Shown here: in pieces, positions 1 through 64,000 of the stretch
Layout of the letters: the number at the start of each line of letters is the position of its first letter
Position numbering within the stretch: position 1 is the stretch's first letter
Assembly (NCBI RefSeq): GCF_019336435.1
Contig: NZ_JAHWXQ010000001.1
Location: 248,001-312,000, forward strand
Length of the DNA stretch: 64,000 bases
Direction of reading: 5' to 3'
Source: Pontibacter populi
GTDB lineage: Bacteria > Bacteroidota > Bacteroidia > Cytophagales > Hymenobacteraceae
Made by a program: the position numbers and the translations under genes
Notes under the pieces: generated by a model
Databases searched by the model: none
What the model was told of the DNA's origin: nothing
Seen by the model: the letters and a program-made list of their open reading frames with translations, nothing else

Positions 1-2846
1 TCAGCATCGAAATAAGCCACACCATCAACAAAGGTCTTCTCAGGTCTTGCATAGATAGAAAGCGGGTGGTTGTTCCATAGTACCACGTCGGCATCTTTAC
101 CGGCTTTCAGGCTTCCCATTCTATCGTCTAAGTGCAGAAGTTTGGCTGGGTTAAGTGTTACCATTTTCAGGGCATCTTCTTCGCTTACACCGGCATACTT
201 CACGCTTTTGGCAGCTTCCTGGTTCAGGCGGCGGGCCATTTCAGCGTCATCAGAGTTGATGGCTGTAACAACACCCAGGTTGTGCATAATGCCTGCATTC
301 TGCGGTATCGCATCTTTCACCTCCATTTTGTAAGCCCACCAGTCAGAGAAAGTAGAGCCTCCGGCGCCGTGTTCTTTCATTTTGTCAGCTACTTTATAGC
401 CTTCCAGGATGTGCGTGAATGTGTTCACTTTAAAGCCCATCTGGTCAGCCACTTTCATCATCATGTTAATCTCAGACTGCACGTAAGAGTGGCAGGTGAT
501 AAAGCGTTTGCCGTTCAGGATCTCAACCAGTGTTTCCAGTTCCAGGTCGCGGCGGGGAGTTCCCGCTTTTGCCTGCTGCTTTTTAGAAAGCTTGTTATAG
601 CTCTTCCAGGCTTGTTCGTATTCTTTTGCTCTTGTAAAAGCATCTACATAGGTTTGCTCTACGCCCATTCGCGATTGCGGGAAGCGCTCGCTGGCGTTGC
701 TGCGGTTAGATTGTTTTACGTTCTCGCCCAGTGCAAATTTGATAAAGCCATCTGCACCATCCACCATCAGGTCCTGTGGGCTTTTGCCCCAGCGTAGTTT
801 AATGATAGCCGACTGACCACCAACCGGGTTAGCCGAACCGTGCAGCAATTGTGAGGTTGTAACACCACCAGCCAGCTGTCGGTAAATATTGATGTCGTCA
901 GAGTTCACCACGTCAGCCATACGCACTTCGGCGGTTACGGACTGGCTGCCTTCGTTCACGGCATTCAGGGCGATGTGCGAGTGTTCATCTATAATACCAG
1001 GGGTTACGTGCTTGCCCGTACCATCAATTACCTTAGCACCGGATTCGCTCAGGTTTTTGCCTACTTTAGCAATTTTGCCATTCTTCAGCAGTACATCAGT
1101 ATTCTCCAGCTTGCCATCTTTCTCGTTCGTCCAGACGGTAGCGTTTTTGATAAGGATCGTCTCCTGTTTTGGTAACTCGGCCTGCCCGTAAGCGCGGAAC
1201 GGATAGATCATTTGGCCTACTTCTACCAGCTCAGCTTTTTTAGCAGAATCCTTTTTATCCTGCTGCGTCATGGCTTCTGAGAAAGTAGCCGACCATTTTA
1301 CCGCACTTGCATCCGGTAACTGGCCTTCGCCCTGCAGGTTTTTATCGGCCAGCCAGCCGCTCAGACGGATCGTTTCGTTGCTCTTTTTGCTATCTGTAAA
1401 CGATAGCGTAACCAGGTTGCCACTGAAAGATATCTTGCCTTTTACCGTATCAGTGCCGATTACAGAAAGCTCCGGTTTATCAGGTGTACCGGCAATTTTC
1501 AGTTTTTTGGATGTGTTGTTGCCGATCTTTAAGGTGTAAACGCCTCTATAGTCTGATGGCACTTCTGTGATCTTGTAGCGGTCGCCCTGTACCCAGTTCT
1601 CGAGTATCAGGTTGTCGTTGGCGAACAGGTTACCGGATGTAACTATAAAGTTGGCCAGTTTACCTTCGCTCAGGCTACCAACCAGGTTCTCGGCATTCAA
1701 TAACTTAGCCGGTGTAGCGGTCAGGGCTTTCAGGGCTTCTTCTTCCGACAAGCCATAGTTTATCGCTTTGCGCACGTTCGGCAAAAAGTCTTTTTTATCT
1801 TTCAAGTCCGATGCGGTGAAGGCAAACGTGATCCCGGCTTTTTGCAGCAGGCCTGCATTAGAGGCAGCCATTTCCCAATGCTTCATAGCTTCGAGTGGCA
1901 CGCGACGCGCATCATATGGATCTTCTACGTTGTAAGCATCCGGATAATTTACCGAAACTATCAGCGGGGCATTGGTTGCCTTCACTTCTTTCAGCATCTG
2001 GTATTCATCACCTTTGGTTTTAATAATGTATTGGGTCTTGAACTCATCCCCTACTTTATCGGCACGCAGCACACCCAATTTATCATCGGCTTCGAAGATC
2101 TGCGGAAATCTGCTGGCATCGGTAAAGGTTTTAAGCGAGATGTTCTGCTCACGGCCCGGGTTCTGTGCATTCCATTTTGCATCCAGGTACGTCTGGCGCA
2201 ACAAGGCAATAGAACCCATCAGCGAGCTTGGATAATCCTGTGCTGATGAACCTTTATCAAACGACAAGGCAGCGGCAGCTTTATCCAGCACAATAACTTC
2301 GTTTTCGCGTTTGTCAGCCAGTGTTACCAATGCAGCTGTACCACGTGCAATACCATCCTGGTGTATGGCCAGCACCGTTCCAAAACCCTGCTTGCGCAGT
2401 TCTTCAGCTTGTTTTTTATCAGCTTTAAAAAGCTCTACAGCATTGGTTTCCGGGCGAATAGCCTGGTTCCAGTTGTAAGCTCCCTGCTTGTTCGATTCCA
2501 TTTGGGGAGGAGAGCCCCAGTTTCGCTGGGCACGCTTTACCTCCGGCAAACCGTAGCTTGAGTACATATCCACGAAGCCCGGGTAAATGTGTTTACCCTT
2601 CGCATCGACCACTACAGCGCCCGCAGGCACTTTTACGTTGGTGCCTACCGCTTCTACTTTACCATTGCGGATAACGAGTGTGGCGTTGTTCAGCGTGGTT
2701 TTATAGTCGGTGTGGATGGTGGCGTTTGTAAGCGCTACCAGGCCTGGGCGCTCGTCGTACACGCCATTGCGCGGAAAAGTCTCCTGCGCCATCGCACTGC
2801 CTGCTCCAAAAGCCAGGCAGGCTGCAATGGTAAAGATTTTCTTCAT
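1..2846 (-). CDS. Exported two-module amidohydrolase, 3' end cut by window start
   Basis: Reading the minus strand from the ATG at 2844-2846 gives an open frame of about 948 codons that runs off the window. It begins with a signal peptide ending near Ala20 (SAMAQ). Two amidohydrolase (imidazolonepropionase-like) modules follow. The first, about residues 30-470, has the family layout, with a VIRNGKVEAVG opening and a final LVGSLSEGKLANFIV strand. Where the metal-binding HxH should be it reads PGFVDMYSSYG. The second, about residues 640 to the end, has an intact GIIDEHSHIAL motif, later CHSYV and FTHILEG histidines and an INSDD aspartate, so it is the likely catalytic half. The modules are joined by a beta-rich linker. 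The protein is probably periplasmic and hydrolyses a cyclic amide or a peptide-like substrate; the substrate is unknown. It is divergent from the gene at 3060. Identity as a double amidohydrolase is firm. Confidence 0.9.
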   Translation of the reverse strand, partial: MKKIFTIAACLAFGAGSAMAQETFPRNGVYDERPGLVALTNATIHTDYKTTLNNATLVIRNGKVEAVGTNVKVPAGAVVVDAKGKHIYPGFVDMYSSYGLPEVKRAQRNWGSPPQMESNKQGAYNWNQAIRPETNAVELFKADKKQAEELRKQGFGTVLAIHQDGIARGTAALVTLADKRENEVIVLDKAAAALSFDKGSSAQDYPSSLMGSIALLRQTYLDAKWNAQNPGREQNISLKTFTDASRFPQIFEADDKLGVLRADKVGDEFKTQYIIKTKGDEYQMLKEVKATNAPLIVSVNYPDAYNVEDPYDARRVPLEAMKHWEMAASNAGLLQKAGITFAFTASDLKDKKDFLPNVRKAINYGLSEEEALKALTATPAKLLNAENLVGSLSEGKLANFIVTSGNLFANDNLILENWVQGDRYKITEVPSDYRGVYTLKIGNNTSKKLKIAGTPDKPELSVIGTDTVKGKISFSGNLVTLSFTDSKKSNETIRLSGWLADKNLQGEGQLPDASAVKWSATFSEAMTQQDKKDSAKKAELVEVGQMIYPFRAYGQAELPKQETILIKNATVWTNEKDGKLENTDVLLKNGKIAKVGKNLSESGAKVIDGTGKHVTPGIIDEHSHIALNAVNEGSQSVTAEVRMADVVNSDDINIYRQLAGGVTTSQLLHGSANPVGGQSAIIKLRWGKSPQDLMVDGADGFIKFALGENVKQSNRSNASERFPQSRMGVEQTYVDAFTRAKEYEQAWKSYNKLSKKQQAKAGTPRRDLELETLVEILNGKRFITCHSYVQSEINMMMKVADQMGFKVNTFTHILEGYKVADKMKEHGAGGSTFSDWWAYKMEVKDAIPQNAGIMHNLGVVTAINSDDAEMARRLNQEAAKSVKYAGVSEEDALKMVTLNPAKLLHLDDRMGSLKAGKDADVVLWNNHPLSIYARPEKTFVDGVAYFDA

Positions 2847-3059
2847 GGGTTAGAGTAAAAGTGAAAGTATAGTTTTTCAGTTAGTTTAGGTTAACCAAAT
2901 ATAACAATACAGTTGTTAAAACTTCGAACTATCCCTAAAAAATATCAATCCGTAGCGAGCGTTGGATTTTATCAGAAATAGATAGTACCTTACTCTGAGC
3001 TAAGCCATTTGAAAGTAGCAAAACCGTGCGAGGCAGCCCCAACCTATAACCATATATTT

Positions 3060-4190
3060 ATGCGCTTCCGAAATACCCTGCTGCCTGCGCTGTTGCTATT
3101 CCTGTGCTCTGCACTCTGGACTTCAACTATAGCACAAACCCCGGACTCCGTTGCCGTATCTAAAGTAAAAACAAGAGGCCTGATTCCTATTCCGGTGCTC
3201 TACTATACGCCAGATACAAGGCTTGGCTTTGGCGCTGCCCTGATCGGGTTTATGAAACTGCAAAGCAAAACTGACAGCAGCTATACCCGCCTATCTACTG
3301 CCAGGCTTATAGCAGACTATACCCTGAACAAGCAAATGGACCAGTGGCTGGAGTGGAATATCTTTACCCGTGATGAGAGATATCTGCTTCGTGGCGAATT
3401 GCGTCACCGCGTGTATACGGACAGGTTCTATGGCACCGGCAACAACAGCTCGCTGGATAATGAAGAAAAATACGAATACGACCTGATCGGCACGAAACTG
3501 GCCGGGCTGAAAAACCTGGGCAACCGCATATTCCTGGGCCCTGATCTGCAGCTCACCAAATACTATCACCTCAAAACCAATCCGATTGCCGAAGACCGGC
3601 CAAGCCAGCTGGAAGAGCAAATGATAAGCGGCTACCAGGGCGGCCTGAATAATGGACTGGGACTAATGTTTCTGGTTGATAGCCGGGACAATGTGTCGTA
3701 TGCGGGCAGTGGCATATTGCTGGAGGTTTCGGGGTACAGGTTTGGCAGTTGGCTGGGCGGTGATTTTGATTACAGCAACTATAACGTAAACTTCAGTAAG
3801 TACTTTACCCTCAAACCGGGCCATATTTTAGCCAGCAACACGGTACTTACTGTCAATACCGACGAAGTGCCTTTTATGCGGATGGCAACTATAGGCGGCG
3901 ACCGTTTGCTGCGTGGGTATGCCCGCAGCCGTTACCTGGCCAGAAATGTGGTGGCCACGCAGGCAGAATATCGTTTCCCGGTGTGGAGGCGGTTTAGCAT
4001 GGTCGCTTTTACGGGTGTGGGCGACGTGTTTGACAAAACTGCTGACCTGGAAGTGAACAAATTAAAATATACGGTAGGTACCGGCCTGCGCTTTGCCCTG
4101 AACCCCGAAGAAAAAATAAACATAAGAGTAGATGCAGGTTATGGAAGAGAAGGAATAAACTTTTTTGTGGTGTTAGGCGAAGCTTTTTAG
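3060..4190 (+). CDS. Outer-membrane beta-barrel protein, BamA/TamA-type surface antigen family
   Basis: The 376-residue product starts with a clear signal peptide from the ATG at 3060 (MRFRNTLLPALLLFLCSA, cleavage near IAQ). An in-frame upstream start at 3009 would put 17 polar residues ahead of it and is unlikely. The rest alternates like barrel strands. It carries the Omp85 C-terminal signature GGDRLLRGYARSRY, then an AEYRFPVWRRF strand, a GVGDVFD turn and a terminal aromatic residue (LGEAF). No POTRA domains fit in this length, so this is a bare barrel like other short surface-antigen (D15) proteins. It probably sits in the outer membrane; the cargo is unknown. It lies 49 bases upstream of the YeiH-type transporter on the same strand. 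Confidence 0.85.
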   Translation: MRFRNTLLPALLLFLCSALWTSTIAQTPDSVAVSKVKTRGLIPIPVLYYTPDTRLGFGAALIGFMKLQSKTDSSYTRLSTARLIADYTLNKQMDQWLEWNIFTRDERYLLRGELRHRVYTDRFYGTGNNSSLDNEEKYEYDLIGTKLAGLKNLGNRIFLGPDLQLTKYYHLKTNPIAEDRPSQLEEQMISGYQGGLNNGLGLMFLVDSRDNVSYAGSGILLEVSGYRFGSWLGGDFDYSNYNVNFSKYFTLKPGHILASNTVLTVNTDEVPFMRMATIGGDRLLRGYARSRYLARNVVATQAEYRFPVWRRFSMVAFTGVGDVFDKTADLEVNKLKYTVGTGLRFALNPEEKINIRVDAGYGREGINFFVVLGEAF

Positions 4191-4239
4191 GTTTGCACCG
4201 TAAAGCCTACTTTTGCAAAACAGCTACTCTGAAACTATA

Positions 4240-5190
4240 ATGTCCTTTCCCCTGCTCCATAAATTCCCGTTACTGCAAAAGATCATCCTGACGGGGTTTG
4301 TGCTGGCCATTGTTTTTATACCTGCTTTTTCGGCGCCACTGGCTTTGTTGGCCGGGCTTATAGTTGGCTTGCTGCTGGGTAACCCGTGGCAGAAATACAC
4401 CGCTGTTGCTTCTAAATATGCGCTGCAGGTAGCGGTGGTAGGGCTAGGCTTTGGCATTAACCTTTACCAGGTAAGCGAGACCGGCCTGATGGGTATCGTT
4501 TACACGGCTACCTCACTCACATTAACCCTGACAGCAGGTTATTTTATCGGCAAAACTTTCGGAATTGCACCAAGACTATCACATCTGATTGGAGTTGGCA
4601 CGGCTATTTGCGGCGGCAGCGCCATAGCCGCCGTGGCCCCAACTATAAAAGCCGATCCCCAGGAAATATCCGTTTCGCTTGCCATCGTTTTTATATTGAA
4701 TGCAGTGGCGCTTTTTGTGTTTCCGGTTGCCGGTCATTGGTTTGGTTTATCGCAGGAGCAGTTTGGCATGTGGGCCGCTATTGCCATACACGATACCAGT
4801 TCGGTGGTAGGAGCAGCCAGCAAATTTGGCAACGAAGCCCTACAGATCGCCACCACCCTGAAACTTACCCGTGCCCTCTGGATCGTGCCGATGGTATTGC
4901 TATCCGCTTTCCTGTTCAAGAGCAAAGAAACCAAGCTGAAACTGCCGCTTTTCATTCCGCTATTTTTGCTGGCTTCGGTGCTTTTCACCTTTGTAGGACC
5001 AGTGGCAACCATAGCGCCTGTATTTGTAACTATAGCTAAAAAGTTACTGGTACTCAGCCTTTTCCTGATCGGGGTTAACGTAAACCTGGCTACTCTTAAA
5101 ACGATAAGTGCCCGTCCGTTCTGGCAGGGTTTGCTGCTGTGGCTGCTGGTGGCAACAGTGTCTTTGCTTGCCATTCTTTACCTCATCTAA
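4240..5190 (+). CDS. YeiH family inner-membrane transporter, putative sulfate/sulfite exporter (UPF0324)
   Basis: The 316-residue protein is almost entirely hydrophobic, with about ten predicted membrane spans. It contains the UPF0324 signature GTAICGGSAIAAVAPTIKA near residues 120-138 and AAIAIHDTSSVVGAA near residues 175-190. I take the ATG at 4240 as the start; an upstream TTG would add nine polar residues. Members of this family are annotated as putative sulfate exporters, but direct transport evidence is thin. What follows supports a role with reduced sulfur: an ArsR regulator, a rhodanese and a persulfide-dioxygenase-like fusion lie downstream on the same strand. I infer export of sulfite or another oxidised sulfur product made by those enzymes. 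Confidence 0.85.
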   Translation: MSFPLLHKFPLLQKIILTGFVLAIVFIPAFSAPLALLAGLIVGLLLGNPWQKYTAVASKYALQVAVVGLGFGINLYQVSETGLMGIVYTATSLTLTLTAGYFIGKTFGIAPRLSHLIGVGTAICGGSAIAAVAPTIKADPQEISVSLAIVFILNAVALFVFPVAGHWFGLSQEQFGMWAAIAIHDTSSVVGAASKFGNEALQIATTLKLTRALWIVPMVLLSAFLFKSKETKLKLPLFIPLFLLASVLFTFVGPVATIAPVFVTIAKKLLVLSLFLIGVNVNLATLKTISARPFWQGLLLWLLVATVSLLAILYLI

Positions 5191-5292
5191 CTATAGCTCC
5201 CTCCTTTTCTCTTTGCTCTAGTAATTAAACCGCACAGCATATTTCTGTTTATCAGGAACTTGAAGCCTTAAAAAATTGTACTGTTTTGTATG

Positions 5293-5310
5293 CATGAATA
5301 TATGTTCATG
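5293..5310. promoter_or_regulatory. Candidate ArsR-type operator upstream of the sulfur regulator
   Basis: A perfect 6-bp inverted repeat, CATGAA-TATATG-TTCATG, lies in an AT-rich spacer 29 bases before the regulator start. Its size and its GAA-N6-TTC layout resemble operators of sulfur-sensing ArsR-family repressors, whose boxes often read ATTC-N8-GAAT. Binding by the adjacent gene product is inferred. Confidence 0.45.
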
Positions 5311-5339
5311 TAATCAATACTTGCTTAACTACATTTACT

Positions 5340-5645
5340 ATGAACAGCTTACAGATAAGGTTAGATAAGAAGAAGTTGGAACGAGCTGCCTATGTGTTAA
5401 AAAGCGTAGCCCACCCGATTCGCATCAGTATCATAGATCTGCTGGAGCAGCGCGAACGCCTTAGCGTGAGCGAGTTGCAGGAGGCGTTGCAAATCGAGCA
5501 ATCGTTACTATCGCACCACCTTACCAACATGCGCGACAAAGGCGTGCTGGATACCAAACGCGAAGGTAAGAACGTGTATTATTTCCTTACCGATACCACC
5601 ATCAGTCATATTATTGACTGCATAAACGGCTGCCGAAACTTTTAA
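5340..5645 (+). CDS. ArsR/SmtB family transcriptional regulator, probably sulfur-responsive
   Basis: The 101-residue protein has the ArsR winged-helix layout. A dimerisation helix carries LKSVAHPIRISIIDLL, the recognition helix reads IEQSLLSHHLTNMRDKGVL, and the wing reads TKREGKNVYYFL. Its only two cysteines are close together in the last helix (DCINGC), so a thiol switch is possible. The classic arsenic and zinc metal-binding sets are absent. It lies between a YeiH transporter and two rhodanese genes, which points to control of a sulfide/persulfide response like the BigR/SqrR group. In those proteins, however, the two sensor cysteines sit in different helices. A palindrome 29 bases upstream suggests autoregulation. 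Confidence 0.85.
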   Translation: MNSLQIRLDKKKLERAAYVLKSVAHPIRISIIDLLEQRERLSVSELQEALQIEQSLLSHHLTNMRDKGVLDTKREGKNVYYFLTDTTISHIIDCINGCRNF

Positions 5646-5754
5646 TATAGTTGCCGGTTTTTGATGCAATGCAGCCGTTATTCTACGGTCTTTTTTAAGA
5701 GAAATACAGCAGCATTAACTATCTTTATCTCCTCCACACAAATCAGTAAAACGT

Positions 5755-6135
5755 ATGAAGTTGATCCTCGGAATTTTACTGGCCGGCTTTTTCAGCTGCA
5801 GCCAGCCACAGCAGGATGGCACCGCCATTAAAACCATAACTGCCACCGAATATAAAGAACAGGCTAAAAAAGAAGGCATTTTGGTGGATGTGCGCACCAC
5901 GGAGGAATACGCAGCCGGGCATTTAGCTGGAGCTTCCAACGCCGATTACCTGGATGGGACCTTTGCTAAAAGCATAAAAGACTGGGATAAAGAAAAGACC
6001 TATTATCTTTACTGCAAAAGCGGAAACCGCAGCTCCAAAGCAGCTCAACTGATGCAGGAAGCCGGTTTTAAGAACATTTACAACATTGGCGGTTACCAGG
6101 ATCTGAAAAGTGTCGGCCTGCCGACAAAAGAGTAA
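5755..6135 (+). CDS. Rhodanese-domain lipoprotein
   Basis: The 126-residue product begins with a short lipoprotein signal ending in a lipobox at about Cys15 (GFFSC). A single rhodanese domain follows: VDVRTTEEYAAGHL (about 44-57), then the active-site loop YCKSGNRSS with Cys87. This six-residue loop is typical of sulfurtransferases. Lipid anchoring puts it on the periplasmic side of a membrane, where it could take or hand over sulfane sulfur. It is 42 bases upstream of the persulfide-dioxygenase-like gene and probably shares its transcript. The physiological acceptor is not evident. Confidence 0.88.
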   Translation: MKLILGILLAGFFSCSQPQQDGTAIKTITATEYKEQAKKEGILVDVRTTEEYAAGHLAGASNADYLDGTFAKSIKDWDKEKTYYLYCKSGNRSSKAAQLMQEAGFKNIYNIGGYQDLKSVGLPTKE

Positions 6136-6177
6136 CTACGACCCGCTACTAACTATAAAGTTTAACATCCGACCATA

Positions 6178-7521
6178 ATGAAGATCGAGCAATTTTATGA
6201 TAAAGGCCTGGCACACGCCAGTTACGCCATTATAAGTGAAGGTAAAATGGCCCTCGTGGACCCCGCCCGCGACCCGCATCCTTACTATGATTTTGCAAAA
6301 GAAAATAATGCCGAGATCGTAGCTGTTTTCGAAACGCATCCACATGCCGACTTTGTAAGCTCTCATGTAGAAATAGCTAAGAAAACCGGCGCTACCATTT
6401 ATGTAAGCCAGTTACTCGGAGCCGATTATGACCACAAAAGCTTTGACGACGGCGATGAACTGAAATTGGGCAAATTAACGCTGCGTGCCCTGAACACACC
6501 AGGCCACTCTCCTGACAGTGTAACCATACTTTTGCTTGATGAAAACGGAAAACAGCATGCGGCCTTTACCGGCGATGCCCTTTTTGTAGGCGACGTTGGC
6601 CGCCCGGACCTGCGTGAGAATGTTGGCAACCTGACTGCCAAACGCGAAGAACTGGCAAAGCAGATGTACCAAACCACCAACAACGTTTTTAAAAAGCTGG
6701 ACGAAGAAGTGTTGGTTTACCCGGCGCACGGCGCCGGCTCACTTTGCGGTAAAAGCCTGAGCTCCGATACGTATTCCACTATTGGTCGCGAAAAAAGCAC
6801 CAACTATGCCCTGCAGGATATGAGCGAAGATGAGTTCATAAAAACCCTGCTGCAGGATCAGCCCTTTATTCCAAAGTATTTCGGGCACGACGTGAGCATG
6901 AACAAAGCCGGTGCCATCAGTTTTGAGGATGGCATTAAAGCCGTACCACGCCTGGATAAGGATGCGAAGCTGGAAGCTGGTGCACTTATAGTTGATACGC
7001 GCCCGCAGGATCAGTTTAAAAAAGGCCATTTACCAAACAGCATAAACATACAGGAAGGCGGCAAATTTGAGACCTGGCTTGGTTCTATAGTTGGTCCTAC
7101 TGAGAAATTCTACCTGATCGCAGAAAACGAAGAAGTGCTTAATTCGGTGATCCGCAAATCGGCTAAAATCGGTTATGAAGGCAACATTAAAGGCGCCCTG
7201 CTTACCCCAACTACACTTCCTGAAAAAAGCGTGATAACGGATGTAGCAGAATTCCGGACTAACCCGGATAAGTACACCATAGTTGATATCCGTAACACAG
7301 GAGAAGTAAAGGACGGCAAGATATTCGAAAGCGCTGTAACTATACCCTTACCGGAGCTACGCGAGCGTCTAAATGAGATCCCGAAAGATAAACCGTTGAT
7401 GGTACATTGTGCTGCCGGTTACCGATCCGCTGCCGGGCAAAGTATTCTGGAGCAAGCACTCGATATTCCGGTTTACGACCTGAGCGATGCGATAAACTCA
7501 TTCAAGACTATAACACACTAA
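6178..7521 (+). CDS. Persulfide-dioxygenase-like metallo-beta-lactamase protein fused to two rhodanese domains
   Basis: The 447-residue protein has an N-terminal ETHE1-type metallo-beta-lactamase fold (about 1-240), followed by two rhodanese domains (about 260-350 and 360-447). The metal motif reads THPHADF at residues 53-59, with His110 (NTPGHS) and Asp133 (TGDALF) further on. ETHE1 enzymes bind one iron through the first of these histidines, the later histidine and the aspartate, and all three are present. The last histidine of the usual HxHxDH is Phe59 here. The first rhodanese has no cysteine in its loop and looks structural. The second has the loop HCAAGYRS with Cys411. The expected reaction is oxidation of glutathione or other thiol persulfides to sulfite, with sulfur transfer by the rhodanese. 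It is cytoplasmic and ends the sulfur gene cluster. Confidence 0.88.
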   Translation: MKIEQFYDKGLAHASYAIISEGKMALVDPARDPHPYYDFAKENNAEIVAVFETHPHADFVSSHVEIAKKTGATIYVSQLLGADYDHKSFDDGDELKLGKLTLRALNTPGHSPDSVTILLLDENGKQHAAFTGDALFVGDVGRPDLRENVGNLTAKREELAKQMYQTTNNVFKKLDEEVLVYPAHGAGSLCGKSLSSDTYSTIGREKSTNYALQDMSEDEFIKTLLQDQPFIPKYFGHDVSMNKAGAISFEDGIKAVPRLDKDAKLEAGALIVDTRPQDQFKKGHLPNSINIQEGGKFETWLGSIVGPTEKFYLIAENEEVLNSVIRKSAKIGYEGNIKGALLTPTTLPEKSVITDVAEFRTNPDKYTIVDIRNTGEVKDGKIFESAVTIPLPELRERLNEIPKDKPLMVHCAAGYRSAAGQSILEQALDIPVYDLSDAINSFKTITH

Positions 7522-7543
7522 CTATAATATAGTTATACTCAAA

Positions 7544-7575
7544 AGCCTGCTGGTAGCAGTAGGCTTTTTTCTTTT
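7544..7575 (+). terminator. Rho-independent terminator of the sulfur cluster
   Basis: The stem AGCCTGCTG/CAGTAGGCT has one G-U pair and a four-base loop, and is followed by a T-rich run. It lies 22 bases after the stop of the rhodanese fusion. Confidence 0.75.
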
Positions 7576-7751
7576 ATTCCGGTCCTATCTTATAAAGTAT
7601 AATCTGTGCAAACTATAGCTTAATTATAGTTTGCACAGGCATCAAAAATTCGTGCCTCGGCATACACAATTATCCGCTTTTTTGTCTTATTTTTGATGGT
7701 TTTTAGCACTAAGCCTGTTAAATTAACACCTCCATTATCACAACAACAGCT

Positions 7752-8162
7752 ATGCCTTTCAACACCGTTTATGAATCTGACTTCTACAAAATAGAGGTTA
7801 ACCCGGAAGGCAAAGTGCTTTACTCCGAATGGCTACGCCATGTAACTGAAGAGGAACTGATCACCGGCGCAACAAAACTCTACGAAGTACTCCGCGATAC
7901 CAGGATAGAACGAGCACTGGCAAACGGGCAGATGATTGGCTCTATTACCCCTAAAGCCAAAGAATGGATGTCTGTTAAATTTTATGAACTGCTTTCCCAG
8001 ACTAACCTCAAGAAACTTGCCCGCATTCTGCCTGTTAATGTTTTTCATCAGCTTGCGTTGGAGTCAGTTATTACCCGCGCCGAGGGTTTAGGAAAAACAC
8101 GCTTCCAGGTAAAGAATTTCTCTGATAAAGAGGAAGGGATGAAGTGGCTCCTGGAGTCTTAA
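7752..8162 (+). CDS. Uncharacterised STAS/SpoIIAA-like protein
   Basis: The 136-residue soluble protein has no signal peptide. Its pattern resembles SpoIIAA-like (STAS fold) proteins of Bacteroidota: an N-terminal strand pair (YKIEVNPEGKVLYSEW), a helix containing TGATKLYEVL, a central block with ARILPVNVFHQLA, and a final FSDKEEGMKWLLES helix. The second half of the window has a similar gene (37363-37785) with the same final FRTAEKWVL pattern. No catalytic motif is visible. It stands alone between the sulfur cluster and sbcD, after a terminator and a 230-base spacer. The function is unknown, and the fold assignment is by resemblance only. Confidence 0.6.
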   Translation: MPFNTVYESDFYKIEVNPEGKVLYSEWLRHVTEEELITGATKLYEVLRDTRIERALANGQMIGSITPKAKEWMSVKFYELLSQTNLKKLARILPVNVFHQLALESVITRAEGLGKTRFQVKNFSDKEEGMKWLLES

Positions 8163-8287
8163 GCGGCCAATATTTTAGCATACTCCTTCTCTTTCTTTAA
8201 TACTTCGTTCATAATTATCCTTATCTAAGAGTTGCAATATACCGATATACTTATGTATCTTGAGTGCGGATTTGGAGATGAAGAATT

Positions 8288-9517
8288 ATGCGCGTATTAC
8301 ACACATCAGACTGGCACCTGGGCCAGCGCCTTGTTACCCTCGAACGTACCGAAGAACACCAGCATTTCCTGGACTGGCTGCTGCAAACCATTGAGCAGGA
8401 GCAGGTAGAGGTATTGCTGATGGCAGGCGATGTGTTTGATACCGGAGCTCCTTCCAACACTGCCTTCAAACTATACTATGACTTTCTGCAGAAGGTATGC
8501 GATACCTGCTGCCGCCACATTGTATTTATAGGCGGAAACCACGATTCGGTGTCTACGCTCAACGCGCCCAAAGACCTGCTTGCCTGCATGAACATCCGGG
8601 TAATTGGTGGCGCCACACCTGATCCGCTGGATGAACTTATCGTTCTGAATGATGCTGCCGGTAAGCCTGAGCTTATAGTTTGCGCCGTGCCTTTCCTGCG
8701 CGATCGTGACATCCGGTTATCTGTTCCCGGCGAAAGCTACGAAGAGCGCGAAGCCCGCTTAAAACAAGGCATAGCCGACCATTACGCCCAGTTTGTACCG
8801 CACGTACAGCCATACAAATCTGCTGGCGTACCAGTTGTGGCAATGGGGCATTTATTTGCAGCCGGCGGCACTGCTTCCGAAAGTGAAAAAGAAATACACG
8901 TGGGTAACCTGGGACAGATAGGTGCAGACCAGTTTCCGAAGGAGTTTGATTATGTAGCCTTGGGTCACTTGCACCGTCCGCAGCAAGTAAACAAAGCGCA
9001 CCATATCCGCTATTCCGGCTCCCCTATTCCGTTAAGTTTTAGCGAAGTAACCGATAACAAAGTAGTTTTTATTCTTGATTTTGAAGCCGGTAAACTGGCT
9101 GATCTGCGTGAACTGGCTATACCGGTTTGCCGCAAACTGGTGCGCTTTAAAGGCGACCTGGAGAAAGTAAAACAGCAAATAGCCGTTTACGACAACAGCA
9201 ACTATAGTTTACCTGCCTGGGCAGAGATCCAATTAGAACTGGACGCTCCCCTACCCGACCTGAACCAGCAACTGGAAGAAGTACTGCAACTCAAAAAAGA
9301 CGAATTGCACCTGCTCATCCATCGTCCGCCGATCATCAAAAGAGAACGCCAGACACTGGAGCAACAGGTACAGGAAGAAGCCGACCTGCACACACTAAAA
9401 GAGAACGAAGTCTTCCTGAAACGCTGCCAAAGCGCCTTCCCGGAAAGTGATCATTCTGAATTAGTAGCCAGCTTCAGCGAGTTGTTGGAACTGATGCGGC
9501 AGGAGGTTGAAAGCTAA
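8288..9517 (+). CDS. sbcD: Nuclease SbcCD subunit D (Mre11-type)
   Basis: The 409-residue protein has all the calcineurin-like phosphoesterase motifs of Mre11/SbcD. These are HTSDWHLGQ at 5-13, GDVFD at 47-51, GGNHDS at 82-87, GHLFAAGG in the middle and LGHLHRPQ near residue 225. A capping region follows, then a helical tail that docks on SbcC. The length matches E. coli SbcD (about 400). With SbcC it forms an ATP-dependent nuclease that opens hairpins and trims blocked DNA ends. sbcC follows after 158 bases on the same strand. That spacer holds two short hairpins, so the pair may not be tightly co-transcribed. Confidence 0.97.
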   Translation: MRVLHTSDWHLGQRLVTLERTEEHQHFLDWLLQTIEQEQVEVLLMAGDVFDTGAPSNTAFKLYYDFLQKVCDTCCRHIVFIGGNHDSVSTLNAPKDLLACMNIRVIGGATPDPLDELIVLNDAAGKPELIVCAVPFLRDRDIRLSVPGESYEEREARLKQGIADHYAQFVPHVQPYKSAGVPVVAMGHLFAAGGTASESEKEIHVGNLGQIGADQFPKEFDYVALGHLHRPQQVNKAHHIRYSGSPIPLSFSEVTDNKVVFILDFEAGKLADLRELAIPVCRKLVRFKGDLEKVKQQIAVYDNSNYSLPAWAEIQLELDAPLPDLNQQLEEVLQLKKDELHLLIHRPPIIKRERQTLEQQVQEEADLHTLKENEVFLKRCQSAFPESDHSELVASFSELLELMRQEVES

Positions 9518-9566
9518 CTATAGTTTAGGAGTTAGAGAGTTTAAGAATTTAAGAATGAAATGTAGA

Positions 9567-9584
9567 GACGCAATATTTTGCGTC
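9567..9584. repeat. Short GACGC hairpin of a common intergenic repeat
   Basis: GACGC-aatatttt-GCGTC is preceded by TGTAGA. GTAGAGACGC...GCGTC repeats of this kind are widespread in Bacteroidota and cyanobacteria. It lies in the sbcD-sbcC spacer, directly before another hairpin at 9601. Confidence 0.55.
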
Positions 9585-9600
9585 CTAAACTGCATCAGAC

Positions 9601-9626
9601 CTCGTAGCGTGTGCAGTTCCTACGAG
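9601..9626. repeat. Conserved-loop hairpin, copy 1
   Basis: A perfect 7-bp stem CTCGTAG/CTACGAG encloses a 12-base loop, CGTGTGCAGTTC. Copies 2 (13381-13406) and 3 (23193-23218) have the same stem length and loop length and a very similar loop, but different stem bases that still pair. Each copy is followed by (T/C)GTCT. Confidence 0.7.
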
Positions 9627-9675
9627 CGTCTTTCCACCTACAAAGTGTAGTACAAAAAGAAAGTTATATTACCCC

Positions 9676-12600
9676 ATGAAAATCCTGTCTGTCCGTTTCC
9701 AGAACCTGAACTCGCTGAAAGGTGAGCACGAGATCCGCTTTGACCAGAGCCCTTTGGTTGACGCCGGATTGTTTGCGATTACCGGACCAACAGGAGCCGG
9801 CAAAACCACTATTTTGGATGCGATTACTGTGGGGCTTTACGGCATGGTGCACCGCCATAACAACGACAAACCCCTTGATCTGATGACACGCCATACGTCG
9901 GAAAGCACATCGGAAGTGGAGTTTGAAGCGGATGGCAAACGTTACCGCAGCAAGTGGCAGATCCGCAGAAGCCGGGGCAAACTGGATGGCAAGATACAGG
10001 CCGTGCATATGGAGCTTTGCGACCTGGAAGATGACAAACCATTCGACCTGAAACCAAGTCAGGTGCCGGATAAGGTGGCTGAGATCTCGGGTTTAGACTA
10101 TAGCCAGTTCTTGCGTTCGGTGATGTTGTCGCAGGGCGATTTTGCACGTTTCCTGAAAGCTAACCCGAATGAGCGCAGCAGCCTTTTAGAGAAGATCACA
10201 GACACCGGCATTTATTCCGACATCTCGAAATTTGCTTACGAAAAAGCGAAAACCGAACGGGCTAAAAGAGATGAATTAGAAGCGAAACTAAAAGACAGCA
10301 AACTGCTGCCCGAAGAACAGCGCCTGGGCTACGAAGCAACTATAGCCGAACTAACTGACACGGAGGCAATACTAACCACCGAAACCAGGGAACTACAGGA
10401 AAAAACCAACTGGCTCAAACAACTGCAACAGCTTCGCGAGCGTGCCGAAAAGTATAAAATAGAATTGCAAGTACAGGAAAGCAAACTGGCTAACCTTCAA
10501 CCCGATTTTATAAAATTACAGCAGCACGAACAGGCAAACCAGTTTGTGGGCGAGCTTACGCAGATAAAAGCAGCAAATGGCAGGTTAACCGAAGTGCAGG
10601 AGCAACTGGTGCTCCTCGAAAAGCAGATACCTGTGCTGGAAGCTGAACTGGAACAAGCAGGCCATATTGCCCTGGAGGCAACCAAAGCACATCAACAGCA
10701 GCAGGAAGTTATACAGAAGTTAGAGCCGCTTTTAGGGCAGGTACAGCAACTGGACCATCAGCTGGAAACAATTAGAGAACAGTTTAAAACGGACAGGGAA
10801 GCGTACGTGCAGTTCGACAATGCGCTGCAACAGGAGAAAACCACCCTTGCCCAAAAGGATACGGAGCTGGGTACTCTAAAGCAAAATGCAACTGCCCTGA
10901 AAAAATGGTTGCAGGAAAACGCAAAGCTGAAAGACATGCGCGAGCACCTGCATGAGTTCCGCCAAACCATAAAAGACCTGACCGAAACCGAACGAACTAT
11001 AGCTACCCTGATGCAGGAGCAGCAAACTATAAACCAGCAACTACAAACTGAAGCCAGACAACTGGCAACTATAGATTCTGCCCAAAAAGAACAGCAGCAA
11101 AAGCAAACTATGCTGGATGCGCAGAAGCAGGAAAAACTGGCCCAGTTACAAACTATACTTGCTGCCAAAAGCATGGATGAGCTGGAAAAACTGGCCCAGG
11201 AACAACCGTTGCTGTTGGCGCGTTTAGAGCGATTGCTAGAGTTATCAAAGAACTATAGTTTACAGCAACAAAAGTCTGCTCAGTTTACTGACCAGCTACA
11301 TCAGCTGGAACAAACTATAGTTACTAAACAGGAAGAGCTTTCATCTACAGAAACAGACTATAACTCCGCCGCTGAGCGCCTGCAGGACCTACAGAAGCTG
11401 GTCACTCTGCAACAGCGCATACAGGAGCTGGAACAGCACCGCCATAGTTTGCAGCCGGAACAGCCCTGTCCGCTTTGCGGCTCCGAAGAGCACCCGTTTG
11501 TGGAGGGCAACTATACCAGCACGTTATCGGAGGAAGAGCAGCGACGCGATGCACAACAGGCTTTAGTTAAAGAACTTGATGCAACTAAAAATGCACTGCA
11601 ACTACAACTGAACACGCTTCAGAACCAACACGATAGCGCTACAAAAGCCAAAACAGAAACAGATACTGAACTTGCCCGACTACTGCAAAACTATAAGCTG
11701 CAAGGCGAAGGTGTAACCATAGCTATAACCAACACCGAAGCGCTTCAGCAGCAACTACACCTACAGCACGTAGCACTGGGTAACCTGACTCAGACGCTGA
11801 CTATAGCTCGTTCCCTGAGTCGTGAAACTGAAACTATAAACCAGCATTTACAGCAACTCCGCGAAGCACAACTACAGGCGCAGGCGCAGGTAAGTAAGCT
11901 GCAAAATTCAGAAGAAATGCTTCGCAGACAGCTGGGCCGGTTTACTGCGCAATTACAGGATTTACAGGAACAGCAACAGGTTTTCACGGAAACCGCACAG
12001 TCGTTTGCAGCCAGCTATAGTTTAGAATTTACTCCAGAAACACGTTTTGATTTGCTGAAGCACTTGGAGGCTCAAACCACTACCTATCAGCAGCAGCACG
12101 ATGCTTACGAGGCCATGCGCGATCCGTTCCTGAAACTACAGGAGCAGGTAGCTAATCTAACTGAGAAAGTAGCAGAAAAAGAGCAGGCGCTGAAAGATAA
12201 AAAAGCAATTCTGGAACGGGTGCACATCCAGTTAACAGAACTGAAGGAAAAACGATACCAGCTTTTCGGGGATAAAAAACCAGAGCAGGAACGCCAGCAT
12301 ACAAATACTGAACTTGCCAACCTTGCCCGCCAAGCCGAGAACGCACGGGCAGCCCAGCAGAAAAAACAGCACGAATTACAGGAGCAACGCCAGCGCCAGA
12401 ACGAGTATACCACAACACACAACCATAAAAAATCAGAGCTGGATACTTTGCGGGACGGATTATTACACGTGCTTCGCGAGAAAGGAATCGAAACGATAGA
12501 AGCACTCAGCCAAATGTTGCTTGACCGTGACGAAGCCGACCGCCTCGCCAACCAGAAAGCGTTGGTTGAAAAACAACTGACCGAAATCCGTAAGTCGCTG

Positions 12601-13323
12601 AGCGATGTACAGCAGGATCTGACACAATCCGAGACACAAAGCCTGACCTCCGAAACAATAGAGCAACTGCAGCAGCAGCTTGCTCTTAAAACCGAAGAGC
12701 AGCGCAACGTAATTGCCCAAAAAGCACGCCTGGAACAGTTACTGGAGCAAGACAAACAGCAACGTGAAAAGAACCTGGAACTGGCCAGCCAACTACAGAT
12801 TCAGCAACAGGAATGCAACCGCTGGAGCCAGCTCGCTGACCTGATCGGTTCGGCAGACGGCAATAAGTTCAGTCGCTTTGCGCAGGGTCTTACGTTGGCA
12901 AAATTAGTAGAGCTGGCTAACCGTCACCTGCAGAAACTAAACGACCGTTACCGCATCCAGAAAACGGAGGGCGAGGACTTAGAATTAGCTATCGTTGACA
13001 CTTACCAGGCCGAAGCAGTGCGCCCGATGAATACACTTTCCGGCGGCGAGAGCTTCCTGGTTAGTTTAGCGTTAGCGCTTGGCTTATCTGACCTGGCAGG
13101 CCGCCGCACCCAGATCAACTCGTTGTTCATAGACGAGGGCTTCGGCACACTGGACGCTGATACTTTGGACTCCGCTATTTCCACGTTGGAAAATCTACAG
13201 GCCAGCGGTAAAATGATCGGCATCATCTCGCACGTAGAAGCCCTGAAAGAACGCATCAGCACCCAGATCAAAATTCAGAAATTAGCAGGTGGGGTTAGTA
13301 AGGTTGAGGTTGTTGGGTGGTAA
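9676..13323 (+). CDS. sbcC: Nuclease SbcCD subunit C (Rad50-type SMC ATPase)
   Basis: The 1215-residue protein has a Walker A motif GPTGAGKT at 37-44, then long glutamine- and glutamate-rich coiled coils. The zinc hook CPLCG has its cysteines at 598 and 601, almost exactly mid-chain. The ABC signature LSGGES is at 1121-1126 and Walker B LFIDEG is at 1150-1155. This is the full Rad50/SbcC architecture, longer than E. coli SbcC (1048) because of extended coils. It works with SbcD in DNA end and hairpin processing. The gene is dense in the CTATAG motif: I see at least eight copies, mostly read as Thr-Ile-Ala (ACT ATA GCx) or inside coil codons. Long open frames on its minus strand are codon-bias shadows. 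Confidence 0.97.
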   Translation: MKILSVRFQNLNSLKGEHEIRFDQSPLVDAGLFAITGPTGAGKTTILDAITVGLYGMVHRHNNDKPLDLMTRHTSESTSEVEFEADGKRYRSKWQIRRSRGKLDGKIQAVHMELCDLEDDKPFDLKPSQVPDKVAEISGLDYSQFLRSVMLSQGDFARFLKANPNERSSLLEKITDTGIYSDISKFAYEKAKTERAKRDELEAKLKDSKLLPEEQRLGYEATIAELTDTEAILTTETRELQEKTNWLKQLQQLRERAEKYKIELQVQESKLANLQPDFIKLQQHEQANQFVGELTQIKAANGRLTEVQEQLVLLEKQIPVLEAELEQAGHIALEATKAHQQQQEVIQKLEPLLGQVQQLDHQLETIREQFKTDREAYVQFDNALQQEKTTLAQKDTELGTLKQNATALKKWLQENAKLKDMREHLHEFRQTIKDLTETERTIATLMQEQQTINQQLQTEARQLATIDSAQKEQQQKQTMLDAQKQEKLAQLQTILAAKSMDELEKLAQEQPLLLARLERLLELSKNYSLQQQKSAQFTDQLHQLEQTIVTKQEELSSTETDYNSAAERLQDLQKLVTLQQRIQELEQHRHSLQPEQPCPLCGSEEHPFVEGNYTSTLSEEEQRRDAQQALVKELDATKNALQLQLNTLQNQHDSATKAKTETDTELARLLQNYKLQGEGVTIAITNTEALQQQLHLQHVALGNLTQTLTIARSLSRETETINQHLQQLREAQLQAQAQVSKLQNSEEMLRRQLGRFTAQLQDLQEQQQVFTETAQSFAASYSLEFTPETRFDLLKHLEAQTTTYQQQHDAYEAMRDPFLKLQEQVANLTEKVAEKEQALKDKKAILERVHIQLTELKEKRYQLFGDKKPEQERQHTNTELANLARQAENARAAQQKKQHELQEQRQRQNEYTTTHNHKKSELDTLRDGLLHVLREKGIETIEALSQMLLDRDEADRLANQKALVEKQLTEIRKSLSDVQQDLTQSETQSLTSETIEQLQQQLALKTEEQRNVIAQKARLEQLLEQDKQQREKNLELASQLQIQQQECNRWSQLADLIGSADGNKFSRFAQGLTLAKLVELANRHLQKLNDRYRIQKTEGEDLELAIVDTYQAEAVRPMNTLSGGESFLVSLALALGLSDLAGRRTQINSLFIDEGFGTLDADTLDSAISTLENLQASGKMIGIISHVEALKERISTQIKIQKLAGGVSKVEVVGW

Positions 13324-13380
13324 ATGGCATTGTCATTTCGAACAAAGTGAGGAATCTATTTCAGCTTAAAGTTGCAGGAC

Positions 13381-13406
13381 CTAGCAGTGTGCGCAGCTCC
13401 TGCTAG
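13381..13406. repeat. Conserved-loop hairpin, copy 2
   Basis: Stem CTAGCAG/CTGCTAG (7 bp) with 12-base loop TGTGCGCAGCTC. The stem differs from copy 1 at two positions and both partners have changed, so pairing is kept. Confidence 0.7.
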
Positions 13407-13429
13407 TGTCTAGGCTATAGCTCTTCTTT

Positions 13430-13869
13430 TGTCATTTCGAACATTCCTGAGACGCGAGTCGAAAAGAGCCAGCGCAGCTGTGAGAAATCTATCTCAGCTT
13501 TTTGCTAACTATAGTTGCAACCCGAACCAAGCTATCCTTTCATAGCCACTTCCAATCCTGGGAGCTTTACTCACCTATTGTTTCAATCCAGCTTTGGTGC
13601 CCTCACGGCCGGGAGGCCCCGTCTTCGGGCATCGCGCTGCTGCTTTCTTGCTTCCCTCGCTCTGCTCGGGCTGCCTAAAGGCACCGCAACAAAGCAAAGG
13701 CGCTCAACCCAAAGACTGTGATCTTTCGCATAGCAACTGCTTATCTATAGTTTTAAAAGATAAGCTTCGAGATTTATCGTGGTCATAGTTTCGAAGGGAC
13801 AGGTAAAACTGTCCTGTTCTGTTGCTAAACTATAGCAAACTCAGATTTATCCCTTTAGCCGAAATGACA
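13430..13869. mobile_element. MITE-like repeat element, copy A (full)
   Basis: The element runs from TGTCATTTCGA at 13430 to CGAAATGACA at 13869, giving a 10-bp perfect terminal inverted repeat and about 440 bases in all. Inside the left end it reads GAGAAATCTATCTCAGC, and inside the right end AGATTTATCCC, so the inverted similarity continues for some 25 bases with gaps. It carries the structured core at 13591-13695 and a GGGACAGG-type hairpin. It encodes no transposase, and the mover is unknown. Copy D (30237-30621) has the same plan. Confidence 0.65.
13591..13695. repeat. Structured repeat core, copy A
   Basis: The segment is closed by GCTTTGGTGCC on the left and GGCACCGCAACAAAGC on the right. 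It contains GGCC-GGGA-GGCC, CCCCGTCTTCGGGC and TGCC-TAAA-GGCA hairpins. A variable hairpin has CCC/GGG around a TCGctctgctC loop. In copies D and C the matching stem reads ACAC/GTGT and TTGT/ACAA around TCGTTCCTC. Reading frames are not conserved between copies, because the variable hairpin differs by two bases. Confidence 0.65.
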
Positions 13870-13891
13870 GATTGAAAAGTAACTGCAGAAA

Positions 13892-13910
13892 GTCCCCCTT
13901 GGAAGGGGGC
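13892..13910. repeat. G-rich intergenic hairpin
   Basis: GTCCCCCTTGGAAGGGGGC is followed by AGGGGATGAC. The same unit follows copy D at 30644-30662. A CTCCCC...GGAGGGG unit of similar style follows at 13969-14015 and recurs at 23796-23835 and 30796-30840. Confidence 0.6.
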
Positions 13911-14100
13911 AGGGGATGACAAACGGAAACTATAGAACTATAGCCACGAACAATAGCAACAACAGAAAAGCTCCCCGACTTGGATAAGGAGGGGATAAAG
14001 GGGTGATTGGATCACGTTACCTATAAAACTTTACCTCCAACTATAGCAGTAGCTTTATCCTGCCAATCCTTTAATCTTGTAAATCCAGATTCAGACAATT

Positions 14101-14175
14101 CCTATCCCTGCAGGGCCAGTTGAGTTGAAAACCCAACATCATAGGTAGACACGGGTTGCAAACCCGCGCCAGCAT
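14101..14175. repeat. Second structured repeat family, copy 1
   Basis: Three hairpins occur in a row: CCCTGCAGGG, GTTGAGTT-gaa-AACCCAAC with one mismatch, and CGGGTT-gca-AACCCG. GCGCCAGCA follows. The copy at 17648-17724 keeps the order and the flanks (GGCCAGTTGAGT, CACCAGCA) but has different, still self-complementary stems. The layout resembles REP/BIME-like elements; a link to a RAYT transposase is only a guess. Confidence 0.6.
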
Positions 14176-14253
14176 TATTGGTCGTAGAACTATAGGTCAA
14201 ACCACAACAAATTCCTAAACCCTAAAAATCAACCAAATCCCATTAACCCCTGC

Positions 14254-15357
14254 TCAGATAAAAAACTTTTTAACACAGCGAATCACCTGCTCCTGTTCGG
14301 CTTCTGTTATCCCCGGGAAAAGTGGCAGACTTAAACAGGTATCGGCAAGTGATTCTGTAACCGGAAAGTCGCTTGTTTTATAGTTCAGGTAATTATAAGC
14401 CAGTTGCAGATGGATAGGAATTGGATAATGTATTGCCGTTTGTATGCCTTGTTGTTGCAGGTAACTTTTCAGCTCGTCGCGGCGCGATGTACGGATATTA
14501 AAGATATGATACACATGTCCGCAATGGTCTGCCGTAACAGGTAAAGTAAGATCAGCTATAGATTGAAGTTCCTGCAAATAAACATCTGCCAATCGCTGTC
14601 GTTCCTGGTTTTGCCGGTGCAGGTATTTAAGTTTTATAGTTAGAACAGCAGCCTGCAGGGTGTCGAGGCGGGAATTTACACCTATAAGTTCGTTGTGATA
14701 TTTTTCCTGCTGCCCATAGTTGCGGTAACTATACATAAAAGCGGCCAGCTCCGGGTTTGAAGTAACAACGGCACCACCATCGCCCAAGGCTCCTAAATTT
14801 TTAGTGGGGTAAAAACTAAAAGCAGCGGCATCTCCGAATGTACCTGCAAACTGGTTTTTGTATTTCGTCCCGTGTGCCTGCGCAGCGTCTTCTACCAACT
14901 TCAAACTATAGCTTCGGCATAGACCCTGAAGTCTTTCCATCTCACAGGTCTGCCCGTACAAATGCACAGCAACTATAGCTTTGGTTTTAGGAGTGATATG
15001 TTTTTCGGCGGTTGCAGCAGTCAGGTTGTAGGTTTGTATATCAGGCTCAGCAAGCACAGGCACAGCGCCCAGGTGCACGACTGCATTGGCGGTGGCTATG
15101 AAGGTATTGGCCGGAACTATAACTTCATCTCCCGGGCTAATGCCCACCGCTTTTAAAGCAAGTACCAGCGCATCGAAGCCATTTCCCACTCCTATCGCAA
15201 AATCAGCGCCTAAAAACTTTGCAAAGGCATCTTCAAAAGCTTTCACCTCAGGGCCAAGAATAAACTGCTGCTCACGCATAACCCGTAAAACTTCCTGCTC
15301 TACCTGTTGCGTTATTCCTGCCGGCCAATCTCGGAATGCCATATATGGTACCTGCAT
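14254..15357 (-). CDS. DegT/DnrJ/EryC1/StrS family sugar aminotransferase (FdtB/QdtB-like)
   Basis: The 367-residue PLP enzyme has the family's motifs: GVGNGFDALVLALKA (56-70), NTFIATANAV (84-93), EDAAQAHG (156-163), and the Schiff-base lysine Lys186 in FYPTKNLGALGDGG. It would transfer an amino group from glutamate to a nucleotide keto-sugar. The next gene upstream, ending two bases away, is a sugar 3,4-ketoisomerase. That pairing is typical for making dTDP-3-amino-3,6-dideoxyhexoses (Fuc3N or Qui3N) for surface glycans. Which sugar is made cannot be told from sequence by eye, and no acyltransferase or glycosyltransferase is adjacent. Confidence 0.93.
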   Translation of the reverse strand: MQVPYMAFRDWPAGITQQVEQEVLRVMREQQFILGPEVKAFEDAFAKFLGADFAIGVGNGFDALVLALKAVGISPGDEVIVPANTFIATANAVVHLGAVPVLAEPDIQTYNLTAATAEKHITPKTKAIVAVHLYGQTCEMERLQGLCRSYSLKLVEDAAQAHGTKYKNQFAGTFGDAAAFSFYPTKNLGALGDGGAVVTSNPELAAFMYSYRNYGQQEKYHNELIGVNSRLDTLQAAVLTIKLKYLHRQNQERQRLADVYLQELQSIADLTLPVTADHCGHVYHIFNIRTSRRDELKSYLQQQGIQTAIHYPIPIHLQLAYNYLNYKTSDFPVTESLADTCLSLPLFPGITEAEQEQVIRCVKKFFI

Positions 15358-15359
15358 AA

Positions 15360-15794
15360 CTATAGTTCCCCGATCAGCTTTTTATAGTTGTCATAATCCC
15401 GCAGATAGTCCGTTTCATCATAATCGGTACTGGCCAGGCACAGCGCTATAGTTCCTTCGGTAAAAGTTAATTCAGTCCAGCACAGGGCTGGAATGTATAA
15501 TCCGCTGTCGGATGATGAAAGTGTGAACTCACTAATGTTGTCTTCAGTTTCTGCTTTCACTTTTATAGTTCCGGTCAGGGCTACCAGTACTTCCTTGGTG
15601 GTTTTATTGGCATGATGACCACGTGTTATCCCGGCTGGCGTACCTTGTATCCAGAATACGCGCTTTACTGCAAAAGGCAGTTTATCGGCAAATTGTGTAG
15701 ATGTAAGCAACCCTTCGGCGGCACTGCCAACCTGCTTAAAAGAAATCAAGTAAGGAGAATCTGACAACGTGATATGGGTTAAGTATAACTGCAA
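15360..15794 (-). CDS. dTDP-6-deoxyhexose 3,4-ketoisomerase (FdtA/QdtA, WxcM-like cupin)
   Basis: The 144-residue protein matches the small cupin FdtA/QdtA family in length and pattern. It has RVFWIQGTPAGITRGHHANK around residues 45-64, the position of the family's RGxHAHK motif with catalytic histidines, then a VALTGTIKV strand. The end is the highly typical CLASTDYDETDYLRDYDNY. It would convert dTDP-4-keto-6-deoxyglucose to the 3-keto isomer used by the aminotransferase two bases downstream. The FdtA/QdtA choice (galacto or gluco product) is undetermined. Confidence 0.9.
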   Translation of the reverse strand: MQLYLTHITLSDSPYLISFKQVGSAAEGLLTSTQFADKLPFAVKRVFWIQGTPAGITRGHHANKTTKEVLVALTGTIKVKAETEDNISEFTLSSSDSGLYIPALCWTELTFTEGTIALCLASTDYDETDYLRDYDNYKKLIGEL

Positions 15795-15854
15795 ATAAAT
15801 CTAATTTAGGCAATTTTGCTAATACTTGCAGTGCGTGCTTTACCTTGCTTCTTC

Positions 15855-15862
15855 TACATTTG
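15855..15862 (+). promoter_or_regulatory. Candidate -7 box (TACATTTG) for the permease/yigZ pair
   Basis: TACATTTG fits the Bacteroidota primary-sigma -7 consensus TAnnTTTG and lies 25 bases before the permease start in a 93-base divergent spacer. I do not see a well-spaced -33 TTG. Confidence 0.4.
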
Positions 15863-15887
15863 TACTTAACCCGTTTTAAAGCCGACT

Positions 15888-16802
15888 ATGCTCTACCTGC
15901 TGCTTAATATAATTGCCAGTACATCACTGGTCTTCATCTTTAAATTATTTCAGCGGTTCGGGGTACCAACGTTCCAGGCAATAGTTGTAAACTACCTGAC
16001 TTGTGTAGTAGTTGGCTTTTTATTTTCGGGTAGCAGCAGTGTTGTGCAGGGAAGTTTGCTGCAACAAAGCTGGGTCGTTTACGCGCTGGCGCTGGGCACA
16101 ATTTTTATCGGCACGTTTTACCTCATAGCCCTTACTACACACAAAGTTGGTATTACAGCAGCTTCGGTGGCAACTAAAATTTCGTTGGTAATTCCGGTGC
16201 TGTTTAGTCTGCTGGTACTCGAAAACAGCCTGAAAAACTATACTATATTAAACTATGCGGGCATGTTTGTAGCCTTGGTAGCTATCGTGCTTTCGTCTAT
16301 CAGGCCGCGTAACCACGAAGATGGCGAAGAAACTACTTCTCCTTTTCTTGCCTTACTGCTGCCGTTCATCATCTTCCTGAACAGTGGTATCGCCGATTCG
16401 CTCATCAACTATACCAACCATTTTCATCTGCAGCAAAACGAAGTCAGCCAGTTTACAATGGTCACCTTTACTGGTTCGGCTATTGTTGGGTTAATAGTGC
16501 TGCTTTATTTGCTGATTTCAGGGAAAACTATTTTCTACAGCAAAAGCATTGCAGCTGGCATTCTGCTGGGCATCCCGAATTATTTTTCTATTTATTTCCT
16601 GATAAAGGCCCTTTATGCTTTTGGTAACGATGGCGCTTTTCTGTACCCGGTCCATAACATCGGTATCATACTGGCTGGTGCGATGGGGGCGGTTTTGTTC
16701 TTCGGCGAAAAGCTTACAAAAGTTAATTTAACCGGCCTTGCTATGGCAGTAGTGGCACTAGTGCTTATTTCATATCAGGAAATTGTTGCAAATTTGTTCT
16801 GA
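15888..16802 (+). CDS. EamA/DMT-superfamily permease
   Basis: The 304-residue integral membrane protein has about ten hydrophobic spans in two halves, as in drug/metabolite transporters. A polar stretch near residues 140-155 (RPRNHEDGEETTS) separates the halves. Features include KLFQRFGVPTFQAIVVNYL near the first loop and GAVLFFGEKLTKVNLTGLAM near the end, the latter a common EamA end motif. The substrate is unknown. Its stop overlaps the start of the next gene by one base (TGATG), so the two are translationally coupled. Confidence 0.85.
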   Translation: MLYLLLNIIASTSLVFIFKLFQRFGVPTFQAIVVNYLTCVVVGFLFSGSSSVVQGSLLQQSWVVYALALGTIFIGTFYLIALTTHKVGITAASVATKISLVIPVLFSLLVLENSLKNYTILNYAGMFVALVAIVLSSIRPRNHEDGEETTSPFLALLLPFIIFLNSGIADSLINYTNHFHLQQNEVSQFTMVTFTGSAIVGLIVLLYLLISGKTIFYSKSIAAGILLGIPNYFSIYFLIKALYAFGNDGAFLYPVHNIGIILAGAMGAVLFFGEKLTKVNLTGLAMAVVALVLISYQEIVANLF

Positions 16803-17407
16803 TGATACAGGATACGTACCGAACTATAGCTGAACCAACCGAAAGCATTTACAAAGAAAAAGGAAGCAAGTTTCTGGCTTTTGCTTACCCGGTTTATTCT
16901 GAAGAGGATATAAAAGAGCAGCTGGCAGAATTACGTAAAAAGTATTTCGATGCCCGCCACCATTGCTACGCCTATAGTTTAGGAGCCGACAAAAGCCGCT
17001 ACCGCGCCAACGATGACGGCGAACCCAACCACTCTGCCGGCGACCCCATACTGGGCCAGATCCGGTCTGCTGATCTGAGTAATGTGTTGGTGGTTGTAGT
17101 GCGTTATTTTGGCGGAACTAAGTTGGGTGTCAGCGGCCTGATAAATGCCTACAAAACTGCTACTGCCGACGCCATCGCCGAAGCCACCATCATCGAAAAG
17201 CACGAAACCTCACTGCTGCAGGTACACTTCGAATACCCTCAAATGAATGACGTAATGAGCCTTGTAAAAGAATATAACCTGGACGTGCGCAACCAGCAAT
17301 TCGAACTCGCTTGTGTTTTGACTATAGAAGTAAGGAAGCAGTTGCAGCAGGAAGTAACCTCCAAACTGGAAGATATAGAGGGTGTTCGTGTGGTGGTCAG
17401 GAGCTAG
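16802..17407 (+). CDS. YigZ family protein (IMPACT/UPF0029)
   Basis: The 201-residue protein has the YigZ/IMPACT core. It includes GSKFLAFAYPVYSEEDIKEQL (21-41), ARHHCYAYSLG, the diagnostic DDGEPNHSAGDPIL, then VVVVRYFGGTKLGVSGLINAY. A C-terminal DUF1949-type ferredoxin-like domain follows. The length is normal for the family (about 205). The family is linked to translation regulation in eukaryotes (IMPACT); the bacterial role is not settled. It is coupled by a one-base overlap to the permease. Confidence 0.93.
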   Translation: MIQDTYRTIAEPTESIYKEKGSKFLAFAYPVYSEEDIKEQLAELRKKYFDARHHCYAYSLGADKSRYRANDDGEPNHSAGDPILGQIRSADLSNVLVVVVRYFGGTKLGVSGLINAYKTATADAIAEATIIEKHETSLLQVHFEYPQMNDVMSLVKEYNLDVRNQQFELACVLTIEVRKQLQQEVTSKLEDIEGVRVVVRS

Positions 17408-17433
17408 CGAGTTTCCAGTTTAACTTTCCTTTT

Positions 17434-17606
17434 TGTCATTTCGAACGCAGAGAGAAATCTATCTCAACTTATAGTGCTATAGCTAACTATAGTTGCAACT
17501 TAAACCAAGCCTTTTCTTCCATAGTTTCCTCTAATCCTGGTAGCTCTAATCACCTATCGTTCTATAGATAGCTTTGGTGCCCTCTCGGGAGGGGCAGGGG
17601 TGGGTT
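17434..17606. repeat. MITE-like repeat, copy B, internally deleted
   Basis: The left end TGTCATTTCGAACG with AGAGAAATCTATCTCAAC is intact. Just inside the core (GCTTTGGTGCCCTC) the sequence jumps to TCGGGAGGGGCAGGGG. In copies C and D that stretch belongs to a separate G-rich unit. The join is at CCCTC, present in both partners. The right terminal repeat is missing. Confidence 0.6.
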
Positions 17607-17647
17607 AAAACTGCAACTATAGAACTATAGCTAGCACTATTACCAAG

Positions 17648-17724
17648 CCTGTCCCTATCGGGCCAGTTGAGTCAGGAGACTCAACCCCATAATAAGTCAC
17701 GAGCGTGGACGCTCGCACCAGCAG
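17648..17724. repeat. Second structured repeat family, copy 2
   Basis: Hairpins GTTGAGTC-agga-GACTCAAC and CGAGCGT-gg-ACGCTCG lie between the same conserved flanks as copy 1 (14101-14175). Stem sequences differ between copies while pairing is kept. Confidence 0.65.
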
Positions 17725-17765
17725 TAAGCAATATAGAACTATAGCTAAACAACCTCAACTACAAT

Positions 17766-20480
17766 CTACCGCTTTAACCTGAAGTTTATCTTCTGTAATT
17801 CTCTGCGGTAAACTTTATAAAGCGAGAAGCTGTTTTCTGCTTCGTTGTGGTAAATGGTAACCGGCTCACTGCTGTCCAGGGCATTGCCACCGATTAAACG
17901 GCCGGTTGCATCGTAAAGGTATGTTTTCTGAGGGCCTGTTTCTGTAATTGCGTATATAATATTGTCGCCTCCGAAGTTATAGTACTGCACCAGTTTTGGG
18001 GCTGATGTCACAAAGCGCTTCTCGAACAACAACTTCTGTTCCTGATTAAAAATCGCCACTTTGCCCTGCTCCTGCCTTGCAAATACAAATGCTTTATCAT
18101 CATTGCCAGCCTGCACCATTTCAAACATAGCACGTTTGCTTGGCCTTGGTAGTTTATCGCGGCGCAGCACACGGCCCTGCAGGTTAAAGGTAATTACCTC
18201 CCCGTAGCGGGTTACAGTTTTCAGTTCGGTTTTGCGCAGGTCTGCGCCAACTTTAGCTACAGCCCCACTTGTCACCGGCGACTTTAAACTGAACGGAAAT
18301 CCCTGGTAAGTATCGCCATTTTTATTTAACGCATATACATAGCCGTTTTCGAGCATCACCAGTATCACATCGCGGGTACCAATACGCAGGTGCTGCGGGT
18401 CGGCAGCCAGTTTATGGTCTAGGCGGCGCGGTTGCCAGCCTTGTATGGCATTTCCCCTGATGTCGTACATGTACAGGTTACCGAGGTTATCATCTACCAG
18501 CAAATTATAGTTGCCGCTACGGTCGTAATCCAGTATGGTCAGGCGCTGTATATTCAGGGAGTCGGCCAGGTTAAACGGAAAGTTCTCTAACGACTCGCCC
18601 TGGTTGTTGATGGCGTGGATGCGGTTGGATGTGGCAAAAAGGTAACGCAGCCTGTTCTCCGGCCCAATTGGCAGTTGCTTTATAGTTCCGCGCACAGAAC
18701 TTCCTAAACTATCGGTCCAGGTTCGTTTGCCGTCGGCGGTAATGTTGTAAAGTGTATAAGCAGAATCCTGCACTACCACTTCGTAGCTTTTATCAACCAC
18801 ATTCTGCACCGGGTAAGGGCGCGAAACAAGCCTGCTGTCGAAAGGTATTGAGAACGCTGTATTATAGTTGCTTTCGGTTACATTGCTGCTTTCCTGTTTC
18901 CGGATAACGATGCTGGTATAATACTGGCTTTCAACTTTGGCATACTGCACACTTACCTGGTTAAATTTCTTGATGAACGACGATGCCTGCAACAGGCTTT
19001 CACGTTCTTCTTCGGAGGTATAGCGGCTTAAGATATACCAGGCATTTATTGTATTGATGTAAAAGCTAAAATTGGCTTCCTGTAATAGTTCACCCTGCAA
19101 GGCCTGTTGTACCGGCGATTTGCTCCACACCTTTTCAGCCAGAATATCATCAATCAGCGCGTGTGCCGTGCTCAGTTCATCCGTAAAAAGGATATAGTTA
19201 TCCAGTTCTACTATGTAAACCTGCTCAAAGCCAGAAAACATCTCCCCAAACAGCTTTTCGGGCAACTCCGGAACAGCCATCTCCTGAATTTTATAGCCAC
19301 CATACACACCAGTATACAGCCTGTTTTTCTGAACCTGATCTGTATTTAATTTCTGCAGCAGTTGCAGTGTTTGGCGCTTGTTACCAGATAAGGCATAAAG
19401 TACTTTCTCGGGACTGTTGCGGGTGGTATTGGTCTCGAGGTAAGCCAGTACAAGTTCCTGCTTAAACGTACTTGCCAAGCTATCTATAGTTGCATCGTTT
19501 GCAGCTGGCTTGGCTTTGGTGTTTAGCTGCTTTACACGTGCAATTTGCTGTACCCCAAAGTGCAGCATCACCGCAGTGCGGGTTGGCAGATACTTTTTTA
19601 CGAGAATTGGTTTGGGTTTTACAGCCAGCAGGTTGTTATGCATCGAGCCCTTCAGAAGCTCCGGGTTAGAGAAACCATTCAGGGATATCTTGTTTTCATC
19701 GAGCTTCAGCTGCAACATGCCATTACGGCAAAGGCTGCTCAGGTATTGCACCTGCGGCATTATCTCATCCTTCAGAAACAGGTTGAGCAACGCAGGTATC
19801 TGCCGGTTGTTAATGTATACGTTGGCGTACACATCGGGCTGCTCCAGGTAATTCGCGTTTTTATATTCGGCTGCAACAGATGTAGGGTTATCTAATGCAG
19901 CGCGGCGTACCACTTCTTCTATCAGAGTCGAAGAAGCACTCAGGATCATGTTGTTATGGTACGAGAAGTAGGTATAGTGCAGGTCAAGCGGTTTATAGTA
20001 TACTTCGGTTAGCAACACGCCATTATACTTCCGCGAGGTTTGCTCAAAATCAGGGTTGCGGGCAATGTTTTCGGTTATAGTTCTCAGGAAGCGGTGCTCG
20101 CCAACAGAATTTACCGGGATGTAGAAAACAAAGTTGAGAGAGGTTTTGCTGGTAACATGTACCGAGGTAAGAATAGTCTTTTCGTTGAAAAAGCGGTTCA
20201 GGCGCAGTTTACTTGGCGAAACACTATCCAGTACAGCCATGTTCTCCTCAAACTCCTGCATAACCGGCAGTACCTCCAGCTGCTGCCAGAGCTCGGTTTT
20301 ATGCAGGTGGTTGCCCAGTGCCTGATGGTTATTGCTTTCGATTACAAGCGCAGCACTTTCCGGCACAATCGCCCAAAGGTCTACCTTCTCCTTGGAGGCC
20401 TGCCAGCGGCTAAAGCCATAGTATGCCAGCGATGCCAGCACCACAAACCCGATAAAGTAGAAAAAAAAGCGTTTCAGCAT
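17766..20480 (-). CDS. Membrane-anchored protein with C-terminal beta-propeller, function unknown
   Basis: The 904-residue protein starts with one membrane span (about residues 4-20, FFFYFIGFVVLASLAYYGF) and then faces the periplasm. The first 530 residues are mixed alpha/beta and resemble proteins annotated DUF3352 in Bacteroidota. From about 550 on, a repeated blade pattern appears, with an aromatic strand and then x-x-x-G-x-x-x-x-G-F-P-F. Examples are NNQGESLENFPF, YDIRGNAIQGW, NKNGDTYQGFPF, FNLQGRVLRRDK and YDATGRLIGG, which suggests a PQQ/WD-like propeller of six or seven blades. No catalytic motif is seen. A scaffold or sensor role is possible, but I do not assign one. Upstream is a divergent universal stress gene. 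Confidence 0.75.
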   Translation of the reverse strand: MLKRFFFYFIGFVVLASLAYYGFSRWQASKEKVDLWAIVPESAALVIESNNHQALGNHLHKTELWQQLEVLPVMQEFEENMAVLDSVSPSKLRLNRFFNEKTILTSVHVTSKTSLNFVFYIPVNSVGEHRFLRTITENIARNPDFEQTSRKYNGVLLTEVYYKPLDLHYTYFSYHNNMILSASSTLIEEVVRRAALDNPTSVAAEYKNANYLEQPDVYANVYINNRQIPALLNLFLKDEIMPQVQYLSSLCRNGMLQLKLDENKISLNGFSNPELLKGSMHNNLLAVKPKPILVKKYLPTRTAVMLHFGVQQIARVKQLNTKAKPAANDATIDSLASTFKQELVLAYLETNTTRNSPEKVLYALSGNKRQTLQLLQKLNTDQVQKNRLYTGVYGGYKIQEMAVPELPEKLFGEMFSGFEQVYIVELDNYILFTDELSTAHALIDDILAEKVWSKSPVQQALQGELLQEANFSFYINTINAWYILSRYTSEEERESLLQASSFIKKFNQVSVQYAKVESQYYTSIVIRKQESSNVTESNYNTAFSIPFDSRLVSRPYPVQNVVDKSYEVVVQDSAYTLYNITADGKRTWTDSLGSSVRGTIKQLPIGPENRLRYLFATSNRIHAINNQGESLENFPFNLADSLNIQRLTILDYDRSGNYNLLVDDNLGNLYMYDIRGNAIQGWQPRRLDHKLAADPQHLRIGTRDVILVMLENGYVYALNKNGDTYQGFPFSLKSPVTSGAVAKVGADLRKTELKTVTRYGEVITFNLQGRVLRRDKLPRPSKRAMFEMVQAGNDDKAFVFARQEQGKVAIFNQEQKLLFEKRFVTSAPKLVQYYNFGGDNIIYAITETGPQKTYLYDATGRLIGGNALDSSEPVTIYHNEAENSFSLYKVYRRELQKINFRLKR

Positions 20481-20623
20481 GAAAAGCGTTATATGTGCAC
20501 AAAAATAACCGAATTTTTTAAACCATAGGATTTTCCAGATTTATGTTGCCAACTATAGCCTGCCATACAACTTATCCGGAGGCAGCGTACGTATACTTTA
20601 AGCCGAACTCAAACACGCAACCT

Positions 20624-21499
20624 ATGTTTAAAATACTGGTACCAGTCGATCTTACGGATAGCGCTTACAAAGCCTGTAACTTTGCCCTCACATTTGCCAA
20701 CCAGGCACCCGAAGCAACCGTGGTTATACTCCATTGTTACCAGGATTACCTGGAAGAGCCAAACGGCGAAGGCATGTTTTCGGAAAGCAACGCCACCTCA
20801 GAAATCATAACAGACCATGTGCTGCGCCGCAACCAGACCGATGCCCAGGAAAAGCTCGATGAACTATACCAGTCGCTGAAAGCCGTAAATAAAAATCCAT
20901 ACCTGCAGCTTGAGCGCGTGTTCATGTACGGCATGCCCGAAGACCTGGTACCGGAAGAAGTGCAGCGTTTTAAACCGGATCTGCTGGTAATGGCTACGAA
21001 AGGCGAATCTAACCTGGCCCGTACATTTTTCGGAACCATCTCTACCAATATAGCCCAGGACGTTAAAGTACCCATGCTGACCGTACCCGAAACTTACGAA
21101 GGCACTACCCTTAAACGTGTGCTGTATGCCACTGATTTTGATAAGGAGGATGCCCAAACATTAGAGGCGCTACAGCAGCTTTTACTGCCTTTTAGCCCCG
21201 TTATAGAATGCGTGCACGTAGCCGACGAGCCAACCCGAAGCGATAATAAAAAGCTTGAAGCACTACGCAGCAAATTACAGCAAACCGCTAAAACCAATAT
21301 CAGCTACACCTTACTGGATGGAGATGATGTGGCTGATGCGCTGCAGAAATTTGTATCCGAACAGGCTATTGATATGGTGGCCTTAACCAGCCGCTCCCGT
21401 ACCTTGCTCGGTTCCCTGCTAAACCCCAGCCTAACCAAACGGTTAATGCTGGAGTCGCAGGTTCCGTTACTTATTTTTCATGCCTCAGCAGATGAATAG
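20624..21499 (+). CDS. Tandem universal stress protein
   Basis: The ATG at 20624 begins directly with the UspA first strand (MFKILVPVDLTDSAYKA). A farther upstream in-frame ATG at 20543 would add 27 residues that fit no domain. The 291-residue product has two Usp domains, about 1-150 and 155-291. The first ends with LLVMATKGESNLARTFFGTISTNIA, close to the ATP-binding G-2x-G-9x-G(S/T). The second ends with MVALTSRSRTLLGSLLNPSLTKRLM, which has lost some of these glycines. It is a cytoplasmic stress-induced protein. Its stop codon directly abuts the stop of the convergent ATP-grasp gene, with no base between. Confidence 0.9.
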   Translation: MFKILVPVDLTDSAYKACNFALTFANQAPEATVVILHCYQDYLEEPNGEGMFSESNATSEIITDHVLRRNQTDAQEKLDELYQSLKAVNKNPYLQLERVFMYGMPEDLVPEEVQRFKPDLLVMATKGESNLARTFFGTISTNIAQDVKVPMLTVPETYEGTTLKRVLYATDFDKEDAQTLEALQQLLLPFSPVIECVHVADEPTRSDNKKLEALRSKLQQTAKTNISYTLLDGDDVADALQKFVSEQAIDMVALTSRSRTLLGSLLNPSLTKRLMLESQVPLLIFHASADE

Positions 21500-22381
21500 T
21501 TACTGAAGTTGGGCCATTAACGCCTGGTAATAACGCTCTAAACTACCTCCTGAAGTGCTCAGAAACAGGAAAGGCTCAATTAACTCCAGCTCCATCAGTA
21601 CCAGTTCATTGTTAAGCGCTACGCCATCTACGCGGGCATACAGGCAGTCTTTCGCAAATTTATCAACTATAGTTTGTGCTGTGGCCAGTAAGGCAGCCGG
21701 AGGCGTTGGGGTGTGTATAGTTCCGCCGAAAAAGTGCTGTACTCTAAAGTCGCCGGGCTTGGCTGTTTTAAGCACCGTGTGACTATAGTTCCCGCCAAAG
21801 AAAATAAACGACCACTCGCCATCGGTTTTAATTTCTTCGATAAACGGTTGCGCCAGGAACGGCTCCTGCTGCAGTAGTTGGTTTATTTCAGAAGTTTTGG
21901 CTTCGGCTTCTTCTATAGTTAAGGCAAATGTATTTTTGGCACCGCCGCTTACCCGTGGCTTCACTATAATTTTTTCGCTGCCGAGTTCTGCAAAAGCTGC
22001 CTGCGCATTAAATGTACTGTTCTGCTCCAGCCAAACCGTCGGAACTATAGTTACGCCAGCGGCTTCCATAGCCTTAAAATAAACCTTGTCAGCGTTCCAG
22101 CGTAGTGTTTTTACCGGGTTCAGCACCTTACAGCCTGCAGCTTCTACCTTATCCAGCCAACTATAAAAAGCAGCAATCTTGTCAAAATAATCCCACGGCG
22201 ATTTAATGATCAGGGCATCAAATTGACTCCAGTTTACGTTTTCATTATCCCAGACCTGCCATGTAACCGGCAAGCCTTTTCCCGTCAGAAACTGGTATAA
22301 ACGCTCATCTTCTGAGTCGGCGTTTGCGGTATAGTTGCCAAGGCTTTCACAAGTTATCAGCGCTATTTGTTGTATTTGCAT
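21500..22381 (-). CDS. ATP-grasp domain protein, peptide- or amide-bond ligase of unknown substrate
   Basis: The 293-residue protein has an N-terminal pre-ATP-grasp region (LITCESLGNYTANADSEDER, then ALIIKSPWDYFDK). The ATP-grasp core includes VLNPVKTLRWNADKVYFKAM, the ATP-binding lysine strand KIIVKPRVSGGAKNTF, and the metal-binding end YARVDGVALNNELVLMELELIEPFLF. The pattern matches the group holding prokaryotic glutathione-synthetase-like and cycloserine-ligase-like enzymes. No partner gene hints at the substrate. It overlaps nothing and is convergent, stop to stop, with the universal stress gene. Confidence 0.85.
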   Translation of the reverse strand: MQIQQIALITCESLGNYTANADSEDERLYQFLTGKGLPVTWQVWDNENVNWSQFDALIIKSPWDYFDKIAAFYSWLDKVEAAGCKVLNPVKTLRWNADKVYFKAMEAAGVTIVPTVWLEQNSTFNAQAAFAELGSEKIIVKPRVSGGAKNTFALTIEEAEAKTSEINQLLQQEPFLAQPFIEEIKTDGEWSFIFFGGNYSHTVLKTAKPGDFRVQHFFGGTIHTPTPPAALLATAQTIVDKFAKDCLYARVDGVALNNELVLMELELIEPFLFLSTSGGSLERYYQALMAQLQ

Positions 22382-22514
22382 AATTGTATCATATTTGCTG
22401 CGAATTTATACTTTGGGCAGCGCAGAAACTATAGACGAAGGCACATTTAAACAAAACTTTAAAGTGCGTGGTTCTCGTATGTGAGGTATAAGACTTACCC
22501 TTTTCCCCGACACC

Positions 22515-23147
22515 ATGTTTACCCTGCTCTGCAACAGTTTCAACTATAGGTATGCCCTACGCGTACGGCTGCTTGCGCTGTTGTTTTTTGTGCATTCTGT
22601 AGCTGTAGCCTGCACCTCAGAGCCACCCAGCGAAGAAAGCACATCACCCGTTTCACGCGAAACCATAGACACAGCTGCCGTTCGTGCCCCCCGCCGCGCA
22701 CCTGCCACTATTGATTTTTTAGGCAATCCATTTATCGCCAATGTGGTTCAAAGCAACTCGTTGAGCGCTTATTTTGATAAAATTCAGGATGATTTTTCGG
22801 TAGATGCGGATGCGATCGAGAACATGCACCGCCCTAACATTACGGACACGATCTACACGATCCGCTTCGGAAATTCTATGCTGGAACTATACGCCCCAAC
22901 TCAATCAGGCAAATTACTCCTGCAAGTTGCTGATATTAGGAACAGTACAATTAAGCTCCGTAACAACCTGCGTGTGGGCATGCCCCAGGAGGAACTAACC
23001 GGAAAACTGAAAGCCCAGAACATCCAGTTACAACAGTCTCCGGACAAGATCATCGCCTCCACCAAAGACGGCGCTCCTATCCACTTATACTTCTTCCTGA
23101 AGAACGGCAAAGTTTCGCGGATTTTTTATGAAGGGTATGTTGATTAA
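22515..23147 (+). CDS. Lipoprotein of unknown function
   Basis: The 210-residue product has a hydrophobic signal and a lipobox at about Cys33 (VAVAC), then a Ser/Glu/Pro/Arg-rich linker. A globular domain follows, with YFDKIQDDFSVDADAIENMH, LRVGMPQEELTGKL and a final IHLYFFLKNGKVSRIFYEGYVD. The MxxxEL block followed by a small beta domain resembles many short Bacteroidota lipoproteins with no known role. The signal peptide is long because of an 11-residue polar start; the second possible start is not clearly better. Confidence 0.7.
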   Translation: MFTLLCNSFNYRYALRVRLLALLFFVHSVAVACTSEPPSEESTSPVSRETIDTAAVRAPRRAPATIDFLGNPFIANVVQSNSLSAYFDKIQDDFSVDADAIENMHRPNITDTIYTIRFGNSMLELYAPTQSGKLLLQVADIRNSTIKLRNNLRVGMPQEELTGKLKAQNIQLQQSPDKIIASTKDGAPIHLYFFLKNGKVSRIFYEGYVD

Positions 23148-23192
23148 GGTAGTGAGGTATTAAGAAGATAGAGAGTTTCATAATCTGCTGAC

Positions 23193-23218
23193 TTGGCAGT
23201 GTGCGTAGCTCCTGCTAG
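23193..23218. repeat. Conserved-loop hairpin, copy 3
   Basis: Stem TTGGCAG/CTGCTAG pairs fully if two G-U pairs are allowed, around the 12-base loop TGTGCGTAGCTC. Relative to copy 2 only one strand of the stem has changed, each time to a wobble-compatible base, which suggests pairing in RNA. Confidence 0.7.
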
Positions 23219-23302
23219 TGTCTGAGCTATAGTTCAACACATCTCTATTTTGTCATCCCGAGCGGCAGCCGAGGGATCTTATATGTCTTTTAGCTTCTCT
23301 TT

Positions 23303-23675
23303 TGTCATTTCGACATCAGGAGAAATCTATCTCAGCTTAAATTTTGATTCTCTACTAGTTTACGTCTCTACAACCCGAACCAAGCCTTTTCTTTCAAATT
23401 TCCTTTCATCCTGGGAGCTCTACTTACCTATCGTTTCATCTTTAGCTTTGGTGCCCTCACGGCCGGGAGGCCCCGTCTTCGGGCATCGCGCGGTGTACAT
23501 TTCTTTTGTTCGTTCCTCACAATGCCTGGCGGCACCAGAAATCTACAAGGCGCTCAACCCGAGGACTGAGAAGCTTCTCATAGATAGTATTATCTATATT
23601 TTGAACCGGTAAGCTTCGAGATTGATCTTGGTAATAATTTCGTAGGGACAGGTGAACCTGCCCTGCTCGTGGACG
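23303..23675. repeat. MITE-like repeat, copy C, right end lost
   Basis: The left end TGTCATTTCGAC and AGGAGAAATCTATCTCAGC match copies A and D. The structured core begins at 23445, and its variable hairpin reads TTGT-TCGTTCCTC-ACAA. The GGGACAGGTGAACCTGCCCTGC hairpin is present, but the CGAAATGACA right end is not. Confidence 0.6.
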
Positions 23676-23719
23676 GTAACTATAAAACGATAACCTCAAC
23701 TAACAACTATAGCAGAAAT

Positions 23720-23746
23720 CCCCTCTCGGGAGGGGCAGGGGTGGGT
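23720..23746. repeat. CCCCTCTCGGGAGGGG hairpin
   Basis: A 6-7 bp hairpin is followed by CAGGGGTGGGT. It is repeated at 30723-30750 and, fused to copy B, at 17580-17606. Confidence 0.6.
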
Positions 23747-23943
23747 CAAAATCGCAACTATAGAACATTACTTCTAATTATAGCAGCAGCCAAAAAGCTC
23801 CCGCCTTAGAAAAGGAGGGGTTGGGGGTGGCTGGACCATGCCAACTATAAATCCCAAGCTCAGCTAACTTCTTCCAAACACACTTTTCAATTTTTGAAAA
23901 TTTAACATCTATCTTTGCCTTGCAACCAATAATATCACTTGAA

Positions 23944-24396
23944 ATGCGTGTAGTCATTCAGCGGGTAACACAGGCTTCGGTAACTATAGATAAGCAGGTG
24001 AAAGGCGAAATAGGCCTGGGCTTGCTGGTACTCGCCGGCTTCTGCCCTACCGATACCGAGGAAGACCTGAAATGGACAGCATCTAAAATTGCACAGCTCC
24101 GCATTTTCAGCGACACTGATGATAAAATGAACCTGAGTGTGCAGGATGTGAATGGTGATATATTGGTTATCAGCCAGTTTACATTATTTGCTAACACTAA
24201 AAAAGGAAATCGCCCTTCTTACATCAACGCTGCTCCCCCAACTATAGCCATACCATTATATGAGAAGTTTATAGTTTACCTGGAAACTGCTCTGGGCAAA
24301 AAAGTACAGACCGGTGAATTTGGTGCCGACATGAAAGTAGCTTTGCTAAATGATGGCCCGGTTACGATAACAATAGATTCTCAGAACAAAGAATAA
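23944..24396 (+). CDS. dtd: D-aminoacyl-tRNA deacylase
   Basis: The 150-residue protein has the standard DTD length and motifs: [15 protein letters not shown] at the start, the SQFTLFA substrate motif near residue 79, and NDGPVTI near the end with the cross-subunit Gly-Pro. I choose the ATG at 23944 because the family always starts with M(R/K)xxxQRV; the upstream TTG extension is not supported. It removes D-amino acids mischarged on tRNA in the cytoplasm. Four bases separate it from the MazG-like gene, so they are likely co-transcribed. Confidence 0.97.
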
Positions 24397-24400
24397 ACTT

Positions 24401-24727
24401 ATGACCATACAGGAAGCACAGCAGGTAGTAGATAATTGGATAAAAGAAAATGGCGTACGTTACTTCAGCGAGCTTACCAATATGGCCATCCTCACCGAAG
24501 AAGTTGGCGAAGTAGCCCGCATCATTTCCCGCCAATACGGGGAGCAATCGTTTAAACAAAGCGACACCGGCAAAGACTTGGGCGACGAGCTGGCCGATGT
24601 ACTATTCGTGCTCATCTGCCTTGCTAACCAGACCGGCATTAACCTTACCGAAGCCCTGCAAAAGAACCTCGACAAAAAAACAAAACGCGACAGCGAGCGC
24701 CACAAGCAGAACCCAAAACTGCAATAA
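24401..24727 (+). CDS. MazG-like nucleotide pyrophosphohydrolase
   Basis: The 108-residue all-helical protein carries the MazG/dUTPase-like metal motif: EEVGEVAR near residues 29-36 and DLGDELADVLFVL near residues 59-71, spaced as in the family's EExxE...ExxD set. It probably hydrolyses a nucleoside triphosphate to a monophosphate. It is a small single-domain form, about the size of RS21-C6/MazG-like house-cleaning enzymes. It lies four bases after dtd; both are quality-control functions. Confidence 0.9.
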   Translation: MTIQEAQQVVDNWIKENGVRYFSELTNMAILTEEVGEVARIISRQYGEQSFKQSDTGKDLGDELADVLFVLICLANQTGINLTEALQKNLDKKTKRDSERHKQNPKLQ

Positions 24728-24959
24728 CCCTCCCCAACTATACCCATAGTTTCCGACCATTAATAACATCTTGCACACTTAACTGGGGTTCTGCTAAATA
24801 TTCTGTAAAAGTCTGACGCCCTGCGACTTTCTAAACGTATACAGGCATAAGATTTGCTGCATTTTATTGACTTCGATCTTCCTTCCATAGTAAAATAAAT
24901 CAGGGTGCCAGCCTGAGCCGAAACGGCTGTGCCCATCGGTCATTTTATTTATAGAAGCT

Positions 24960-27900
24960 ATGTATCGCAAGTGCTTATCTTATCAGATCGCTGCGCTTTT
25001 GCTGCTGTTCCCGCTGCTGGCACAGGCGCAATACTTTGGCAGAAACAAGCCTGCCTATACTAAGTTTGAGTTCCAGGTACTCCACAGTCCGCACTTTGAG
25101 TTCTACCACTATTTTAACGATCCGCAGGATGCAGTAAAACTGGTGCAGGACGCCGAGAAATGGTATTCCATGCACCAGGCCGTTCTGAAAGACACCTTCA
25201 GCACGCGCAATCCCATCATCATGTATAAAAACCACGCTGATTTTCAGCAGACCACCGCTATAAGCGGCGAAATTGGTGTGGGTACAGGTGGTGTTACCGA
25301 AGGCCTCAAAAACAGGGTGGTGATGCCTGTAACACTATCTAACCGGCAAACTGACCACGTGCTTGGCCACGAACTGGTGCACGCGTTTCAGTACCATATG
25401 ATGCGCACCGGCGACTCCACTAACCTGTATTCTATCCAAAACCTGCCCCTCTGGATGGTGGAAGGCCTGGCTGAATACATGTCTCTCGGGAGCGTGGACC
25501 CCAACACGGCCATGTGGATGCGCGATGCGGTGATTAAAGATGATATTCCGACAATTAAGGACCTGACCCGGAAACCGCGCTACTTCCCATACCGGTGGGG
25601 GGAGGCACTTTGGTCGTTTATAGGCGGTTCTTTTGGAGATGATAAAATAGCTCCCTTATTTGAAGCAACCGGCAAAAACGGCTTTGAACGCGCAACAGAA
25701 ACTATACTGGGTGTAGACGCCGAGACCCTGGGCAATATGTGGAAGACCAGCCTTCAGAACTATTACAAACCCTACATTGCACAAACTGACACCATAGCGA
25801 CCGGCACCAAACTACTCCACCCCGAAAATGCCGGCACCATGAACATCAGCCCTGTAATAAGCCCGAATGGCCGCTACATTGCCTACTTGTCGGAGCAAAA
25901 TGTATTGTCGCTGGATTTGTTTTTAGCGGATGCCCGCACAGGTAAAGTAATCAAACAACTGGCCAACACCATCCGCTACGAGCACCTCGATAACTTCAAT
26001 TTCCTGGAATCGGCTGGCACGTGGTCGCCAGGAGGTAATAAGTTTGCCTTTGTTGTTTTCTCGAGAGGCCGAAACCGGCTGGCTATAGTTGATGTAGCTC
26101 GTTCACATGTTCTGGAAGTGCTGGATGTACCCGGTGTTGTGGCTTTTAGTTACCCGGCCTGGTCGCCGGATGGCAGCAGCATTGTGGTAGCCGGCCTGGT
26201 GGAAGGAAGATCGGATTTATATCTGTATAACCTCAAAACAAAGAAAACAACGCAACTTACCAAAGATAACTATAGTGATGTAATGCCTTATTGGTCAGCG
26301 GATGGCAGCAGGATCATTTTCTCTACTGACCGGCCAGCTCCCGGCCAAGGCAACTCCAACAAGGGTCGTTTTAACCTCGCCGAGTTAACAATAGCAACCG
26401 GGCACATTCAGTTATTTGATGTTTTCGCCGGTGCCGATAACCTGAACCCGGTGTATGCCCCTAACTCAGATGATATACTTTTCCTTTCGGACCGGGATGG
26501 CTACCGCAACATGTACCGCCTGAACAGGGCAGATAACACAGTGCAGCGCCTCACAAACTATGCAACAGGTATCAGCGGCATTACAGCACTTTCGCCGGCT
26601 ATGAGTGTGGCCAGAGATGAAGCGACTGTGGTATACTCGCATTACCAGCGGGGTAACTATAGTATCTATAGTTCACCGCTGGCAGCATTTAAAGCCCAAA
26701 CCGTACCTTCCGATTCTATCGATTTCAGGGCTGCCGTTCTACCACCACAGAGCCGTGTAAAACCGCTGGTAGACCAGCAGCTTGCCCAGATGTACAACAC
26801 CGCTTCGCCGGTAAAACCAGATCAGATAAATGCTGTAGCCTACAGACCCCAGTTTAAGCTCGACATGATCAATGGTTCGGCTGGTGTGGGAGTTCAGACA
26901 GCAGGGCCGATCCGTTCAGGGCTGCAGGGTGGCGTAAACATGCTCTTCAACGATATAGTTGGCAATAACCAGATATTTGGTGCCGTAAGTTTAAATGGCG
27001 AGATCTACGACTTTGGTGCCATGGCAGCCTACCTGCGGCAAACGGGCAAAATACAATGGGGAGCTTCCCTGAGCCATATCCCCTATTTATCTGCCCGGAT
27101 TGGATCCAGAAGCGATACGCTGCAGACTGCTGAAGGTGGCGTTCCCGTCGATAACCTGATCCTACAGCAGATACGCACCTACCAGGACCAGATTGCTTTA
27201 ATGGGGAACTACATCCTCAACACAACACACCGTTTTGAGTTTGGCGGAGGTATCTCCCACTATAGTTACCGCATCGACCAGTTTAACAACTACTATACCA
27301 ACGGCTTTTACATCCGCACCGACCGTGAGAAGATCGATGCGCCCGATGGTTTTATGTTTGAGCAACTGTATGCCGCTTACGTAGGCGATAATTCCCGTTT
27401 CGGATTAACCTCACCTCTGGCTGGCAGGCGCTATAGGCTGCATGTGGAGCGCTATTTTGGAGAGTTCAAGGTATATAACCTGTTGGCAGATTACAGGCAG
27501 TACGTCCGTGTTAAGCCCTTTACATTGGCTTTCCGGGCCCTGCACCACGCACGCTACGGCCCAGATGCTGAAAGCGGCAGACTAGCCCCTTTAACTATCA
27601 TCTACCCGTTTTATATCCGGGGTTTCGGGAATGAATACTTTATCAGAAGCCAGGAACAGGGCAACCCAATCTCTTTTAACAACCTGTATGGCACCCGGAT
27701 TGCGGTAGCTAACATGGAAATAAGACTGCCTTTTACCGGCCCGGAACGGCTTACCCAGATCAAATCCGGCTTTCTGTTTTCGGACCTGAACCTGTTTGTA
27801 GATGGTGGCCTGGCCTGGAGCGAGCATCGCCTTTTTAATGAAACAGAATTTAGCGGGCAGTTTGGTAGAGAGATAGAATACAGGCCACTGATAAGCACTG

Positions 27901-28022
27901 GTGTTTCGGCACGTATTAACCTGTTTGGAGCCATTATAGTTGAACCTTTTTATGCCATACCTCTGGAGAAGAATGGTATGAAGCTCGCGAACTTTGGGAT
28001 AAATATTGGCCCGGGCTGGTAA
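24960..28022 (+). CDS. Exported metallopeptidase-like, TolB-like propeller and outer-membrane barrel fusion
   Basis: The 1020-residue protein has a signal peptide (cleavage near LAQAQ, residue 24). It then has a peptidase-MA-like domain with the zinc motif HELVH at 137-141 and WMVEGLAEY at 166-173 for a third ligand. Residues about 280-560 form a TolB/WD40-like propeller with repeated S-P-D-G-x and SADGSRIIFSTDR, AWSPDGSSIVVAG and NSDDILFLSDRDGYRNMY blades. The last 380 residues look like an outer-membrane barrel of surface-antigen type, ending in FGINIGPGW. The protease therefore appears tethered to its own barrel. The substrate is unknown. A 14-bp perfect terminator follows. Confidence 0.88.
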   Translation: MYRKCLSYQIAALLLLFPLLAQAQYFGRNKPAYTKFEFQVLHSPHFEFYHYFNDPQDAVKLVQDAEKWYSMHQAVLKDTFSTRNPIIMYKNHADFQQTTAISGEIGVGTGGVTEGLKNRVVMPVTLSNRQTDHVLGHELVHAFQYHMMRTGDSTNLYSIQNLPLWMVEGLAEYMSLGSVDPNTAMWMRDAVIKDDIPTIKDLTRKPRYFPYRWGEALWSFIGGSFGDDKIAPLFEATGKNGFERATETILGVDAETLGNMWKTSLQNYYKPYIAQTDTIATGTKLLHPENAGTMNISPVISPNGRYIAYLSEQNVLSLDLFLADARTGKVIKQLANTIRYEHLDNFNFLESAGTWSPGGNKFAFVVFSRGRNRLAIVDVARSHVLEVLDVPGVVAFSYPAWSPDGSSIVVAGLVEGRSDLYLYNLKTKKTTQLTKDNYSDVMPYWSADGSRIIFSTDRPAPGQGNSNKGRFNLAELTIATGHIQLFDVFAGADNLNPVYAPNSDDILFLSDRDGYRNMYRLNRADNTVQRLTNYATGISGITALSPAMSVARDEATVVYSHYQRGNYSIYSSPLAAFKAQTVPSDSIDFRAAVLPPQSRVKPLVDQQLAQMYNTASPVKPDQINAVAYRPQFKLDMINGSAGVGVQTAGPIRSGLQGGVNMLFNDIVGNNQIFGAVSLNGEIYDFGAMAAYLRQTGKIQWGASLSHIPYLSARIGSRSDTLQTAEGGVPVDNLILQQIRTYQDQIALMGNYILNTTHRFEFGGGISHYSYRIDQFNNYYTNGFYIRTDREKIDAPDGFMFEQLYAAYVGDNSRFGLTSPLAGRRYRLHVERYFGEFKVYNLLADYRQYVRVKPFTLAFRALHHARYGPDAESGRLAPLTIIYPFYIRGFGNEYFIRSQEQGNPISFNNLYGTRIAVANMEIRLPFTGPERLTQIKSGFLFSDLNLFVDGGLAWSEHRLFNETEFSGQFGREIEYRPLISTGVSARINLFGAIIVEPFYAIPLEKNGMKLANFGINIGPGW

Positions 28023-28052
28023 ACTATAGTTTAAGTTACAGGAAGGGTTTAT

Positions 28053-28092
28053 AAACTATAAAGGCCGGTACTTATACAGGCCTTTATAGTTT
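28053..28092. terminator. Bidirectional terminator with AAACTATAAAGGCC arms
   Basis: A 14-bp perfect stem AAACTATAAAGGCC/GGCCTTTATAGTTT with a 12-base loop lies between two convergent genes and touches the comB stop. The feet of the stem are an inverted pair of the AACTATA motif that is so common in this genome. Confidence 0.75.
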
Positions 28093-28819
28093 AGGCAGTT
28101 ATAGTTTGCCTGGCATACAGATCAATCAACCGGTCTTCTTTCCAGACAGGTAGCACGTTATACTTATCATGCAGCAGGCAGAATTCTACATCTTTATGAA
28201 TCTCCAGGTTCTCCAGGCGACGCACATGCGATGATTGTCTTAAAAAGCCAGCAAGGTCATTCTTAGCGGCATGGTACAAGTGTAGCGAAGCCAACGTCGC
28301 ATCGTTCTCAAAGGTAAAGCTATCCTGTAATCTCTCAGCCAGGGCCCCGGCAAAGAGCGTATCTTCCAGGTTAAACTTCCCTTTCCAACCGGCGCAAACT
28401 ACCAGCACATCCAGTTGTAGTTCCTTTAGATGATCAGCCACAGCCTGTAAATTCAGGAAGGCCCCAACTATAATTTCATCCGCCTCCATGGATAAATGGA
28501 TAGCACGCGTACCGTTGGTGGTGGTGATGGCTATAGTTCGGCCCTGCACGTTGCCATCCATGTACGCAAACGGCGAGTTACCCAGGTCAAAACCTTCAGC
28601 TTTTACGCCATCGCGTTCGGCGGCAATCAGGCAACCTTTTTCGGCAAAGGCCTGGCACTCCTCCAGCTTCATTACCGGAATTATATCCGTAGCACCATGC
28701 GCAAATGCAGCCACCATGGTAGAAGTAGCCCGAAGTATATCCACAGCCACAACGGCTTTTCCCTTCAGCTCATACAAGTGCAACAGCTCCGGGCTGAAAC
28801 ACACATCTATACTTGGCAT
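28091..28819 (-). CDS. comB: 2-phosphosulfolactate phosphatase (ComB family)
   Basis: The 242-residue protein has the ComB family blocks AVVAVDILRATSTMVAA (22-38), ERDGVKAEGFDLGNSPF (68-84), TTNGTRAI (100-107) and VCAGWKGKFNLEDTLFAGAL. ComB hydrolyses 2-phosphosulfolactate to sulfolactate in coenzyme M or sulfolactate pathways. In Bacteroidota the gene is widespread without a full coenzyme M pathway, so the true role may involve sulfolactate, capnine-type sulfonolipid precursors or another phosphate ester. No comA homologue is visible nearby. Confidence 0.92.
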   Translation of the reverse strand: MPSIDVCFSPELLHLYELKGKAVVAVDILRATSTMVAAFAHGATDIIPVMKLEECQAFAEKGCLIAAERDGVKAEGFDLGNSPFAYMDGNVQGRTIAITTTNGTRAIHLSMEADEIIVGAFLNLQAVADHLKELQLDVLVVCAGWKGKFNLEDTLFAGALAERLQDSFTFENDATLASLHLYHAAKNDLAGFLRQSSHVRRLENLEIHKDVEFCLLHDKYNVLPVWKEDRLIDLYARQTITA

Positions 28820-28824
28820 TAATT

Positions 28825-28901
28825 AATGGTTAAATTGTTGGATTGCTAAATTGTTAAATGGTTAAACCGTCAGAATAAAGTCTTCCAACAATTTAACCAT
28901 T
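28825..28901. repeat. 18-bp perfect inverted repeat between comB and gcvT
   Basis: AATGGTTAAATTGTTGGA at 28825-28842 is matched by its exact complement at 28884-28901. The interior repeats a degenerate TAAATTGTTAAATGGTTAAA. It fills the 103-base gap between two minus-strand genes. It may terminate gcvT transcripts or be a mobile palindromic repeat. Confidence 0.65.
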
Positions 28902-28922
28902 TAGCCCTTTAACAATGTAATT

Positions 28923-30011
28923 CTATTTCTTCAGGATCGGCAATTTAACGATCTGGCCTTTCATATCTTTGTTACGCACGCGGATGAAGATCTCAGTGCC
29001 TGGCTTGCTGAATTCTGTTTTAACGTAACCCAAACCAACACCTTTGCCCATGGATGGCGACATCGTACCAGATGTTACTTCACCGATCTGCTCGCCTTCC
29101 GCGTTCACGATCTCATAATGTGCTCTCGGGATCGCTTTTTCCAGCATCTCGAAACCAACCAGCTTGCGCTGCACACCCGCTTCTTTCTGAGCTTTCAGGT
29201 TCTCGGAGTTCACAAACTCTTTGTCAAACTTCGTGATCCAGCCAAGGCCGGCTTCCAGCGGAGAAGTAGTATCGTTGATATCGTTACCGTACAGACAGAA
29301 ACCCATCTCCAGGCGAAGCGTGTCGCGGGCACCTAAACCGATCGGCTTAATGCCATGCTCCTTACCAGCTTCCATTATCGCATCAAAAACACGCTTGGCA
29401 TCTTCGTTCTTCACATAGATCTCGAATCCGCCTGAACCAGTGTAACCTGTAGCTGAAACGATAACATCAGGCACGCCTGCAAACTCACCTTTATCAAACG
29501 TATAGTAGGTCATGTTAGCCAGGTCCAGCTTTGTAAGCGACTGCAATGCATCAACCGTTTTCGGTCCCTGCACCGCAAAAAGCGACATCTCATCAGAAAT
29601 ATTCGTCAGCTTCGCGCCACCTGTATTATACTTATTGATCCACTCCCAGTCTTTATCGATGTTAGAGGCATTAACCACCAGCAGATAGTCCTCATCGCCC
29701 ATGCAATAAACAAGCAGGTCGTCTACAATACCACCTTGCTCGTTCGGGAAGCACGAATACTGAATTTTACCCGGCGTTAGTTTAGAAGCATCGTTGGTTG
29801 TTACACGCTGAATCAGGTCCAGCGCGGCCGGTCCCTGCACCAGGAACTCGCCCATGTGCGACACATCAAAAATACCAACGGCGTTACGCACCGTGTTATG
29901 CTCTTCTAAATCTGAAGAGTAGCGAACAGGCATATTATAACCGGCAAAAGGCACCATTTTAGCGCCAAGTGCTTCGTGTACATCGTTTAATGCTATTTTC
30001 TTTAATTCCAT
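28923..30011 (-). CDS. gcvT: Aminomethyltransferase, glycine cleavage T protein
   Basis: The 362-residue protein has the GcvT pattern and normal length. It includes [17 protein letters not shown] (15-31), [14 protein letters not shown] (49-62), [28 protein letters not shown], the catalytic-site region [14 protein letters not shown], and [18 protein letters not shown]. It takes the aminomethyl group from the H protein and forms methylene-tetrahydrofolate. Other glycine-cleavage genes are not in the window. A long repeat field lies upstream. Confidence 0.97.
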
Positions 30012-30895
30012 GATCTTATTCTTTACTCAAGGGGTTCTATAGCAAAAGTAACTAAACTTTTTAATTGCTGTTGGCTGAATTATTAAATTGTTGATGTCTT
30101 ATGGGTTGGGATATTTATAGTTAACTGCCTTTGTTATTATGTAGGATGTGGAAGTTTGGTTAACTATCGTAGTCTTCATTTATAATTTATCCCAAGCGTT
30201 CGCCGAGCGATCTTAACCGTCCTATAGTTCTTCTCTTGTCATTTCGACGTTAGGAGAAATCTATCTCAGCTTATAGTTTGTTACTCTACACTTTGAACCA
30301 AGCTATACTTTCAATTAAACACTTATCCTGGGAGCTTAATTAACCTATCGTTTTATAGTTTACTTTGGTGCCCTCACGGCCGGGAGGCCCCGTCTTCGGG
30401 CATCGCGCGGCTGCTTTCTTGCTACACTCGTTCCTCGTGTTGCCTAAAGGCACCGCAACAAAGCAAAGGCGCTCAACCCAAAGACTGTGATCAGTTCAAT
30501 AGCTAAGCTATAGTTGCCATAGCTTGATTGTGGTAGTAGTTTCAAGGGGACAGGTGAACCTGTCCTGCTCGTGGTGTGTAAATATAGCAAACCCAGATTT
30601 CTCCCTTTAGTCGAAATGACAGGTGAGAGGTAGTAGCGGGAAAGTCCCCCTTTGAAGGGGGCAGGGGGATGACAAACAGAAAATATAGAACTCTATACCT
30701 TACTTTACCAATAGTCGCAATTCCCCTCTCGGGAGGGGCAGGGGTGGGTTAAAACCGTAACTATAAAACTACACCTTAAACTATAGTAGCACAAAAGCTC
30801 CCCACCTTAGATAAGGAGGGGATCAAGGGGTGGTTGGATTACACCGACTATAGCACAAAAACCGTTTCAACACAACCCAACCATTCAGCCAGAAA
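30012..30895. other. Non-coding repeat field D
   Basis: About 880 bases between gcvT (divergent side) and the 3' end of the symporter hold a full MITE-like copy (30237-30621), a GTCCCCCTTTGAAGGGGGC hairpin (30644-30662), a CCCCTCTCGGGAGGGG hairpin (30723-30738) and a CTCCCC/GGAGGGG unit (30796-30840). Bases 30012-30200 are AT-rich and must contain the gcvT promoter, but I see no clear box. No gene is credible. Confidence 0.8.
30237..30621. mobile_element. MITE-like repeat element, copy D (full)
   Basis: TGTCATTTCGAC at 30237-30248 and GTCGAAATGACA at 30610-30621 form a 12-bp perfect terminal inverted repeat. The similarity continues inward (AGGAGAAATCT against AGATTTCTCCC). The element is 385 bases long and contains the structured core at 30363-30474 with variable hairpin ACAC-TCGTTCCTC-GTGT. 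It also has GGGGACAGGTGAACCTGTCCTGC. It has no coding capacity. A target-site duplication is not obvious. Confidence 0.68.
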
Positions 30896-32614
30896 CTACA
30901 CTTTCATCAACTCATTCTGTTTCTTCCCGATCAAACGCTGCAGTATAAGTCCAAACAGGATGACAGCTACACAGCCGATTACGTTGAACCACAGGAAAGC
31001 AATATCGGTGAAGTAGAAGCAGTACAGCACCACTCCTTCTGCTAGTAAAGCGGCGAAGAAAACCGCGTTGCCTTTGATGCGCTTAAAGTAGAAAGCCACC
31101 AGGAAAATACCGAGTATAGTTCCGTAGAAAATAGATCCGATGATATTTACGGCCTGAATCAGGTTATCAAGCAGCGAGGCGAATGTGGCAAACAGGATCG
31201 CGATAATACCCCAGGCAACCGTAAATAGTTTGGAGGCATTCAGGTAATGCGTGTCGCTGCCGTTGGGATTAACTGAGCGCTTGTAAATATCTACTACCGT
31301 AGTGGAAGCTAAAGCATTCAGTTCCGAGGCTACAGACGACATCGCAGCCGAAAAGATTACCGCCAGCAGCAAACCCACCAACCCGGCAGGCAGGTATTTC
31401 ATCACAAAAGAGATAAAAACATAGTCGGTGTCCCGGGTCTCCGCATCCGGAACGGCTGTTTTGATTAGGGTCTTTACTTCCTCGCGCACTTCCTTACCGG
31501 CGGCGCTTAGGTTCTCTACCTGCGCCTCGGCGGTGGCAATGGCAGCAGCATCGTCTGTTTTCAGGGCAGATACAAGCCCCTGCATGGCCTGCTGTTTCTC
31601 TTCAAAAATAGAACTATAGTTTGCCTCCAGCGTGCGGAGTTCTTCGGCATGTTCGGTGGCATATACTTTGGTTTTGGTGCCCTCGTTAAAGAACACTGGT
31701 GGCTGGTTGAACTGGTAAAACACAAACACCATTACGCCTATAAACAGGATCAGAAACTGCATCGGTATCTTCAGCAAGCCATTAAATAACAAACCTAATC
31801 GGCTTTCAGCAATCGATTTACCACCCAAATAGCGGGCTACCTGGCTTTGGTCGGTTCCGAAATACGACAGCGCCAGAAACAAACCACCCGTCATCCCCGA
31901 CCAGAAATTGTAGCGGTCGTCCCAGCTTGTTTTCCAGTCCCAGGAAAAATCTACAACGTTCATTTTACCAAGCTTCCCGGCTACCGCCACTGCATCCCCA
32001 AAGCCCACATTATCCGGCAGGTAGCGCACCACCATTATGCCGGCGATGATCATCCCGCCCATCATCACGGCCATTTGCTGCTTCTGGGTAACGCTTACCG
32101 CTTTTGTACCACCCGACATAGTATAGATGATCACCACTACACCAATAATTAAATTGGTTATAGTCAGGCTCCAGCCCAGCATGGTAGACAGGATAATAGC
32201 AGGCGCATAAATGGTAATGCCAGCTGCCAACCCGCGCTGAATCAGAAACAACAGCGCGGCCAAAGAGCGGGTTTTCAGGTCGAAGCGGTTCTCCAGGAAC
32301 TCGTAGGCCGTGTAAACCTTTAGTTTATAAAAGATAGGAATAACTGTAATGGATATGATCACCATCGCGATAGGCAGACCGAAGTAGAACTGTACAAAAC
32401 GCATTCCGTCTTCGTAAGCCTGCCCCGGGGTAGAAAGAAAAGTGATCGCGCTGGCCTGCGTCGCCATAATGGAGAGCCCGATGGTCCACCACTTCATGGA
32501 GTTGTCGCCTTTCAGATAGCCTTCTATGTCTTTACTGCCGCGGGTTTTCCAGATGCCGTAAATCACAATAAAGCCCATAGTGCCCAGCAGCACGATCCAG
32601 TCTAAAGGTCTCAT
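30896..32614 (-). CDS. Sodium:solute symporter (SSS family)
   Basis: The 572-residue protein has about 13-14 hydrophobic segments and SSS motifs. The first helix is followed by GYLKGDNSMKWWTIGLSIMATQASAITFLSTPGQAY (about 32-67). LSYFGTDQSQVARYLGGKS and a late ASTTVVDIYKRS follow. A soluble insertion of about 70 residues (near 325-390) carries EKQQAMQGLVSALK-type coiled coil, unusual in length for the family. The likely role is sodium-driven uptake of a sugar or organic acid. Its start overlaps the stop of a 48-aa membrane protein (ATGA), and an exported deacetylase lies upstream, so substrate release and uptake are probably linked. Confidence 0.9.
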   Translation of the reverse strand: MRPLDWIVLLGTMGFIVIYGIWKTRGSKDIEGYLKGDNSMKWWTIGLSIMATQASAITFLSTPGQAYEDGMRFVQFYFGLPIAMVIISITVIPIFYKLKVYTAYEFLENRFDLKTRSLAALLFLIQRGLAAGITIYAPAIILSTMLGWSLTITNLIIGVVVIIYTMSGGTKAVSVTQKQQMAVMMGGMIIAGIMVVRYLPDNVGFGDAVAVAGKLGKMNVVDFSWDWKTSWDDRYNFWSGMTGGLFLALSYFGTDQSQVARYLGGKSIAESRLGLLFNGLLKIPMQFLILFIGVMVFVFYQFNQPPVFFNEGTKTKVYATEHAEELRTLEANYSSIFEEKQQAMQGLVSALKTDDAAAIATAEAQVENLSAAGKEVREEVKTLIKTAVPDAETRDTDYVFISFVMKYLPAGLVGLLLAVIFSAAMSSVASELNALASTTVVDIYKRSVNPNGSDTHYLNASKLFTVAWGIIAILFATFASLLDNLIQAVNIIGSIFYGTILGIFLVAFYFKRIKGNAVFFAALLAEGVVLYCFYFTDIAFLWFNVIGCVAVILFGLILQRLIGKKQNELMKV

Positions 32615-32757
32615 TCGTAGTATTTAGTGATGGCGTAGAACAGAACGATCATAAAAGCGAGGTTGCCCAGCACCAGCCAGTACATCCCCTTCCAGCTTTT
32701 AAAAAACGGCGGCTTTTCCAGTGCCGGTTCTTCGTCTACAGGGTGATTTTCTTGCAT
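32611..32757 (-). CDS. Small membrane protein (48 aa) coupled to the symporter
   Basis: Reading the minus strand from the ATG at 32755-32757 gives MQENHPVDEEPALEKPP, then FFKSWKGMYWLVLGNLAFMIVLFYAITKYYE and a stop. It has a charged, proline-bearing N terminus and one membrane span. Its TGA overlaps the symporter ATG (ATGA), which indicates coupled translation. The position recalls other small membrane subunits encoded just before sodium symporters, such as YhdT before PanF. A stabilising or regulatory role is inferred. It was recognised from coding pattern and overlap, not from a known family. Confidence 0.7.
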   Translation of the reverse strand: MQENHPVDEEPALEKPPFFKSWKGMYWLVLGNLAFMIVLFYAITKYYE

Positions 32758-32771
32758 TTCTCTTGATGATG

Positions 32772-32836
32772 GACTATTTGACAAAAGACAAAGGACACAA
32801 TTATAACTATAGTCTTTTGTCCTTAGTCAAATAGTC
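32772..32836. repeat. Inverted repeat in the deacetylase/symporter spacer
   Basis: GACTATTTGAC at 32772-32782 and GTCAAATAGTC at 32826-32836 pair perfectly. Inner AAAAGAC/GTCTTTT also pair, and the centre holds AACTATAG. It could attenuate transcription between the deacetylase and the small membrane gene. Confidence 0.55.
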
Positions 32837-32859
32837 TATTGTCTAACTTCCTTCATACT

Positions 32860-35388
32860 TCATTTACCAGTGTTTCCAGTGCCGTTGTGCTTGCCCAGCG
32901 AGATTAGGTTTACGAACAAACGGTAAGCTCCCGGAACACCAGCTGGTAATTCCCGGAACCATGAATAACCGGTGTATATATAGTTGCCTTTGCCATATTT
33001 GGCTACCAGCAAACCGCCATCACGGGCAGGCTCACCGGGGTCGTTTGATGACAGGATGGCTTCGTATTCCGCGCTCCACTCGTTCGGGAAGTACAGGCCT
33101 CGCTCCTGCACCCAACCTTCAAAATCTTTCTTCGTGATCTTGTTCGGCTCGTTAAGCACCGGGTGGTTTGGTTTCAGAAAACGGACTTCAGCCTCTTCCA
33201 CAGTCACTCTGTCGCGGGATAACTTAAGCGGATACGGTCCTACATTTGGCAGCACTAACGCATGGTTGGTATTGTACTGCACAATCAGGTTGCCGCCGTT
33301 CTTTACGTACTCCAGTAAGGTTGACTGATGATGCTTTAAACGATCCACGGTATTGTAGGCACGCACTCCTAATATAACAGCATCGAACTGTTGCAGGTAG
33401 TTCAGGCGCATGTCTGTGTCGCGGAGCATAGTTACATCGTAGCCAATCTGGTGCAGGCTGGTCGGGATGTCGTCGCCGGCGCCCATTATGTAGCCTATTT
33501 TTTCGCCGTTCTTTTTCAGGTCGAGCTTTACAATTTTAGCCGTAGCTTGCGGGAAGGTAGTTTGAGCTGGTATGTGGCTATAGGTGATCTCATCCAGACT
33601 ATAGCTGTAATTCTTACCATCTATAGTTGCGATGGCTTTGAGCTCTGCTTCGCTCTGGCCTTTAGGTGGTGTAACGGTAAATATCACGTTTTGCTCTGCT
33701 CCTTTAGCCTGTAAGTTAAACGCTATAGTTGCAGGTTCTGCTTTCCAGCCTTTCGGCAGATCTAGACTTACTTTACCGGCCACATTTGCTTTACCAGCCT
33801 TTATGCGCACATTCACCTGCTTCGGTTCCTGGTCGGCAAACATGTAAACCCCTTCGGCCACGTTTACAAAAACCGGCGGCGTAACAACAAACGGTTGGTA
33901 CACTTCCCCTTCCACCGGGTCGGTGCGTTTATAAACTACGGGCACTGTTACAGCTAAAGGCTCACCAGCTATAGTTAAATTAAAAGTTACCTCCGCAGAC
34001 GGATCATTTTCCGGTTTACCGATGTCATTATACCCTTCTACAGCAAACATACCCAGCGTGCCCGGCTTGCGCAGCCAGTAAGGTTGCGCGTAAGCCATTG
34101 TTGCCGGCAGTTTTAAAGTGGTACTATACTTTACTGGTTCATTATCCGTCAGCTGTTTTTGCAGCGTGGTGTCTTTTTTGGCAAAACTATAGTTGATGGC
34201 GTTTATAGTTACCGGTGTAGCTGAGCGGCTAACCGCTTCAATGTTAAATTCTAAAGCCTGTCCGGGCGCAGCAGAAAAATCGGTTGCAGTCACCTCCAGG
34301 TATAAGCCCATGGCATCCTTGATCAGCTCATTTATTGCTTCTGTTTTGAGTTGCTTCCAGTAACTGTCAGGTAATTTTTGAAGTTCCTTTCGGGCAGCCA
34401 GCAAGGTCGGAACTATAGTAGCGGGCTCGGTTGGCTTATAGGTATCAATCGCTTTCCGGATCAGCTTTTCAACTTTTTCGCCGCCTTTTACACGCGACCA
34501 GGTGGTATTTACGCCTTCCAGTAGTTCCTTCTCCGCTCTATCGCCTTTGGTGTGTTGCAGGTATTCCAACGAGGTGCCCCGCGAAGCAGCAGCGCCAAAC
34601 CCCTGGCTTTTGTGCATGCTGCGGCTGGCAGCGGCAATTTCGCCGTACGACTGGCCCAACAACGGATTGTAACCGCCCACATCTACTTTCAGGAGCTTAT
34701 CTACATACTTATCAAACTCGGCCTGGCTGCCAAACGACCATACGCCCGTGTTCCATAAGAGCCTTTTCGGCTGCCACACTTTCACGTGCTTCAGTTGCTC
34801 CGGAAAACGTTTTGGGTCGCCCGCAGCGGTAAAGGCTTCTTCGGCTAAAATAGCGGAGGCGGTATGTTGCCCGTGACCGGCGCGCTCGTCCGGCGGAAAG
34901 CGGGTGATCATCACATCAGGTCTGAACTTTCGAATCACCCAAACCATATCGGCCAGCACCTGCTCTTTGTCCCAGATGTTAAAGGTCTCATCAGCGTTTT
35001 TAGAGTAGCCAAAGTCGTTGGCGCGGGTAAAGAACTGCACTCCTCCATCCCTACGGCGGGCCTGTAACAATTCCTGCGTTCTTATAATGCCCAGTTCTTC
35101 GCGTATTTCCGGACCGATCAGGTTCTGGCCGCCATCGCCGCGGGTAATGGAAAGGTAACCGGTATTGTATAGTTTCTCGTTGCTGAGGTGTGTTATCAGG
35201 CGGGTATTCTCATCGTCGGGGTGGGCGGCAATGTAGAGCACCGAGCCCAGTGTGTTTAATTTCCTGAGCTTCTGTAGTATTTCTGCTGACGATGGATTTT
35301 CGGGTGCCTGGGCATATACTGCCGGAATTGAAAACAAGAAAAAGTTAACTGCCAGAATCAGGTGCGATACGAAAGGCCGGAGTTTCAT
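32860..35388 (-). CDS. Exported PIG-L (LmbE) family deacetylase, multidomain
   Basis: The 842-residue protein has a signal peptide (cleavage near VYAQA, residue 27) and an LmbE/PIG-L domain (about 47-230). The zinc/catalytic motif AHPDDE is at 55-60, with the distal GHGQHTAS histidines near residues 170-177. The middle (about 380-610) is beta-rich, with NEW-type/Ig-like VNVRIKAGKANVAGKVSLDLPKGWKAEP. The last 200 residues (YNTVDRLKHHQSTLLEYVKNGGNLIVQYN) resemble a glutamine-amidotransferase-like fold. PIG-L enzymes remove N-acetyl groups from sugars; here the location is periplasmic or extracellular. It leads an apparent operon with the 48-aa protein and the symporter. Confidence 0.9.
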   Translation of the reverse strand: MKLRPFVSHLILAVNFFLFSIPAVYAQAPENPSSAEILQKLRKLNTLGSVLYIAAHPDDENTRLITHLSNEKLYNTGYLSITRGDGGQNLIGPEIREELGIIRTQELLQARRRDGGVQFFTRANDFGYSKNADETFNIWDKEQVLADMVWVIRKFRPDVMITRFPPDERAGHGQHTASAILAEEAFTAAGDPKRFPEQLKHVKVWQPKRLLWNTGVWSFGSQAEFDKYVDKLLKVDVGGYNPLLGQSYGEIAAASRSMHKSQGFGAAASRGTSLEYLQHTKGDRAEKELLEGVNTTWSRVKGGEKVEKLIRKAIDTYKPTEPATIVPTLLAARKELQKLPDSYWKQLKTEAINELIKDAMGLYLEVTATDFSAAPGQALEFNIEAVSRSATPVTINAINYSFAKKDTTLQKQLTDNEPVKYSTTLKLPATMAYAQPYWLRKPGTLGMFAVEGYNDIGKPENDPSAEVTFNLTIAGEPLAVTVPVVYKRTDPVEGEVYQPFVVTPPVFVNVAEGVYMFADQEPKQVNVRIKAGKANVAGKVSLDLPKGWKAEPATIAFNLQAKGAEQNVIFTVTPPKGQSEAELKAIATIDGKNYSYSLDEITYSHIPAQTTFPQATAKIVKLDLKKNGEKIGYIMGAGDDIPTSLHQIGYDVTMLRDTDMRLNYLQQFDAVILGVRAYNTVDRLKHHQSTLLEYVKNGGNLIVQYNTNHALVLPNVGPYPLKLSRDRVTVEEAEVRFLKPNHPVLNEPNKITKKDFEGWVQERGLYFPNEWSAEYEAILSSNDPGEPARDGGLLVAKYGKGNYIYTGYSWFRELPAGVPGAYRLFVNLISLGKHNGTGNTGK

Positions 35389-35863
35389 AGTTTATAGAGT
35401 GTGCTATGTTTTAAAAAAGACAGTACTTTAGGCTGCCAGTAAGGTAAAACTAATCATTTTGAATGAGTTTTGGTGAAACAGCGTTAAAGCAACAGATAAA
35501 ATGCATTTTTTTGAAGACATACAGCACTGTGAATAATGCAGAATCAACTATATCATATGCAAAGACGCTGCTTATCATACATTAAATATTACAATTCTAT
35601 ACTAATTTAGTATACAAACAGAATCATAACACAGGCTTTAGTAGAAGTATTTAATCAAAAAATAAAAGAATAAAGACACTTGCTTCTATATATTTCCTAT
35701 GCTATGTTTGTAGTACACGAAGAACTTTTTGATTTTTTCTGTTAAAAAATCTCTGAATTACTTTAAGAACCAGGCTCCCTTAAAGCCGTATTTAAGCTAG
35801 TTTGAAACGTTTTACCTGCTGGCCGGTACCGCTTAATTCTGTTTCTTACCTTAACAGACCAAC
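35389..35863. other. AT-rich spacer without recognised features
   Basis: These 475 bases separate two divergent genes and must carry both promoters. The sequence is strongly AT-rich. I see no hairpin pair, repeat copy or open frame of note, and only one weak promoter-like element. Unlike the other long gaps it has no CTATAG and no TGTCATTTCGA end. Confidence 0.6.
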
Positions 35864-36559
35864 ATGGCAAACCAAGTAGAAAGCAAGATTGAGGACTTTG
35901 CGTTCGATTATCTGAAAAATTATTATTCTCAACAGTATGCAACCGGCAATATACTTGTTGGGCAGAATGAGAAGACGAAGCGCGGCAATACGGCTGATGG
36001 CATGTTGGCATTTAAAAAGCCCACCGGCGAAGCTTTTTTAGCAAATATCAGTATGCAGCAATCCAGTAGCCTGGTTGGTATGCTCATCAACTATAAAAAG
36101 AACGGCCTGGGTAAGCTAAGATTATTAACCCCTCTGGTTCTGGCAATGCTTTGCTTTGCACTGGGCAAAACAACCGGCAACGTGTTGGTAATGCTGATCG
36201 CTCCTATAGTTGTAGCTCCGCTCGGCTTTATGCTGCACACCTACCTGCTTAAAAAGTACCGTTACCGCCAGCTCGAAACACTGCTTAATACTGTAAAACA
36301 GGCCCCGGCCGATGAGCAGTGGATCGGTTTATCGATCAGTAGCCTGGTGCTTCGGAACAACACGCTTGCGAAAACTTTGCTTGAGATGTGTCAGCAGAAA
36401 GGGCTGGGCCTGATAACAGTTGGTAAAAGAAGTAAAATTGTACTCTTACAACGCCCTCAAAATAAGGTATCCCGCCGAAGCGATTATTTATCTTATTATA
36501 CATCAGAAGCTACTATCCGCAGAGCCTTAAACGAAGACCATGTACTGCGTGTAGCATAA
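35864..36559 (+). CDS. Uncharacterised membrane protein with two central spans
   Basis: The 231-residue protein has a soluble N terminus (about 1-80), containing NILVGQNEKTKRGNTADGMLAFKKPTGEAFLANIS. Two adjacent hydrophobic spans follow (about 85-125), then a soluble C-terminal domain ending in SEATIRRALNEDHVLRVA. The D-x9-E-x-x-x-N pattern at the N terminus is faintly like a restriction-endonuclease-type fold, but a catalytic lysine is not clearly placed, so I do not claim it. A strong hairpin terminator follows 15 bases after the stop. Function unknown. Confidence 0.65.
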   Translation: MANQVESKIEDFAFDYLKNYYSQQYATGNILVGQNEKTKRGNTADGMLAFKKPTGEAFLANISMQQSSSLVGMLINYKKNGLGKLRLLTPLVLAMLCFALGKTTGNVLVMLIAPIVVAPLGFMLHTYLLKKYRYRQLETLLNTVKQAPADEQWIGLSISSLVLRNNTLAKTLLEMCQQKGLGLITVGKRSKIVLLQRPQNKVSRRSDYLSYYTSEATIRRALNEDHVLRVA

Positions 36560-36574
36560 CAGGAAATCAAAGCT

Positions 36575-36616
36575 AAAAAGGCCCGTGTTTCATTCAGTTG
36601 AAACACGGGCCTTTTT
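36575..36616. terminator. Strong bidirectional terminator
   Basis: An 18-bp perfect stem AAAAAGGCCCGTGTTTCA/TGAAACACGGGCCTTTTT with a six-base loop follows the membrane-protein gene. Confidence 0.85.
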
Positions 36617-36749
36617 ATTTTACTAACACATTCCCTGATTCTTCTTCCCTGCAATTGTATCCTTTTCCAAAACAGAAATATCAAAATCGCCACTTTACCG
36701 TAGATAGCCTGTACTTACTATAATTATTTATTACCCTAGTAATCTTACC

Positions 36750-37142
36750 GTGAACATACTCTTTAAAATACTGGCTTATAGTTTTGTTATAGTTTCTATA
36801 GTTAGCTGCCGTGGCGATGAACCCAAACGCATGCCGGATACAATCCCTGATATAAAGGGCAGCATAACCAGCCTTACTGAGACTGGTACAACTCAGAAAA
36901 ACAGCAGGTTACAGTTAATGGTGGAAGCTGAGAAAGGTAATAAAGGAATTTACCCGCAGGCGAGTGTTAAAGTAGACGAAAATACACTGATAGAAGATAA
37001 TAACGGTAAACGGTTAAAAGCCGGGCAGTTAAGGCAAGGGCAACTGGTAGAAATCTGGTTTGATGGTGCCGTTATGGAATCGATGCCGGTACAGGGTACA
37101 GCTATTGCCATCAGAGCAAGCACGCAGCCCGATAAACTATAG
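36750..37142 (+). CDS. Small lipoprotein, DUF3221-like
   Basis: The 130-residue product uses a GTG start, since no ATG precedes the signal peptide (MNILFKILAYSFVIVSIVSC, lipobox Cys20). After a linker, residues about 38-125 form a small beta domain. ITSLTETG, then ASVKVDENTLIEDNNGKRL and GQLVEIWFDGAVMESMPVQGTAIAI resemble DUF3221 (YobA-like) domains, which are OB-fold-like. The ESMPVQGTA block is the best match. The role is unknown and there is no obvious operon partner. Confidence 0.7.
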   Translation: MNILFKILAYSFVIVSIVSCRGDEPKRMPDTIPDIKGSITSLTETGTTQKNSRLQLMVEAEKGNKGIYPQASVKVDENTLIEDNNGKRLKAGQLRQGQLVEIWFDGAVMESMPVQGTAIAIRASTQPDKL

Positions 37143-37362
37143 TTCTGAATAGCTAAAGCGTAGCTGCCCCGGTGCAAGTGAAAATTAAAAACTACTATAG
37201 CCTGGGTAAAACGCCACTTATACCAGATCTCATTCTTGTCGTATACTGAAAAGTCACCAACCAGCTCTGGTGCTCAAGGCTATACCTATCCCTCTTATAA
37301 CAGGCTCTCCTGTAACACCCTGCTCTCTACAGCGCAAACTTATTTCAGCTAATCTGTTTTAC

Positions 37363-37785
37363 ATGAAAGAAGCTCAAATCGGTCAGTTAAATATAGTGAA
37401 CAGGCAGGGTGAAAGTTATCTTACCATAACCTGGCACAGACATTACACTTTAGCCAAATGGCATAACCACATTGTGGCTGATGATGTTATAAAAGGTGCA
37501 AAAGCCTTTCTCGATTTTATACGGGAACATCCCTGCCCTAAATTACTCAATGATAAATCTGAAGCAACCGGCGATTGGCTGGAAGCGAACGACTGGCTGG
37601 AGTTTGAGTGGCTGCCTGCAGTTTACAAAGCGGGTTTACGGTGCATGGCCCATGTGTACTCTCATAGTATGTTTAGCCAGCTTTCTGCCCGCGACCTGCG
37701 CGGGCGTGTAGCACCGCCTTTACACATGAAGAATTTTCTGGACTTTAGGACCGCAGAAAAGTGGGTACTCAGCTGCAATCCCTAA
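37363..37785 (+). CDS. Uncharacterised STAS/SpoIIAA-like protein, second copy
   Basis: The 140-residue soluble protein is taken from the ATG at 37363; the in-frame upstream codons (from 37270) look non-coding. It shares the outline of the protein at 7752: a strand pair, a helix (GAKAFLDFIREHP), a strand-helix unit with LNDKSEATGDW, an AHVYSHSMFSQLSARDL block, and a final FRTAEKWVLS helix. Tryptophan and histidine are enriched at the start (ITWHRHYTLAKWHNH). No catalytic motif or partner is evident. Function unknown. Confidence 0.6.
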   Translation: MKEAQIGQLNIVNRQGESYLTITWHRHYTLAKWHNHIVADDVIKGAKAFLDFIREHPCPKLLNDKSEATGDWLEANDWLEFEWLPAVYKAGLRCMAHVYSHSMFSQLSARDLRGRVAPPLHMKNFLDFRTAEKWVLSCNP

Positions 37786-37822
37786 ACCATAAACCACTCG
37801 CCTGTTAAAGGCAAACTATAGT

Positions 37823-38017
37823 TTAGCGGTCTACTCCGGCAAGAGCAGGTGGCGTTACATAAACAACTTCTATGGTATCTAAGGCTATAGTTGCAACCGG
37901 CTCTTCATAGGCATTGTAAGAAATAGTGGTTGAAGCTGGTTTTGGCAGGCTTGCAGTTTCTTTGCACATAAGACCGAAACCAAATAAAGATGCAGAAAGT
38001 AGGATCAGGATTTTCAT
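37823..38017 (-). CDS. Small exported protein (64 aa)
   Basis: The product has a short signal (MKILILLSASLFGFGL) with a possible lipobox cysteine at 18 (GLMC). The rest is a small Thr/Ala/Pro-rich mature part of about 45 residues, with EEPVATIALDTIEVVYVTPP. It has no known domain. It resembles the 49-aa peptide at 45555 in being a very small secreted product in its own unit. The start ATG at 38015-38017 is the only one that gives a signal peptide. Confidence 0.55.
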   Translation of the reverse strand: MKILILLSASLFGFGLMCKETASLPKPASTTISYNAYEEPVATIALDTIEVVYVTPPALAGVDR

Positions 38018-38280
38018 AATTTTAAGTGTTATAAGTGTTTTACAATTATTTATGTTACAAATATATTATACAGTACTATGCAATGCAAGCTACTGTTACA
38101 TACTTTACTACCAAACTATACCAACAACCTAAATTTATCCGTGAACAGCCATTTGAAGCAGATGAAAAAATTCAGAAAAAAAGCGCCATAGTACCACCTG
38201 AGCAATACTAAAAAACAACTGATTTTTCATCCCGGCCCAGCTATTACACGTGGCAGCTTCTCCGCTTCTGCATAATCCGC

Positions 38281-38288
38281 TATATTTG
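38281..38288 (+). promoter_or_regulatory. Bacteroidota -7 promoter box TATATTTG
   Basis: A perfect TAnnTTTG box lies 17 bases before the amino-acid permease start. No convincing -33 TTG is at the right spacing. Confidence 0.55.
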
Positions 38289-38305
38289 CAGGCATTTTAA
38301 ATTAT

Positions 38306-39793
38306 ATGGAGCAGCAAAAACAACACACCATGGAGGCAGCGCAACAAAGCACTGGTTTCAAGCGCGAGATCACTTTATTCGATGCGATCATGATCGTAAC
38401 TGGCGGCATGATCGGATCGGGTATCTTTATCGTTACCGCTGATATTTCGAGGGCCGTGGTTTCGCCGGGCAATATGCTGCTCGTGTGGGCGGTTTCCGGC
38501 TTTTTAACTATAGTTGGCGCTATCAGCTATGGCGAGCTCTCCTCTATGTTCCCGAAAGTAGGTGGCCAATACGTGTACCTGAAAGAGGCATATAACAAGC
38601 TGGTGGCGTTCCTGTATGGCTGGACCTTATTTTTAGTGATACAAACCGGTGTAATTGCTGCAGTCTGTGTGGCTTTCGCCAAGTTTACCGGTGTACTCTT
38701 TCCGTGGTTTTCTGATAATAACGTGCTGTTTAGTATAGGCGGCTTCGATTTCAGTACGGTGCAGTTGCTGGCTATAGTTAGTATTGTGGGCCTTACTTAC
38801 ATTAACACCAGGGGTGTTGATAGCGGCAAGTTCATCCAGAACATTTTCAGCAGCACCAAACTGATCGCGCTTTTCGGCCTTATTCTTTTAGGCTTGCTTT
38901 TTGGCGTAAACGAGACCGCCATCCAGGCCAACTTCTCAGATTTCTGGGGAGCACAAACAGCTACAGACGGCACATCGCTGCTACCGCCAACAAGTGTTGC
39001 GCTTATAACCGCTATTGGTATGGCTATGGTAGGCGCACTTTTCTCTTCTGATGCCTGGAACAACATTGGCTTTTCAGGTGATGAGATCGTGAACCCGAAA
39101 CGCACCATTGTTTTAAGTATGGTGATCGGGTCGGCGATAGTTACCGGTATTTACCTGCTCATTAACCTGGTTTACCTGCTGGTACTGCCCATGCACGGAA
39201 GCGCTGCCGCCACCGACATTATGGGCCAGGGAATCACATATGCCAACAACGACCGCGTAGGTACTGCCGTAGCCGAAATTATTGGGGGTTACAAAGCAAC
39301 TATAGCCATTGCCTTACTCATCATGATTTCCACGTTTGGCTGCAGCAACGGCGCTATTCTTTCCGGGGCAAGGGTATACTATGCCATTGCCAAAGACGGC
39401 TTGTTCTTCAAAAACATGGGCCGCCTGAACAAGAACGGCGTGCCGGAAGTAGCGCTTTGGTTCCAGTGTATATGGGCCTGCCTTCTTTGCCTGTCGGGCT
39501 CCTACAACCAGCTGCTCGACTATGTAATTTTTGCAGTGATGCTGTTTTATATCCTGACCATAATCGGGGTATTTGTTCTTCGGGTAAAGCGGCCGGACCT
39601 GCCACGCCCTTACAGGGCATTTGGCTACCCAATACTCCCGGCGCTGTATGTTCTGCTGGCTTCTGCTATCTGCGTTATCCTGCTCATCTATAAACCAACC
39701 TATACCTGGCCGGGGCTTATTATAGTGGCGCTGGGTATACCGGTCTATTATTACTTCGGCAAAAAATTCTCCGACCAACATACAGAGGAATAA
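38306..39793 (+). CDS. APC family amino-acid permease
   Basis: The 495-residue protein has 12 predicted spans and the APC signature at the first helix (FDAIMIVTGGMIGSGIFIVTADI, about 25-47). SYGELSSMFPKVGGQYVYLKEAY (about 72-94) and FSSDAWNNIGFSGDEIVNPKR (about 246-266) are typical of the LAT/Y+L-type branch. The end reads RVKRPDLPRPYRAFGYPILP, another family hallmark. It probably takes up or exchanges amino acids at the inner membrane. Met9 is an alternative start, but the first ATG lies correctly after a TATATTTG box. A 19-bp terminator stem follows. Confidence 0.93.
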   Translation: MEQQKQHTMEAAQQSTGFKREITLFDAIMIVTGGMIGSGIFIVTADISRAVVSPGNMLLVWAVSGFLTIVGAISYGELSSMFPKVGGQYVYLKEAYNKLVAFLYGWTLFLVIQTGVIAAVCVAFAKFTGVLFPWFSDNNVLFSIGGFDFSTVQLLAIVSIVGLTYINTRGVDSGKFIQNIFSSTKLIALFGLILLGLLFGVNETAIQANFSDFWGAQTATDGTSLLPPTSVALITAIGMAMVGALFSSDAWNNIGFSGDEIVNPKRTIVLSMVIGSAIVTGIYLLINLVYLLVLPMHGSAAATDIMGQGITYANNDRVGTAVAEIIGGYKATIAIALLIMISTFGCSNGAILSGARVYYAIAKDGLFFKNMGRLNKNGVPEVALWFQCIWACLLCLSGSYNQLLDYVIFAVMLFYILTIIGVFVLRVKRPDLPRPYRAFGYPILPALYVLLASAICVILLIYKPTYTWPGLIIVALGIPVYYYFGKKFSDQHTEE

Positions 39794-39807
39794 CATCAAC
39801 TTATGAA

Positions 39808-39855
39808 CTATAAAAAATGCCTGCTCCCATTAAAAAGAGCAGGCATTTTTTATAG
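39808..39855 (+). terminator. Terminator with CTATAAAAAA arms
   Basis: A 19-bp perfect stem CTATAAAAAATGCCTGCTC/GAGCAGGCATTTTTTATAG with a 10-base loop lies 15 bases after the permease stop. The left foot is AACTATA. Confidence 0.85.
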
Positions 39856-39936
39856 CATCCAAACCAGTCGACACAAGTTAGCCCCGAACACCTTCCTTAG
39901 GCTCACGTAGTTAGGTACATTATAAACCGAACGCTC

Positions 39937-40500
39937 ATGAGCCACACCAACGATGCTATTCCGCCGGGATGGAACTATAACCCCGCTACTTGGGGAGAAC
40001 GTCTGCCCATTGTAGGGCTGGCGCTGCTTGGCCTGGCAATCGCTACTTACCTGGGTCTTTTTCAGCTTAAGATTGTGCCAACTGTGTGGGAGCCGTTCTT
40101 CGGGAACGATAGCAAAAAAATCCTGACATCCGGTGTTTCTCAAATCTTACCTATTCCGGATGCCTTGTTAGGGGCGTTGGGATATGCAGCCGATGCGACC
40201 GCCGGGATTATAGGTGGCACGCGTCGTTGGCGAACCATGCCCTGGATCGTGATTCTGTTTGGTGTGATGGTGGGTCCGCTTGGGATGATAAGTGTGCTGC
40301 TGGTGGTGGTACAACCGGTGTTGTATGATGCCTGGTGCACGTTGTGTCTGGCTTCGGCGGTTATTTCGGTAGTGATGATCGGCCCTGCGATGGATGAGAT
40401 GCTGGCTAGTTTGCAATACCTGAAACGGGTAAAAGAGGCTAACGAATCGCTCTGGAAAGCATTCTGGGGATATAAGGAAGTACAAGGTAAGATAATATAG
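39937..40500 (+). CDS. Vitamin K epoxide reductase (VKOR) family membrane protein
   Basis: The 187-residue protein has four to five membrane spans and the VKOR redox motif CTLC at 134-137 inside YDAWCTLCLASAVISV, as in bacterial VKORs. These normally take electrons from DsbA-like proteins and reduce quinone. The usual second cysteine pair in the periplasmic loop is missing: where GNxxC would be expected it reads WEPFFGNDSKKILTSG. So the protein may have another role. It is followed after two bases by an SPW-repeat protein and is surely co-transcribed with it. Confidence 0.85.
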   Translation: MSHTNDAIPPGWNYNPATWGERLPIVGLALLGLAIATYLGLFQLKIVPTVWEPFFGNDSKKILTSGVSQILPIPDALLGALGYAADATAGIIGGTRRWRTMPWIVILFGVMVGPLGMISVLLVVVQPVLYDAWCTLCLASAVISVVMIGPAMDEMLASLQYLKRVKEANESLWKAFWGYKEVQGKII

Positions 40501-40502
40501 CT

Positions 40503-40892
40503 ATGTGGGCACAGATCATAAACGCACTCCTGGGAATCTGGCTGATGGCCTCCCCTGCTGTCTTCGGTTTTGCAGATGACAGAACCATTTCGAATAATGC
40601 GCATATAGTTGGCCCCGTCATTGCCTCGTTTGGCATTATAGCCTGCTGGGAGGCAACGCGTGTAGTCCGCTACTATAACCTGCTACCGGGTGCATGGCTG
40701 CTGCTGACTCCCTGGGTATTGGGTTATGACACTACTACCGCTATTGTCAACGACTTGGTAATTGGAGCGGCTGTAATCGGTTTGAGCCTGGTAAAAGGAA
40801 AAGTTAGCGGCACTTATGGCGGCGGCTGGTCAGCTATCTGGAAAAAAGACTCGTTGCACGCTACCGAAGCCCGTCGGCAACCAAGAGTTTAG
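40503..40892 (+). CDS. SPW-repeat membrane protein
   Basis: The 129-residue protein contains two SPW-type repeats, LLGIWLMASPAVFGF (9-23) and LPGAWLLLTPWVLGY (about 61-75), each spanning a membrane helix pair. A soluble, basic tail follows (WKKDSLHATEARRQPRV). SPW proteins are small integral membrane proteins of unknown role. The two-base gap to the VKOR gene indicates one operon and perhaps one complex. Confidence 0.85.
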   Translation: MWAQIINALLGIWLMASPAVFGFADDRTISNNAHIVGPVIASFGIIACWEATRVVRYYNLLPGAWLLLTPWVLGYDTTTAIVNDLVIGAAVIGLSLVKGKVSGTYGGGWSAIWKKDSLHATEARRQPRV

Positions 40893-41044
40893 ACAGTTTG
40901 GGAGTTAATGAGTTTGGGAGTTTAAGAGTTAGTAAGTTATAGTTGCGGTGCATGGCAGCTCTATTTTTGGATTGATAGAGAGGTATGCTAAACTATAAAT
41001 ACCTATATTAGAACTGCTTATTATCGCTGCCTCACCTTAAAACT

Positions 41045-41995
41045 ATGAAACGTAAAGCCAAACACATCGGGCTTGCTGTTGCCGGCATTGTTATAGTTGC
41101 TACAGCCCTGCTCATCCATAAAGATATTCCTGCCGAAGAACTCAAAGCAAAGTATACTGCACCCAATTCGCGTTTTGTAACTATAGCCGGAGCCAATTTG
41201 CATTACCGCGACGAAGGACAAGGTACGCCGATTATACTGCTGCACGGCACTGCCGCCTCCCTGAATACCTGGGATGGCTGGGCCTTTGAACTGAGCAAAA
41301 ATTACCGCGTGCTCCGCATCGATCTTCCCGGCTTCGGGCTCACGGGGCGCAACCAATCCGATACTTATACTATAGAGTACTACACCCAATTACTGCTTGC
41401 CTTTCTGGATAGCCACGGAATAGAGAAAGCACATTTGGCCGGCAGCTCGCTTGGCGGACAGATCGCCTATGATTTTGCTGCGATGTACCCGGATCGGGTT
41501 CATAAATTAATTCTGGTATCGCCGACAGGTGTAACCAATGCCAACGACAAAAGCATCTCCATGCCCTTTCTACTGGCGCAGACGCCTATAGTAAAGCACT
41601 CGCTCCGCTACATCACGCCCCGGTTTATAGTTGAGAAAAGCCTGAAAGAAGTATATGGCGACGACAGCAAACTCACAGAACAAACTATAACCCTGAGCCA
41701 CGACATGCTGCTGCGCGAAGGAAACCGGGAAGCGTTTATTGCCCGCATGAATACTCAAGATGCGGATAACCTGCACAAGCTGGCACAGGTACAGGCACCA
41801 ACCTTACTACTTTGGGGCGAAGCCGATGCCTGGGTGCCTGTCACGGATGCCGCACATTTCCAGAAAAACATAAAAGGCGCTCAGCTTAAACTATACCCCG
41901 GTGCGGGCCACATTCCGATGGAAGAACTACCGCAGGAAACCGTGCAGGATGCCCTTCATTTTCTCAATACTGAACTGGCCTTGCATAACCAGTAA
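41045..41995 (+). CDS. Alpha/beta hydrolase with N-terminal membrane anchor
   Basis: The 316-residue protein has a basic start and one span (about 8-24), so it is anchored or exported. An alpha/beta-hydrolase fold follows, with oxyanion motif LLHGTAAS (66-73), nucleophile Ser135 in AGSSLGG, acid near WGEADAWVPV and histidine in GAGHIPMEE. All three catalytic residues are present. The size and the cap region resemble haloperoxidase/esterase-like hydrolases. The substrate is unknown. No operon link is obvious; the next hydrolase starts 89 bases later. Confidence 0.88.
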   Translation: MKRKAKHIGLAVAGIVIVATALLIHKDIPAEELKAKYTAPNSRFVTIAGANLHYRDEGQGTPIILLHGTAASLNTWDGWAFELSKNYRVLRIDLPGFGLTGRNQSDTYTIEYYTQLLLAFLDSHGIEKAHLAGSSLGGQIAYDFAAMYPDRVHKLILVSPTGVTNANDKSISMPFLLAQTPIVKHSLRYITPRFIVEKSLKEVYGDDSKLTEQTITLSHDMLLREGNREAFIARMNTQDADNLHKLAQVQAPTLLLWGEADAWVPVTDAAHFQKNIKGAQLKLYPGAGHIPMEELPQETVQDALHFLNTELALHNQ

Positions 41996-42084
41996 AATAT
42001 AGCGCAGAGTAACTAAACTATGGACATTTACCAAACTATAGGCTAGCTTTATTGGTTACTTAACCGAATCACGGGCAGCATCGC

Positions 42085-42783
42085 ATGAGCAAAATATATT
42101 TCATTAGTGGGTTAGGCGCTGATTGGCGTATGTTCCAGTTTCTGAAGCTGCCGGAGTTTTTACCGCAGCATCAGGTAACCTGGATCGAACCGCTTTCCCT
42201 AGATGAATCGCTGCAATCGTATGTTACCCGGCTACAGGAGCAGATCACAGATCCTGAGCCTATCCTGGTTGGGTTGTCTTTCGGCGGATTGGTAGCGATA
42301 GAATTAAGCAAACTTGTGCAGCCAAAGGCAACTATCATCATATCCAGCCTGGCCACGCGCCATGATCTGCCCTGGCATTACAGGCAACTCGGGAAAACGC
42401 GTCTGCACAGATGGCTGCCTTTCCCGATGATGAAAGCTATCCACCCCATTGCCCCTTTCTTTTTCGGGGCGCATACCAAACCGGAACGCAGGTTACTTAA
42501 AGAGGTGATTCTGGAGATAGATGAAAAGTTTCTGCGCTGGTCACTCAGTCGCCTCCTCGACTGGGATCAGCAGGAGCCCATCCCCGGCCTGATACAAATT
42601 CATGGCACCTCTGACCTGATCCTTCCGTTCCGCGACCGGCCCGGCATCATCTCCGTTCCGAAAGGCGAACATTTAATGGTGATGCATTTCGCGGATGAAA
42701 TTAGTGTTATCTTGAGCAAAATTTTAGAAGCACAATGGACAAAAGCAGATACATTGCCAGAACAGCAGACGGCCAGGAAATAG
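42085..42783 (+). CDS. Alpha/beta hydrolase, cytoplasmic
   Basis: The 232-residue protein starts directly with the first strand (MSKIYFISGLGADWRMF). It has the nucleophile elbow GLSFGG with Ser65, then IHGTSDLILP for the acid and PKGEHLMVM for the histidine. The cap is short and helical. It is unlike the neighbour at 41045 beyond the shared fold. The last 49 bases are overlapped by the next gene in another frame. Confidence 0.85.
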   Translation: MSKIYFISGLGADWRMFQFLKLPEFLPQHQVTWIEPLSLDESLQSYVTRLQEQITDPEPILVGLSFGGLVAIELSKLVQPKATIIISSLATRHDLPWHYRQLGKTRLHRWLPFPMMKAIHPIAPFFFGAHTKPERRLLKEVILEIDEKFLRWSLSRLLDWDQQEPIPGLIQIHGTSDLILPFRDRPGIISVPKGEHLMVMHFADEISVILSKILEAQWTKADTLPEQQTARK

Positions 42784-42983
42784 AGCTTACGCAGGCAACC
42801 ATTATCAGAAGCAACAACCTTTACCCGTTTGGCAGGCACAATTACGCCATTTACGAAGCACCGGACGGTCACTTTGTGAAAGGCATGAACAACGGCGAGC
42901 GCGAAATTATGCTTACCTCTTATGAGCTCATCACAGAAGAAGAAGCACGCAACTATAGCCACCCGTATTACCGCAAAGACTAG
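42735..42983 (+). CDS. Conserved-looking hypothetical protein, 82 aa
   Basis: The gene starts inside the end of the hydrolase and overlaps it by 49 bases in a different frame. The product is soluble: TADGQEIELTQATIIRSNNL, a YAIYEAPDGHFVKGMNNGE hairpin, then ELITEEEARNYSHPYYR. It reads as a small beta domain with a helical tail. Its own start has no in-frame alternative that would keep the first strand, so a true overlap is likely. It is six bases upstream of the FAD oxidoreductase gene. Function unknown. Confidence 0.6.
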   Translation: MDKSRYIARTADGQEIELTQATIIRSNNLYPFGRHNYAIYEAPDGHFVKGMNNGEREIMLTSYELITEEEARNYSHPYYRKD

Positions 42984-42988
42984 TTTTT

Positions 42989-44128
42989 ATGCAGTTCAGT
43001 TTCTGGGAGCAGGATACGTATTTCAGTAATATTGATGTGCTGATCGTGGGCAGCGGTATAGTTGGCCTGAATGCTGCGTTGCACCTGAAGACCACACAAC
43101 CCAACCTAAAAGTTATAGTTGCCGAACGGGGATTATTGCCCACAGGAGCCAGCTCTAAAAATGCTGGATTTGCCTGTTTTGGTAGCCCTACCGAACTGAT
43201 AGAAGACCTTGCCCACCACACCGAAGATGAGGTTTTTGGTTTGGTGGAACGCCGATGGAAAGGGTTGCAGCGCCTGCGACGTAACCTGGGAGACGTCACG
43301 ATAGATTATCACCGCTGGGGAGGCTATGAATTGTTTGACCAAAGCCAGCGCGAACTATACGAACAAAGCATAAGCCAGCTGCCTTACCTGAACAAACACC
43401 TGCAAACTATAGTTGGCGAACCTGACATTTACCGCACCGCCGACGAAAAGATCAAAACTTTCGGATTCAGGAAGGTGGAGCATTTGGTTGAAAGCACTGC
43501 CGAAGGCCAGATCGACACCGGGAAAATGATCCTGGCGCTAACGCAAAAAGTGCAGGCCCTGGGGGTAATCATTCTCAACAACCTGGAAATACAACACCTT
43601 CACGACGATGGCAAAACTATAGTTGCCACTACCGATAAAGGCATCACCCTGAAAGCCCGTGCTGCTCTGGTAGCTACCAATGGTTTTGCAAAACAGCTTT
43701 TGCCACAACTGCAGGTAATACCTGCTCGTGCGCAGGTGCTCATTACCAAGCCTATAGCTGGCCTGAAACTGAAAGGCACTTTCCATTACGATAAGGGTTA
43801 CTATTACTTCCGTAACATTGGCGATCGCGTGCTTTTCGGCGGCGCCCGCAACCTCGATTTCAAAACCGAAGAAACCACAGAAGCCGGCCTGACTGAACTG
43901 GTACAGCATAAACTGGAAGAACTCCTGCAGCAGGTTATTCTACCGGATATACCATTTGAAGTGGAGCAGCGCTGGAGTGGGATTATGGGCATGGGCCCTG
44001 CCAAAACAACTATAGTTCAGCCGGTATCAGAAAGAATAAGCTGTGCCGTACGGATGGGCGGAATGGGTGTGGCAATCGGCTCACTTGTTGGTGAAGAAGG
44101 CGGTGAGTTGGTGCTTCAGCAACTATAA
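42989..44128 (+). CDS. FAD-dependent oxidoreductase (DAO family)
   Basis: The 379-residue protein has the dinucleotide fold VLIVGSGIVGLNAALHLK (18-35; glycines 21, 23 and 26), then the GASSKNAGFACFGSPTEL motif of the glycine/D-amino-acid oxidase group. A central substrate domain and a late FAD loop (MGPAKTTIVQPVSERISCAVRMGGMGVAIGS) follow. It probably oxidises an amine or amino acid; the substrate is unknown. The first five codons are polar, and the start six bases after the 82-aa gene suggests an operon with the two preceding genes. Confidence 0.9.
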   Translation: MQFSFWEQDTYFSNIDVLIVGSGIVGLNAALHLKTTQPNLKVIVAERGLLPTGASSKNAGFACFGSPTELIEDLAHHTEDEVFGLVERRWKGLQRLRRNLGDVTIDYHRWGGYELFDQSQRELYEQSISQLPYLNKHLQTIVGEPDIYRTADEKIKTFGFRKVEHLVESTAEGQIDTGKMILALTQKVQALGVIILNNLEIQHLHDDGKTIVATTDKGITLKARAALVATNGFAKQLLPQLQVIPARAQVLITKPIAGLKLKGTFHYDKGYYYFRNIGDRVLFGGARNLDFKTEETTEAGLTELVQHKLEELLQQVILPDIPFEVEQRWSGIMGMGPAKTTIVQPVSERISCAVRMGGMGVAIGSLVGEEGGELVLQQL

Positions 44129-44181
44129 AAGCAATAATTTATTATCGCTATTCGATAAATATTTATTACTTTTATAAAAAC

Positions 44182-44215
44182 AGCTGTTATATTTGTTTAG
44201 ACATATATAACAGCT
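44182..44215. promoter_or_regulatory. Palindromic operator overlapping a TATATTTG promoter box
   Basis: AGCTGTTATAT (44182-44192) and ATATAACAGCT (44205-44215) form an 11-bp perfect inverted repeat with a 12-base gap, ending at the start codon. TATATTTG (44188-44195), the Bacteroidota -7 consensus, lies across the left arm. A repressor bound here would block the promoter; the HTH protein of the same operon is the natural candidate. Confidence 0.6.
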
Positions 44216-44800
44216 ATGGAAAAGAACAGACTACTCACTATTGCTTTAGTTACAGGCAATATTACAAAAGCTTTTTTTCTACTCCTGATTGCGGCAATGT
44301 CCGTGGTGCTGGTACACTGGCATATATCCCCCGAAACCTACAAGGATGTGGTTATAACCATAGATAGTTCGAACGAGGTTAGATATGTCTTTAAACACAG
44401 TGATAACCTCGCCGTACCGGAAAATAGCACCTCAATAGCAGACACTGGAGCAGCACTCTCCCAGATAAGCAACGTCTCTTTATATTTTCATTTTCTCCAG
44501 ACAGTGGGGCATTTTATTATCTTAATCCTGATCGTGAATCAGGTTACCAGGATTATCCGGTCTGTAAAGGCGCTTGAAACATTCAGAAGTGATAACAGCC
44601 AGGCCTTCCGGAAAATCGGTATCTATTGCGTGGCAATGGCTTTACTTGGGTGCATTAAATGGTTTGAAGTGGGCAATCATGAACGTATGAGCTTTTCTTT
44701 CGGGGTTGTTCCACTTGCCTTTGCCTTAGGCGCTTTTATACTTGCCGAGATATTTAAAGAAGGAAACAAACTATACGAAGCGGAGCAACTAACTATATAA
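44216..44800 (+). CDS. DUF2975 membrane protein
   Basis: The 194-residue protein has four membrane spans (about 14-33, 92-110, 134-150 and 160-180). A loop of about 55 residues between the first two carries VVITIDSSNEVRYVFKHSDN. This is the layout of DUF2975 proteins, which are nearly always encoded just before a YozG-type HTH regulator, as here. The pair shares one base between stop and start. The protein may sense a membrane or stress signal and control the regulator; that is inference. Confidence 0.85.
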   Translation: MEKNRLLTIALVTGNITKAFFLLLIAAMSVVLVHWHISPETYKDVVITIDSSNEVRYVFKHSDNLAVPENSTSIADTGAALSQISNVSLYFHFLQTVGHFIILILIVNQVTRIIRSVKALETFRSDNSQAFRKIGIYCVAMALLGCIKWFEVGNHERMSFSFGVVPLAFALGAFILAEIFKEGNKLYEAEQLTI

Positions 44801-45027
44801 TGCCTATAATAGTAAACCTGGATGTGATGATGGCTCGCCGGAAGATGTCGTTATCAGAACTGTCGGAGCGGGTGGGGTTAACACTGGCGAATCTGTCTAT
44901 CCTTAAAACCGGCAAAGCCAAAGCGATACGTTTCTCTACTCTTCAAGCCATCTGTGAAGCACTAAATTGCCAGCCCGGTGATATTCTGGAATTTCAACCA
45001 GATACTGGTGTAGATCTCAACCTATAA
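44800..45027 (+). CDS. YozG-like helix-turn-helix regulator
   Basis: The 75-residue protein is essentially one Cro/CI-type HTH domain: MMARRKMSLSELSERVGLTLANLSILKTGKAKAIRFSTL, with the recognition helix at about 27-40. It then has the family end LQAICEALNCQPGDILEF. This matches YozG/HTH_26 proteins paired with DUF2975. It starts on the last base of the preceding stop codon. The palindrome upstream of the operon (44182-44215) is the likely binding site. Confidence 0.92.
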   Translation: MPIIVNLDVMMARRKMSLSELSERVGLTLANLSILKTGKAKAIRFSTLQAICEALNCQPGDILEFQPDTGVDLNL

Positions 45028-45036
45028 ACCATAAAA

Positions 45037-45067
45037 AAAGGGAAGCTACTTTAAATGGCTTCCCTTT
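45037..45067. terminator. Terminator between convergent genes
   Basis: Stem AAAGGGAAGC/GCTTCCCTTT with an 11-base loop. A run of seven Ts follows on the minus-strand side, so it mainly serves the minus gene at 45089. Confidence 0.7.
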
Positions 45068-45088
45068 AGTGTTTCTGTTTAATTCGCT

Positions 45089-45298
45089 CTAGGCTGTTAT
45101 CCATTGTTGTTTCGGGTTTTGGTTTTGGTGCATGTATTTCTGAGAAATCTCTTTCTCTGCTTTGTAAAATTGCTGGTACTCTTCCTCGTTCAATTCTTCT
45201 CGTAACGCTATATGGAAACTGGCCAGCTCAGGATATAACCTGTTCCTTTCAGAGCGCTCTTCCGGACTGTTGGTGTTAAAGTCATAAAAGCTTTTCAT
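45089..45298 (-). CDS. Small charged protein (69 aa), unknown
   Basis: The product is soluble and helical: MKSFYDFNTNSPEERSERNR, then a helix with ELASFHIALREELNEEEYQQFYKAEKEI and a Gln/Asn-rich tail. It has no signal peptide or known domain. A terminator with a good T-run on this strand lies 21 bases after the stop, which supports expression. Confidence 0.55.
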   Translation of the reverse strand: MKSFYDFNTNSPEERSERNRLYPELASFHIALREELNEEEYQQFYKAEKEISQKYMHQNQNPKQQWITA

Positions 45299-45431
45299 TG
45301 TTTGATTCGGGTTTAATAAGCTGATTTATAAATGATTGAAAGACTTAATACTCCATAGTCAGTTGTTTTGTTTTATATATAGTTGCGATTAAGGTATCAA
45401 TTGCAAATCATCCTTTTTATAGTTATAAAAA

Positions 45432-45468
45432 GAGGAGCGACTACGCACATCATGCATAGCCGCTCCTC
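45432..45468 (-). terminator. Terminator of the 49-aa secreted peptide gene
   Basis: On the minus strand the stem GAGGAGCGGCTA/TAGTCGCTCCTC has one mismatched pair and a 13-base loop, and is followed by TTTTT. It lies about 90 bases after the peptide stop. Confidence 0.7.
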
Positions 45469-45554
45469 AAAATCCATAGTTCAGTTTTTTAATTTTTATA
45501 GGAAACGTTCCTGTTTATAGTTTGCCAATCTTACTGGAATACAATGTTACTGGT

Positions 45555-45704
45555 TTAGTTGCTATCAAGCGCCCCGTGCGTTACGCTGCATTCTATAGGT
45601 TGGCTATCTGTGTTTTTAGGTAGTGTATTGGCGCTCGCAGCTATAGAACCCAACAGGAAAACAGCCACCAGCAGGTATGCGATCAATGATTTAATATTTT
45701 TCAT
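45555..45704 (-). CDS. Secreted peptide precursor (49 aa)
   Basis: From the ATG at 45702-45704 the minus strand encodes MKNIKSLIAYLLVAVFLLGS, then IAASA and a mature part of about 24 residues (NTLPKNTDSQPIECSVTHGA followed by LDSN). The basic start, hydrophobic core and Ala-x-Ala end make a textbook signal peptide. The mature peptide has one cysteine. A terminator lies downstream and AT-rich DNA upstream. I know of no family. Many Bacteroidota genomes carry such tiny NVEALA-like exported products, but the NVEALA motif is absent here. Confidence 0.65.
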   Translation of the reverse strand: MKNIKSLIAYLLVAVFLLGSIAASANTLPKNTDSQPIECSVTHGALDSN

Positions 45705-45897
45705 AACAGTTAATTCAAGTAAATGTCCGGCTGCTTTCGACTAATGCTACAACTTCACAAGCACCCGGCAATTCCTTTGTTTCAACTGTTATGCCAACTT
45801 TATAAAATCAGCCATTAATTATTTTTTTTATCCGGCTGGTTCACAGCTATCAACCGGTCTTAAAAACAGCTTTCATAGATTACCACAGAACTATAGT

Positions 45898-45937
45898 CAA
45901 CAAAAAAGCCCAACCTTACGATCGGGCTTTTTTGTTG
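45898..45937. terminator. Bidirectional terminator
   Basis: A 14-bp perfect stem CAACAAAAAAGCCC/GGGCTTTTTTGTTG lies 13 bases after the stop of the minus gene at 45951. Confidence 0.85.
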
Positions 45938-45950
45938 GGGCAGCTATAGT

Positions 45951-46472
45951 TTAACTACCGAATACGTTGCGGACAAAGATTGGAATAAAGATAATGATCA
46001 GGATAGCGGCCTGGTGCTCTGCCACCGATTTCAGGTAAAGGCTGGTACTCACTAGCACCTCCCTGGTAAGGTCTGGCAACTCTTCCGAAACGATAATATC
46101 TCCTTTACCGAAACTGAAGGCTGGCTGCTTAAAACTGATCAGTGTTTCACCGGATTCATCCTGCACTTCGCGGTTATAACTAAAAGGCTTGCTTTTTAGC
46201 AGATATGTTTCGCCGGAGTTGAATAGTACCTTCGTTTTACCAAATAACGAAGCGGTAGCTTTACCGATCTCTTCACCGTTATAAGTTATAGTCACCTCCT
46301 GATCAAACCATCCTTTGTTTGTAAAAGAGATGGTAGCAGTACCGGACGTATATACAGCATCGTAACCCGACCAACCGGTAAAAGTGATGTTACCCAGCGG
46401 TTGGTCTGTGGTTCGTAAGGCAAACTCCCGACCCGACCAGTCTTTCTGTTTCCAATGCAGGATGTTCATCAA
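45951..46472 (-). CDS. Hypothetical protein with beta-rich body and C-terminal membrane span
   Basis: The 173-residue protein starts without a signal (MMNILHWKQKDWSGREFAL; Met2 is an equal start choice). It continues as alternating strands (NITFTGWSGYDAVYTSGTATISFTNKGWF, then VTITYNGEEIGKATASLFGKTKVLF) and ends in one span (about 153-169, AAILIIIFIPIFVRNVF). The strand pattern, with a central helix before the span, is loosely like tubby/LURP-type barrels. Such a tail-anchored form would face the cytoplasm. It lies 10 bases after the DPP III-like gene and is probably co-transcribed. Function unknown. Confidence 0.65.
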   Translation of the reverse strand: MMNILHWKQKDWSGREFALRTTDQPLGNITFTGWSGYDAVYTSGTATISFTNKGWFDQEVTITYNGEEIGKATASLFGKTKVLFNSGETYLLKSKPFSYNREVQDESGETLISFKQPAFSFGKGDIIVSEELPDLTREVLVSTSLYLKSVAEHQAAILIIIFIPIFVRNVFGS

Positions 46473-46482
46473 CTATAGCTTT

Positions 46483-48150
46483 TTATTTCAGACCAAGTAC
46501 TTCTACACCTTGCTCAAACACCACGTCCACCGGGATATTGGCTTTGCTCAAACGGTCGAGGTCAGCCTGTAGTTTGGCATCTACCTGGCCTTGTTCGTTC
46601 AGTAAGTTGCCTACACCCGCATAATCGCCGTTGCCCTGTAGTGTCAGTATCTTTTCAGATAGCTTGTTCATGGCCTCGCGCATTTTAGCATAGTTCACCC
46701 TGTACTTTCCGGTTTCCTCGTCGCGCTCAAAAGCGCCGTTCTCTTTAAAGAAGTTGAAACGAACCATGTTGGCCTTGCCATGTGCACTAGCCGCACCAAA
46801 TCTTACCGAGCGGAAAATACCAGCCAGGAATGTGGTATAATAATCTTCCAGGCTTCCTTTCACTTCGCCTTTTTCATGCAGTTGGGTGATCATGTACAGG
46901 CCAAGAATATCGGCTTTACCTTCTTCCAAGGCAGATGCATGTTCTTTCAGGGCTTCGCGAACGGTGCCTTTGCCATTAATTGTATTTTTGATACCTAAGC
47001 CGTGCGCCACTTCGTGAAACATGGTATTGGCAAAAAATGCATCGAAGGTTACGTGTCTCTGCTGCTCATCGGCAATCAGTTCGTCGGCAATCGGCATCAT
47101 AATCTTATCGAATTTAGCACGCATGGCGTTTTTGAGCTGCAGGCGACGTGTGCCACGTTTCAATTGCACTTCTTCGTCGTTTGGCAGGTTTATAGCTATG
47201 GTTTTGCTGCCTGCATTGCTGTCGCCGCCATAAAATACTACATCGTAAGCGTTCAGGTCAGAATCAGTGCCGGGAGTTTCTTTTTTATAGTTGGCAGCCA
47301 CTGGCAGGCCGCGCTGCAGTTCAGGCAGAAAAGCAGCATATTTAGCCAGTCGTTCGCTCCACTCCTGGTCCTTTATCAACACATAAGCCTCGTGTGCAGC
47401 TTTGTAACCAAACAGGGCATCTTCGTAGGTTTCTATCGGGCCGATCACCATATCAAGCGTGTTGTTTTTCATGTCCATCCAGGCCAGGTCACTTGGCTGG
47501 TAGTTGTCTGTTAGCAGGGCTTCGGCGCGCAGGGTCAGGTATTTTTTAAGGCCGGCATCTTCGGCAAGCGTGGCAGCTTTTTTCAGCAGGTCTGATGCTT
47601 TTTTAACGTCATCCTTAAACTGCACATGGTAAGGCACGGTAATTAATTTGCCATTGTCATCGCGGCGCACAAAGGTATACAGGCTGGCTTTGTCTTTCAG
47701 GTTGGCTTTCTCAAACTCTTCCTTGGTCATGTCAGCAGGGTAAAAGTTAGATCCAGCTGGTTTCGGGCCAACACCTGGTAAAAATGGTTCGTTGTTATTC
47801 AGCCTGTCCCAGGGGCCATAGTTTATCTTTACAAACTGTTTGGCAGCATCACTTTCTAAAGCGGCCAGTAAAGAATCGCCTTTACCGTAGGCTTCGTACC
47901 AGAATAGCTTATCCATAATTTTACCGGCCTCTATCAGCAACGGCAGCATCTGGCGCTCTTTTTCAGTCAACTTGCTTATGTCAGTATTAAGGCGCACCGT
48001 AGTATACATATCCAGTTTCTGCTGAAGGCTGTCAACGGCCTGCGCTTTATCTGTTTCAGTGCCGGCGCTGCCTTCTTCCGCAGTTTTACTTGTACAACCA
48101 ACTGTAGCAACAGCCAGTGCAGTGGCAAATATTAAATGGCGTGGTTTCAT
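46483..48150 (-). CDS. Dipeptidyl-peptidase III-like zinc peptidase (M49 family), lipoprotein
   Basis: The 555-residue product has a lipoprotein signal with Cys19 (VATVGC) and an acidic linker. The large alpha-helical catalytic domain carries HEVAH at 379-383 and EEGKAD at 409-414, the M49 pair of zinc motifs. Eukaryotic enzymes have HExxGH with an extra residue; here it is a plain HExxH, as in some bacterial members. Supporting blocks are DVVFYGGDSNAGSKTIAINLPND and FFANTMFHEVAHGLG. It would cut dipeptides from the N termini of short peptides at the cell envelope. Confidence 0.9.
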   Translation of the reverse strand: MKPRHLIFATALAVATVGCTSKTAEEGSAGTETDKAQAVDSLQQKLDMYTTVRLNTDISKLTEKERQMLPLLIEAGKIMDKLFWYEAYGKGDSLLAALESDAAKQFVKINYGPWDRLNNNEPFLPGVGPKPAGSNFYPADMTKEEFEKANLKDKASLYTFVRRDDNGKLITVPYHVQFKDDVKKASDLLKKAATLAEDAGLKKYLTLRAEALLTDNYQPSDLAWMDMKNNTLDMVIGPIETYEDALFGYKAAHEAYVLIKDQEWSERLAKYAAFLPELQRGLPVAANYKKETPGTDSDLNAYDVVFYGGDSNAGSKTIAINLPNDEEVQLKRGTRRLQLKNAMRAKFDKIMMPIADELIADEQQRHVTFDAFFANTMFHEVAHGLGIKNTINGKGTVREALKEHASALEEGKADILGLYMITQLHEKGEVKGSLEDYYTTFLAGIFRSVRFGAASAHGKANMVRFNFFKENGAFERDEETGKYRVNYAKMREAMNKLSEKILTLQGNGDYAGVGNLLNEQGQVDAKLQADLDRLSKANIPVDVVFEQGVEVLGLK

Positions 48151-48288
48151 TCTAGTTTTATTAGTTCAGATATTGAAGATAGTAAATTTAAAGTATTCGT
48201 TAAAATCAGCCGCTACTACGCTTCCGGAAACTATAGTTTAGCCTGTAACTATAAACTATACGCGGTAGCCCGGATTACTTCATAAAAA

Positions 48289-48317
48289 AAGAGATGAAGC
48301 GTATTGCCTCATCTCTT
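48289..48317 (-). terminator. Terminator of the minus-strand lipoprotein gene
   Basis: Stem AAGAGATGA/TCATCTCTT with an 11-base loop, followed on the minus strand by a run of Ts (48283-48289). Confidence 0.75.
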
Positions 48318-48340
48318 CCAACTATAAATCAGGTTAGATT

Positions 48341-49294
48341 TTACTCTCCATCTTCACACTTGATATTATCCCCGATGTATCCGGCAGCTGCTTTGGCTGC
48401 GGCATTACCAGTAGGCATATCGTCCATAGTGTAAGTAGACATTTTATTCAGAGTGCTCAGGTAGGCATCTATAGTTGCCAGCTCAGCTGCATAAGCCGTA
48501 GCCGAAATATAGCCCATCTGTCTGTTCAGTAATACGGTGGCACCTTGCGAGAAAGCAGCTCTTGAATCTTTAAGGCCACCAGCACTGTTTCCGTTAGGAG
48601 TCATCATGTTAAGAGCTTCAGCTTCTGTATAGGTATAACCACCCAATGTAACAGTGTTACCATTCCAGCTACCTGCTTTATGAAAATAACCCTGGCCTTC
48701 TCCGCAAAGATCCATCACGTCGCAGCCCGGTCCGGCTACAGACGTGCTATAGCACGCATTGCTAATTCTCGCCCAAACGGTAGCCGACTTAACCTGGATG
48801 GCTTCGCTCAGTGTAAACTGAACAGTATAAACGCTGCCATCAGTCAGTTTTTCCTGGAAATCGGATAATCTCAGGTAGCCTGTAACAGCAGACATATCGC
48901 AGGCACTGCCGTTTCCTTCTTTATAGGACGGAGTTAATGCTTGTACTATAGAGCCTGTAACGGACGCTGAAACGACATTTGCACCTGATAAAGCAATCTG
49001 CTGATCATCACAGCCTGTAAGCGTAAGCAAAAGTGAACCGATGTTCGGCACATTTCCAGCTACCGTTTTCTGGACAGTAAACATCCACGTTTTGCCATCG
49101 GTGGTACTCAAACCGGAAATAGTAACAGGACTGACAGTACTTGCAACTTTGGCAGCATCGGCAGAGGTACTGTTAAAGTCAGACGAAGGGTTAACATTTT
49201 CCATGTCTTTAGAACATGAGAACATAAGCAACAGGGCACCTAGGCCAATGCTTAACTTTGAGAGTGCTTTTAGCATTTTTCTTTTAAATAACAT
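48341..49294 (-). CDS. Lipoprotein with a C-terminal GQGYFHK...LGGYTY domain, unknown
   Basis: The 317-residue product has a lipoprotein signal (lipobox LMFSC, about Cys27). A beta-rich domain follows (about 50-190, cysteine-containing: GCDDQQIAL, SACDMSAVTGYL, NACYSTSVAGPGCDVMDLCGEG). The C-terminal part begins GQGYFHKAGSWNGNTVTLGGYTYTEAEAL and goes on with KDSRAAFSQGATVLLNRQMG. That layout recalls the GQGYWKTHPxxWP...LTLG(G)xxYTxxxLLxIL module seen at the end of many secreted Bacteroidota proteins. It is possibly a surface-exposed adhesin-like part. Function unknown. Confidence 0.65.
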   Translation of the reverse strand: MLFKRKMLKALSKLSIGLGALLLMFSCSKDMENVNPSSDFNSTSADAAKVASTVSPVTISGLSTTDGKTWMFTVQKTVAGNVPNIGSLLLTLTGCDDQQIALSGANVVSASVTGSIVQALTPSYKEGNGSACDMSAVTGYLRLSDFQEKLTDGSVYTVQFTLSEAIQVKSATVWARISNACYSTSVAGPGCDVMDLCGEGQGYFHKAGSWNGNTVTLGGYTYTEAEALNMMTPNGNSAGGLKDSRAAFSQGATVLLNRQMGYISATAYAAELATIDAYLSTLNKMSTYTMDDMPTGNAAAKAAAGYIGDNIKCEDGE

Positions 49295-49403
49295 AAGTTA
49301 TTGATTAAGCAATATTACTAAAAACAAAACAAATAGTTTCAATTAAATATTTAAATATTTATAATAATTAAGATTGTAGTTAATAAGTTGCCTTAAAGCA
49401 CTG

Positions 49404-49457
49404 CAAACTATAAAGCCGCTGCTCTTCCCGGGAGAAAAGCAGCGGCTTTATAGTTTG
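49404..49457. terminator. Terminator with 20-bp stem and CAAACTATAAAG arms
   Basis: The perfect 20-bp stem CAAACTATAAAGCCGCTGCT and its complement enclose a 14-base loop. It lies 16 bases after the kinase stop. Its feet are again an inverted AACTATA pair. Confidence 0.85.
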
Positions 49458-49473
49458 GTTGGTATGCTATAGT

Positions 49474-50088
49474 TTAAAAGAGCCCGAATAGTTCTGCCTG
49501 AATTTTCTCGATTATGCCACCCAGGTCTTCCGGGTTTGCTACAAAGTCCAGGTTGTTTACGTCTATTACTAAAAGTTTGCCCTGCTTATAGTTTGCCATC
49601 CACTCGTTGTAATGGTCGTTCAGGTTACGCAGGTAATTTATGCTGATGCTGCTTTCGTAATCGCGGTTACGTTTCTCGATCTGGCCAATCAGTTTTGGCA
49701 GGTCGGCTTTCAGGTAAATCATCAGGTCCGGTGCTTTTACCATACTGATCATAGACTGGAACAGTGCAAAGTAGTTCTCGTAATCGCGGGTGCTCATCAG
49801 CCCGGACTGGTGCAGGTTTTTGGCAAAGATGTGCGCATCTTCGTAAATAGTGCGGTCCTGAATTACGCTGCGATCAGTAGCCTGTATCTGCTGCACCTGC
49901 CCAAAGCGGCTGTTCAGGAAAAATACCTGTAAATGGAAGGCCCAACGCTCCATGTCCTCATAAAAATCCTTCAGGTACGGGTTGTTTTCTACTGCCTCCA
50001 GGTAAAGGTCCCACTTAAAATGCTGAGACAGTTTAGTGGCAAGTGTAGTTTTGCCGGCGCCTATGTTACCGACGATCGCAATGTGCAT
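49474..50088 (-). CDS. Deoxynucleoside kinase
   Basis: The 204-residue protein has the P-loop GNIGAGKTT (7-15), WDLYLEAVENNPYLKDFYEDMERWAFHLQ (substrate region), the DRS motif in QATDRSVIQDRTIYED, and the lid RQ-type segment IEKRNRDYESSISINYL. This is the dNK/dGK-dCK family pattern. It phosphorylates deoxynucleosides in the salvage pathway; which base it prefers is not readable. It has its own terminator. Confidence 0.93.
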   Translation of the reverse strand: MHIAIVGNIGAGKTTLATKLSQHFKWDLYLEAVENNPYLKDFYEDMERWAFHLQVFFLNSRFGQVQQIQATDRSVIQDRTIYEDAHIFAKNLHQSGLMSTRDYENYFALFQSMISMVKAPDLMIYLKADLPKLIGQIEKRNRDYESSISINYLRNLNDHYNEWMANYKQGKLLVIDVNNLDFVANPEDLGGIIEKIQAELFGLF

Positions 50089-50268
50089 ATAAAACTATAA
50101 TTTTGGTAAAAGCTGATGACAAAAGTAAGGGTTTTTGCTTACATGCACGCTGTATAATATAGTTGTTTTATTGTATAATTAACACAATATTATAGTTGTT
50201 GTTAATTACGGATTTTAAACTGCTCTTTGCTTTAGGCGTACATGTTATTACATCAAATACAGAAAGCT

Positions 50269-50445
50269 ATGACGAAAGGACACAACCAAAGCCACCATAA
50301 GCAGAGCGGGCAAACACCAGCTAACTCCGCCAACTCCAACCAGAACAGCCAGTCCAAAGATCAGCAGAAAGATAAAAGCCCGGATCAGGGCCGGAATAAA
50401 AACAGGGATCAGTCAGGTGGCACCAAGGGAAAGAACGCGATTTAA
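50269..50445 (+). CDS. Disordered Gln/Asn/Ser/Lys-rich small protein (58 aa)
   Basis: From the ATG at 50269 the product is highly polar without a hydrophobic core: TKGHNQSHHKQSGQTPANS, then SNQNSQSKDQQKDKSPDQ and a GTKGKNAI end. An upstream ATG at 50242 would add nine residues. A 13-bp palindromic terminator begins seven bases after the stop, which argues for a real transcript. Very hydrophilic small proteins of this type can be stress-related in other bacteria; nothing here proves that. Confidence 0.55.
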   Translation: MTKGHNQSHHKQSGQTPANSANSNQNSQSKDQQKDKSPDQGRNKNRDQSGGTKGKNAI

Positions 50446-50451
50446 AAACAA

Positions 50452-50479
50452 AGCCCCGGAAATAGTTATTTCCGGGGCT
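50452..50479. terminator. Bidirectional terminator between convergent genes
   Basis: A 13-bp perfect stem AGCCCCGGAAATA/TATTTCCGGGGCT with a two-base loop lies 29 bases from the end of the minus gene at 50508. Confidence 0.75.
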
Positions 50480-50507
50480 CTTTACTTACAAACAACTAAA
50501 CAATCAA

Positions 50508-51140
50508 CTATCTTTTCTCGCGCATATCCTGGTATAGTTCCTGGGCTTCGCGACTCTTTTTAAGGGTGGCAAACTCTACCTGCAGGGCTGCTATTTTTAT
50601 CTTGTCGCCGTTGTTCAGCTTATCCAGTACCTCGGCTTTACGGGTGTTCAGCTCTCCAAAAACAAACTCGGCATAGTCCCAGTCGCGCAGGTTCCAGTTG
50701 CGGCGGTAGGTTCGGGTATAGTCTGTCAGGCGGATGTAGGCTTCACGCAGGTCTTGCGGCCTGATGTTGGCAATGCGGGTAGTGCCGGTCATCTGTTTTT
50801 CCCAGCGTTCCAGTTCCTGGCCCTCCAGGTTCACAGCTTTTCTTATCTCGTTTCGTTCTTCCCACTCGCCATAGCGGCTTTTGTACTGGCTGTATTCCGC
50901 CTTCGATTCATCCGATAGCTTTTGGGTATTCTTATCCAGGGAGGAGGTAAGGCTTTTGAATTCCTGTTTTATAGTTGGCCACTCGGCACGTGTCACACTG
51001 TCGGCCTGCACTGACTTTTTGCGCATCCAGCTCCGCAGGTTGTCCATGTCCTGCTCCAGTTGCGATTTTGTTTGTGCCTGCACCCCAACTATAGTTCCGG
51101 TAAATAAAACAGCAAGCAAGTATTTTTTCAAAGTTCTCAT
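50508..51140 (-). CDS. Periplasmic helical protein of unknown function
   Basis: The 210-residue product begins at the ATG at 51138-51140 with a signal peptide (MRTLKKYLLAVLFTGTIVGVQAQ). A start four codons upstream (51152) is possible. The mature part is almost wholly helical and charged: LEQDMDNLRSWMRKKSVQAD, EFKSLTSSLDKNTQKLSDES, LRDWDYAEFVFGELNTRKAEVLDKLN and LQVEFATLKKSREAQELYQDMREKR. A helical bundle or coiled coil in the periplasm is likely. There is no known domain and no partner. Confidence 0.68.
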   Translation of the reverse strand: MRTLKKYLLAVLFTGTIVGVQAQTKSQLEQDMDNLRSWMRKKSVQADSVTRAEWPTIKQEFKSLTSSLDKNTQKLSDESKAEYSQYKSRYGEWEERNEIRKAVNLEGQELERWEKQMTGTTRIANIRPQDLREAYIRLTDYTRTYRRNWNLRDWDYAEFVFGELNTRKAEVLDKLNNGDKIKIAALQVEFATLKKSREAQELYQDMREKR

Positions 51141-51362
51141 GTATCGATACATTATCTTATCTTATAACACCGGATTCCCTGTAAATATTATGCCAAAACT
51201 ATATTATGGAGCAAAATACTATACCTACAGCGCTTTCAGCATTTCGCAAAAATTGCACTATCCTTTACAAGTAGAATACGTTAAATGATATGAAACTATA
51301 GAATTCTTTGCCTGTCTACACCAACTTTTCGGCTGCCAGGCCTTCTAAATCAAAATCGCCCT

Positions 51363-53801
51363 ATGAGTAACCCAAGGAGCAGCTTCCACGAAACTGTTGT
51401 ATCTATCACCAATAAAGATGAGATTATTCTGAGTACGGACAAGTTTCCGTTCAGAACTACGCTTAGTCTGTCTCCCCTTGTTGCCTACTGGGAAAACAAA
51501 GTAAAAACCGACCCTAGCTGCAACATTTCGCGTGTGAAGGAACTGGCTGACCTGTTGCGGAAGACTCCCAACCTGCTGAAACCTTTAGACGATACGTCGC
51601 TTATTGACGAACACATCAGTACCATAGATATACTGATGGAAGACATTTTCCCGAGTGCGCTGTGGGAAAACGACCTGCGCGCAACGGTGCTGCCTTTCCA
51701 TTTCGAAAGTTTTTATGCTACTCCGCGCCTGGAAGAACTGCAGCTGCTGGGTGGCGGTAACTATACCGGAAAACTGAACCTGGACCTGAAAACGCTCCTA
51801 TTCCGGCTTACGCTTTCGGCTTATACCATTATTCTGGAGAAATTCTATAAAGCAAACTTTGTAGTAGACCAGCCTTTTATTTTTGTTATAAAAGATAAGT
51901 TCACCCAACTCGAGCGCCACTATAAACTGAGCATAGACCTTAAGTTTATGGATGTAAAACTGACCGGTGAGCTCAAACAACTGAAACCACAGGAAATTAA
52001 CTTCCTGATAAACCGCTACAACAACCTGGATCTGTGGATGAAGTGGCTGCCTCCGGAAAACTTTGAGTTTACAGGATTTGCCATTTACGACTTTACGGAT
52101 GTAACCATGGAGGAAACCATTTCTTCGTTGCGTTACGACCTGCTGGAGCAGGATGCCGTTACCTCAGAAGGCAGTATCAGGAGTCTGCAACAGAAGCTGC
52201 GTGTGCTGTTTGGCCTGCCGGGTATAAAATTCGGGCTTGCCTCCTGCCCCGCCATGCAGGAGTTTGACACAACATATGCCCGTAAAATATGGAACGGCCT
52301 TGTGTTCACGCAGAATAGCGACCTTAAAATGGATGACCTGCGCGGCTCTATTTATGAGCCAGTTATAAAGCATGGCCATACCATTATAGTAGAGGACCTG
52401 AAACTGTTCTCCAGCCCGACCCGGATAGAAAAGATTTTACTTGAAGATGGCATTCGCAACCTGATCATCGCGCCGCTGCAGTACGAAGGGCATATTATTG
52501 GTTTACTGGAAGTAGCCTCCCCGATACCTGGCGAACTCAATGCGCTTTCCATGATTCGACTGAAGGAAATACTGCCGCTTTTTGCCCTGGCTATGCACCG
52601 TGGCCTGGAAGAACTCCGAAGCAGTATCCAGAACGTCATCAAAGAAAAATATACTGCTATACACCCTGTAGTGGAATGGCGGTTTACCCAGGCTGCCATC
52701 AACTTCCTGGATAAAATGGAGCGCAACGCCACCGCCGAAATCGAGCCAATTGTGTTCCGTGATATTTACCCGCTTTATGGTGTATCGGATGTGCGCAGCT
52801 CTGCCATAGAACGAAATAAAGCGATACAGGGCGACTTGCTGGACCAGCTGGTACTTGCCAAAGAGGTATTGCTTTCAGCTAAAGATAATCTGCCACTGCC
52901 TATTCTGGACGAGCTTACATTTAAGATAGATAAATTCTCGCAAAATATTATGGCGGAACTTGCCCCTGACGATGAAGCGCAAGTGCTGGAGTTTCTGAGA
53001 TCAGAGGTAGAGGCGCTGTTTAATTACTTCCTGAAAACTAACCCGCAAACAGAGCAAACTATAAAGCGGTATAAAAATGCGATTACCAACCCACACCACG
53101 TGGTATATAACAAGCGCCGTGCGTACGAAGAAAGCCTGTACCTGATCAACGAAACCATTTCCTCGTTCCTGGACCGGGAAGAAGAAAAGGCACAGCAAAT
53201 ATTCCCGCATTATTTCGAGAAGTACAAAACTGACGGGCTGGAGTATAACATTTACATTGGCGCATCGCTACTGAATAGCGGCAACTTTGAGAAGATCTAC
53301 CTGAAAAACATGCGCCTGTGGCAACTGATGCTTACCTGCGAAATTGCCCGACGCATACAAAACCTGCGCGCTACGCTAAAACTACCGTTAGAGATTGCGC
53401 AGCTTATACTCGTGCACAGCGATCCGATCTCTATTAAGTTCAGGCTGGATGAGAAGAAATTTGATGTGGAAGGCGCCAGTAATATACGGTACGAAATTAT
53501 TAAAAAGCGCCTGGATAAAGCCACCGTACAAGATGCCGCAGAGCGCCTTACCCAGCCGGGCAAAATTGCTATAGTTTATACCCAGCAAAAAGAAGCGGTT
53601 GAATACATGCGCTACATCGAGTTTCTGCAATCGGAGGGATATATAGAGAAGGATGTGGAAATGCTTGAAATAGATGAGATGCAGGGTGTGCAGGGCTTAC
53701 GGGCTATTCGCGTATCGGTAAGCTTTAAAGAACAGCTGCGCCATGACATAGACTCCGGCGACGAACTACTCGCAATAGCGCAAAGTGCAAGTCTTAATTA
53801 A
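51363..53801 (+). CDS. GAF-domain protein of 812 residues, unknown role
   Basis: The large soluble protein has no signal peptide or span. The first 250 residues are helical with a strand section. About 270-430 forms a GAF domain: LRGSIYEPVIKHGHTIIVEDLKLF, then IEKILLEDGIRNLIIAPLQYEGHIIGLLEVASP. The last 380 residues are helical and end in a small beta segment (KIAIVYTQQKEAVEYMRYIEFL, then GLRAIRVSVSFKEQL). No kinase, cyclase or output motif is visible, so it may bind a ligand or partner. It is a single gene with AT-rich flanks. Confidence 0.75.
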   Translation: MSNPRSSFHETVVSITNKDEIILSTDKFPFRTTLSLSPLVAYWENKVKTDPSCNISRVKELADLLRKTPNLLKPLDDTSLIDEHISTIDILMEDIFPSALWENDLRATVLPFHFESFYATPRLEELQLLGGGNYTGKLNLDLKTLLFRLTLSAYTIILEKFYKANFVVDQPFIFVIKDKFTQLERHYKLSIDLKFMDVKLTGELKQLKPQEINFLINRYNNLDLWMKWLPPENFEFTGFAIYDFTDVTMEETISSLRYDLLEQDAVTSEGSIRSLQQKLRVLFGLPGIKFGLASCPAMQEFDTTYARKIWNGLVFTQNSDLKMDDLRGSIYEPVIKHGHTIIVEDLKLFSSPTRIEKILLEDGIRNLIIAPLQYEGHIIGLLEVASPIPGELNALSMIRLKEILPLFALAMHRGLEELRSSIQNVIKEKYTAIHPVVEWRFTQAAINFLDKMERNATAEIEPIVFRDIYPLYGVSDVRSSAIERNKAIQGDLLDQLVLAKEVLLSAKDNLPLPILDELTFKIDKFSQNIMAELAPDDEAQVLEFLRSEVEALFNYFLKTNPQTEQTIKRYKNAITNPHHVVYNKRRAYEESLYLINETISSFLDREEEKAQQIFPHYFEKYKTDGLEYNIYIGASLLNSGNFEKIYLKNMRLWQLMLTCEIARRIQNLRATLKLPLEIAQLILVHSDPISIKFRLDEKKFDVEGASNIRYEIIKKRLDKATVQDAAERLTQPGKIAIVYTQQKEAVEYMRYIEFLQSEGYIEKDVEMLEIDEMQGVQGLRAIRVSVSFKEQLRHDIDSGDELLAIAQSASLN

Positions 53802-54074
53802 ATAAACCCAAACCTGTTAAATAGGTAAAATTATATATTGATTGTATTTTATAAATTTATACAACCTTTTTCAATTTTACCTATTCAACAACAAATAACC
53901 TTTTAATCAATTAGTTACAACTCTAAAAATACCTGGCTATATACAATACAATGAATTTATTTTATTGTTTTTTCTTACCAAGTGCAATTATTTTTAATCT
54001 TGTACCGTTCTAAACCCAACACCAGCTTAGGTAACTGGTGAAATTTAGTTTTCACGTTTTCAACTTTTAGCCAA
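53802..54074. other. AT-rich spacer
   Basis: These 273 bases hold T/A-rich DNA before the YD-like lipoprotein gene. I find no repeat, hairpin or open frame of note. TAATCTTG at 53995 is one mismatch from a -7 box. Confidence 0.5.
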
Positions 54075-54878
54075 ATGAAATTGAAAAACAGAATTATGCC
54101 TGCCATGCTATTTTTCGGCGTGGTAGCCTTCTCATCTTGCGATGACAGGGAAAAAGATACACTTCAGCCAACCTTTGAGCAGGGTGCTATCTCTCATGTA
54201 ATGGTAGACTCTTCGGAGGTAACCTCTTACAACTATGCTGGTAAATCGCTTACCCAGATAAACTACTACGACAAGGAAACCGGTGACCTGGAGTCTTTCG
54301 AGAAGTTTATCCGCGATTCAAAAGGCAACGTTATCAAATCTTCTTCACATGCAGGTGCTAACCACGCTATGCTATCGGAGCAGGATTACAAGTACAACAA
54401 CAAGAACCAACTGACACAAACCACCACTTCTTACTACAATGGTAGCAAACTGGAGTACAACGCTGTTACCACGTTCGCTTACAACTCTAAAAAAGAGTTA
54501 GAGAAGAAAACAGTTTATGAAGGCAAAGATGTTGCTTCTGCAGAACTGAAGTCTTACACCACGTACGAAGTGCTTCCGAATGGCAACTTTGGCCAGGAAA
54601 AGCAATATGTAGTTGATAGCAAAGGCACAGGCAAACTGTTCTCTACCACTACGTACTCATACGACTCTAACCAGAATCCATTTTTTGCACACGGTGAGCC
54701 GGGTGCAGCAGCCAGCCCAAACAACATGACGGTGGCTTCTACCCTAGTACACGCCAGCAAAAAGTCTTACCGTTATACGTACACATACAAGTATGATGAG
54801 CGCGGCTACCCAACCAGCCAGACGGTGACTTCGCCAAACGGCCAGGCACAGACCTTTAGCTATTTGTATAGCAATTAG
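54075..54878 (+). CDS. Lipoprotein with YD/RHS-like repeats
   Basis: The 267-residue product has a lipoprotein signal (FSSC, about Cys22). Repeats follow of the kind Y-x-Y-(D/N)-x-x-x-(Q/E/Y)-x-x-x-x-T: YKYNNKNQLTQTTTSYYNG, FAYNSKKELEKKTVYEG, YSYDSNQNPF and YKYDERGYPTSQTVT. Such repeats form beta sheets in RHS/YD shells, but a four-copy form is far too small for a toxin cocoon. It is a surface or periplasmic protein of unknown role, with a strong terminator after it. Confidence 0.75.
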   Translation: MKLKNRIMPAMLFFGVVAFSSCDDREKDTLQPTFEQGAISHVMVDSSEVTSYNYAGKSLTQINYYDKETGDLESFEKFIRDSKGNVIKSSSHAGANHAMLSEQDYKYNNKNQLTQTTTSYYNGSKLEYNAVTTFAYNSKKELEKKTVYEGKDVASAELKSYTTYEVLPNGNFGQEKQYVVDSKGTGKLFSTTTYSYDSNQNPFFAHGEPGAAASPNNMTVASTLVHASKKSYRYTYTYKYDERGYPTSQTVTSPNGQAQTFSYLYSN

Positions 54879-54901
54879 GCAAACAGGCACATTAGTTTAA
54901 G

Positions 54902-54945
54902 CCGAAGCGGCTGCGGGATTAGTCTTGCAGCCGCTTCGGTTTTTA
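54902..54945 (+). terminator. Terminator after the YD-like lipoprotein
   Basis: A 13-bp stem CCGAAGCGGCTGC/GCAGCCGCTTCGG with a 12-base loop, followed by TTTTT. Confidence 0.88.
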
Positions 54946-54982
54946 TACGGCCTGTAGTGCACCAGATACAACTATAAATAGC

Positions 54983-54990
54983 TATATTTG
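54983..54990 (+). promoter_or_regulatory. Bacteroidota -7 promoter box TATATTTG
   Basis: A perfect box lies 22 bases before the CDGSH gene start and directly after AACTATAAATAGC. Confidence 0.55.
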
Positions 54991-55012
54991 CTTTATACCT
55001 CACATTTAACTG

Positions 55013-55237
55013 ATGTCAAAAACTAAAATAACCGTAAACAATAACGGATCGCTTCGCATTGAAGGTGACTTTGAAATAGTAGATAAGGATGGAAACTTAT
55101 ATGGCTTAGGTGGCCGCACGCTGGTTTCTGTTTGTCGTTGTGGTCTGTCTAAAAACAAACCGTTCTGCGACGGCTCTCACAAAGGCCACTTTGAGCACGA
55201 TGCCCAGGCATTTGACTTGCCTGAAAAGAAAGCTTAA
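55013..55237 (+). CDS. CDGSH-type iron-sulfur protein
   Basis: The 74-residue protein has the complete CDGSH cluster motif, with Cys41, Cys43, Cys52 and His56 in CRCGLSKNKPFCDGSH. These bind a [2Fe-2S] cluster as in mitoNEET. The N-terminal part (GSLRIEGDFEIVDKDG) is typical of bacterial small CDGSH proteins. It is soluble, with a redox or iron-sulfur transfer role. The next gene follows after 33 bases. Confidence 0.95.
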   Translation: MSKTKITVNNNGSLRIEGDFEIVDKDGNLYGLGGRTLVSVCRCGLSKNKPFCDGSHKGHFEHDAQAFDLPEKKA

Positions 55238-55270
55238 CTATAAACTATAGTTGATACACTAATATACACC

Positions 55271-55714
55271 ATGGCTGAACGCTTTGTAACTATAGCCGCT
55301 TTTAACGAACCCACCGAAGCCCATATTATGAAAGGCCGGCTGGAGGCAGAAGGCATACTTTGCTTTCTGAGCGATGAGCATATAGTTGGTGCCCAGCCTT
55401 TTTACTCTGTGGCTGTTGGTGGTGTAAAACTTAAAGTTACCGAACAGGACGAGGAAGAGGCTCGTGCCGTGCTGGCTCGTATACAGGGCGGCAGCAGTGA
55501 GTTTTTGTTGGATGACAACATTGAGCTTGCACCGCCTATGCAGGAACACGTAATAGCTACTACCTGCCCCGAGTGCGGCTCTGATCGTATTGCCGAGGAG
55601 AAGTACAACAAAACAGTATTTTCACTGAGTTACCTCCTTTTTGGTTTTCCGTTGCCTTTCCTGAGTCATAAATACAGGTGCTATAATTGTGGCCATACCT
55701 GGAAGCTAAAATAA
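55271..55714 (+). CDS. DUF2007 protein with C-terminal zinc ribbon
   Basis: The 147-residue protein begins with a DUF2007/PII-like signal-transduction domain (FVTIAAFNEPTEAHIMKGRLEAEGI, then VGGVKLKVTEQDEEEARAVL). It ends with a zinc ribbon with CPECG and CYNCG pairs that enclose a hydrophobic stretch (FSLSYLLFGFPLPFLSHKY). The hydrophobic piece could be a short membrane-touching loop. Zinc binding is likely from the two CxxC pairs; the role is unknown. It is followed by a hairpin terminator shared with the convergent SusD gene. Confidence 0.85.
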   Translation: MAERFVTIAAFNEPTEAHIMKGRLEAEGILCFLSDEHIVGAQPFYSVAVGGVKLKVTEQDEEEARAVLARIQGGSSEFLLDDNIELAPPMQEHVIATTCPECGSDRIAEEKYNKTVFSLSYLLFGFPLPFLSHKYRCYNCGHTWKLK

Positions 55715-55745
55715 AAAAGGGAGCCTTACACGGCTCCCTTTATAT
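55714..55745. terminator. Terminator shared by convergent genes
   Basis: A 10-bp stem AAAGGGAGCC/GGCTCCCTTT with a six-base loop and A/T runs on both sides. Confidence 0.8.
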
Positions 55746-55760
55746 TTCCAGCCTCGCTAT

Positions 55761-57092
55761 TTAAAAAGCCTGCTCTATAAACGGTTTCGGGAAAGAGGTC
55801 CAGACATCGTCTCCCGGACGATCGATAGGTAACTCATCCAGGCGGTTGTAACGGCGCAAATCTACCCAGCGGTGCCCTTCAAAATATAAAGAATAGCGTC
55901 GCTGGTACAGCATTTCATCTATAAGCGCTTCTTTTGTAACCAGCCCCACGTATGGTCCTACCCCATGCCCCTGCCTGATGATGTTCAGCGCCTTTACAGC
56001 TTCCAGAGTGTTTCCGGTCTGTATGTTTGCCTCTGCATAGATCAGAATCAGCTCTTCGTTGCGGATAATCGGGATCGGGTCTGTGTTTGACTTATAAACT
56101 GCTACATCGTACTTGCCCGTCAGATTATCCAAGGAAGCAGCTTCATCCCGTAACAATACTTTCGAGATCCGGTCATCGTTTGGTGCAATGTCGCTGATAT
56201 AGCTTGGATGTGCAATGCGTATTTCTCCGGAAGAGTTTGGTGCCACAAACACCGGATTCAGTAAGTCGCCGGAAGAAGCACTGAATGTATAGTACACCCC
56301 TTTATTGAAATCGGTACTCAAGTCTAAAAATGATCCTTCCAATAACGTTAAGGCCTCTCCAAATTCTTCACGGTAAACGGCTACACGCGCAGCAAGTGCC
56401 CGGTTAAACTGCAGAAAACCCGCCGGATCGTTAAAGCCTTCAAATCCTTCTGACAACGTAAACGGAAACTCTTCACCGGCCGCCGCAATATGCCCTGCTC
56501 CTTCATCCAGCAGCAACGCAATCGAATCGAGGGCTGCTTCACGTTCCACAAATGGTCCGAGATTGTCAGGGTCATCCACATCTAATCGAATGCCCGGCTC
56601 ATACATCATGGTCAGGTTTAGGAGCAGCTGATGTGCTTTTATAGTTTCGGCAAATCCAAGGTAGCCCTCCCGTTCTTCATCAGAGATCAAGGTCGTATTA
56701 TTGGCCGATGCGATCAGAATATTTGTATTTTTTACCACTCTGTAGCGGCCTGCCCAGGGGTTTGTAGTATAAAACGTGTTATCATCCAGCACAGAACTAC
56801 CTTTCCCTAACAGATCGGCAGTAAAACGTGGGTCAGCACTGGAAAAACGATAGTGTTCACGGCCAATCACGCCCATGTCATCATAGTAAGTAGCTAAGAA
56901 TGTGCGCATACCAGCTTCAGTACCTACTACCAGGTTATTCAGGTCGTCTACTGTCGCGTTTACCAGCACCGATTCAACGGTTGGGTTATTGGGATCCGGA
57001 ATATCATCAATTTCGCAGGCTGGCAACATGAGTATTATTGCCAGAAACGCCATTACCGGTTTAAATTTTAATGTACTTATATACCTTTTCAT
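55761..57092 (-). CDS. SusD/RagB-type outer-membrane lipoprotein
   Basis: The product has a lipoprotein signal (MKRYISTLKF...LMLPAC; an earlier start at 57101 adds three residues). It has the SusD layout of TPR-like helices with a C-terminal block, IRNEELILIYAEANIQTGNTLEAVKALNIIRQGHG, then EALIDEMLYQRRYSLYFEGHRWVDLRRYN. That last block is diagnostic for RagB/SusD. It is about 440 residues, on the short side. It would bind the substrate over the SusC channel encoded directly upstream (18-base gap). No glycosidase is near, so the substrate class is open. Confidence 0.95.
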   Translation of the reverse strand: MKRYISTLKFKPVMAFLAIILMLPACEIDDIPDPNNPTVESVLVNATVDDLNNLVVGTEAGMRTFLATYYDDMGVIGREHYRFSSADPRFTADLLGKGSSVLDDNTFYTTNPWAGRYRVVKNTNILIASANNTTLISDEEREGYLGFAETIKAHQLLLNLTMMYEPGIRLDVDDPDNLGPFVEREAALDSIALLLDEGAGHIAAAGEEFPFTLSEGFEGFNDPAGFLQFNRALAARVAVYREEFGEALTLLEGSFLDLSTDFNKGVYYTFSASSGDLLNPVFVAPNSSGEIRIAHPSYISDIAPNDDRISKVLLRDEAASLDNLTGKYDVAVYKSNTDPIPIIRNEELILIYAEANIQTGNTLEAVKALNIIRQGHGVGPYVGLVTKEALIDEMLYQRRYSLYFEGHRWVDLRRYNRLDELPIDRPGDDVWTSFPKPFIEQAF

Positions 57093-57109
57093 ATTGATCA
57101 TTTTTAAAA

Positions 57110-60076
57110 TTAGAAACCGATAGAGAGATGCAGGAAATACCTTTTAGAAGAAGGGAAAGGAGTAACATCCACCCCGGTAGATAACCCGTTGCCACCAAAG
57201 TTGGAGACTTCCGGATCGTAGCTGTCATAATCGGTTATGGTAAACAGGTTATTGGCCGATACCCCGATCTTAGCCTGTCGAACTATACCACTGAAAACAC
57301 CTTCCAGTAAACTGGTGGGCAGCGTATAATACAACCCGATCTCACGCAATCGCAGGTAAGATGCATCCTGCACAAAGGGCTCTGCCGTTACTCCCAGGGC
57401 ATCGGTACGCTCTTTGGCATTGGGTATGCCATCTCCATCATCGTCATCGTCGTAATCAAAAGAAGTACCGCCGAGGTCTGTCAGTAATTGGGTCAGGTTA
57501 ATGTTATCGCCGCCTTCTTTCCAGTGCAAAAGGAAGGAGAAAGTCAGGTTCTGTTTGATGGTAAAGAAGTTGTGAAAGTTCATCTGAAAATCCGGGGCAG
57601 CATCGCCAAGAACAACCACACCTTCATCCCCTTTTATACCTTTAATCTGAGTGGCTGATTTACCCTCTTCTATAAAGAATGTACCCAGGGTGTTACCAAA
57701 TCCCCCCAATGGAAAAGCAGGCACATTCAGTTCTGTTATTTCAGAGTTGTTCACCCAATAGCTGATCCTGGAATCCCATTTAAAGCCGGCAACATCGAAA
57801 GGAGTTGAGCTAAGTGCCAGTTCTACGCCACGGTTTCGCAGCTCGCCGGCATTTACTATTCTGGTAGTAAAACCGGTTGAGCTTGGCACGTTCTGCACCA
57901 AGATAAGATCCGAAACTGTTTTCACGTAGTAAGTCGCTTCCAGAACAGCCTTATCTCCCAGTATACCAATGTCTACTCCGGTTTCAAATTCTTTCTGACG
58001 CTCCTGTTTAATGTCTGCGTTACCGCGCTGCAGCGGAACTATAATACCCGGATTGCCACCAATGTTGAAGGGTGAAAATGACGTATACTTAGAGCCAAAT
58101 GGTGGGAAACCGCCAGCCTCGCCGTATGCTGCCCGAAGCTTGAGCATATTTATACTTTCCTGCGTCCAGAAGCCGAAGTTGGCAAGGTTCAGAGCCAGCG
58201 AGAACTTAGGGAAAGCCACGAACTCGTTAACATCAGCGTTATTGGATGACTTGTCCAGGCGCAAACCAGCAGTAGCAATAATGCGGTCACTGAAGTTAAC
58301 TTCTTCCTGGAAGAACAAACCTTTGTTTCTGACCGGCAGCTGGGTCTGATCCACAGTTACAGCACTCGACTGGTCCAGGTTTGTCTGGGAGCCGATAAGC
58401 TGCGTGGCTATAGTTAGTACCTGGTCCTGGTTAAAGTTTTCGCGTGTGGCGCCAATGGTGGTTGTAAAGTCAAGGGTGTTATCTGCCACCGACAGGTTGT
58501 TTACAACAAAGGCAGCAAAGTTGGTGTTCAGGTTATAGTTGTTGCCCTGTATTGAGGTGCCCTGGTTCCCGTTCTGTTCGAACTGTAGTATTCTCGGGAA
58601 GATGGCGATCGTTTTAAGGTTGTAAAAGTCCAGGCCTGCACGCAATACTAGTTTGGTGCTGCTTAAGTCAGTGGTATACAGATTGGTATTTAAGGTGAAA
58701 CCACCCAGGAAACGGTCTGTATTCTCTTCGTTCGTCATCAGGTCGCGGGTTTGCAGAAAGTTGGAAGCCGCGAACGGGTTATCCGGATACAAACCGCTAT
58801 CATCCCTGAATAAATCTACAAAGCTCGGCGTACTGGATAAAGCAACACCAAAAGAAACACCGGCGTTATCGTTATTGGTAAGGCCGCGTTTTGCTATTGA
58901 ATTGATATAGTTGGTGCTTAAGCTAAAATTAAATCGTTTGGAGAGCTCATGATCCAGGTTAAAGCGCAGTGACTTTTTTTCGTAGCCAGTTCGTTCAATA
59001 ATACCTTCTTCATCCTGCACCAGGCCACCTACATAAAACTGTGTTTTTTCATTTCCACCGCTTATGTTCAGGCGGGTATTATACAGCATCCCCTTATTAC
59101 CGTATAGTTCATCTTCGTAATCAATCAGACGGCCGGCATCACGTGCCTCGATAAACTGTTCAACAAGTTCAGGTCGGTCGAGGTAAGTGGAGGCTACCCG
59201 TTCTTCCGTAAAATTGCGCATACCTAATAAGTGTGCCGCCTCGGTAAAGCCCACATCCTGCGAAACATCAACTAAGGTTTTGCCAACTGTTCCGCGTTTT
59301 GTTGTGATGATGACTACGCCTGCTGCTGCCAGCGAACCATAAATGGCAGCTGCGGAGGCACCTTTCAATACTTCTATCGTTTCAATGTCGTCGGGGTTAA
59401 TGTCTGCGATGCGGTTAGACGCGTTATCCTGGTTCGATGCATTTCCCTGGTTGGCAGCAGCTGTTACTACATTCAGGCCACCTGAAATACTGGAGTTGTC
59501 CACGATTATCCCATCTATAACATAGAGTGGTTGCGCATTACCAAAAATAGAGGTTACCCCGCGCAGCTTCATGGCAATACCGCCACCCGGCGCACCCGAG
59601 TTCTGAACTACGTTTGCACCTACCAGTTTGCCACTTATGGCAGCATCCATAGTTTGGGGCGTTGTGATGCCTGTTATCTCACGGGTATTGATAGTGGAGA
59701 CTGCGTTAGCGGCATTTGTCCTTTTCACTGTGGTAGCAAGACCCGTTACCACAACTTCGTTGAGGCTGGTGGCTTTTTGAACAAGCCGGATGTTAAGTTC
59801 TGTTACAGCCGGAGTAATACTTACTGTTTGCGACACATACCCCAGAAACGAGAAGGTGATTCTGCCATTTTCAGAAGGCAGGGTGATGGAATAATTACCG
59901 TTTACATCGGTGCTGGTGCCTGTAGTGGTACCAACCACCACAACTGCTACGCCTGGCAGCGCACTACCTGATCCGGAATCAGTAACCTTGCCACTAACAG
60001 TAGTTTGCCCCTGCACTATAAACGGCAAAAGCCAGCATAGCAAAGCCAGCAGCTTAAGCGTGTAATGCTTTTTCAT
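57110..60076 (-). CDS. SusC/RagA-type TonB-dependent outer-membrane transporter
   Basis: The 988-residue protein has a signal peptide (cleavage near VQGQ). It has a carboxypeptidase-D-regulatory-like domain at about 24-110 (TVSGKVTDSGSGSALPGVAVVV), a plug with the SusC signature PLYVIDGIIVDNSS and GASAAAIYGSLAAAGVVIITTKRG, and a long barrel ending in YFLHLSIGF. This is a complete SusC. There is no extended N-terminal STN signalling domain and no anti-sigma partner nearby, so it is probably not under ECF-sigma control. Together with SusD it imports an unknown polymer or oligopeptide fragment. The CTATAG motif is nearly absent here, with one copy. Confidence 0.96.
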   Translation of the reverse strand: MKKHYTLKLLALLCWLLPFIVQGQTTVSGKVTDSGSGSALPGVAVVVVGTTTGTSTDVNGNYSITLPSENGRITFSFLGYVSQTVSITPAVTELNIRLVQKATSLNEVVVTGLATTVKRTNAANAVSTINTREITGITTPQTMDAAISGKLVGANVVQNSGAPGGGIAMKLRGVTSIFGNAQPLYVIDGIIVDNSSISGGLNVVTAAANQGNASNQDNASNRIADINPDDIETIEVLKGASAAAIYGSLAAAGVVIITTKRGTVGKTLVDVSQDVGFTEAAHLLGMRNFTEERVASTYLDRPELVEQFIEARDAGRLIDYEDELYGNKGMLYNTRLNISGGNEKTQFYVGGLVQDEEGIIERTGYEKKSLRFNLDHELSKRFNFSLSTNYINSIAKRGLTNNDNAGVSFGVALSSTPSFVDLFRDDSGLYPDNPFAASNFLQTRDLMTNEENTDRFLGGFTLNTNLYTTDLSSTKLVLRAGLDFYNLKTIAIFPRILQFEQNGNQGTSIQGNNYNLNTNFAAFVVNNLSVADNTLDFTTTIGATRENFNQDQVLTIATQLIGSQTNLDQSSAVTVDQTQLPVRNKGLFFQEEVNFSDRIIATAGLRLDKSSNNADVNEFVAFPKFSLALNLANFGFWTQESINMLKLRAAYGEAGGFPPFGSKYTSFSPFNIGGNPGIIVPLQRGNADIKQERQKEFETGVDIGILGDKAVLEATYYVKTVSDLILVQNVPSSTGFTTRIVNAGELRNRGVELALSSTPFDVAGFKWDSRISYWVNNSEITELNVPAFPLGGFGNTLGTFFIEEGKSATQIKGIKGDEGVVVLGDAAPDFQMNFHNFFTIKQNLTFSFLLHWKEGGDNINLTQLLTDLGGTSFDYDDDDDGDGIPNAKERTDALGVTAEPFVQDASYLRLREIGLYYTLPTSLLEGVFSGIVRQAKIGVSANNLFTITDYDSYDPEVSNFGGNGLSTGVDVTPFPSSKRYFLHLSIGF

Positions 60077-60316
60077 AAAGAATATCTAATATGGTAAATA
60101 AATAGAGGGCGTTGGAGGAGCTACTGGTTGAGTAGCTGTGTATCATTATACGGTTTGCATTAATTAAAGTATAATTTTACCAATAGCAATACAGTTTAAA
60201 GCATCTATTTATATAACCATTATAATATATATAAATACATACATCCTCTGTTATATTGTTTAGGGTCCAGGCTTAGATAAAGAGCGAACAGTAACATCCA
60301 ACCGCAACAGGCACAA
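60077..60316. other. AT-rich upstream region of the SusC/SusD operon
   Basis: The 240 bases upstream of susC are very rich in TATATA-type sequence. I see no perfect TAnnTTTG box for the minus strand. No gene or repeat copy is present. Confidence 0.5.
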
Positions 60317-60347
60317 AAAAACCGTAGCCTCACAGGCTACGGTTTTT
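60317..60347. terminator. Terminator after the acyl-CoA-binding protein gene
   Basis: A 13-bp stem AAAAACCGTAGCC/GGCTACGGTTTTT with a five-base loop, symmetric A and T runs. Confidence 0.85.
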
Positions 60348-60368
60348 ACCTTTTCCGGGTAAGGCAGC

Positions 60369-60626
60369 TTATTTGGAAGTCAGTTCATTTACAAACTGCA
60401 CATATTCCGCACGGGCTTCTTCCTGGCTTTTACCTTCCTGTCTTTTCCAGGCATCCCATTTGGCAATATTTTTAAAGTCGAAACCGCCAGGACGTTCTGT
60501 GTTTACATCTCCTTCGGAGCCCTGCTTATACAAGGCATATAGTTTAAGCAGCACATCATTCGATGGGCGTTCGGTTAACGTTTTGGAGCGCTCAACTGCG
60601 CTTTCAAATTCCTGTTGAGTAGCCAT
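60369..60626 (-). CDS. Acyl-CoA-binding protein (ACBP family)
   Basis: The 85-residue protein fits ACBP in length and pattern. It has FESAVERSKTLTERPSNDVLLKLYALYKQGSEGDV, then FKNIAKWDAWKRQEGKSQEEARAEYVQFV, including the lysine/tyrosine set (YxxYKQ, KWDAW) that binds the CoA part. ACBPs are near-universal in eukaryotes and patchy in bacteria, though known in some Bacteroidota. It probably buffers long-chain acyl-CoA in the cytoplasm. It is a single gene with its own terminator. Confidence 0.93.
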   Translation of the reverse strand: MATQQEFESAVERSKTLTERPSNDVLLKLYALYKQGSEGDVNTERPGGFDFKNIAKWDAWKRQEGKSQEEARAEYVQFVNELTSK

Positions 60627-60775
60627 AGTTCAGTTTATAGTTTGAGAGGACTCCAAATTAATAAAAAGTAGTATGCAAGCATAACATTATCGCATTTTAT
60701 TTTTTTACAAAAACCGCGTATATTTAGTTGCCGCCACACAGGCTGCAGCTCATCACTTAAACCCAAGCACAAATT

Positions 60776-62965
60776 ATGAAGAAACTGAAACCCGCAGCAG
60801 CCTATGTTGGTACGCTGCTTTCGGCTTCGCTTGTAGTAGGTACAGGCTGCTCTACGAGCAATACTACTACTGCCACAAATACCACCACCGAACAAATGGA
60901 AAGCACTACCACAGCGGAGCCAAAACCTCCGGTTGCTAAAAAAGTACCTAAAGAGCTTACGGCCCATGGCCACACCCGCACCGATAATTACTACTGGCTG
61001 AACGAGCGCGAAAATCCGGAAGTAATTGCTTATCTGAACGCTGAAAACGACTATACCAAGAAGGTAATGGCCGATACAGAGCAGTTACAGGAAAAGCTTT
61101 TCGACGAGATCGTGGGTCGTATCAAGCAAACTGACGAATCGGTACCTTATAAGAAGAACGGTTACTTTTACTACACACGTTTCGAAGCTGGTAAAGAGTA
61201 CCCAATTTATGCCCGTAAAAAAGGCACTATGGAAGCTGCCGAGGAGGTAATGCTGAATGCGAACCAGCGGGCCGAAGGCCAGAGTTACTACGCCGCTGCC
61301 GGCATGAACGTAAGCCCGAACAACAACCTGTTGGCTTTTGGCGAAGATACCGTGAGCCGCCGCCAGTATACCATCCGTTTCAAGAACCTGCAGACCGGTG
61401 AGCTACTACCTGATCGTATTCTGAATACAACCGGCGCAGCTGTGTGGGCTAACGATAACAAAACGGTATTTTACACCATGAAAGATCCGTCGCTACGCTC
61501 ATTCAAGATCTTCCGTCATACGCTTGGCACGCCATCTTCTCAGGATAAAGAAGTGTACCATGAAACCGATGAGACCTTCAGCACTTTTGTATACAAGACC
61601 AAATCTGACAAGTACATCATTATCGGTTCAAGCAGTACCATGGCACAGGAGTATCGCTTTATAGATGCCTCTAACCCAACGGCTGCCCTTAAAGTAATAC
61701 AGCCGCGTGAGCGTGGTTTGGAGTATGACGTAGACCATTTCGGCGACAGCTTTTACATCAGAACAAACAAAGATGGTGCAACCAACTTTAAGCTGATGAA
61801 GACTCCGGTTGGCAAAACCACCAAGGAGAACTGGAAAGAGGTTATTGCCCACCGTCCGGACACTTACCTGGAAGGGACTGAGATATTTAAAGATTACCTG
61901 GTGCTGCAGGAGCGCAAAAACGGCCTTACACAGCTGCGCATCAAAAAGTGGAACGATCCGAAAACCGACTACTATGTTGACTTTGGAGAAGAAGCCTACA
62001 CCGCCGGCATCAGTATAAACCCGGATTTTGACAGCAAAGTGTTGCGCTATAGTTATAGTTCGCTTACTACGCCAAGCTCTACCTACGACTATAACATGGT
62101 GACAAAGGAGAAAACGTTACTGAAGGAACAGGAAGTAGTAGGTGATTTTGACAAGAATAACTATGAGTCGAAGCGCGTTTATGCTACAGCTGATGATGGT
62201 ACTAAAATTCCGATATCGCTGGTGTACCGCAAAGGCATGAAACTGGATGGTAACAACCCTACCCTGCTTTATGCTTATGGTTCGTATGGTATCAGCATGA
62301 ATCCGGGCTTTAACTCCAGCCGACTAAGCCTGCTGGATCGTGGTTTTGTATATGCTATTGCGCACATCAGGGGTGGCCAGGAAATGGGTCGTCAGTGGTA
62401 TGAGGATGGCAAAATGATGAAGAAGAAAAATACCTTCACCGACTTTATAGATGCTTCAGAGTACCTGATCGATCAGAAATATACTAACCCGGACAAACTG
62501 TTTGCACAAGGTGGCAGCGCCGGTGGTTTGCTGATGGGTGCCGTAGTTAACATGCGTCCTGAACTATATAAAGGCGTGCACGCAGCCGTACCGTTTGTGG
62601 ATGTGGTAACTACTATGCTGGACACCAGCATTCCGTTAACTACGGGTGAGTTTGATGAGTGGGGTAACCCGGCAGAGAAGGCAGCTTACGATTATATGCT
62701 TTCTTACTCGCCATACGACAACGTAGAAGCGAAAGCATACCCGAACATGCTGGTAACTACAGGCTTACATGACTCACAGGTACAGTATTTTGAACCAGCT
62801 AAATGGGTAGCGAAACTGCGTGAGATGAAAACCGACGACAACCTGCTGTTACTGCAAACCAACATGGAAGCAGGCCACGGCGGTGCCTCCGGCCGTTTCC
62901 GTCCGTACCGCGAAACTGCGCTTCAATATGCCTTCTTCCTGAAACTGGCAGGAATTAATGAGTAA
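60776..62965 (+). CDS. Prolyl oligopeptidase family serine peptidase (S9A), lipoprotein
   Basis: The 729-residue protein has a lipoprotein signal (lipobox VVGTGC near residue 25) and a Thr-rich linker. An N-terminal propeller (about 110-450) is preceded by the typical AHGHTRTDNYYWLNERENPEV. The C-terminal hydrolase domain has Ser581 in GGSAGG, an aspartate near GLHDSQVQY and His701 in MEAGHGGASG. The block SYGISMNPGFNSSRLSLLDRGFVYAIAHIRGGQEMGRQWYEDGK is typical of S9A and oligopeptidase B. It would cut short peptides at the cell envelope, in keeping with the DPP III-like and MA-type peptidases elsewhere in the window. Confidence 0.95.
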   Translation: MKKLKPAAAYVGTLLSASLVVGTGCSTSNTTTATNTTTEQMESTTTAEPKPPVAKKVPKELTAHGHTRTDNYYWLNERENPEVIAYLNAENDYTKKVMADTEQLQEKLFDEIVGRIKQTDESVPYKKNGYFYYTRFEAGKEYPIYARKKGTMEAAEEVMLNANQRAEGQSYYAAAGMNVSPNNNLLAFGEDTVSRRQYTIRFKNLQTGELLPDRILNTTGAAVWANDNKTVFYTMKDPSLRSFKIFRHTLGTPSSQDKEVYHETDETFSTFVYKTKSDKYIIIGSSSTMAQEYRFIDASNPTAALKVIQPRERGLEYDVDHFGDSFYIRTNKDGATNFKLMKTPVGKTTKENWKEVIAHRPDTYLEGTEIFKDYLVLQERKNGLTQLRIKKWNDPKTDYYVDFGEEAYTAGISINPDFDSKVLRYSYSSLTTPSSTYDYNMVTKEKTLLKEQEVVGDFDKNNYESKRVYATADDGTKIPISLVYRKGMKLDGNNPTLLYAYGSYGISMNPGFNSSRLSLLDRGFVYAIAHIRGGQEMGRQWYEDGKMMKKKNTFTDFIDASEYLIDQKYTNPDKLFAQGGSAGGLLMGAVVNMRPELYKGVHAAVPFVDVVTTMLDTSIPLTTGEFDEWGNPAEKAAYDYMLSYSPYDNVEAKAYPNMLVTTGLHDSQVQYFEPAKWVAKLREMKTDDNLLLLQTNMEAGHGGASGRFRPYRETALQYAFFLKLAGINE

Positions 62966-63016
62966 TTATTATTGATTAAAGGGATTCTCTGATTTAAAGA
63001 TTATCTCCTGAACTAT

Positions 63017-63055
63017 AAAAAGTCCCGCTGCTAAACTATAGCAGCGGGACTTTTT
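63017..63055. terminator. Terminator with CTATAG in the loop
   Basis: A 16-bp stem AAAAAGTCCCGCTGCT/AGCAGCGGGACTTTTT with loop AAACTAT; AACTATA also precedes the stem. Confidence 0.88.
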
Positions 63056-63066
63056 GTTTCCTACTA

Positions 63067-63135
63067 TGTCATTTCGAGTGCAGCGAGAAATCTCTTTAGA
63101 ATTCGAGAAAGGTCTCTCCTATCGTAGAGATGACA
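63067..63135. repeat. Short TGTCATTTCGA repeat element (69 bp)
   Basis: TGTCATTTCGA and GCGAGAAATCTC on the left face GAGATGACA and GGTCTCTCC on the right. It looks like a minimal version of the MITE-like elements, without their core. It sits between two convergent genes. Confidence 0.6.
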
Positions 63136-63141
63136 TTTAGA

Positions 63142-64000
63142 TTAGCTAACGCTTACCACAATCTTCCCGAACTGCTTACCGGCTTCCATGTAGCGCATCG
63201 CTTCTTCGGTTTTCTCCAGCGGGAAGATGCTGTCAACTATAGGTTTTATTTTCTTGTCGCGCACAAAGGCTACCATTTCGGCGAAGTCCTGGTTTGTGCC
63301 CATGGTGCTGCCGTGTATAGCCAGTTGTTTCCAGAATATTTCAGCCGGATTTATCTGCCCGATCATGCCGGTTGTGCCGCCATACATCCCGATCCTGCCA
63401 CCGGATTTTGCCAGTTTTACCAGTTGCACAAAGCCTTCGCCGGCTGCGCCATCTATGGCTACATCAAAGCCACCAACTATAGTTTTAAGCTCTTTTCCCC
63501 AGTTTTCATTTTTATAGTTGATACCACCGGTAGCACCCAGTTTTTTTGCGGCTTCAATTTTCTCATCAGAACCGGACGTAACCCAAACCTCTGCTCCTGC
63601 TGCTACGGCAAACTGAACAGCAAACAAGGCCACTCCTCCACCTGCACCGGTTATCAGCACTCTTTCGCCTGCTTTAAGACCGCATTTAGTAAACATAGCA
63701 CGGTAAGCCGTTACGCCAGCCAACGGTAAGGCAGCAGCTTCTTCCCAACTCAGGTGTTCAGGTTTTTCGTGCAGGTTGGTGGCTCGTACTTTTACAAATT
63801 CGGCAAAAGCACCATCTTCAGGCATTCCGAGCACCTTATAGTTCTTCCCATGCGCGCGAAGGTCATCGCCCCAATCCGTTGATGGGTCAATGATCACTTC
63901 TTTTCCTATCCAGCTTTTGTCAACACCTTCGCCTACTTCTGTAACTATGCCGGCGCCATCAGAGCCCAGTATAGTAGGGTACTCTTTCGTAAAGTAACGG
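63142..64000 (-). CDS. Zinc-type/quinone-oxidoreductase-like medium-chain dehydrogenase, 5' end cut by window end
   Basis: The frame is open from the stop at 63142 to the last base of the window, so the N terminus is missing; a start at 63897 would fall inside the domain. At least 285 residues are visible: YPTILGSDGAGIVTEVGEGVDK of the catalytic domain, then the Rossmann motif VLITGAGGGVALFAVQFAVAAGAEVWVT and a family C terminus (FPLEKTEEAMRYMEAGKQFGKIVV). Where zinc alcohol dehydrogenases have GHE it reads GSDGAG, as in the zinc-free quinone oxidoreductase branch. It probably uses NADPH to reduce an enone or quinone. Stop at 63142 is close to a repeat. Confidence 0.9.
   Translation of the reverse strand, partial: RYFTKEYPTILGSDGAGIVTEVGEGVDKSWIGKEVIIDPSTDWGDDLRAHGKNYKVLGMPEDGAFAEFVKVRATNLHEKPEHLSWEEAAALPLAGVTAYRAMFTKCGLKAGERVLITGAGGGVALFAVQFAVAAGAEVWVTSGSDEKIEAAKKLGATGGINYKNENWGKELKTIVGGFDVAIDGAAGEGFVQLVKLAKSGGRIGMYGGTTGMIGQINPAEIFWKQLAIHGSTMGTNQDFAEMVAFVRDKKIKPIVDSIFPLEKTEEAMRYMEAGKQFGKIVVSVS

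Follow-up and report, generated by a model that had tools for sequence, protein, structure and literature searches.

A highly iterated asymmetric word with three dialects in the genomes of Pontibacter

The seven-letter word AACTATA (TATAGTT on the other strand) is heavily over-represented in the window, that is, the whole stretch of 64,000 nucleotides that we analysed, and in the genome to which the window belongs. It is very likely a real, maintained signal, and it is probably read by some machine of the cell. The interpretation given in an earlier note on this DNA is partly supported. As that note had anticipated, we found no published description of the Pontibacter word in the literature searched, where long result sets were covered in part.

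Unit and placement of the word

In the window, CTATAG occurs 112 times, against 29.2 expected from a first-order Markov model for both strands, or about 15 for one strand, in line with an earlier estimate of about 100 sites against 15–20 expected. The longer forms AACTATAG, CTATAGTT and AACTATAGTT were counted 63, 50 and 22 times. The top-enriched word is the 7-mer AACTATA/TATAGTT, with 224 copies (116 on the forward strand and 108 on the reverse), where 9.5 are expected at order 1 and 13.1 at order 2. At higher orders the expectation rises, to 50 at order 3 and about 194 at order 5, because the word's own sub-words are inflated. High-order models, such as the comparison proposed in the earlier note, thus mask the excess, and related genomes are the better yardstick. 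Across the window's genome we counted 12,640 copies of AACTATA (6358 + 6282) versus 833 of the reversed word (406 + 427), and 1124 of AACTATAGTT versus 5 of its reversed form. Enrichment is 21–24 fold in each of three dialects of the word.

The unit is an asymmetric 7–9-mer, not the palindrome originally put forward. AACTATAGTT is two overlapping copies of AACTATA; its frequency in the window's genome is that predicted from independent halves (288 versus 291), and the matching palindromes are rarer than so predicted in the AAG dialect (22 versus 114) and the AGG dialect (54 versus 162). A palindromic unit, avoided in two dialects and merely as expected in the third, was accordingly rejected. 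Tolerance of neighbouring words is graded, with the inner TAT strictest and the first three letters and the last letter looser; the sequence sets of G298 and G323, used for these counts and for conservation and gain/loss, each include stretches that partly overlap, and some sites are double-counted in the tolerance counts. The family consensus is A-[A/G]-[C/G]-TATA, often with A or G next.

Sites in the window are listed below. For sbcC at least eight sites had been claimed and for the FAD oxidoreductase at least four, and both figures hold.

1..64000, both strands (116 forward, 108 reverse, 22 overlapping pairs): 202 distinct AACTATA/TATAGTT places, throughout the window
9676..13323, forward: sbcC (AAA_23 domain), 10 AACTATA and 3 TATAGTT, exactly 8 CTATAG
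42989..44128, forward: FAD-dependent oxidoreductase (DAO), 7 distinct AACTATA/TATAGTT places
32860..35388, reverse: PIG-L family protein gene, 2 AACTATA and 7 TATAGTT
13324..14253: spacer rich in the motif (8 copies)
17408..17765: spacer rich in the motif (5 copies)
30012..30895: spacer rich in the motif (7 copies, mirrored: five <, then two >)
48151..48340: spacer rich in the motif (5 copies within 190 bases)
9200..9209: AACTATAGTT within sbcD, made up of two overlapping copies
9516..9525: AACTATAGTT at the 3' end of sbcD
11251..11260: AACTATAGTT in sbcC
11313..11322: AACTATAGTT in sbcC
13507..13516: AACTATAGTT in a spacer
15358..15367: AACTATAGTT
17485..17494: AACTATAGTT in a spacer
21665..21674: AACTATAGTT
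22043..22052: AACTATAGTT
28022..28031: AACTATAGTT
31612..31621: AACTATAGTT in a sodium:solute symporter gene
34185..34194: AACTATAGTT in the PIG-L family gene
37135..37144: AACTATAGTT
37814..37823: AACTATAGTT in a spacer
38506..38515: AACTATAGTT in an amino acid permease gene
43405..43414: AACTATAGTT in the FAD oxidoreductase
43615..43624: AACTATAGTT in the FAD oxidoreductase
44008..44017: AACTATAGTT in the FAD oxidoreductase
48229..48238: AACTATAGTT in a spacer
51087..51096: AACTATAGTT
55243..55252: AACTATAGTT
63475..63484: AACTATAGTT

As the earlier note had described, copies lie both in genes, on both strands, and in spacers; in genes they use every stop-free frame, and in spacers they are 3.6 times denser. 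Among 357 ORFs (464 kb), taken as simple longest ORFs rather than curated annotation, the three sense and two stop-free antisense frames all exceed a synonymous-codon shuffle (170, 74, 306, 79 and 235 copies versus 62, 6.8, 21, 9.3 and 25); the sixth frame of AACTATA would read a stop. Overlap with ORFs was seen for 902 of 1463 copies, and the excess is thus confined neither to one frame nor to one repeat family. Structured spacer elements of 0.5–1 kb, with 5–15 copies each, also exist.

Neighbouring copies are co-oriented above chance (707 versus 587, z 7), most strongly within the same spacer (191/254) and the same gene (305/492), with no such excess at distances above 1 kb. Replichore polarity was absent from the 40 tiles of G315, with 1091 copies on the G-rich strand versus 1093 on the other. 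Five of these tiles hold just 5–17 copies (mean 55); one carries an abortive-infection cassette and two others carry ordinary-looking rather than mobile genes. When ten ORFs of motif-poor tiles were compared with PHROGs, three matched, one a DNA polymerase family and the other two of unknown function, with no clear prophage.

Dialects and turnover of sites

Three dialects, AACTATA, AAGTATA and AGGTATA, are found in Pontibacter, and the spelling differs between species, a system that the earlier note had not foreseen. At least one copy per kb of one dialect is present in 37 of 50 Pontibacter genomes, the main word being AAC in 6, AAG in 19 and AGG in 12, and 11 of the 50 are dialect-poor (<0.7 per kb). 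P. burrus and P. fetidus are examples of AAC species, and P. lucknowensis of an AGG species. Three genomes are mixed: G302 (AAG 2.22 and AAC 1.49 per kb), G330 (AAC 2.03, AAG 1.89) and G202 (AAC 2.85, AAG 1.25). Relatives within Pontibacter share the excess. Beyond the genus, AACTATAGTT has at most 46 copies in each of 285 other genomes of the order, and the dialect words do not rank among the top words at the Hymenobacter loci examined or at the single Rufibacter locus. Larger genomes have a lower density of the motif (rho −0.74, 50 genomes, uncorrected for kinship and with relatives' genome sizes rounded). The idea that TATAGTT and ARGTATA align in one polarity was unsupported, AAG–AAC pairs in G302 spacers being 113 in the same and 100 in opposite orientation.

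Sites are retained between genomes more often than pooled control words. In G315, 745 of 1018 G000 sites are kept, versus 3492 of 6510 for pooled same-letter control words, and in G323, 104 of 189 versus 117 of 663; in G302 and G330, single control words, most of which overlap the motif, are conserved as well as AACTATA. Over 118,646 bases we also polarised the changes between G000 and G315, with 25 control words. In the window's lineage AACTATA was gained 25 times versus 10.3 expected (2.4x), an excess that rests on those 25 events, and lost 100 times versus 187 (0.53x). The old dialect AAGTATA behaved in the opposite way, with 3 gains versus 11.0 (0.27x) and 76 losses versus 45.9 (1.65x), and the control words showed 145 gains versus 166 and 183 losses versus 218 expected. 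The AACTATA gains comprise twelve position–base combinations across all seven positions, so no single mutational step explains them, and one Vsr-like or methylation-driven step was rejected. As for swaps in place, of 427 G000 sites 47 appear in G302 as the word with G substituted and 7 with A or T, compared with 71 and 98 of 2511 for controls.

Candidate readers of the word

Our explanation as a whole is that the window displays the local spelling of a strand-asymmetric recognition signal that extends genome-wide, is Chi-like and is read by AddAB, a tentative reading that falls somewhat short of an even chance. The AddAB helicase–nuclease would degrade DNA inward from a broken end, meet the word in one orientation and thereby be switched from degradation to the promotion of recombination. 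Every added site would slightly help the repair of self-DNA, and word-free foreign DNA would be degraded. Thousands of sites would each be under very weak positive selection (scaled strength about 0.8 to 2.6) or an equivalent recombination drive. If the specificity of the reader drifted, the dialect would change, with old sites decaying and new ones building up, and the mixed genomes suggest such a transition. The motif-poor tiles, one of them with an abortive-infection cassette, and the lower density in larger genomes also speak for this reading. Among the roles proposed earlier, a recombination or repair signal is the leading candidate.

As the reader itself, AddAB is the best candidate that we have, if rather less than probable. 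An uninterrupted AddB-type ORF is present in all 50 genomes, the 11 dialect-poor ones included, and an AddA-like helicase match lies beside it in all 40 genomes examined for it (<1100 residues in ten). The Pontibacter proteins match the AddAB families, yet their NCBIfam scores are far under the curated cut-offs, and no solved AddB or RecC structure matched Pontibacter AddB by sequence (best E 0.44 and 0.015, unrelated proteins). Genomes of the AGG dialect share 29 AddB columns that set them apart from the rest and 26 such AddA columns; only 3 of the 29 fall within the first 300, the region in which B. subtilis AddB binds Chi according to passages of PMC4824097. Given the AddB-type gene in dialect-poor genomes and the missing replichore polarity, reading by AddAB is unproven; we had expected enrichment of the word wherever an AddB-type ORF is present, which the 11 dialect-poor genomes do not bear out.

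Ten AGG genomes form one clade in trees of AddB and AddA and in a tree of five other genes. Of the four trees, that of SbcCD alone disagrees, grouping the main AGG clade with P. chinhatensis, P. flavimaris and unc4-1420. When dialect-poor rows are left out, the SbcCD tree requires five dialect changes and each of the other three trees requires three. We withdrew the idea that AddAB was transferred horizontally along with the dialect, which the contrast of AddB and AddA with SbcCD had suggested, because the AGG genomes are united by the five other genes as well; the AddB/AddA clade is therefore not independent evidence. The five-gene tree (26 rows, best tblastn hits only) lacks the rows of P. 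chinhatensis, P. flavimaris and unc4-1420 and so tests co-transfer only in part.

It is conceivable, though again the less probable case, that the word belongs to a new class of genome-wide self-recognition signal in Bacteroidota, asymmetric and with three dialects in one genus, whose reader is neither a pilus nor a methyltransferase nor a classical Chi enzyme; its drifting specificity would drag thousands of sites along, and transitional genomes would be caught half-way. Reading by another sequence-specific DNA-binding protein, such as a nucleoid, segregation or repair factor for which each site is weakly useful, is somewhat unlikely. All the evidence for maintenance fits such a protein without AddAB, graded tolerance of neighbouring words resembles protein binding, and replichore polarity is not required; however, no candidate protein was found, and dialect turnover as fast as that within this genus is unusual for such factors.

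A DNA uptake signal, by which kin DNA bearing the word would be preferentially taken up and recombined, spreading by drive while dialects separate species as in Neisseriaceae, is improbable. Dialects one or two bases apart, the even split of copies between the strands, the occurrence of motif-poor tiles, ComEC in every genome and the smaller genomes of dialect carriers would suit it, and a self-DNA preference is reported in passages of PMC7965970 for Riemerella columbina, of the same phylum. The PilC/T2SSF platform family (PF00482), however, was found in 0 of 50 genomes, where a control search recovered the family in 13 of 14 named genomes. This platform is required by type IV, Tad and Com pili alike, and with it the known carriers of uptake receptors are absent, which makes pilus-based uptake, one form of the DNA uptake that the earlier note listed, unlikely. 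ComEC is present in 50 of 50 genomes, dialect-poor ones included, and does not discriminate. The density of the word, about 3 per kb, also exceeds that of known uptake sequences.

Slightly less probable still is a ratchet of the HIP1 type (Elhai's model), in which a word-recognising DNA methyltransferase and biased mismatch repair would create and protect the word. Genome-wide iteration and lineage-specific alternates do resemble HIP1 and the alternate HIPs as sections of PMC4390886 describe them. Against it, the word is not palindromic and its gains are spread over all seven positions. Moreover, of the three families surveyed (PF01555, PF00145 and PF02384), PF01555 is absent from 19 of 50 genomes, including G000, G315, G298 and G323, and PF00145 from 27 of 50; G294, G299, G304 and G314 carry a dialect without either. 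PF02384 occurs in all 50, in G299 with only weak matches (best 7e-5). These three families do not track the word, and a methyltransferase belonging to them, as in the methylation role once proposed, is an unlikely cause.

An origin of the excess in some repeat family interspersed among the spacers is refuted by the coding-sequence counts and has a negligible chance of being right, although structured elements exist and spacers with at least five copies hold 275 of the 1463 copies (169 without overlapping pairs); searches for Rfam families gave none in five sources (the window, L180, L010, L103 and L099).

Comparison with known iterated signals

Few iterated signals extend genome-wide, and their origin and change are an old question. 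The 50 related genomes display several stages (dialect-poor, three dialects, mixed), with gain and loss that can be measured, so the evolution of signals of the Chi, HIP or uptake type can be tested directly in environmental bacteria, among them many named isolates. Should AddAB prove to read the word, the dialects would be candidate Chi sequences for Bacteroidota, a phylum for which the literature searched yielded none.

The likeness to HIP1 or an uptake signal seen in the earlier note is borne out by iteration across the genome, on either strand, in spacers as well as in each possible frame of genes. Cyanobacterial HIP1 and its alternates are likewise highly iterated and lineage-specific, as parts of PMC4390886 set out, whereas the Pontibacter word is AT-rich in its core, is non-palindromic and has no consistent methyltransferase among the three families. 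Pasteurellaceae USS are likewise iterated asymmetric words in both orientations, with a pilus platform that Pontibacter lacks. The Pontibacter word is shorter and denser than the uptake sequence of Neisseriaceae. Thousands of copies and dialects following species phylogeny are common to both (Neisseriaceae as covered in portions of PMC3630211), but the pilus or pseudopilus machinery is not, no platform protein being found in any of the 50 Pontibacter genomes.

Known Chi sequences are much sparser than the Pontibacter word. They include E. coli GCTGGTGG (in sections of PMC8022716) and the putative Caulobacter GCGGTGGT (PMC5443536). Replichore polarity, which the former source gives as one criterion for finding Chi, is lacking here; the Pontibacter word also differs in being AT-rich and in dialects that shift within one genus. 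As with the dialects, slightly differing Chi motifs of relatives have been inferred (PMC8022716, in excerpt). The likeness to Chi lies in a short asymmetric word, its strong over-representation and the presence of AddAB-type genes, the helicase partial in ten genomes and NCBIfam scores below cut-off.

A short word in excess and its dialects

In the window (G000:C3:248001-312000, from the 4,304,021-base genome G000 of the genus Pontibacter), we counted 112 copies of CTATAG against about 15 expected, bearing out the over-representation that the earlier note had estimated by eye. The top enriched word was AACTATA/TATAGTT (224 versus 9.5 expected). Across the whole genome AACTATA occurs 6358 + 6282 times, compared with 406 + 427 for the reversed word, and AACTATAGTT 1124 times versus 5. 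The high-order Markov check that the note had proposed hides the excess (at order 5 the expectation is already about 194 for the 224 copies), so relatives are the better yardstick; among named species, the window's sbcD has its best relatives in P. fetidus, P. burrus and Pontibacter sp. Tf4.

Among 291 genomes drawn from the order, including six Pontibacter, AACTATAGTT exceeded 1000 copies only in G000 and a second genome, G202 (third highest, 46). At relatives' loci in other Pontibacter species, AACTATA was replaced by AAGTATA or AGGTATA. One of these dialect words (AAC, AAG and AGG) reached at least 1 copy per kb in 37 of 50 genus genomes, the main word being AACTATA in 6, AAGTATA in 19 and AGGTATA in 12. 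Two AAG genomes were intermediate (G308, 1.00; G291, 0.82), and 11 were dialect-poor (<0.7 copies per kb), two of these (G305 and G326) being weakly enriched. Enrichment was 21–24 fold per dialect over a masked order-2 model, with favoured flanks AACTATA[AG][AC], [A]AAGTATAAA and [C]AGGTATAG[C]. One-letter variants were mildly enriched, chiefly those changed at positions 1–3 or 7 (maxima 4.3 fold for AAC, 6.6 for AAG and 6.1 for AGG). Motif density fell as genome size rose (rho −0.74 over the 50 genomes, kinship ignored); mean size was 4.56 Mb for the 37 carriers and 5.71 Mb for the dialect-poor genomes.

The comparison with relatives suggested by the note revealed an excess within Pontibacter; the dialect words were absent from the top words of loci from Hymenobacter, Rufibacter, Adhaeribacter and more distant genera. 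The loci of Hymenobacter wooponensis (L052) and H. fodinae (L059) hold a further iterated word within the same bacterial family, CTAGGCCA (43 versus 3.2 in two 21-kb loci). Another distinct iterated word, ACCTAGG/ACCTAGGG, is found in the 21-kb Solirubrum puertoriconensis locus L063 (ACCTAGG, 26 versus 1.8–3.2 expected; ACCTAGGG, 15 versus 0.6). In G140, a complete dialect-poor genome, CATATATGG-like words were in weak excess at loci L182-L185 (ATATATGG, 34 versus 8.5 expected in 80 kb), perhaps another dialect or a decayed one. As the note had supposed, the literature matches listed include no description of the motif or the Pontibacter dialects; related work is presented in PMC4390886, PMC3630211, PMC7965970, PMC5443536, PMC4824097, PMC5217627 and PMC8022716.

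The unit and its spacer elements

The note had treated a palindrome as the unit. Two opposite half-sites on NNNTATANNN occurred 288 times in G000 (291 predicted under independence), and were rarer than independence in the AAG (22 versus 114) and AGG (54 versus 162) pools. The palindrome is therefore two overlapping asymmetric sites, tolerated where the dialect is AAC; the AAG and AGG dialects avoid it.

G000 spacers of about 0.2–1.5 kb carry 5 to 15 motif copies among hairpin-like modules, and the longest motif lists are frequently mirror-ordered:

Window 13324-14253: structured spacer element, hairpin-like modules
Window 30012-30895: structured spacer element, hairpin-like modules
464-kb G000 concatenate (window first) 358696, 302970 and 399317: structured spacer elements, hairpin-like modules

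Spacers with at least 5 copies account for 275 of the concatenate's 1463. Their 14-mer seeds are repeated in as many as 14 G000 spacers; they also occur in G315 and, in smaller number, in G302, and the AAG and AGG pools have none or a single one. Three AGG genomes have their own structured spacer, probably the orthologue of one in G000, with the motif's mirror order reversed. Searches of five sources gave no Rfam family match.

Gain, loss and conservation

G000 copies were better conserved than pooled control words in G315, G302, G323, G298, G330 and G202; the motif was equalled or beaten by one or two individual control words, most of them overlapping it, in G302 and G330. We polarised G000/G315 changes at 118,646 of 464,000 positions, with G302 and G202 as outgroups.

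Polarised gains and losses, observed (expected)
AACTATA: gains 25 (10.3); losses 100 (187.3)
AAGTATA: gains 3 (11.0); losses 76 (45.9)
AGGTATA: gains 4 (9.3); losses 25 (17.6)
25 control words pooled: gains 145 (166); losses 183 (218)

The gains arose through twelve position-and-base combinations covering all seven positions, so a lone repair or deamination step is insufficient as their source. Under a simple fixation model, scaled strength per site would be about 0.8–2.6, depending on the control chosen. Of 427 G000 sites with an aligned counterpart in G302, 47 differed only by C to G and 7 by C to A or T (control words, 71 and 98 of 2511); sites thus stay in place while the dialect switches.

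Candidate readers

A role in DNA uptake, which the note had raised, is very unlikely to involve pilus-type machinery: PF00482 was found in 0 of 50 genus genomes by a search positive in 13 of 14 control genomes. ComEC was found in all 50, its match interrupted by an in-frame stop at G308:C1:2771217 and G325:C76:160505. The methyltransferase families PF01555 (31 of 50) and PF00145 (23 of 50) do not follow dialect; G299 has 1.98 AAGTATA per kb without either, and only weak PF02384 matches.

An AddB-type nuclease is present in 50 of 50 genomes. It matches NCBIfam TIGR03623 and addB_alphas, and its gene's neighbour RecB/AddA-like helicases, all below curated cut-offs. In the AddB and AddA trees the ten tested AGG genomes, P. 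roseus and P. aquaedesilientis among them, all group together. The SbcCD tree scatters them and rejects uniting them (AU p 8e-94), the conflict concerning P. roseus, P. aquaedesilientis and the AGG clade (L011, L040, L008-L017). Five further genes near sbcD likewise group AGG genomes, with fewer rows. We therefore dropped joint transfer of AddAB and dialect: the dialect probably tracks descent and SbcCD is likely the odd gene out, its strong conflict with the AddB, AddA and five-gene trees suggesting horizontal exchange of sbcCD.

Chi is the sole remaining well-known mechanism that combines short asymmetric words with an enzyme present here, and a Chi-like role would fit the link to smaller genomes. 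By this analogy the word may act as Chi does. Like Chi it is short and asymmetric, but we do not class it as a Chi site because it lacks replichore polarity and the 11 dialect-poor genomes are unaccounted for.
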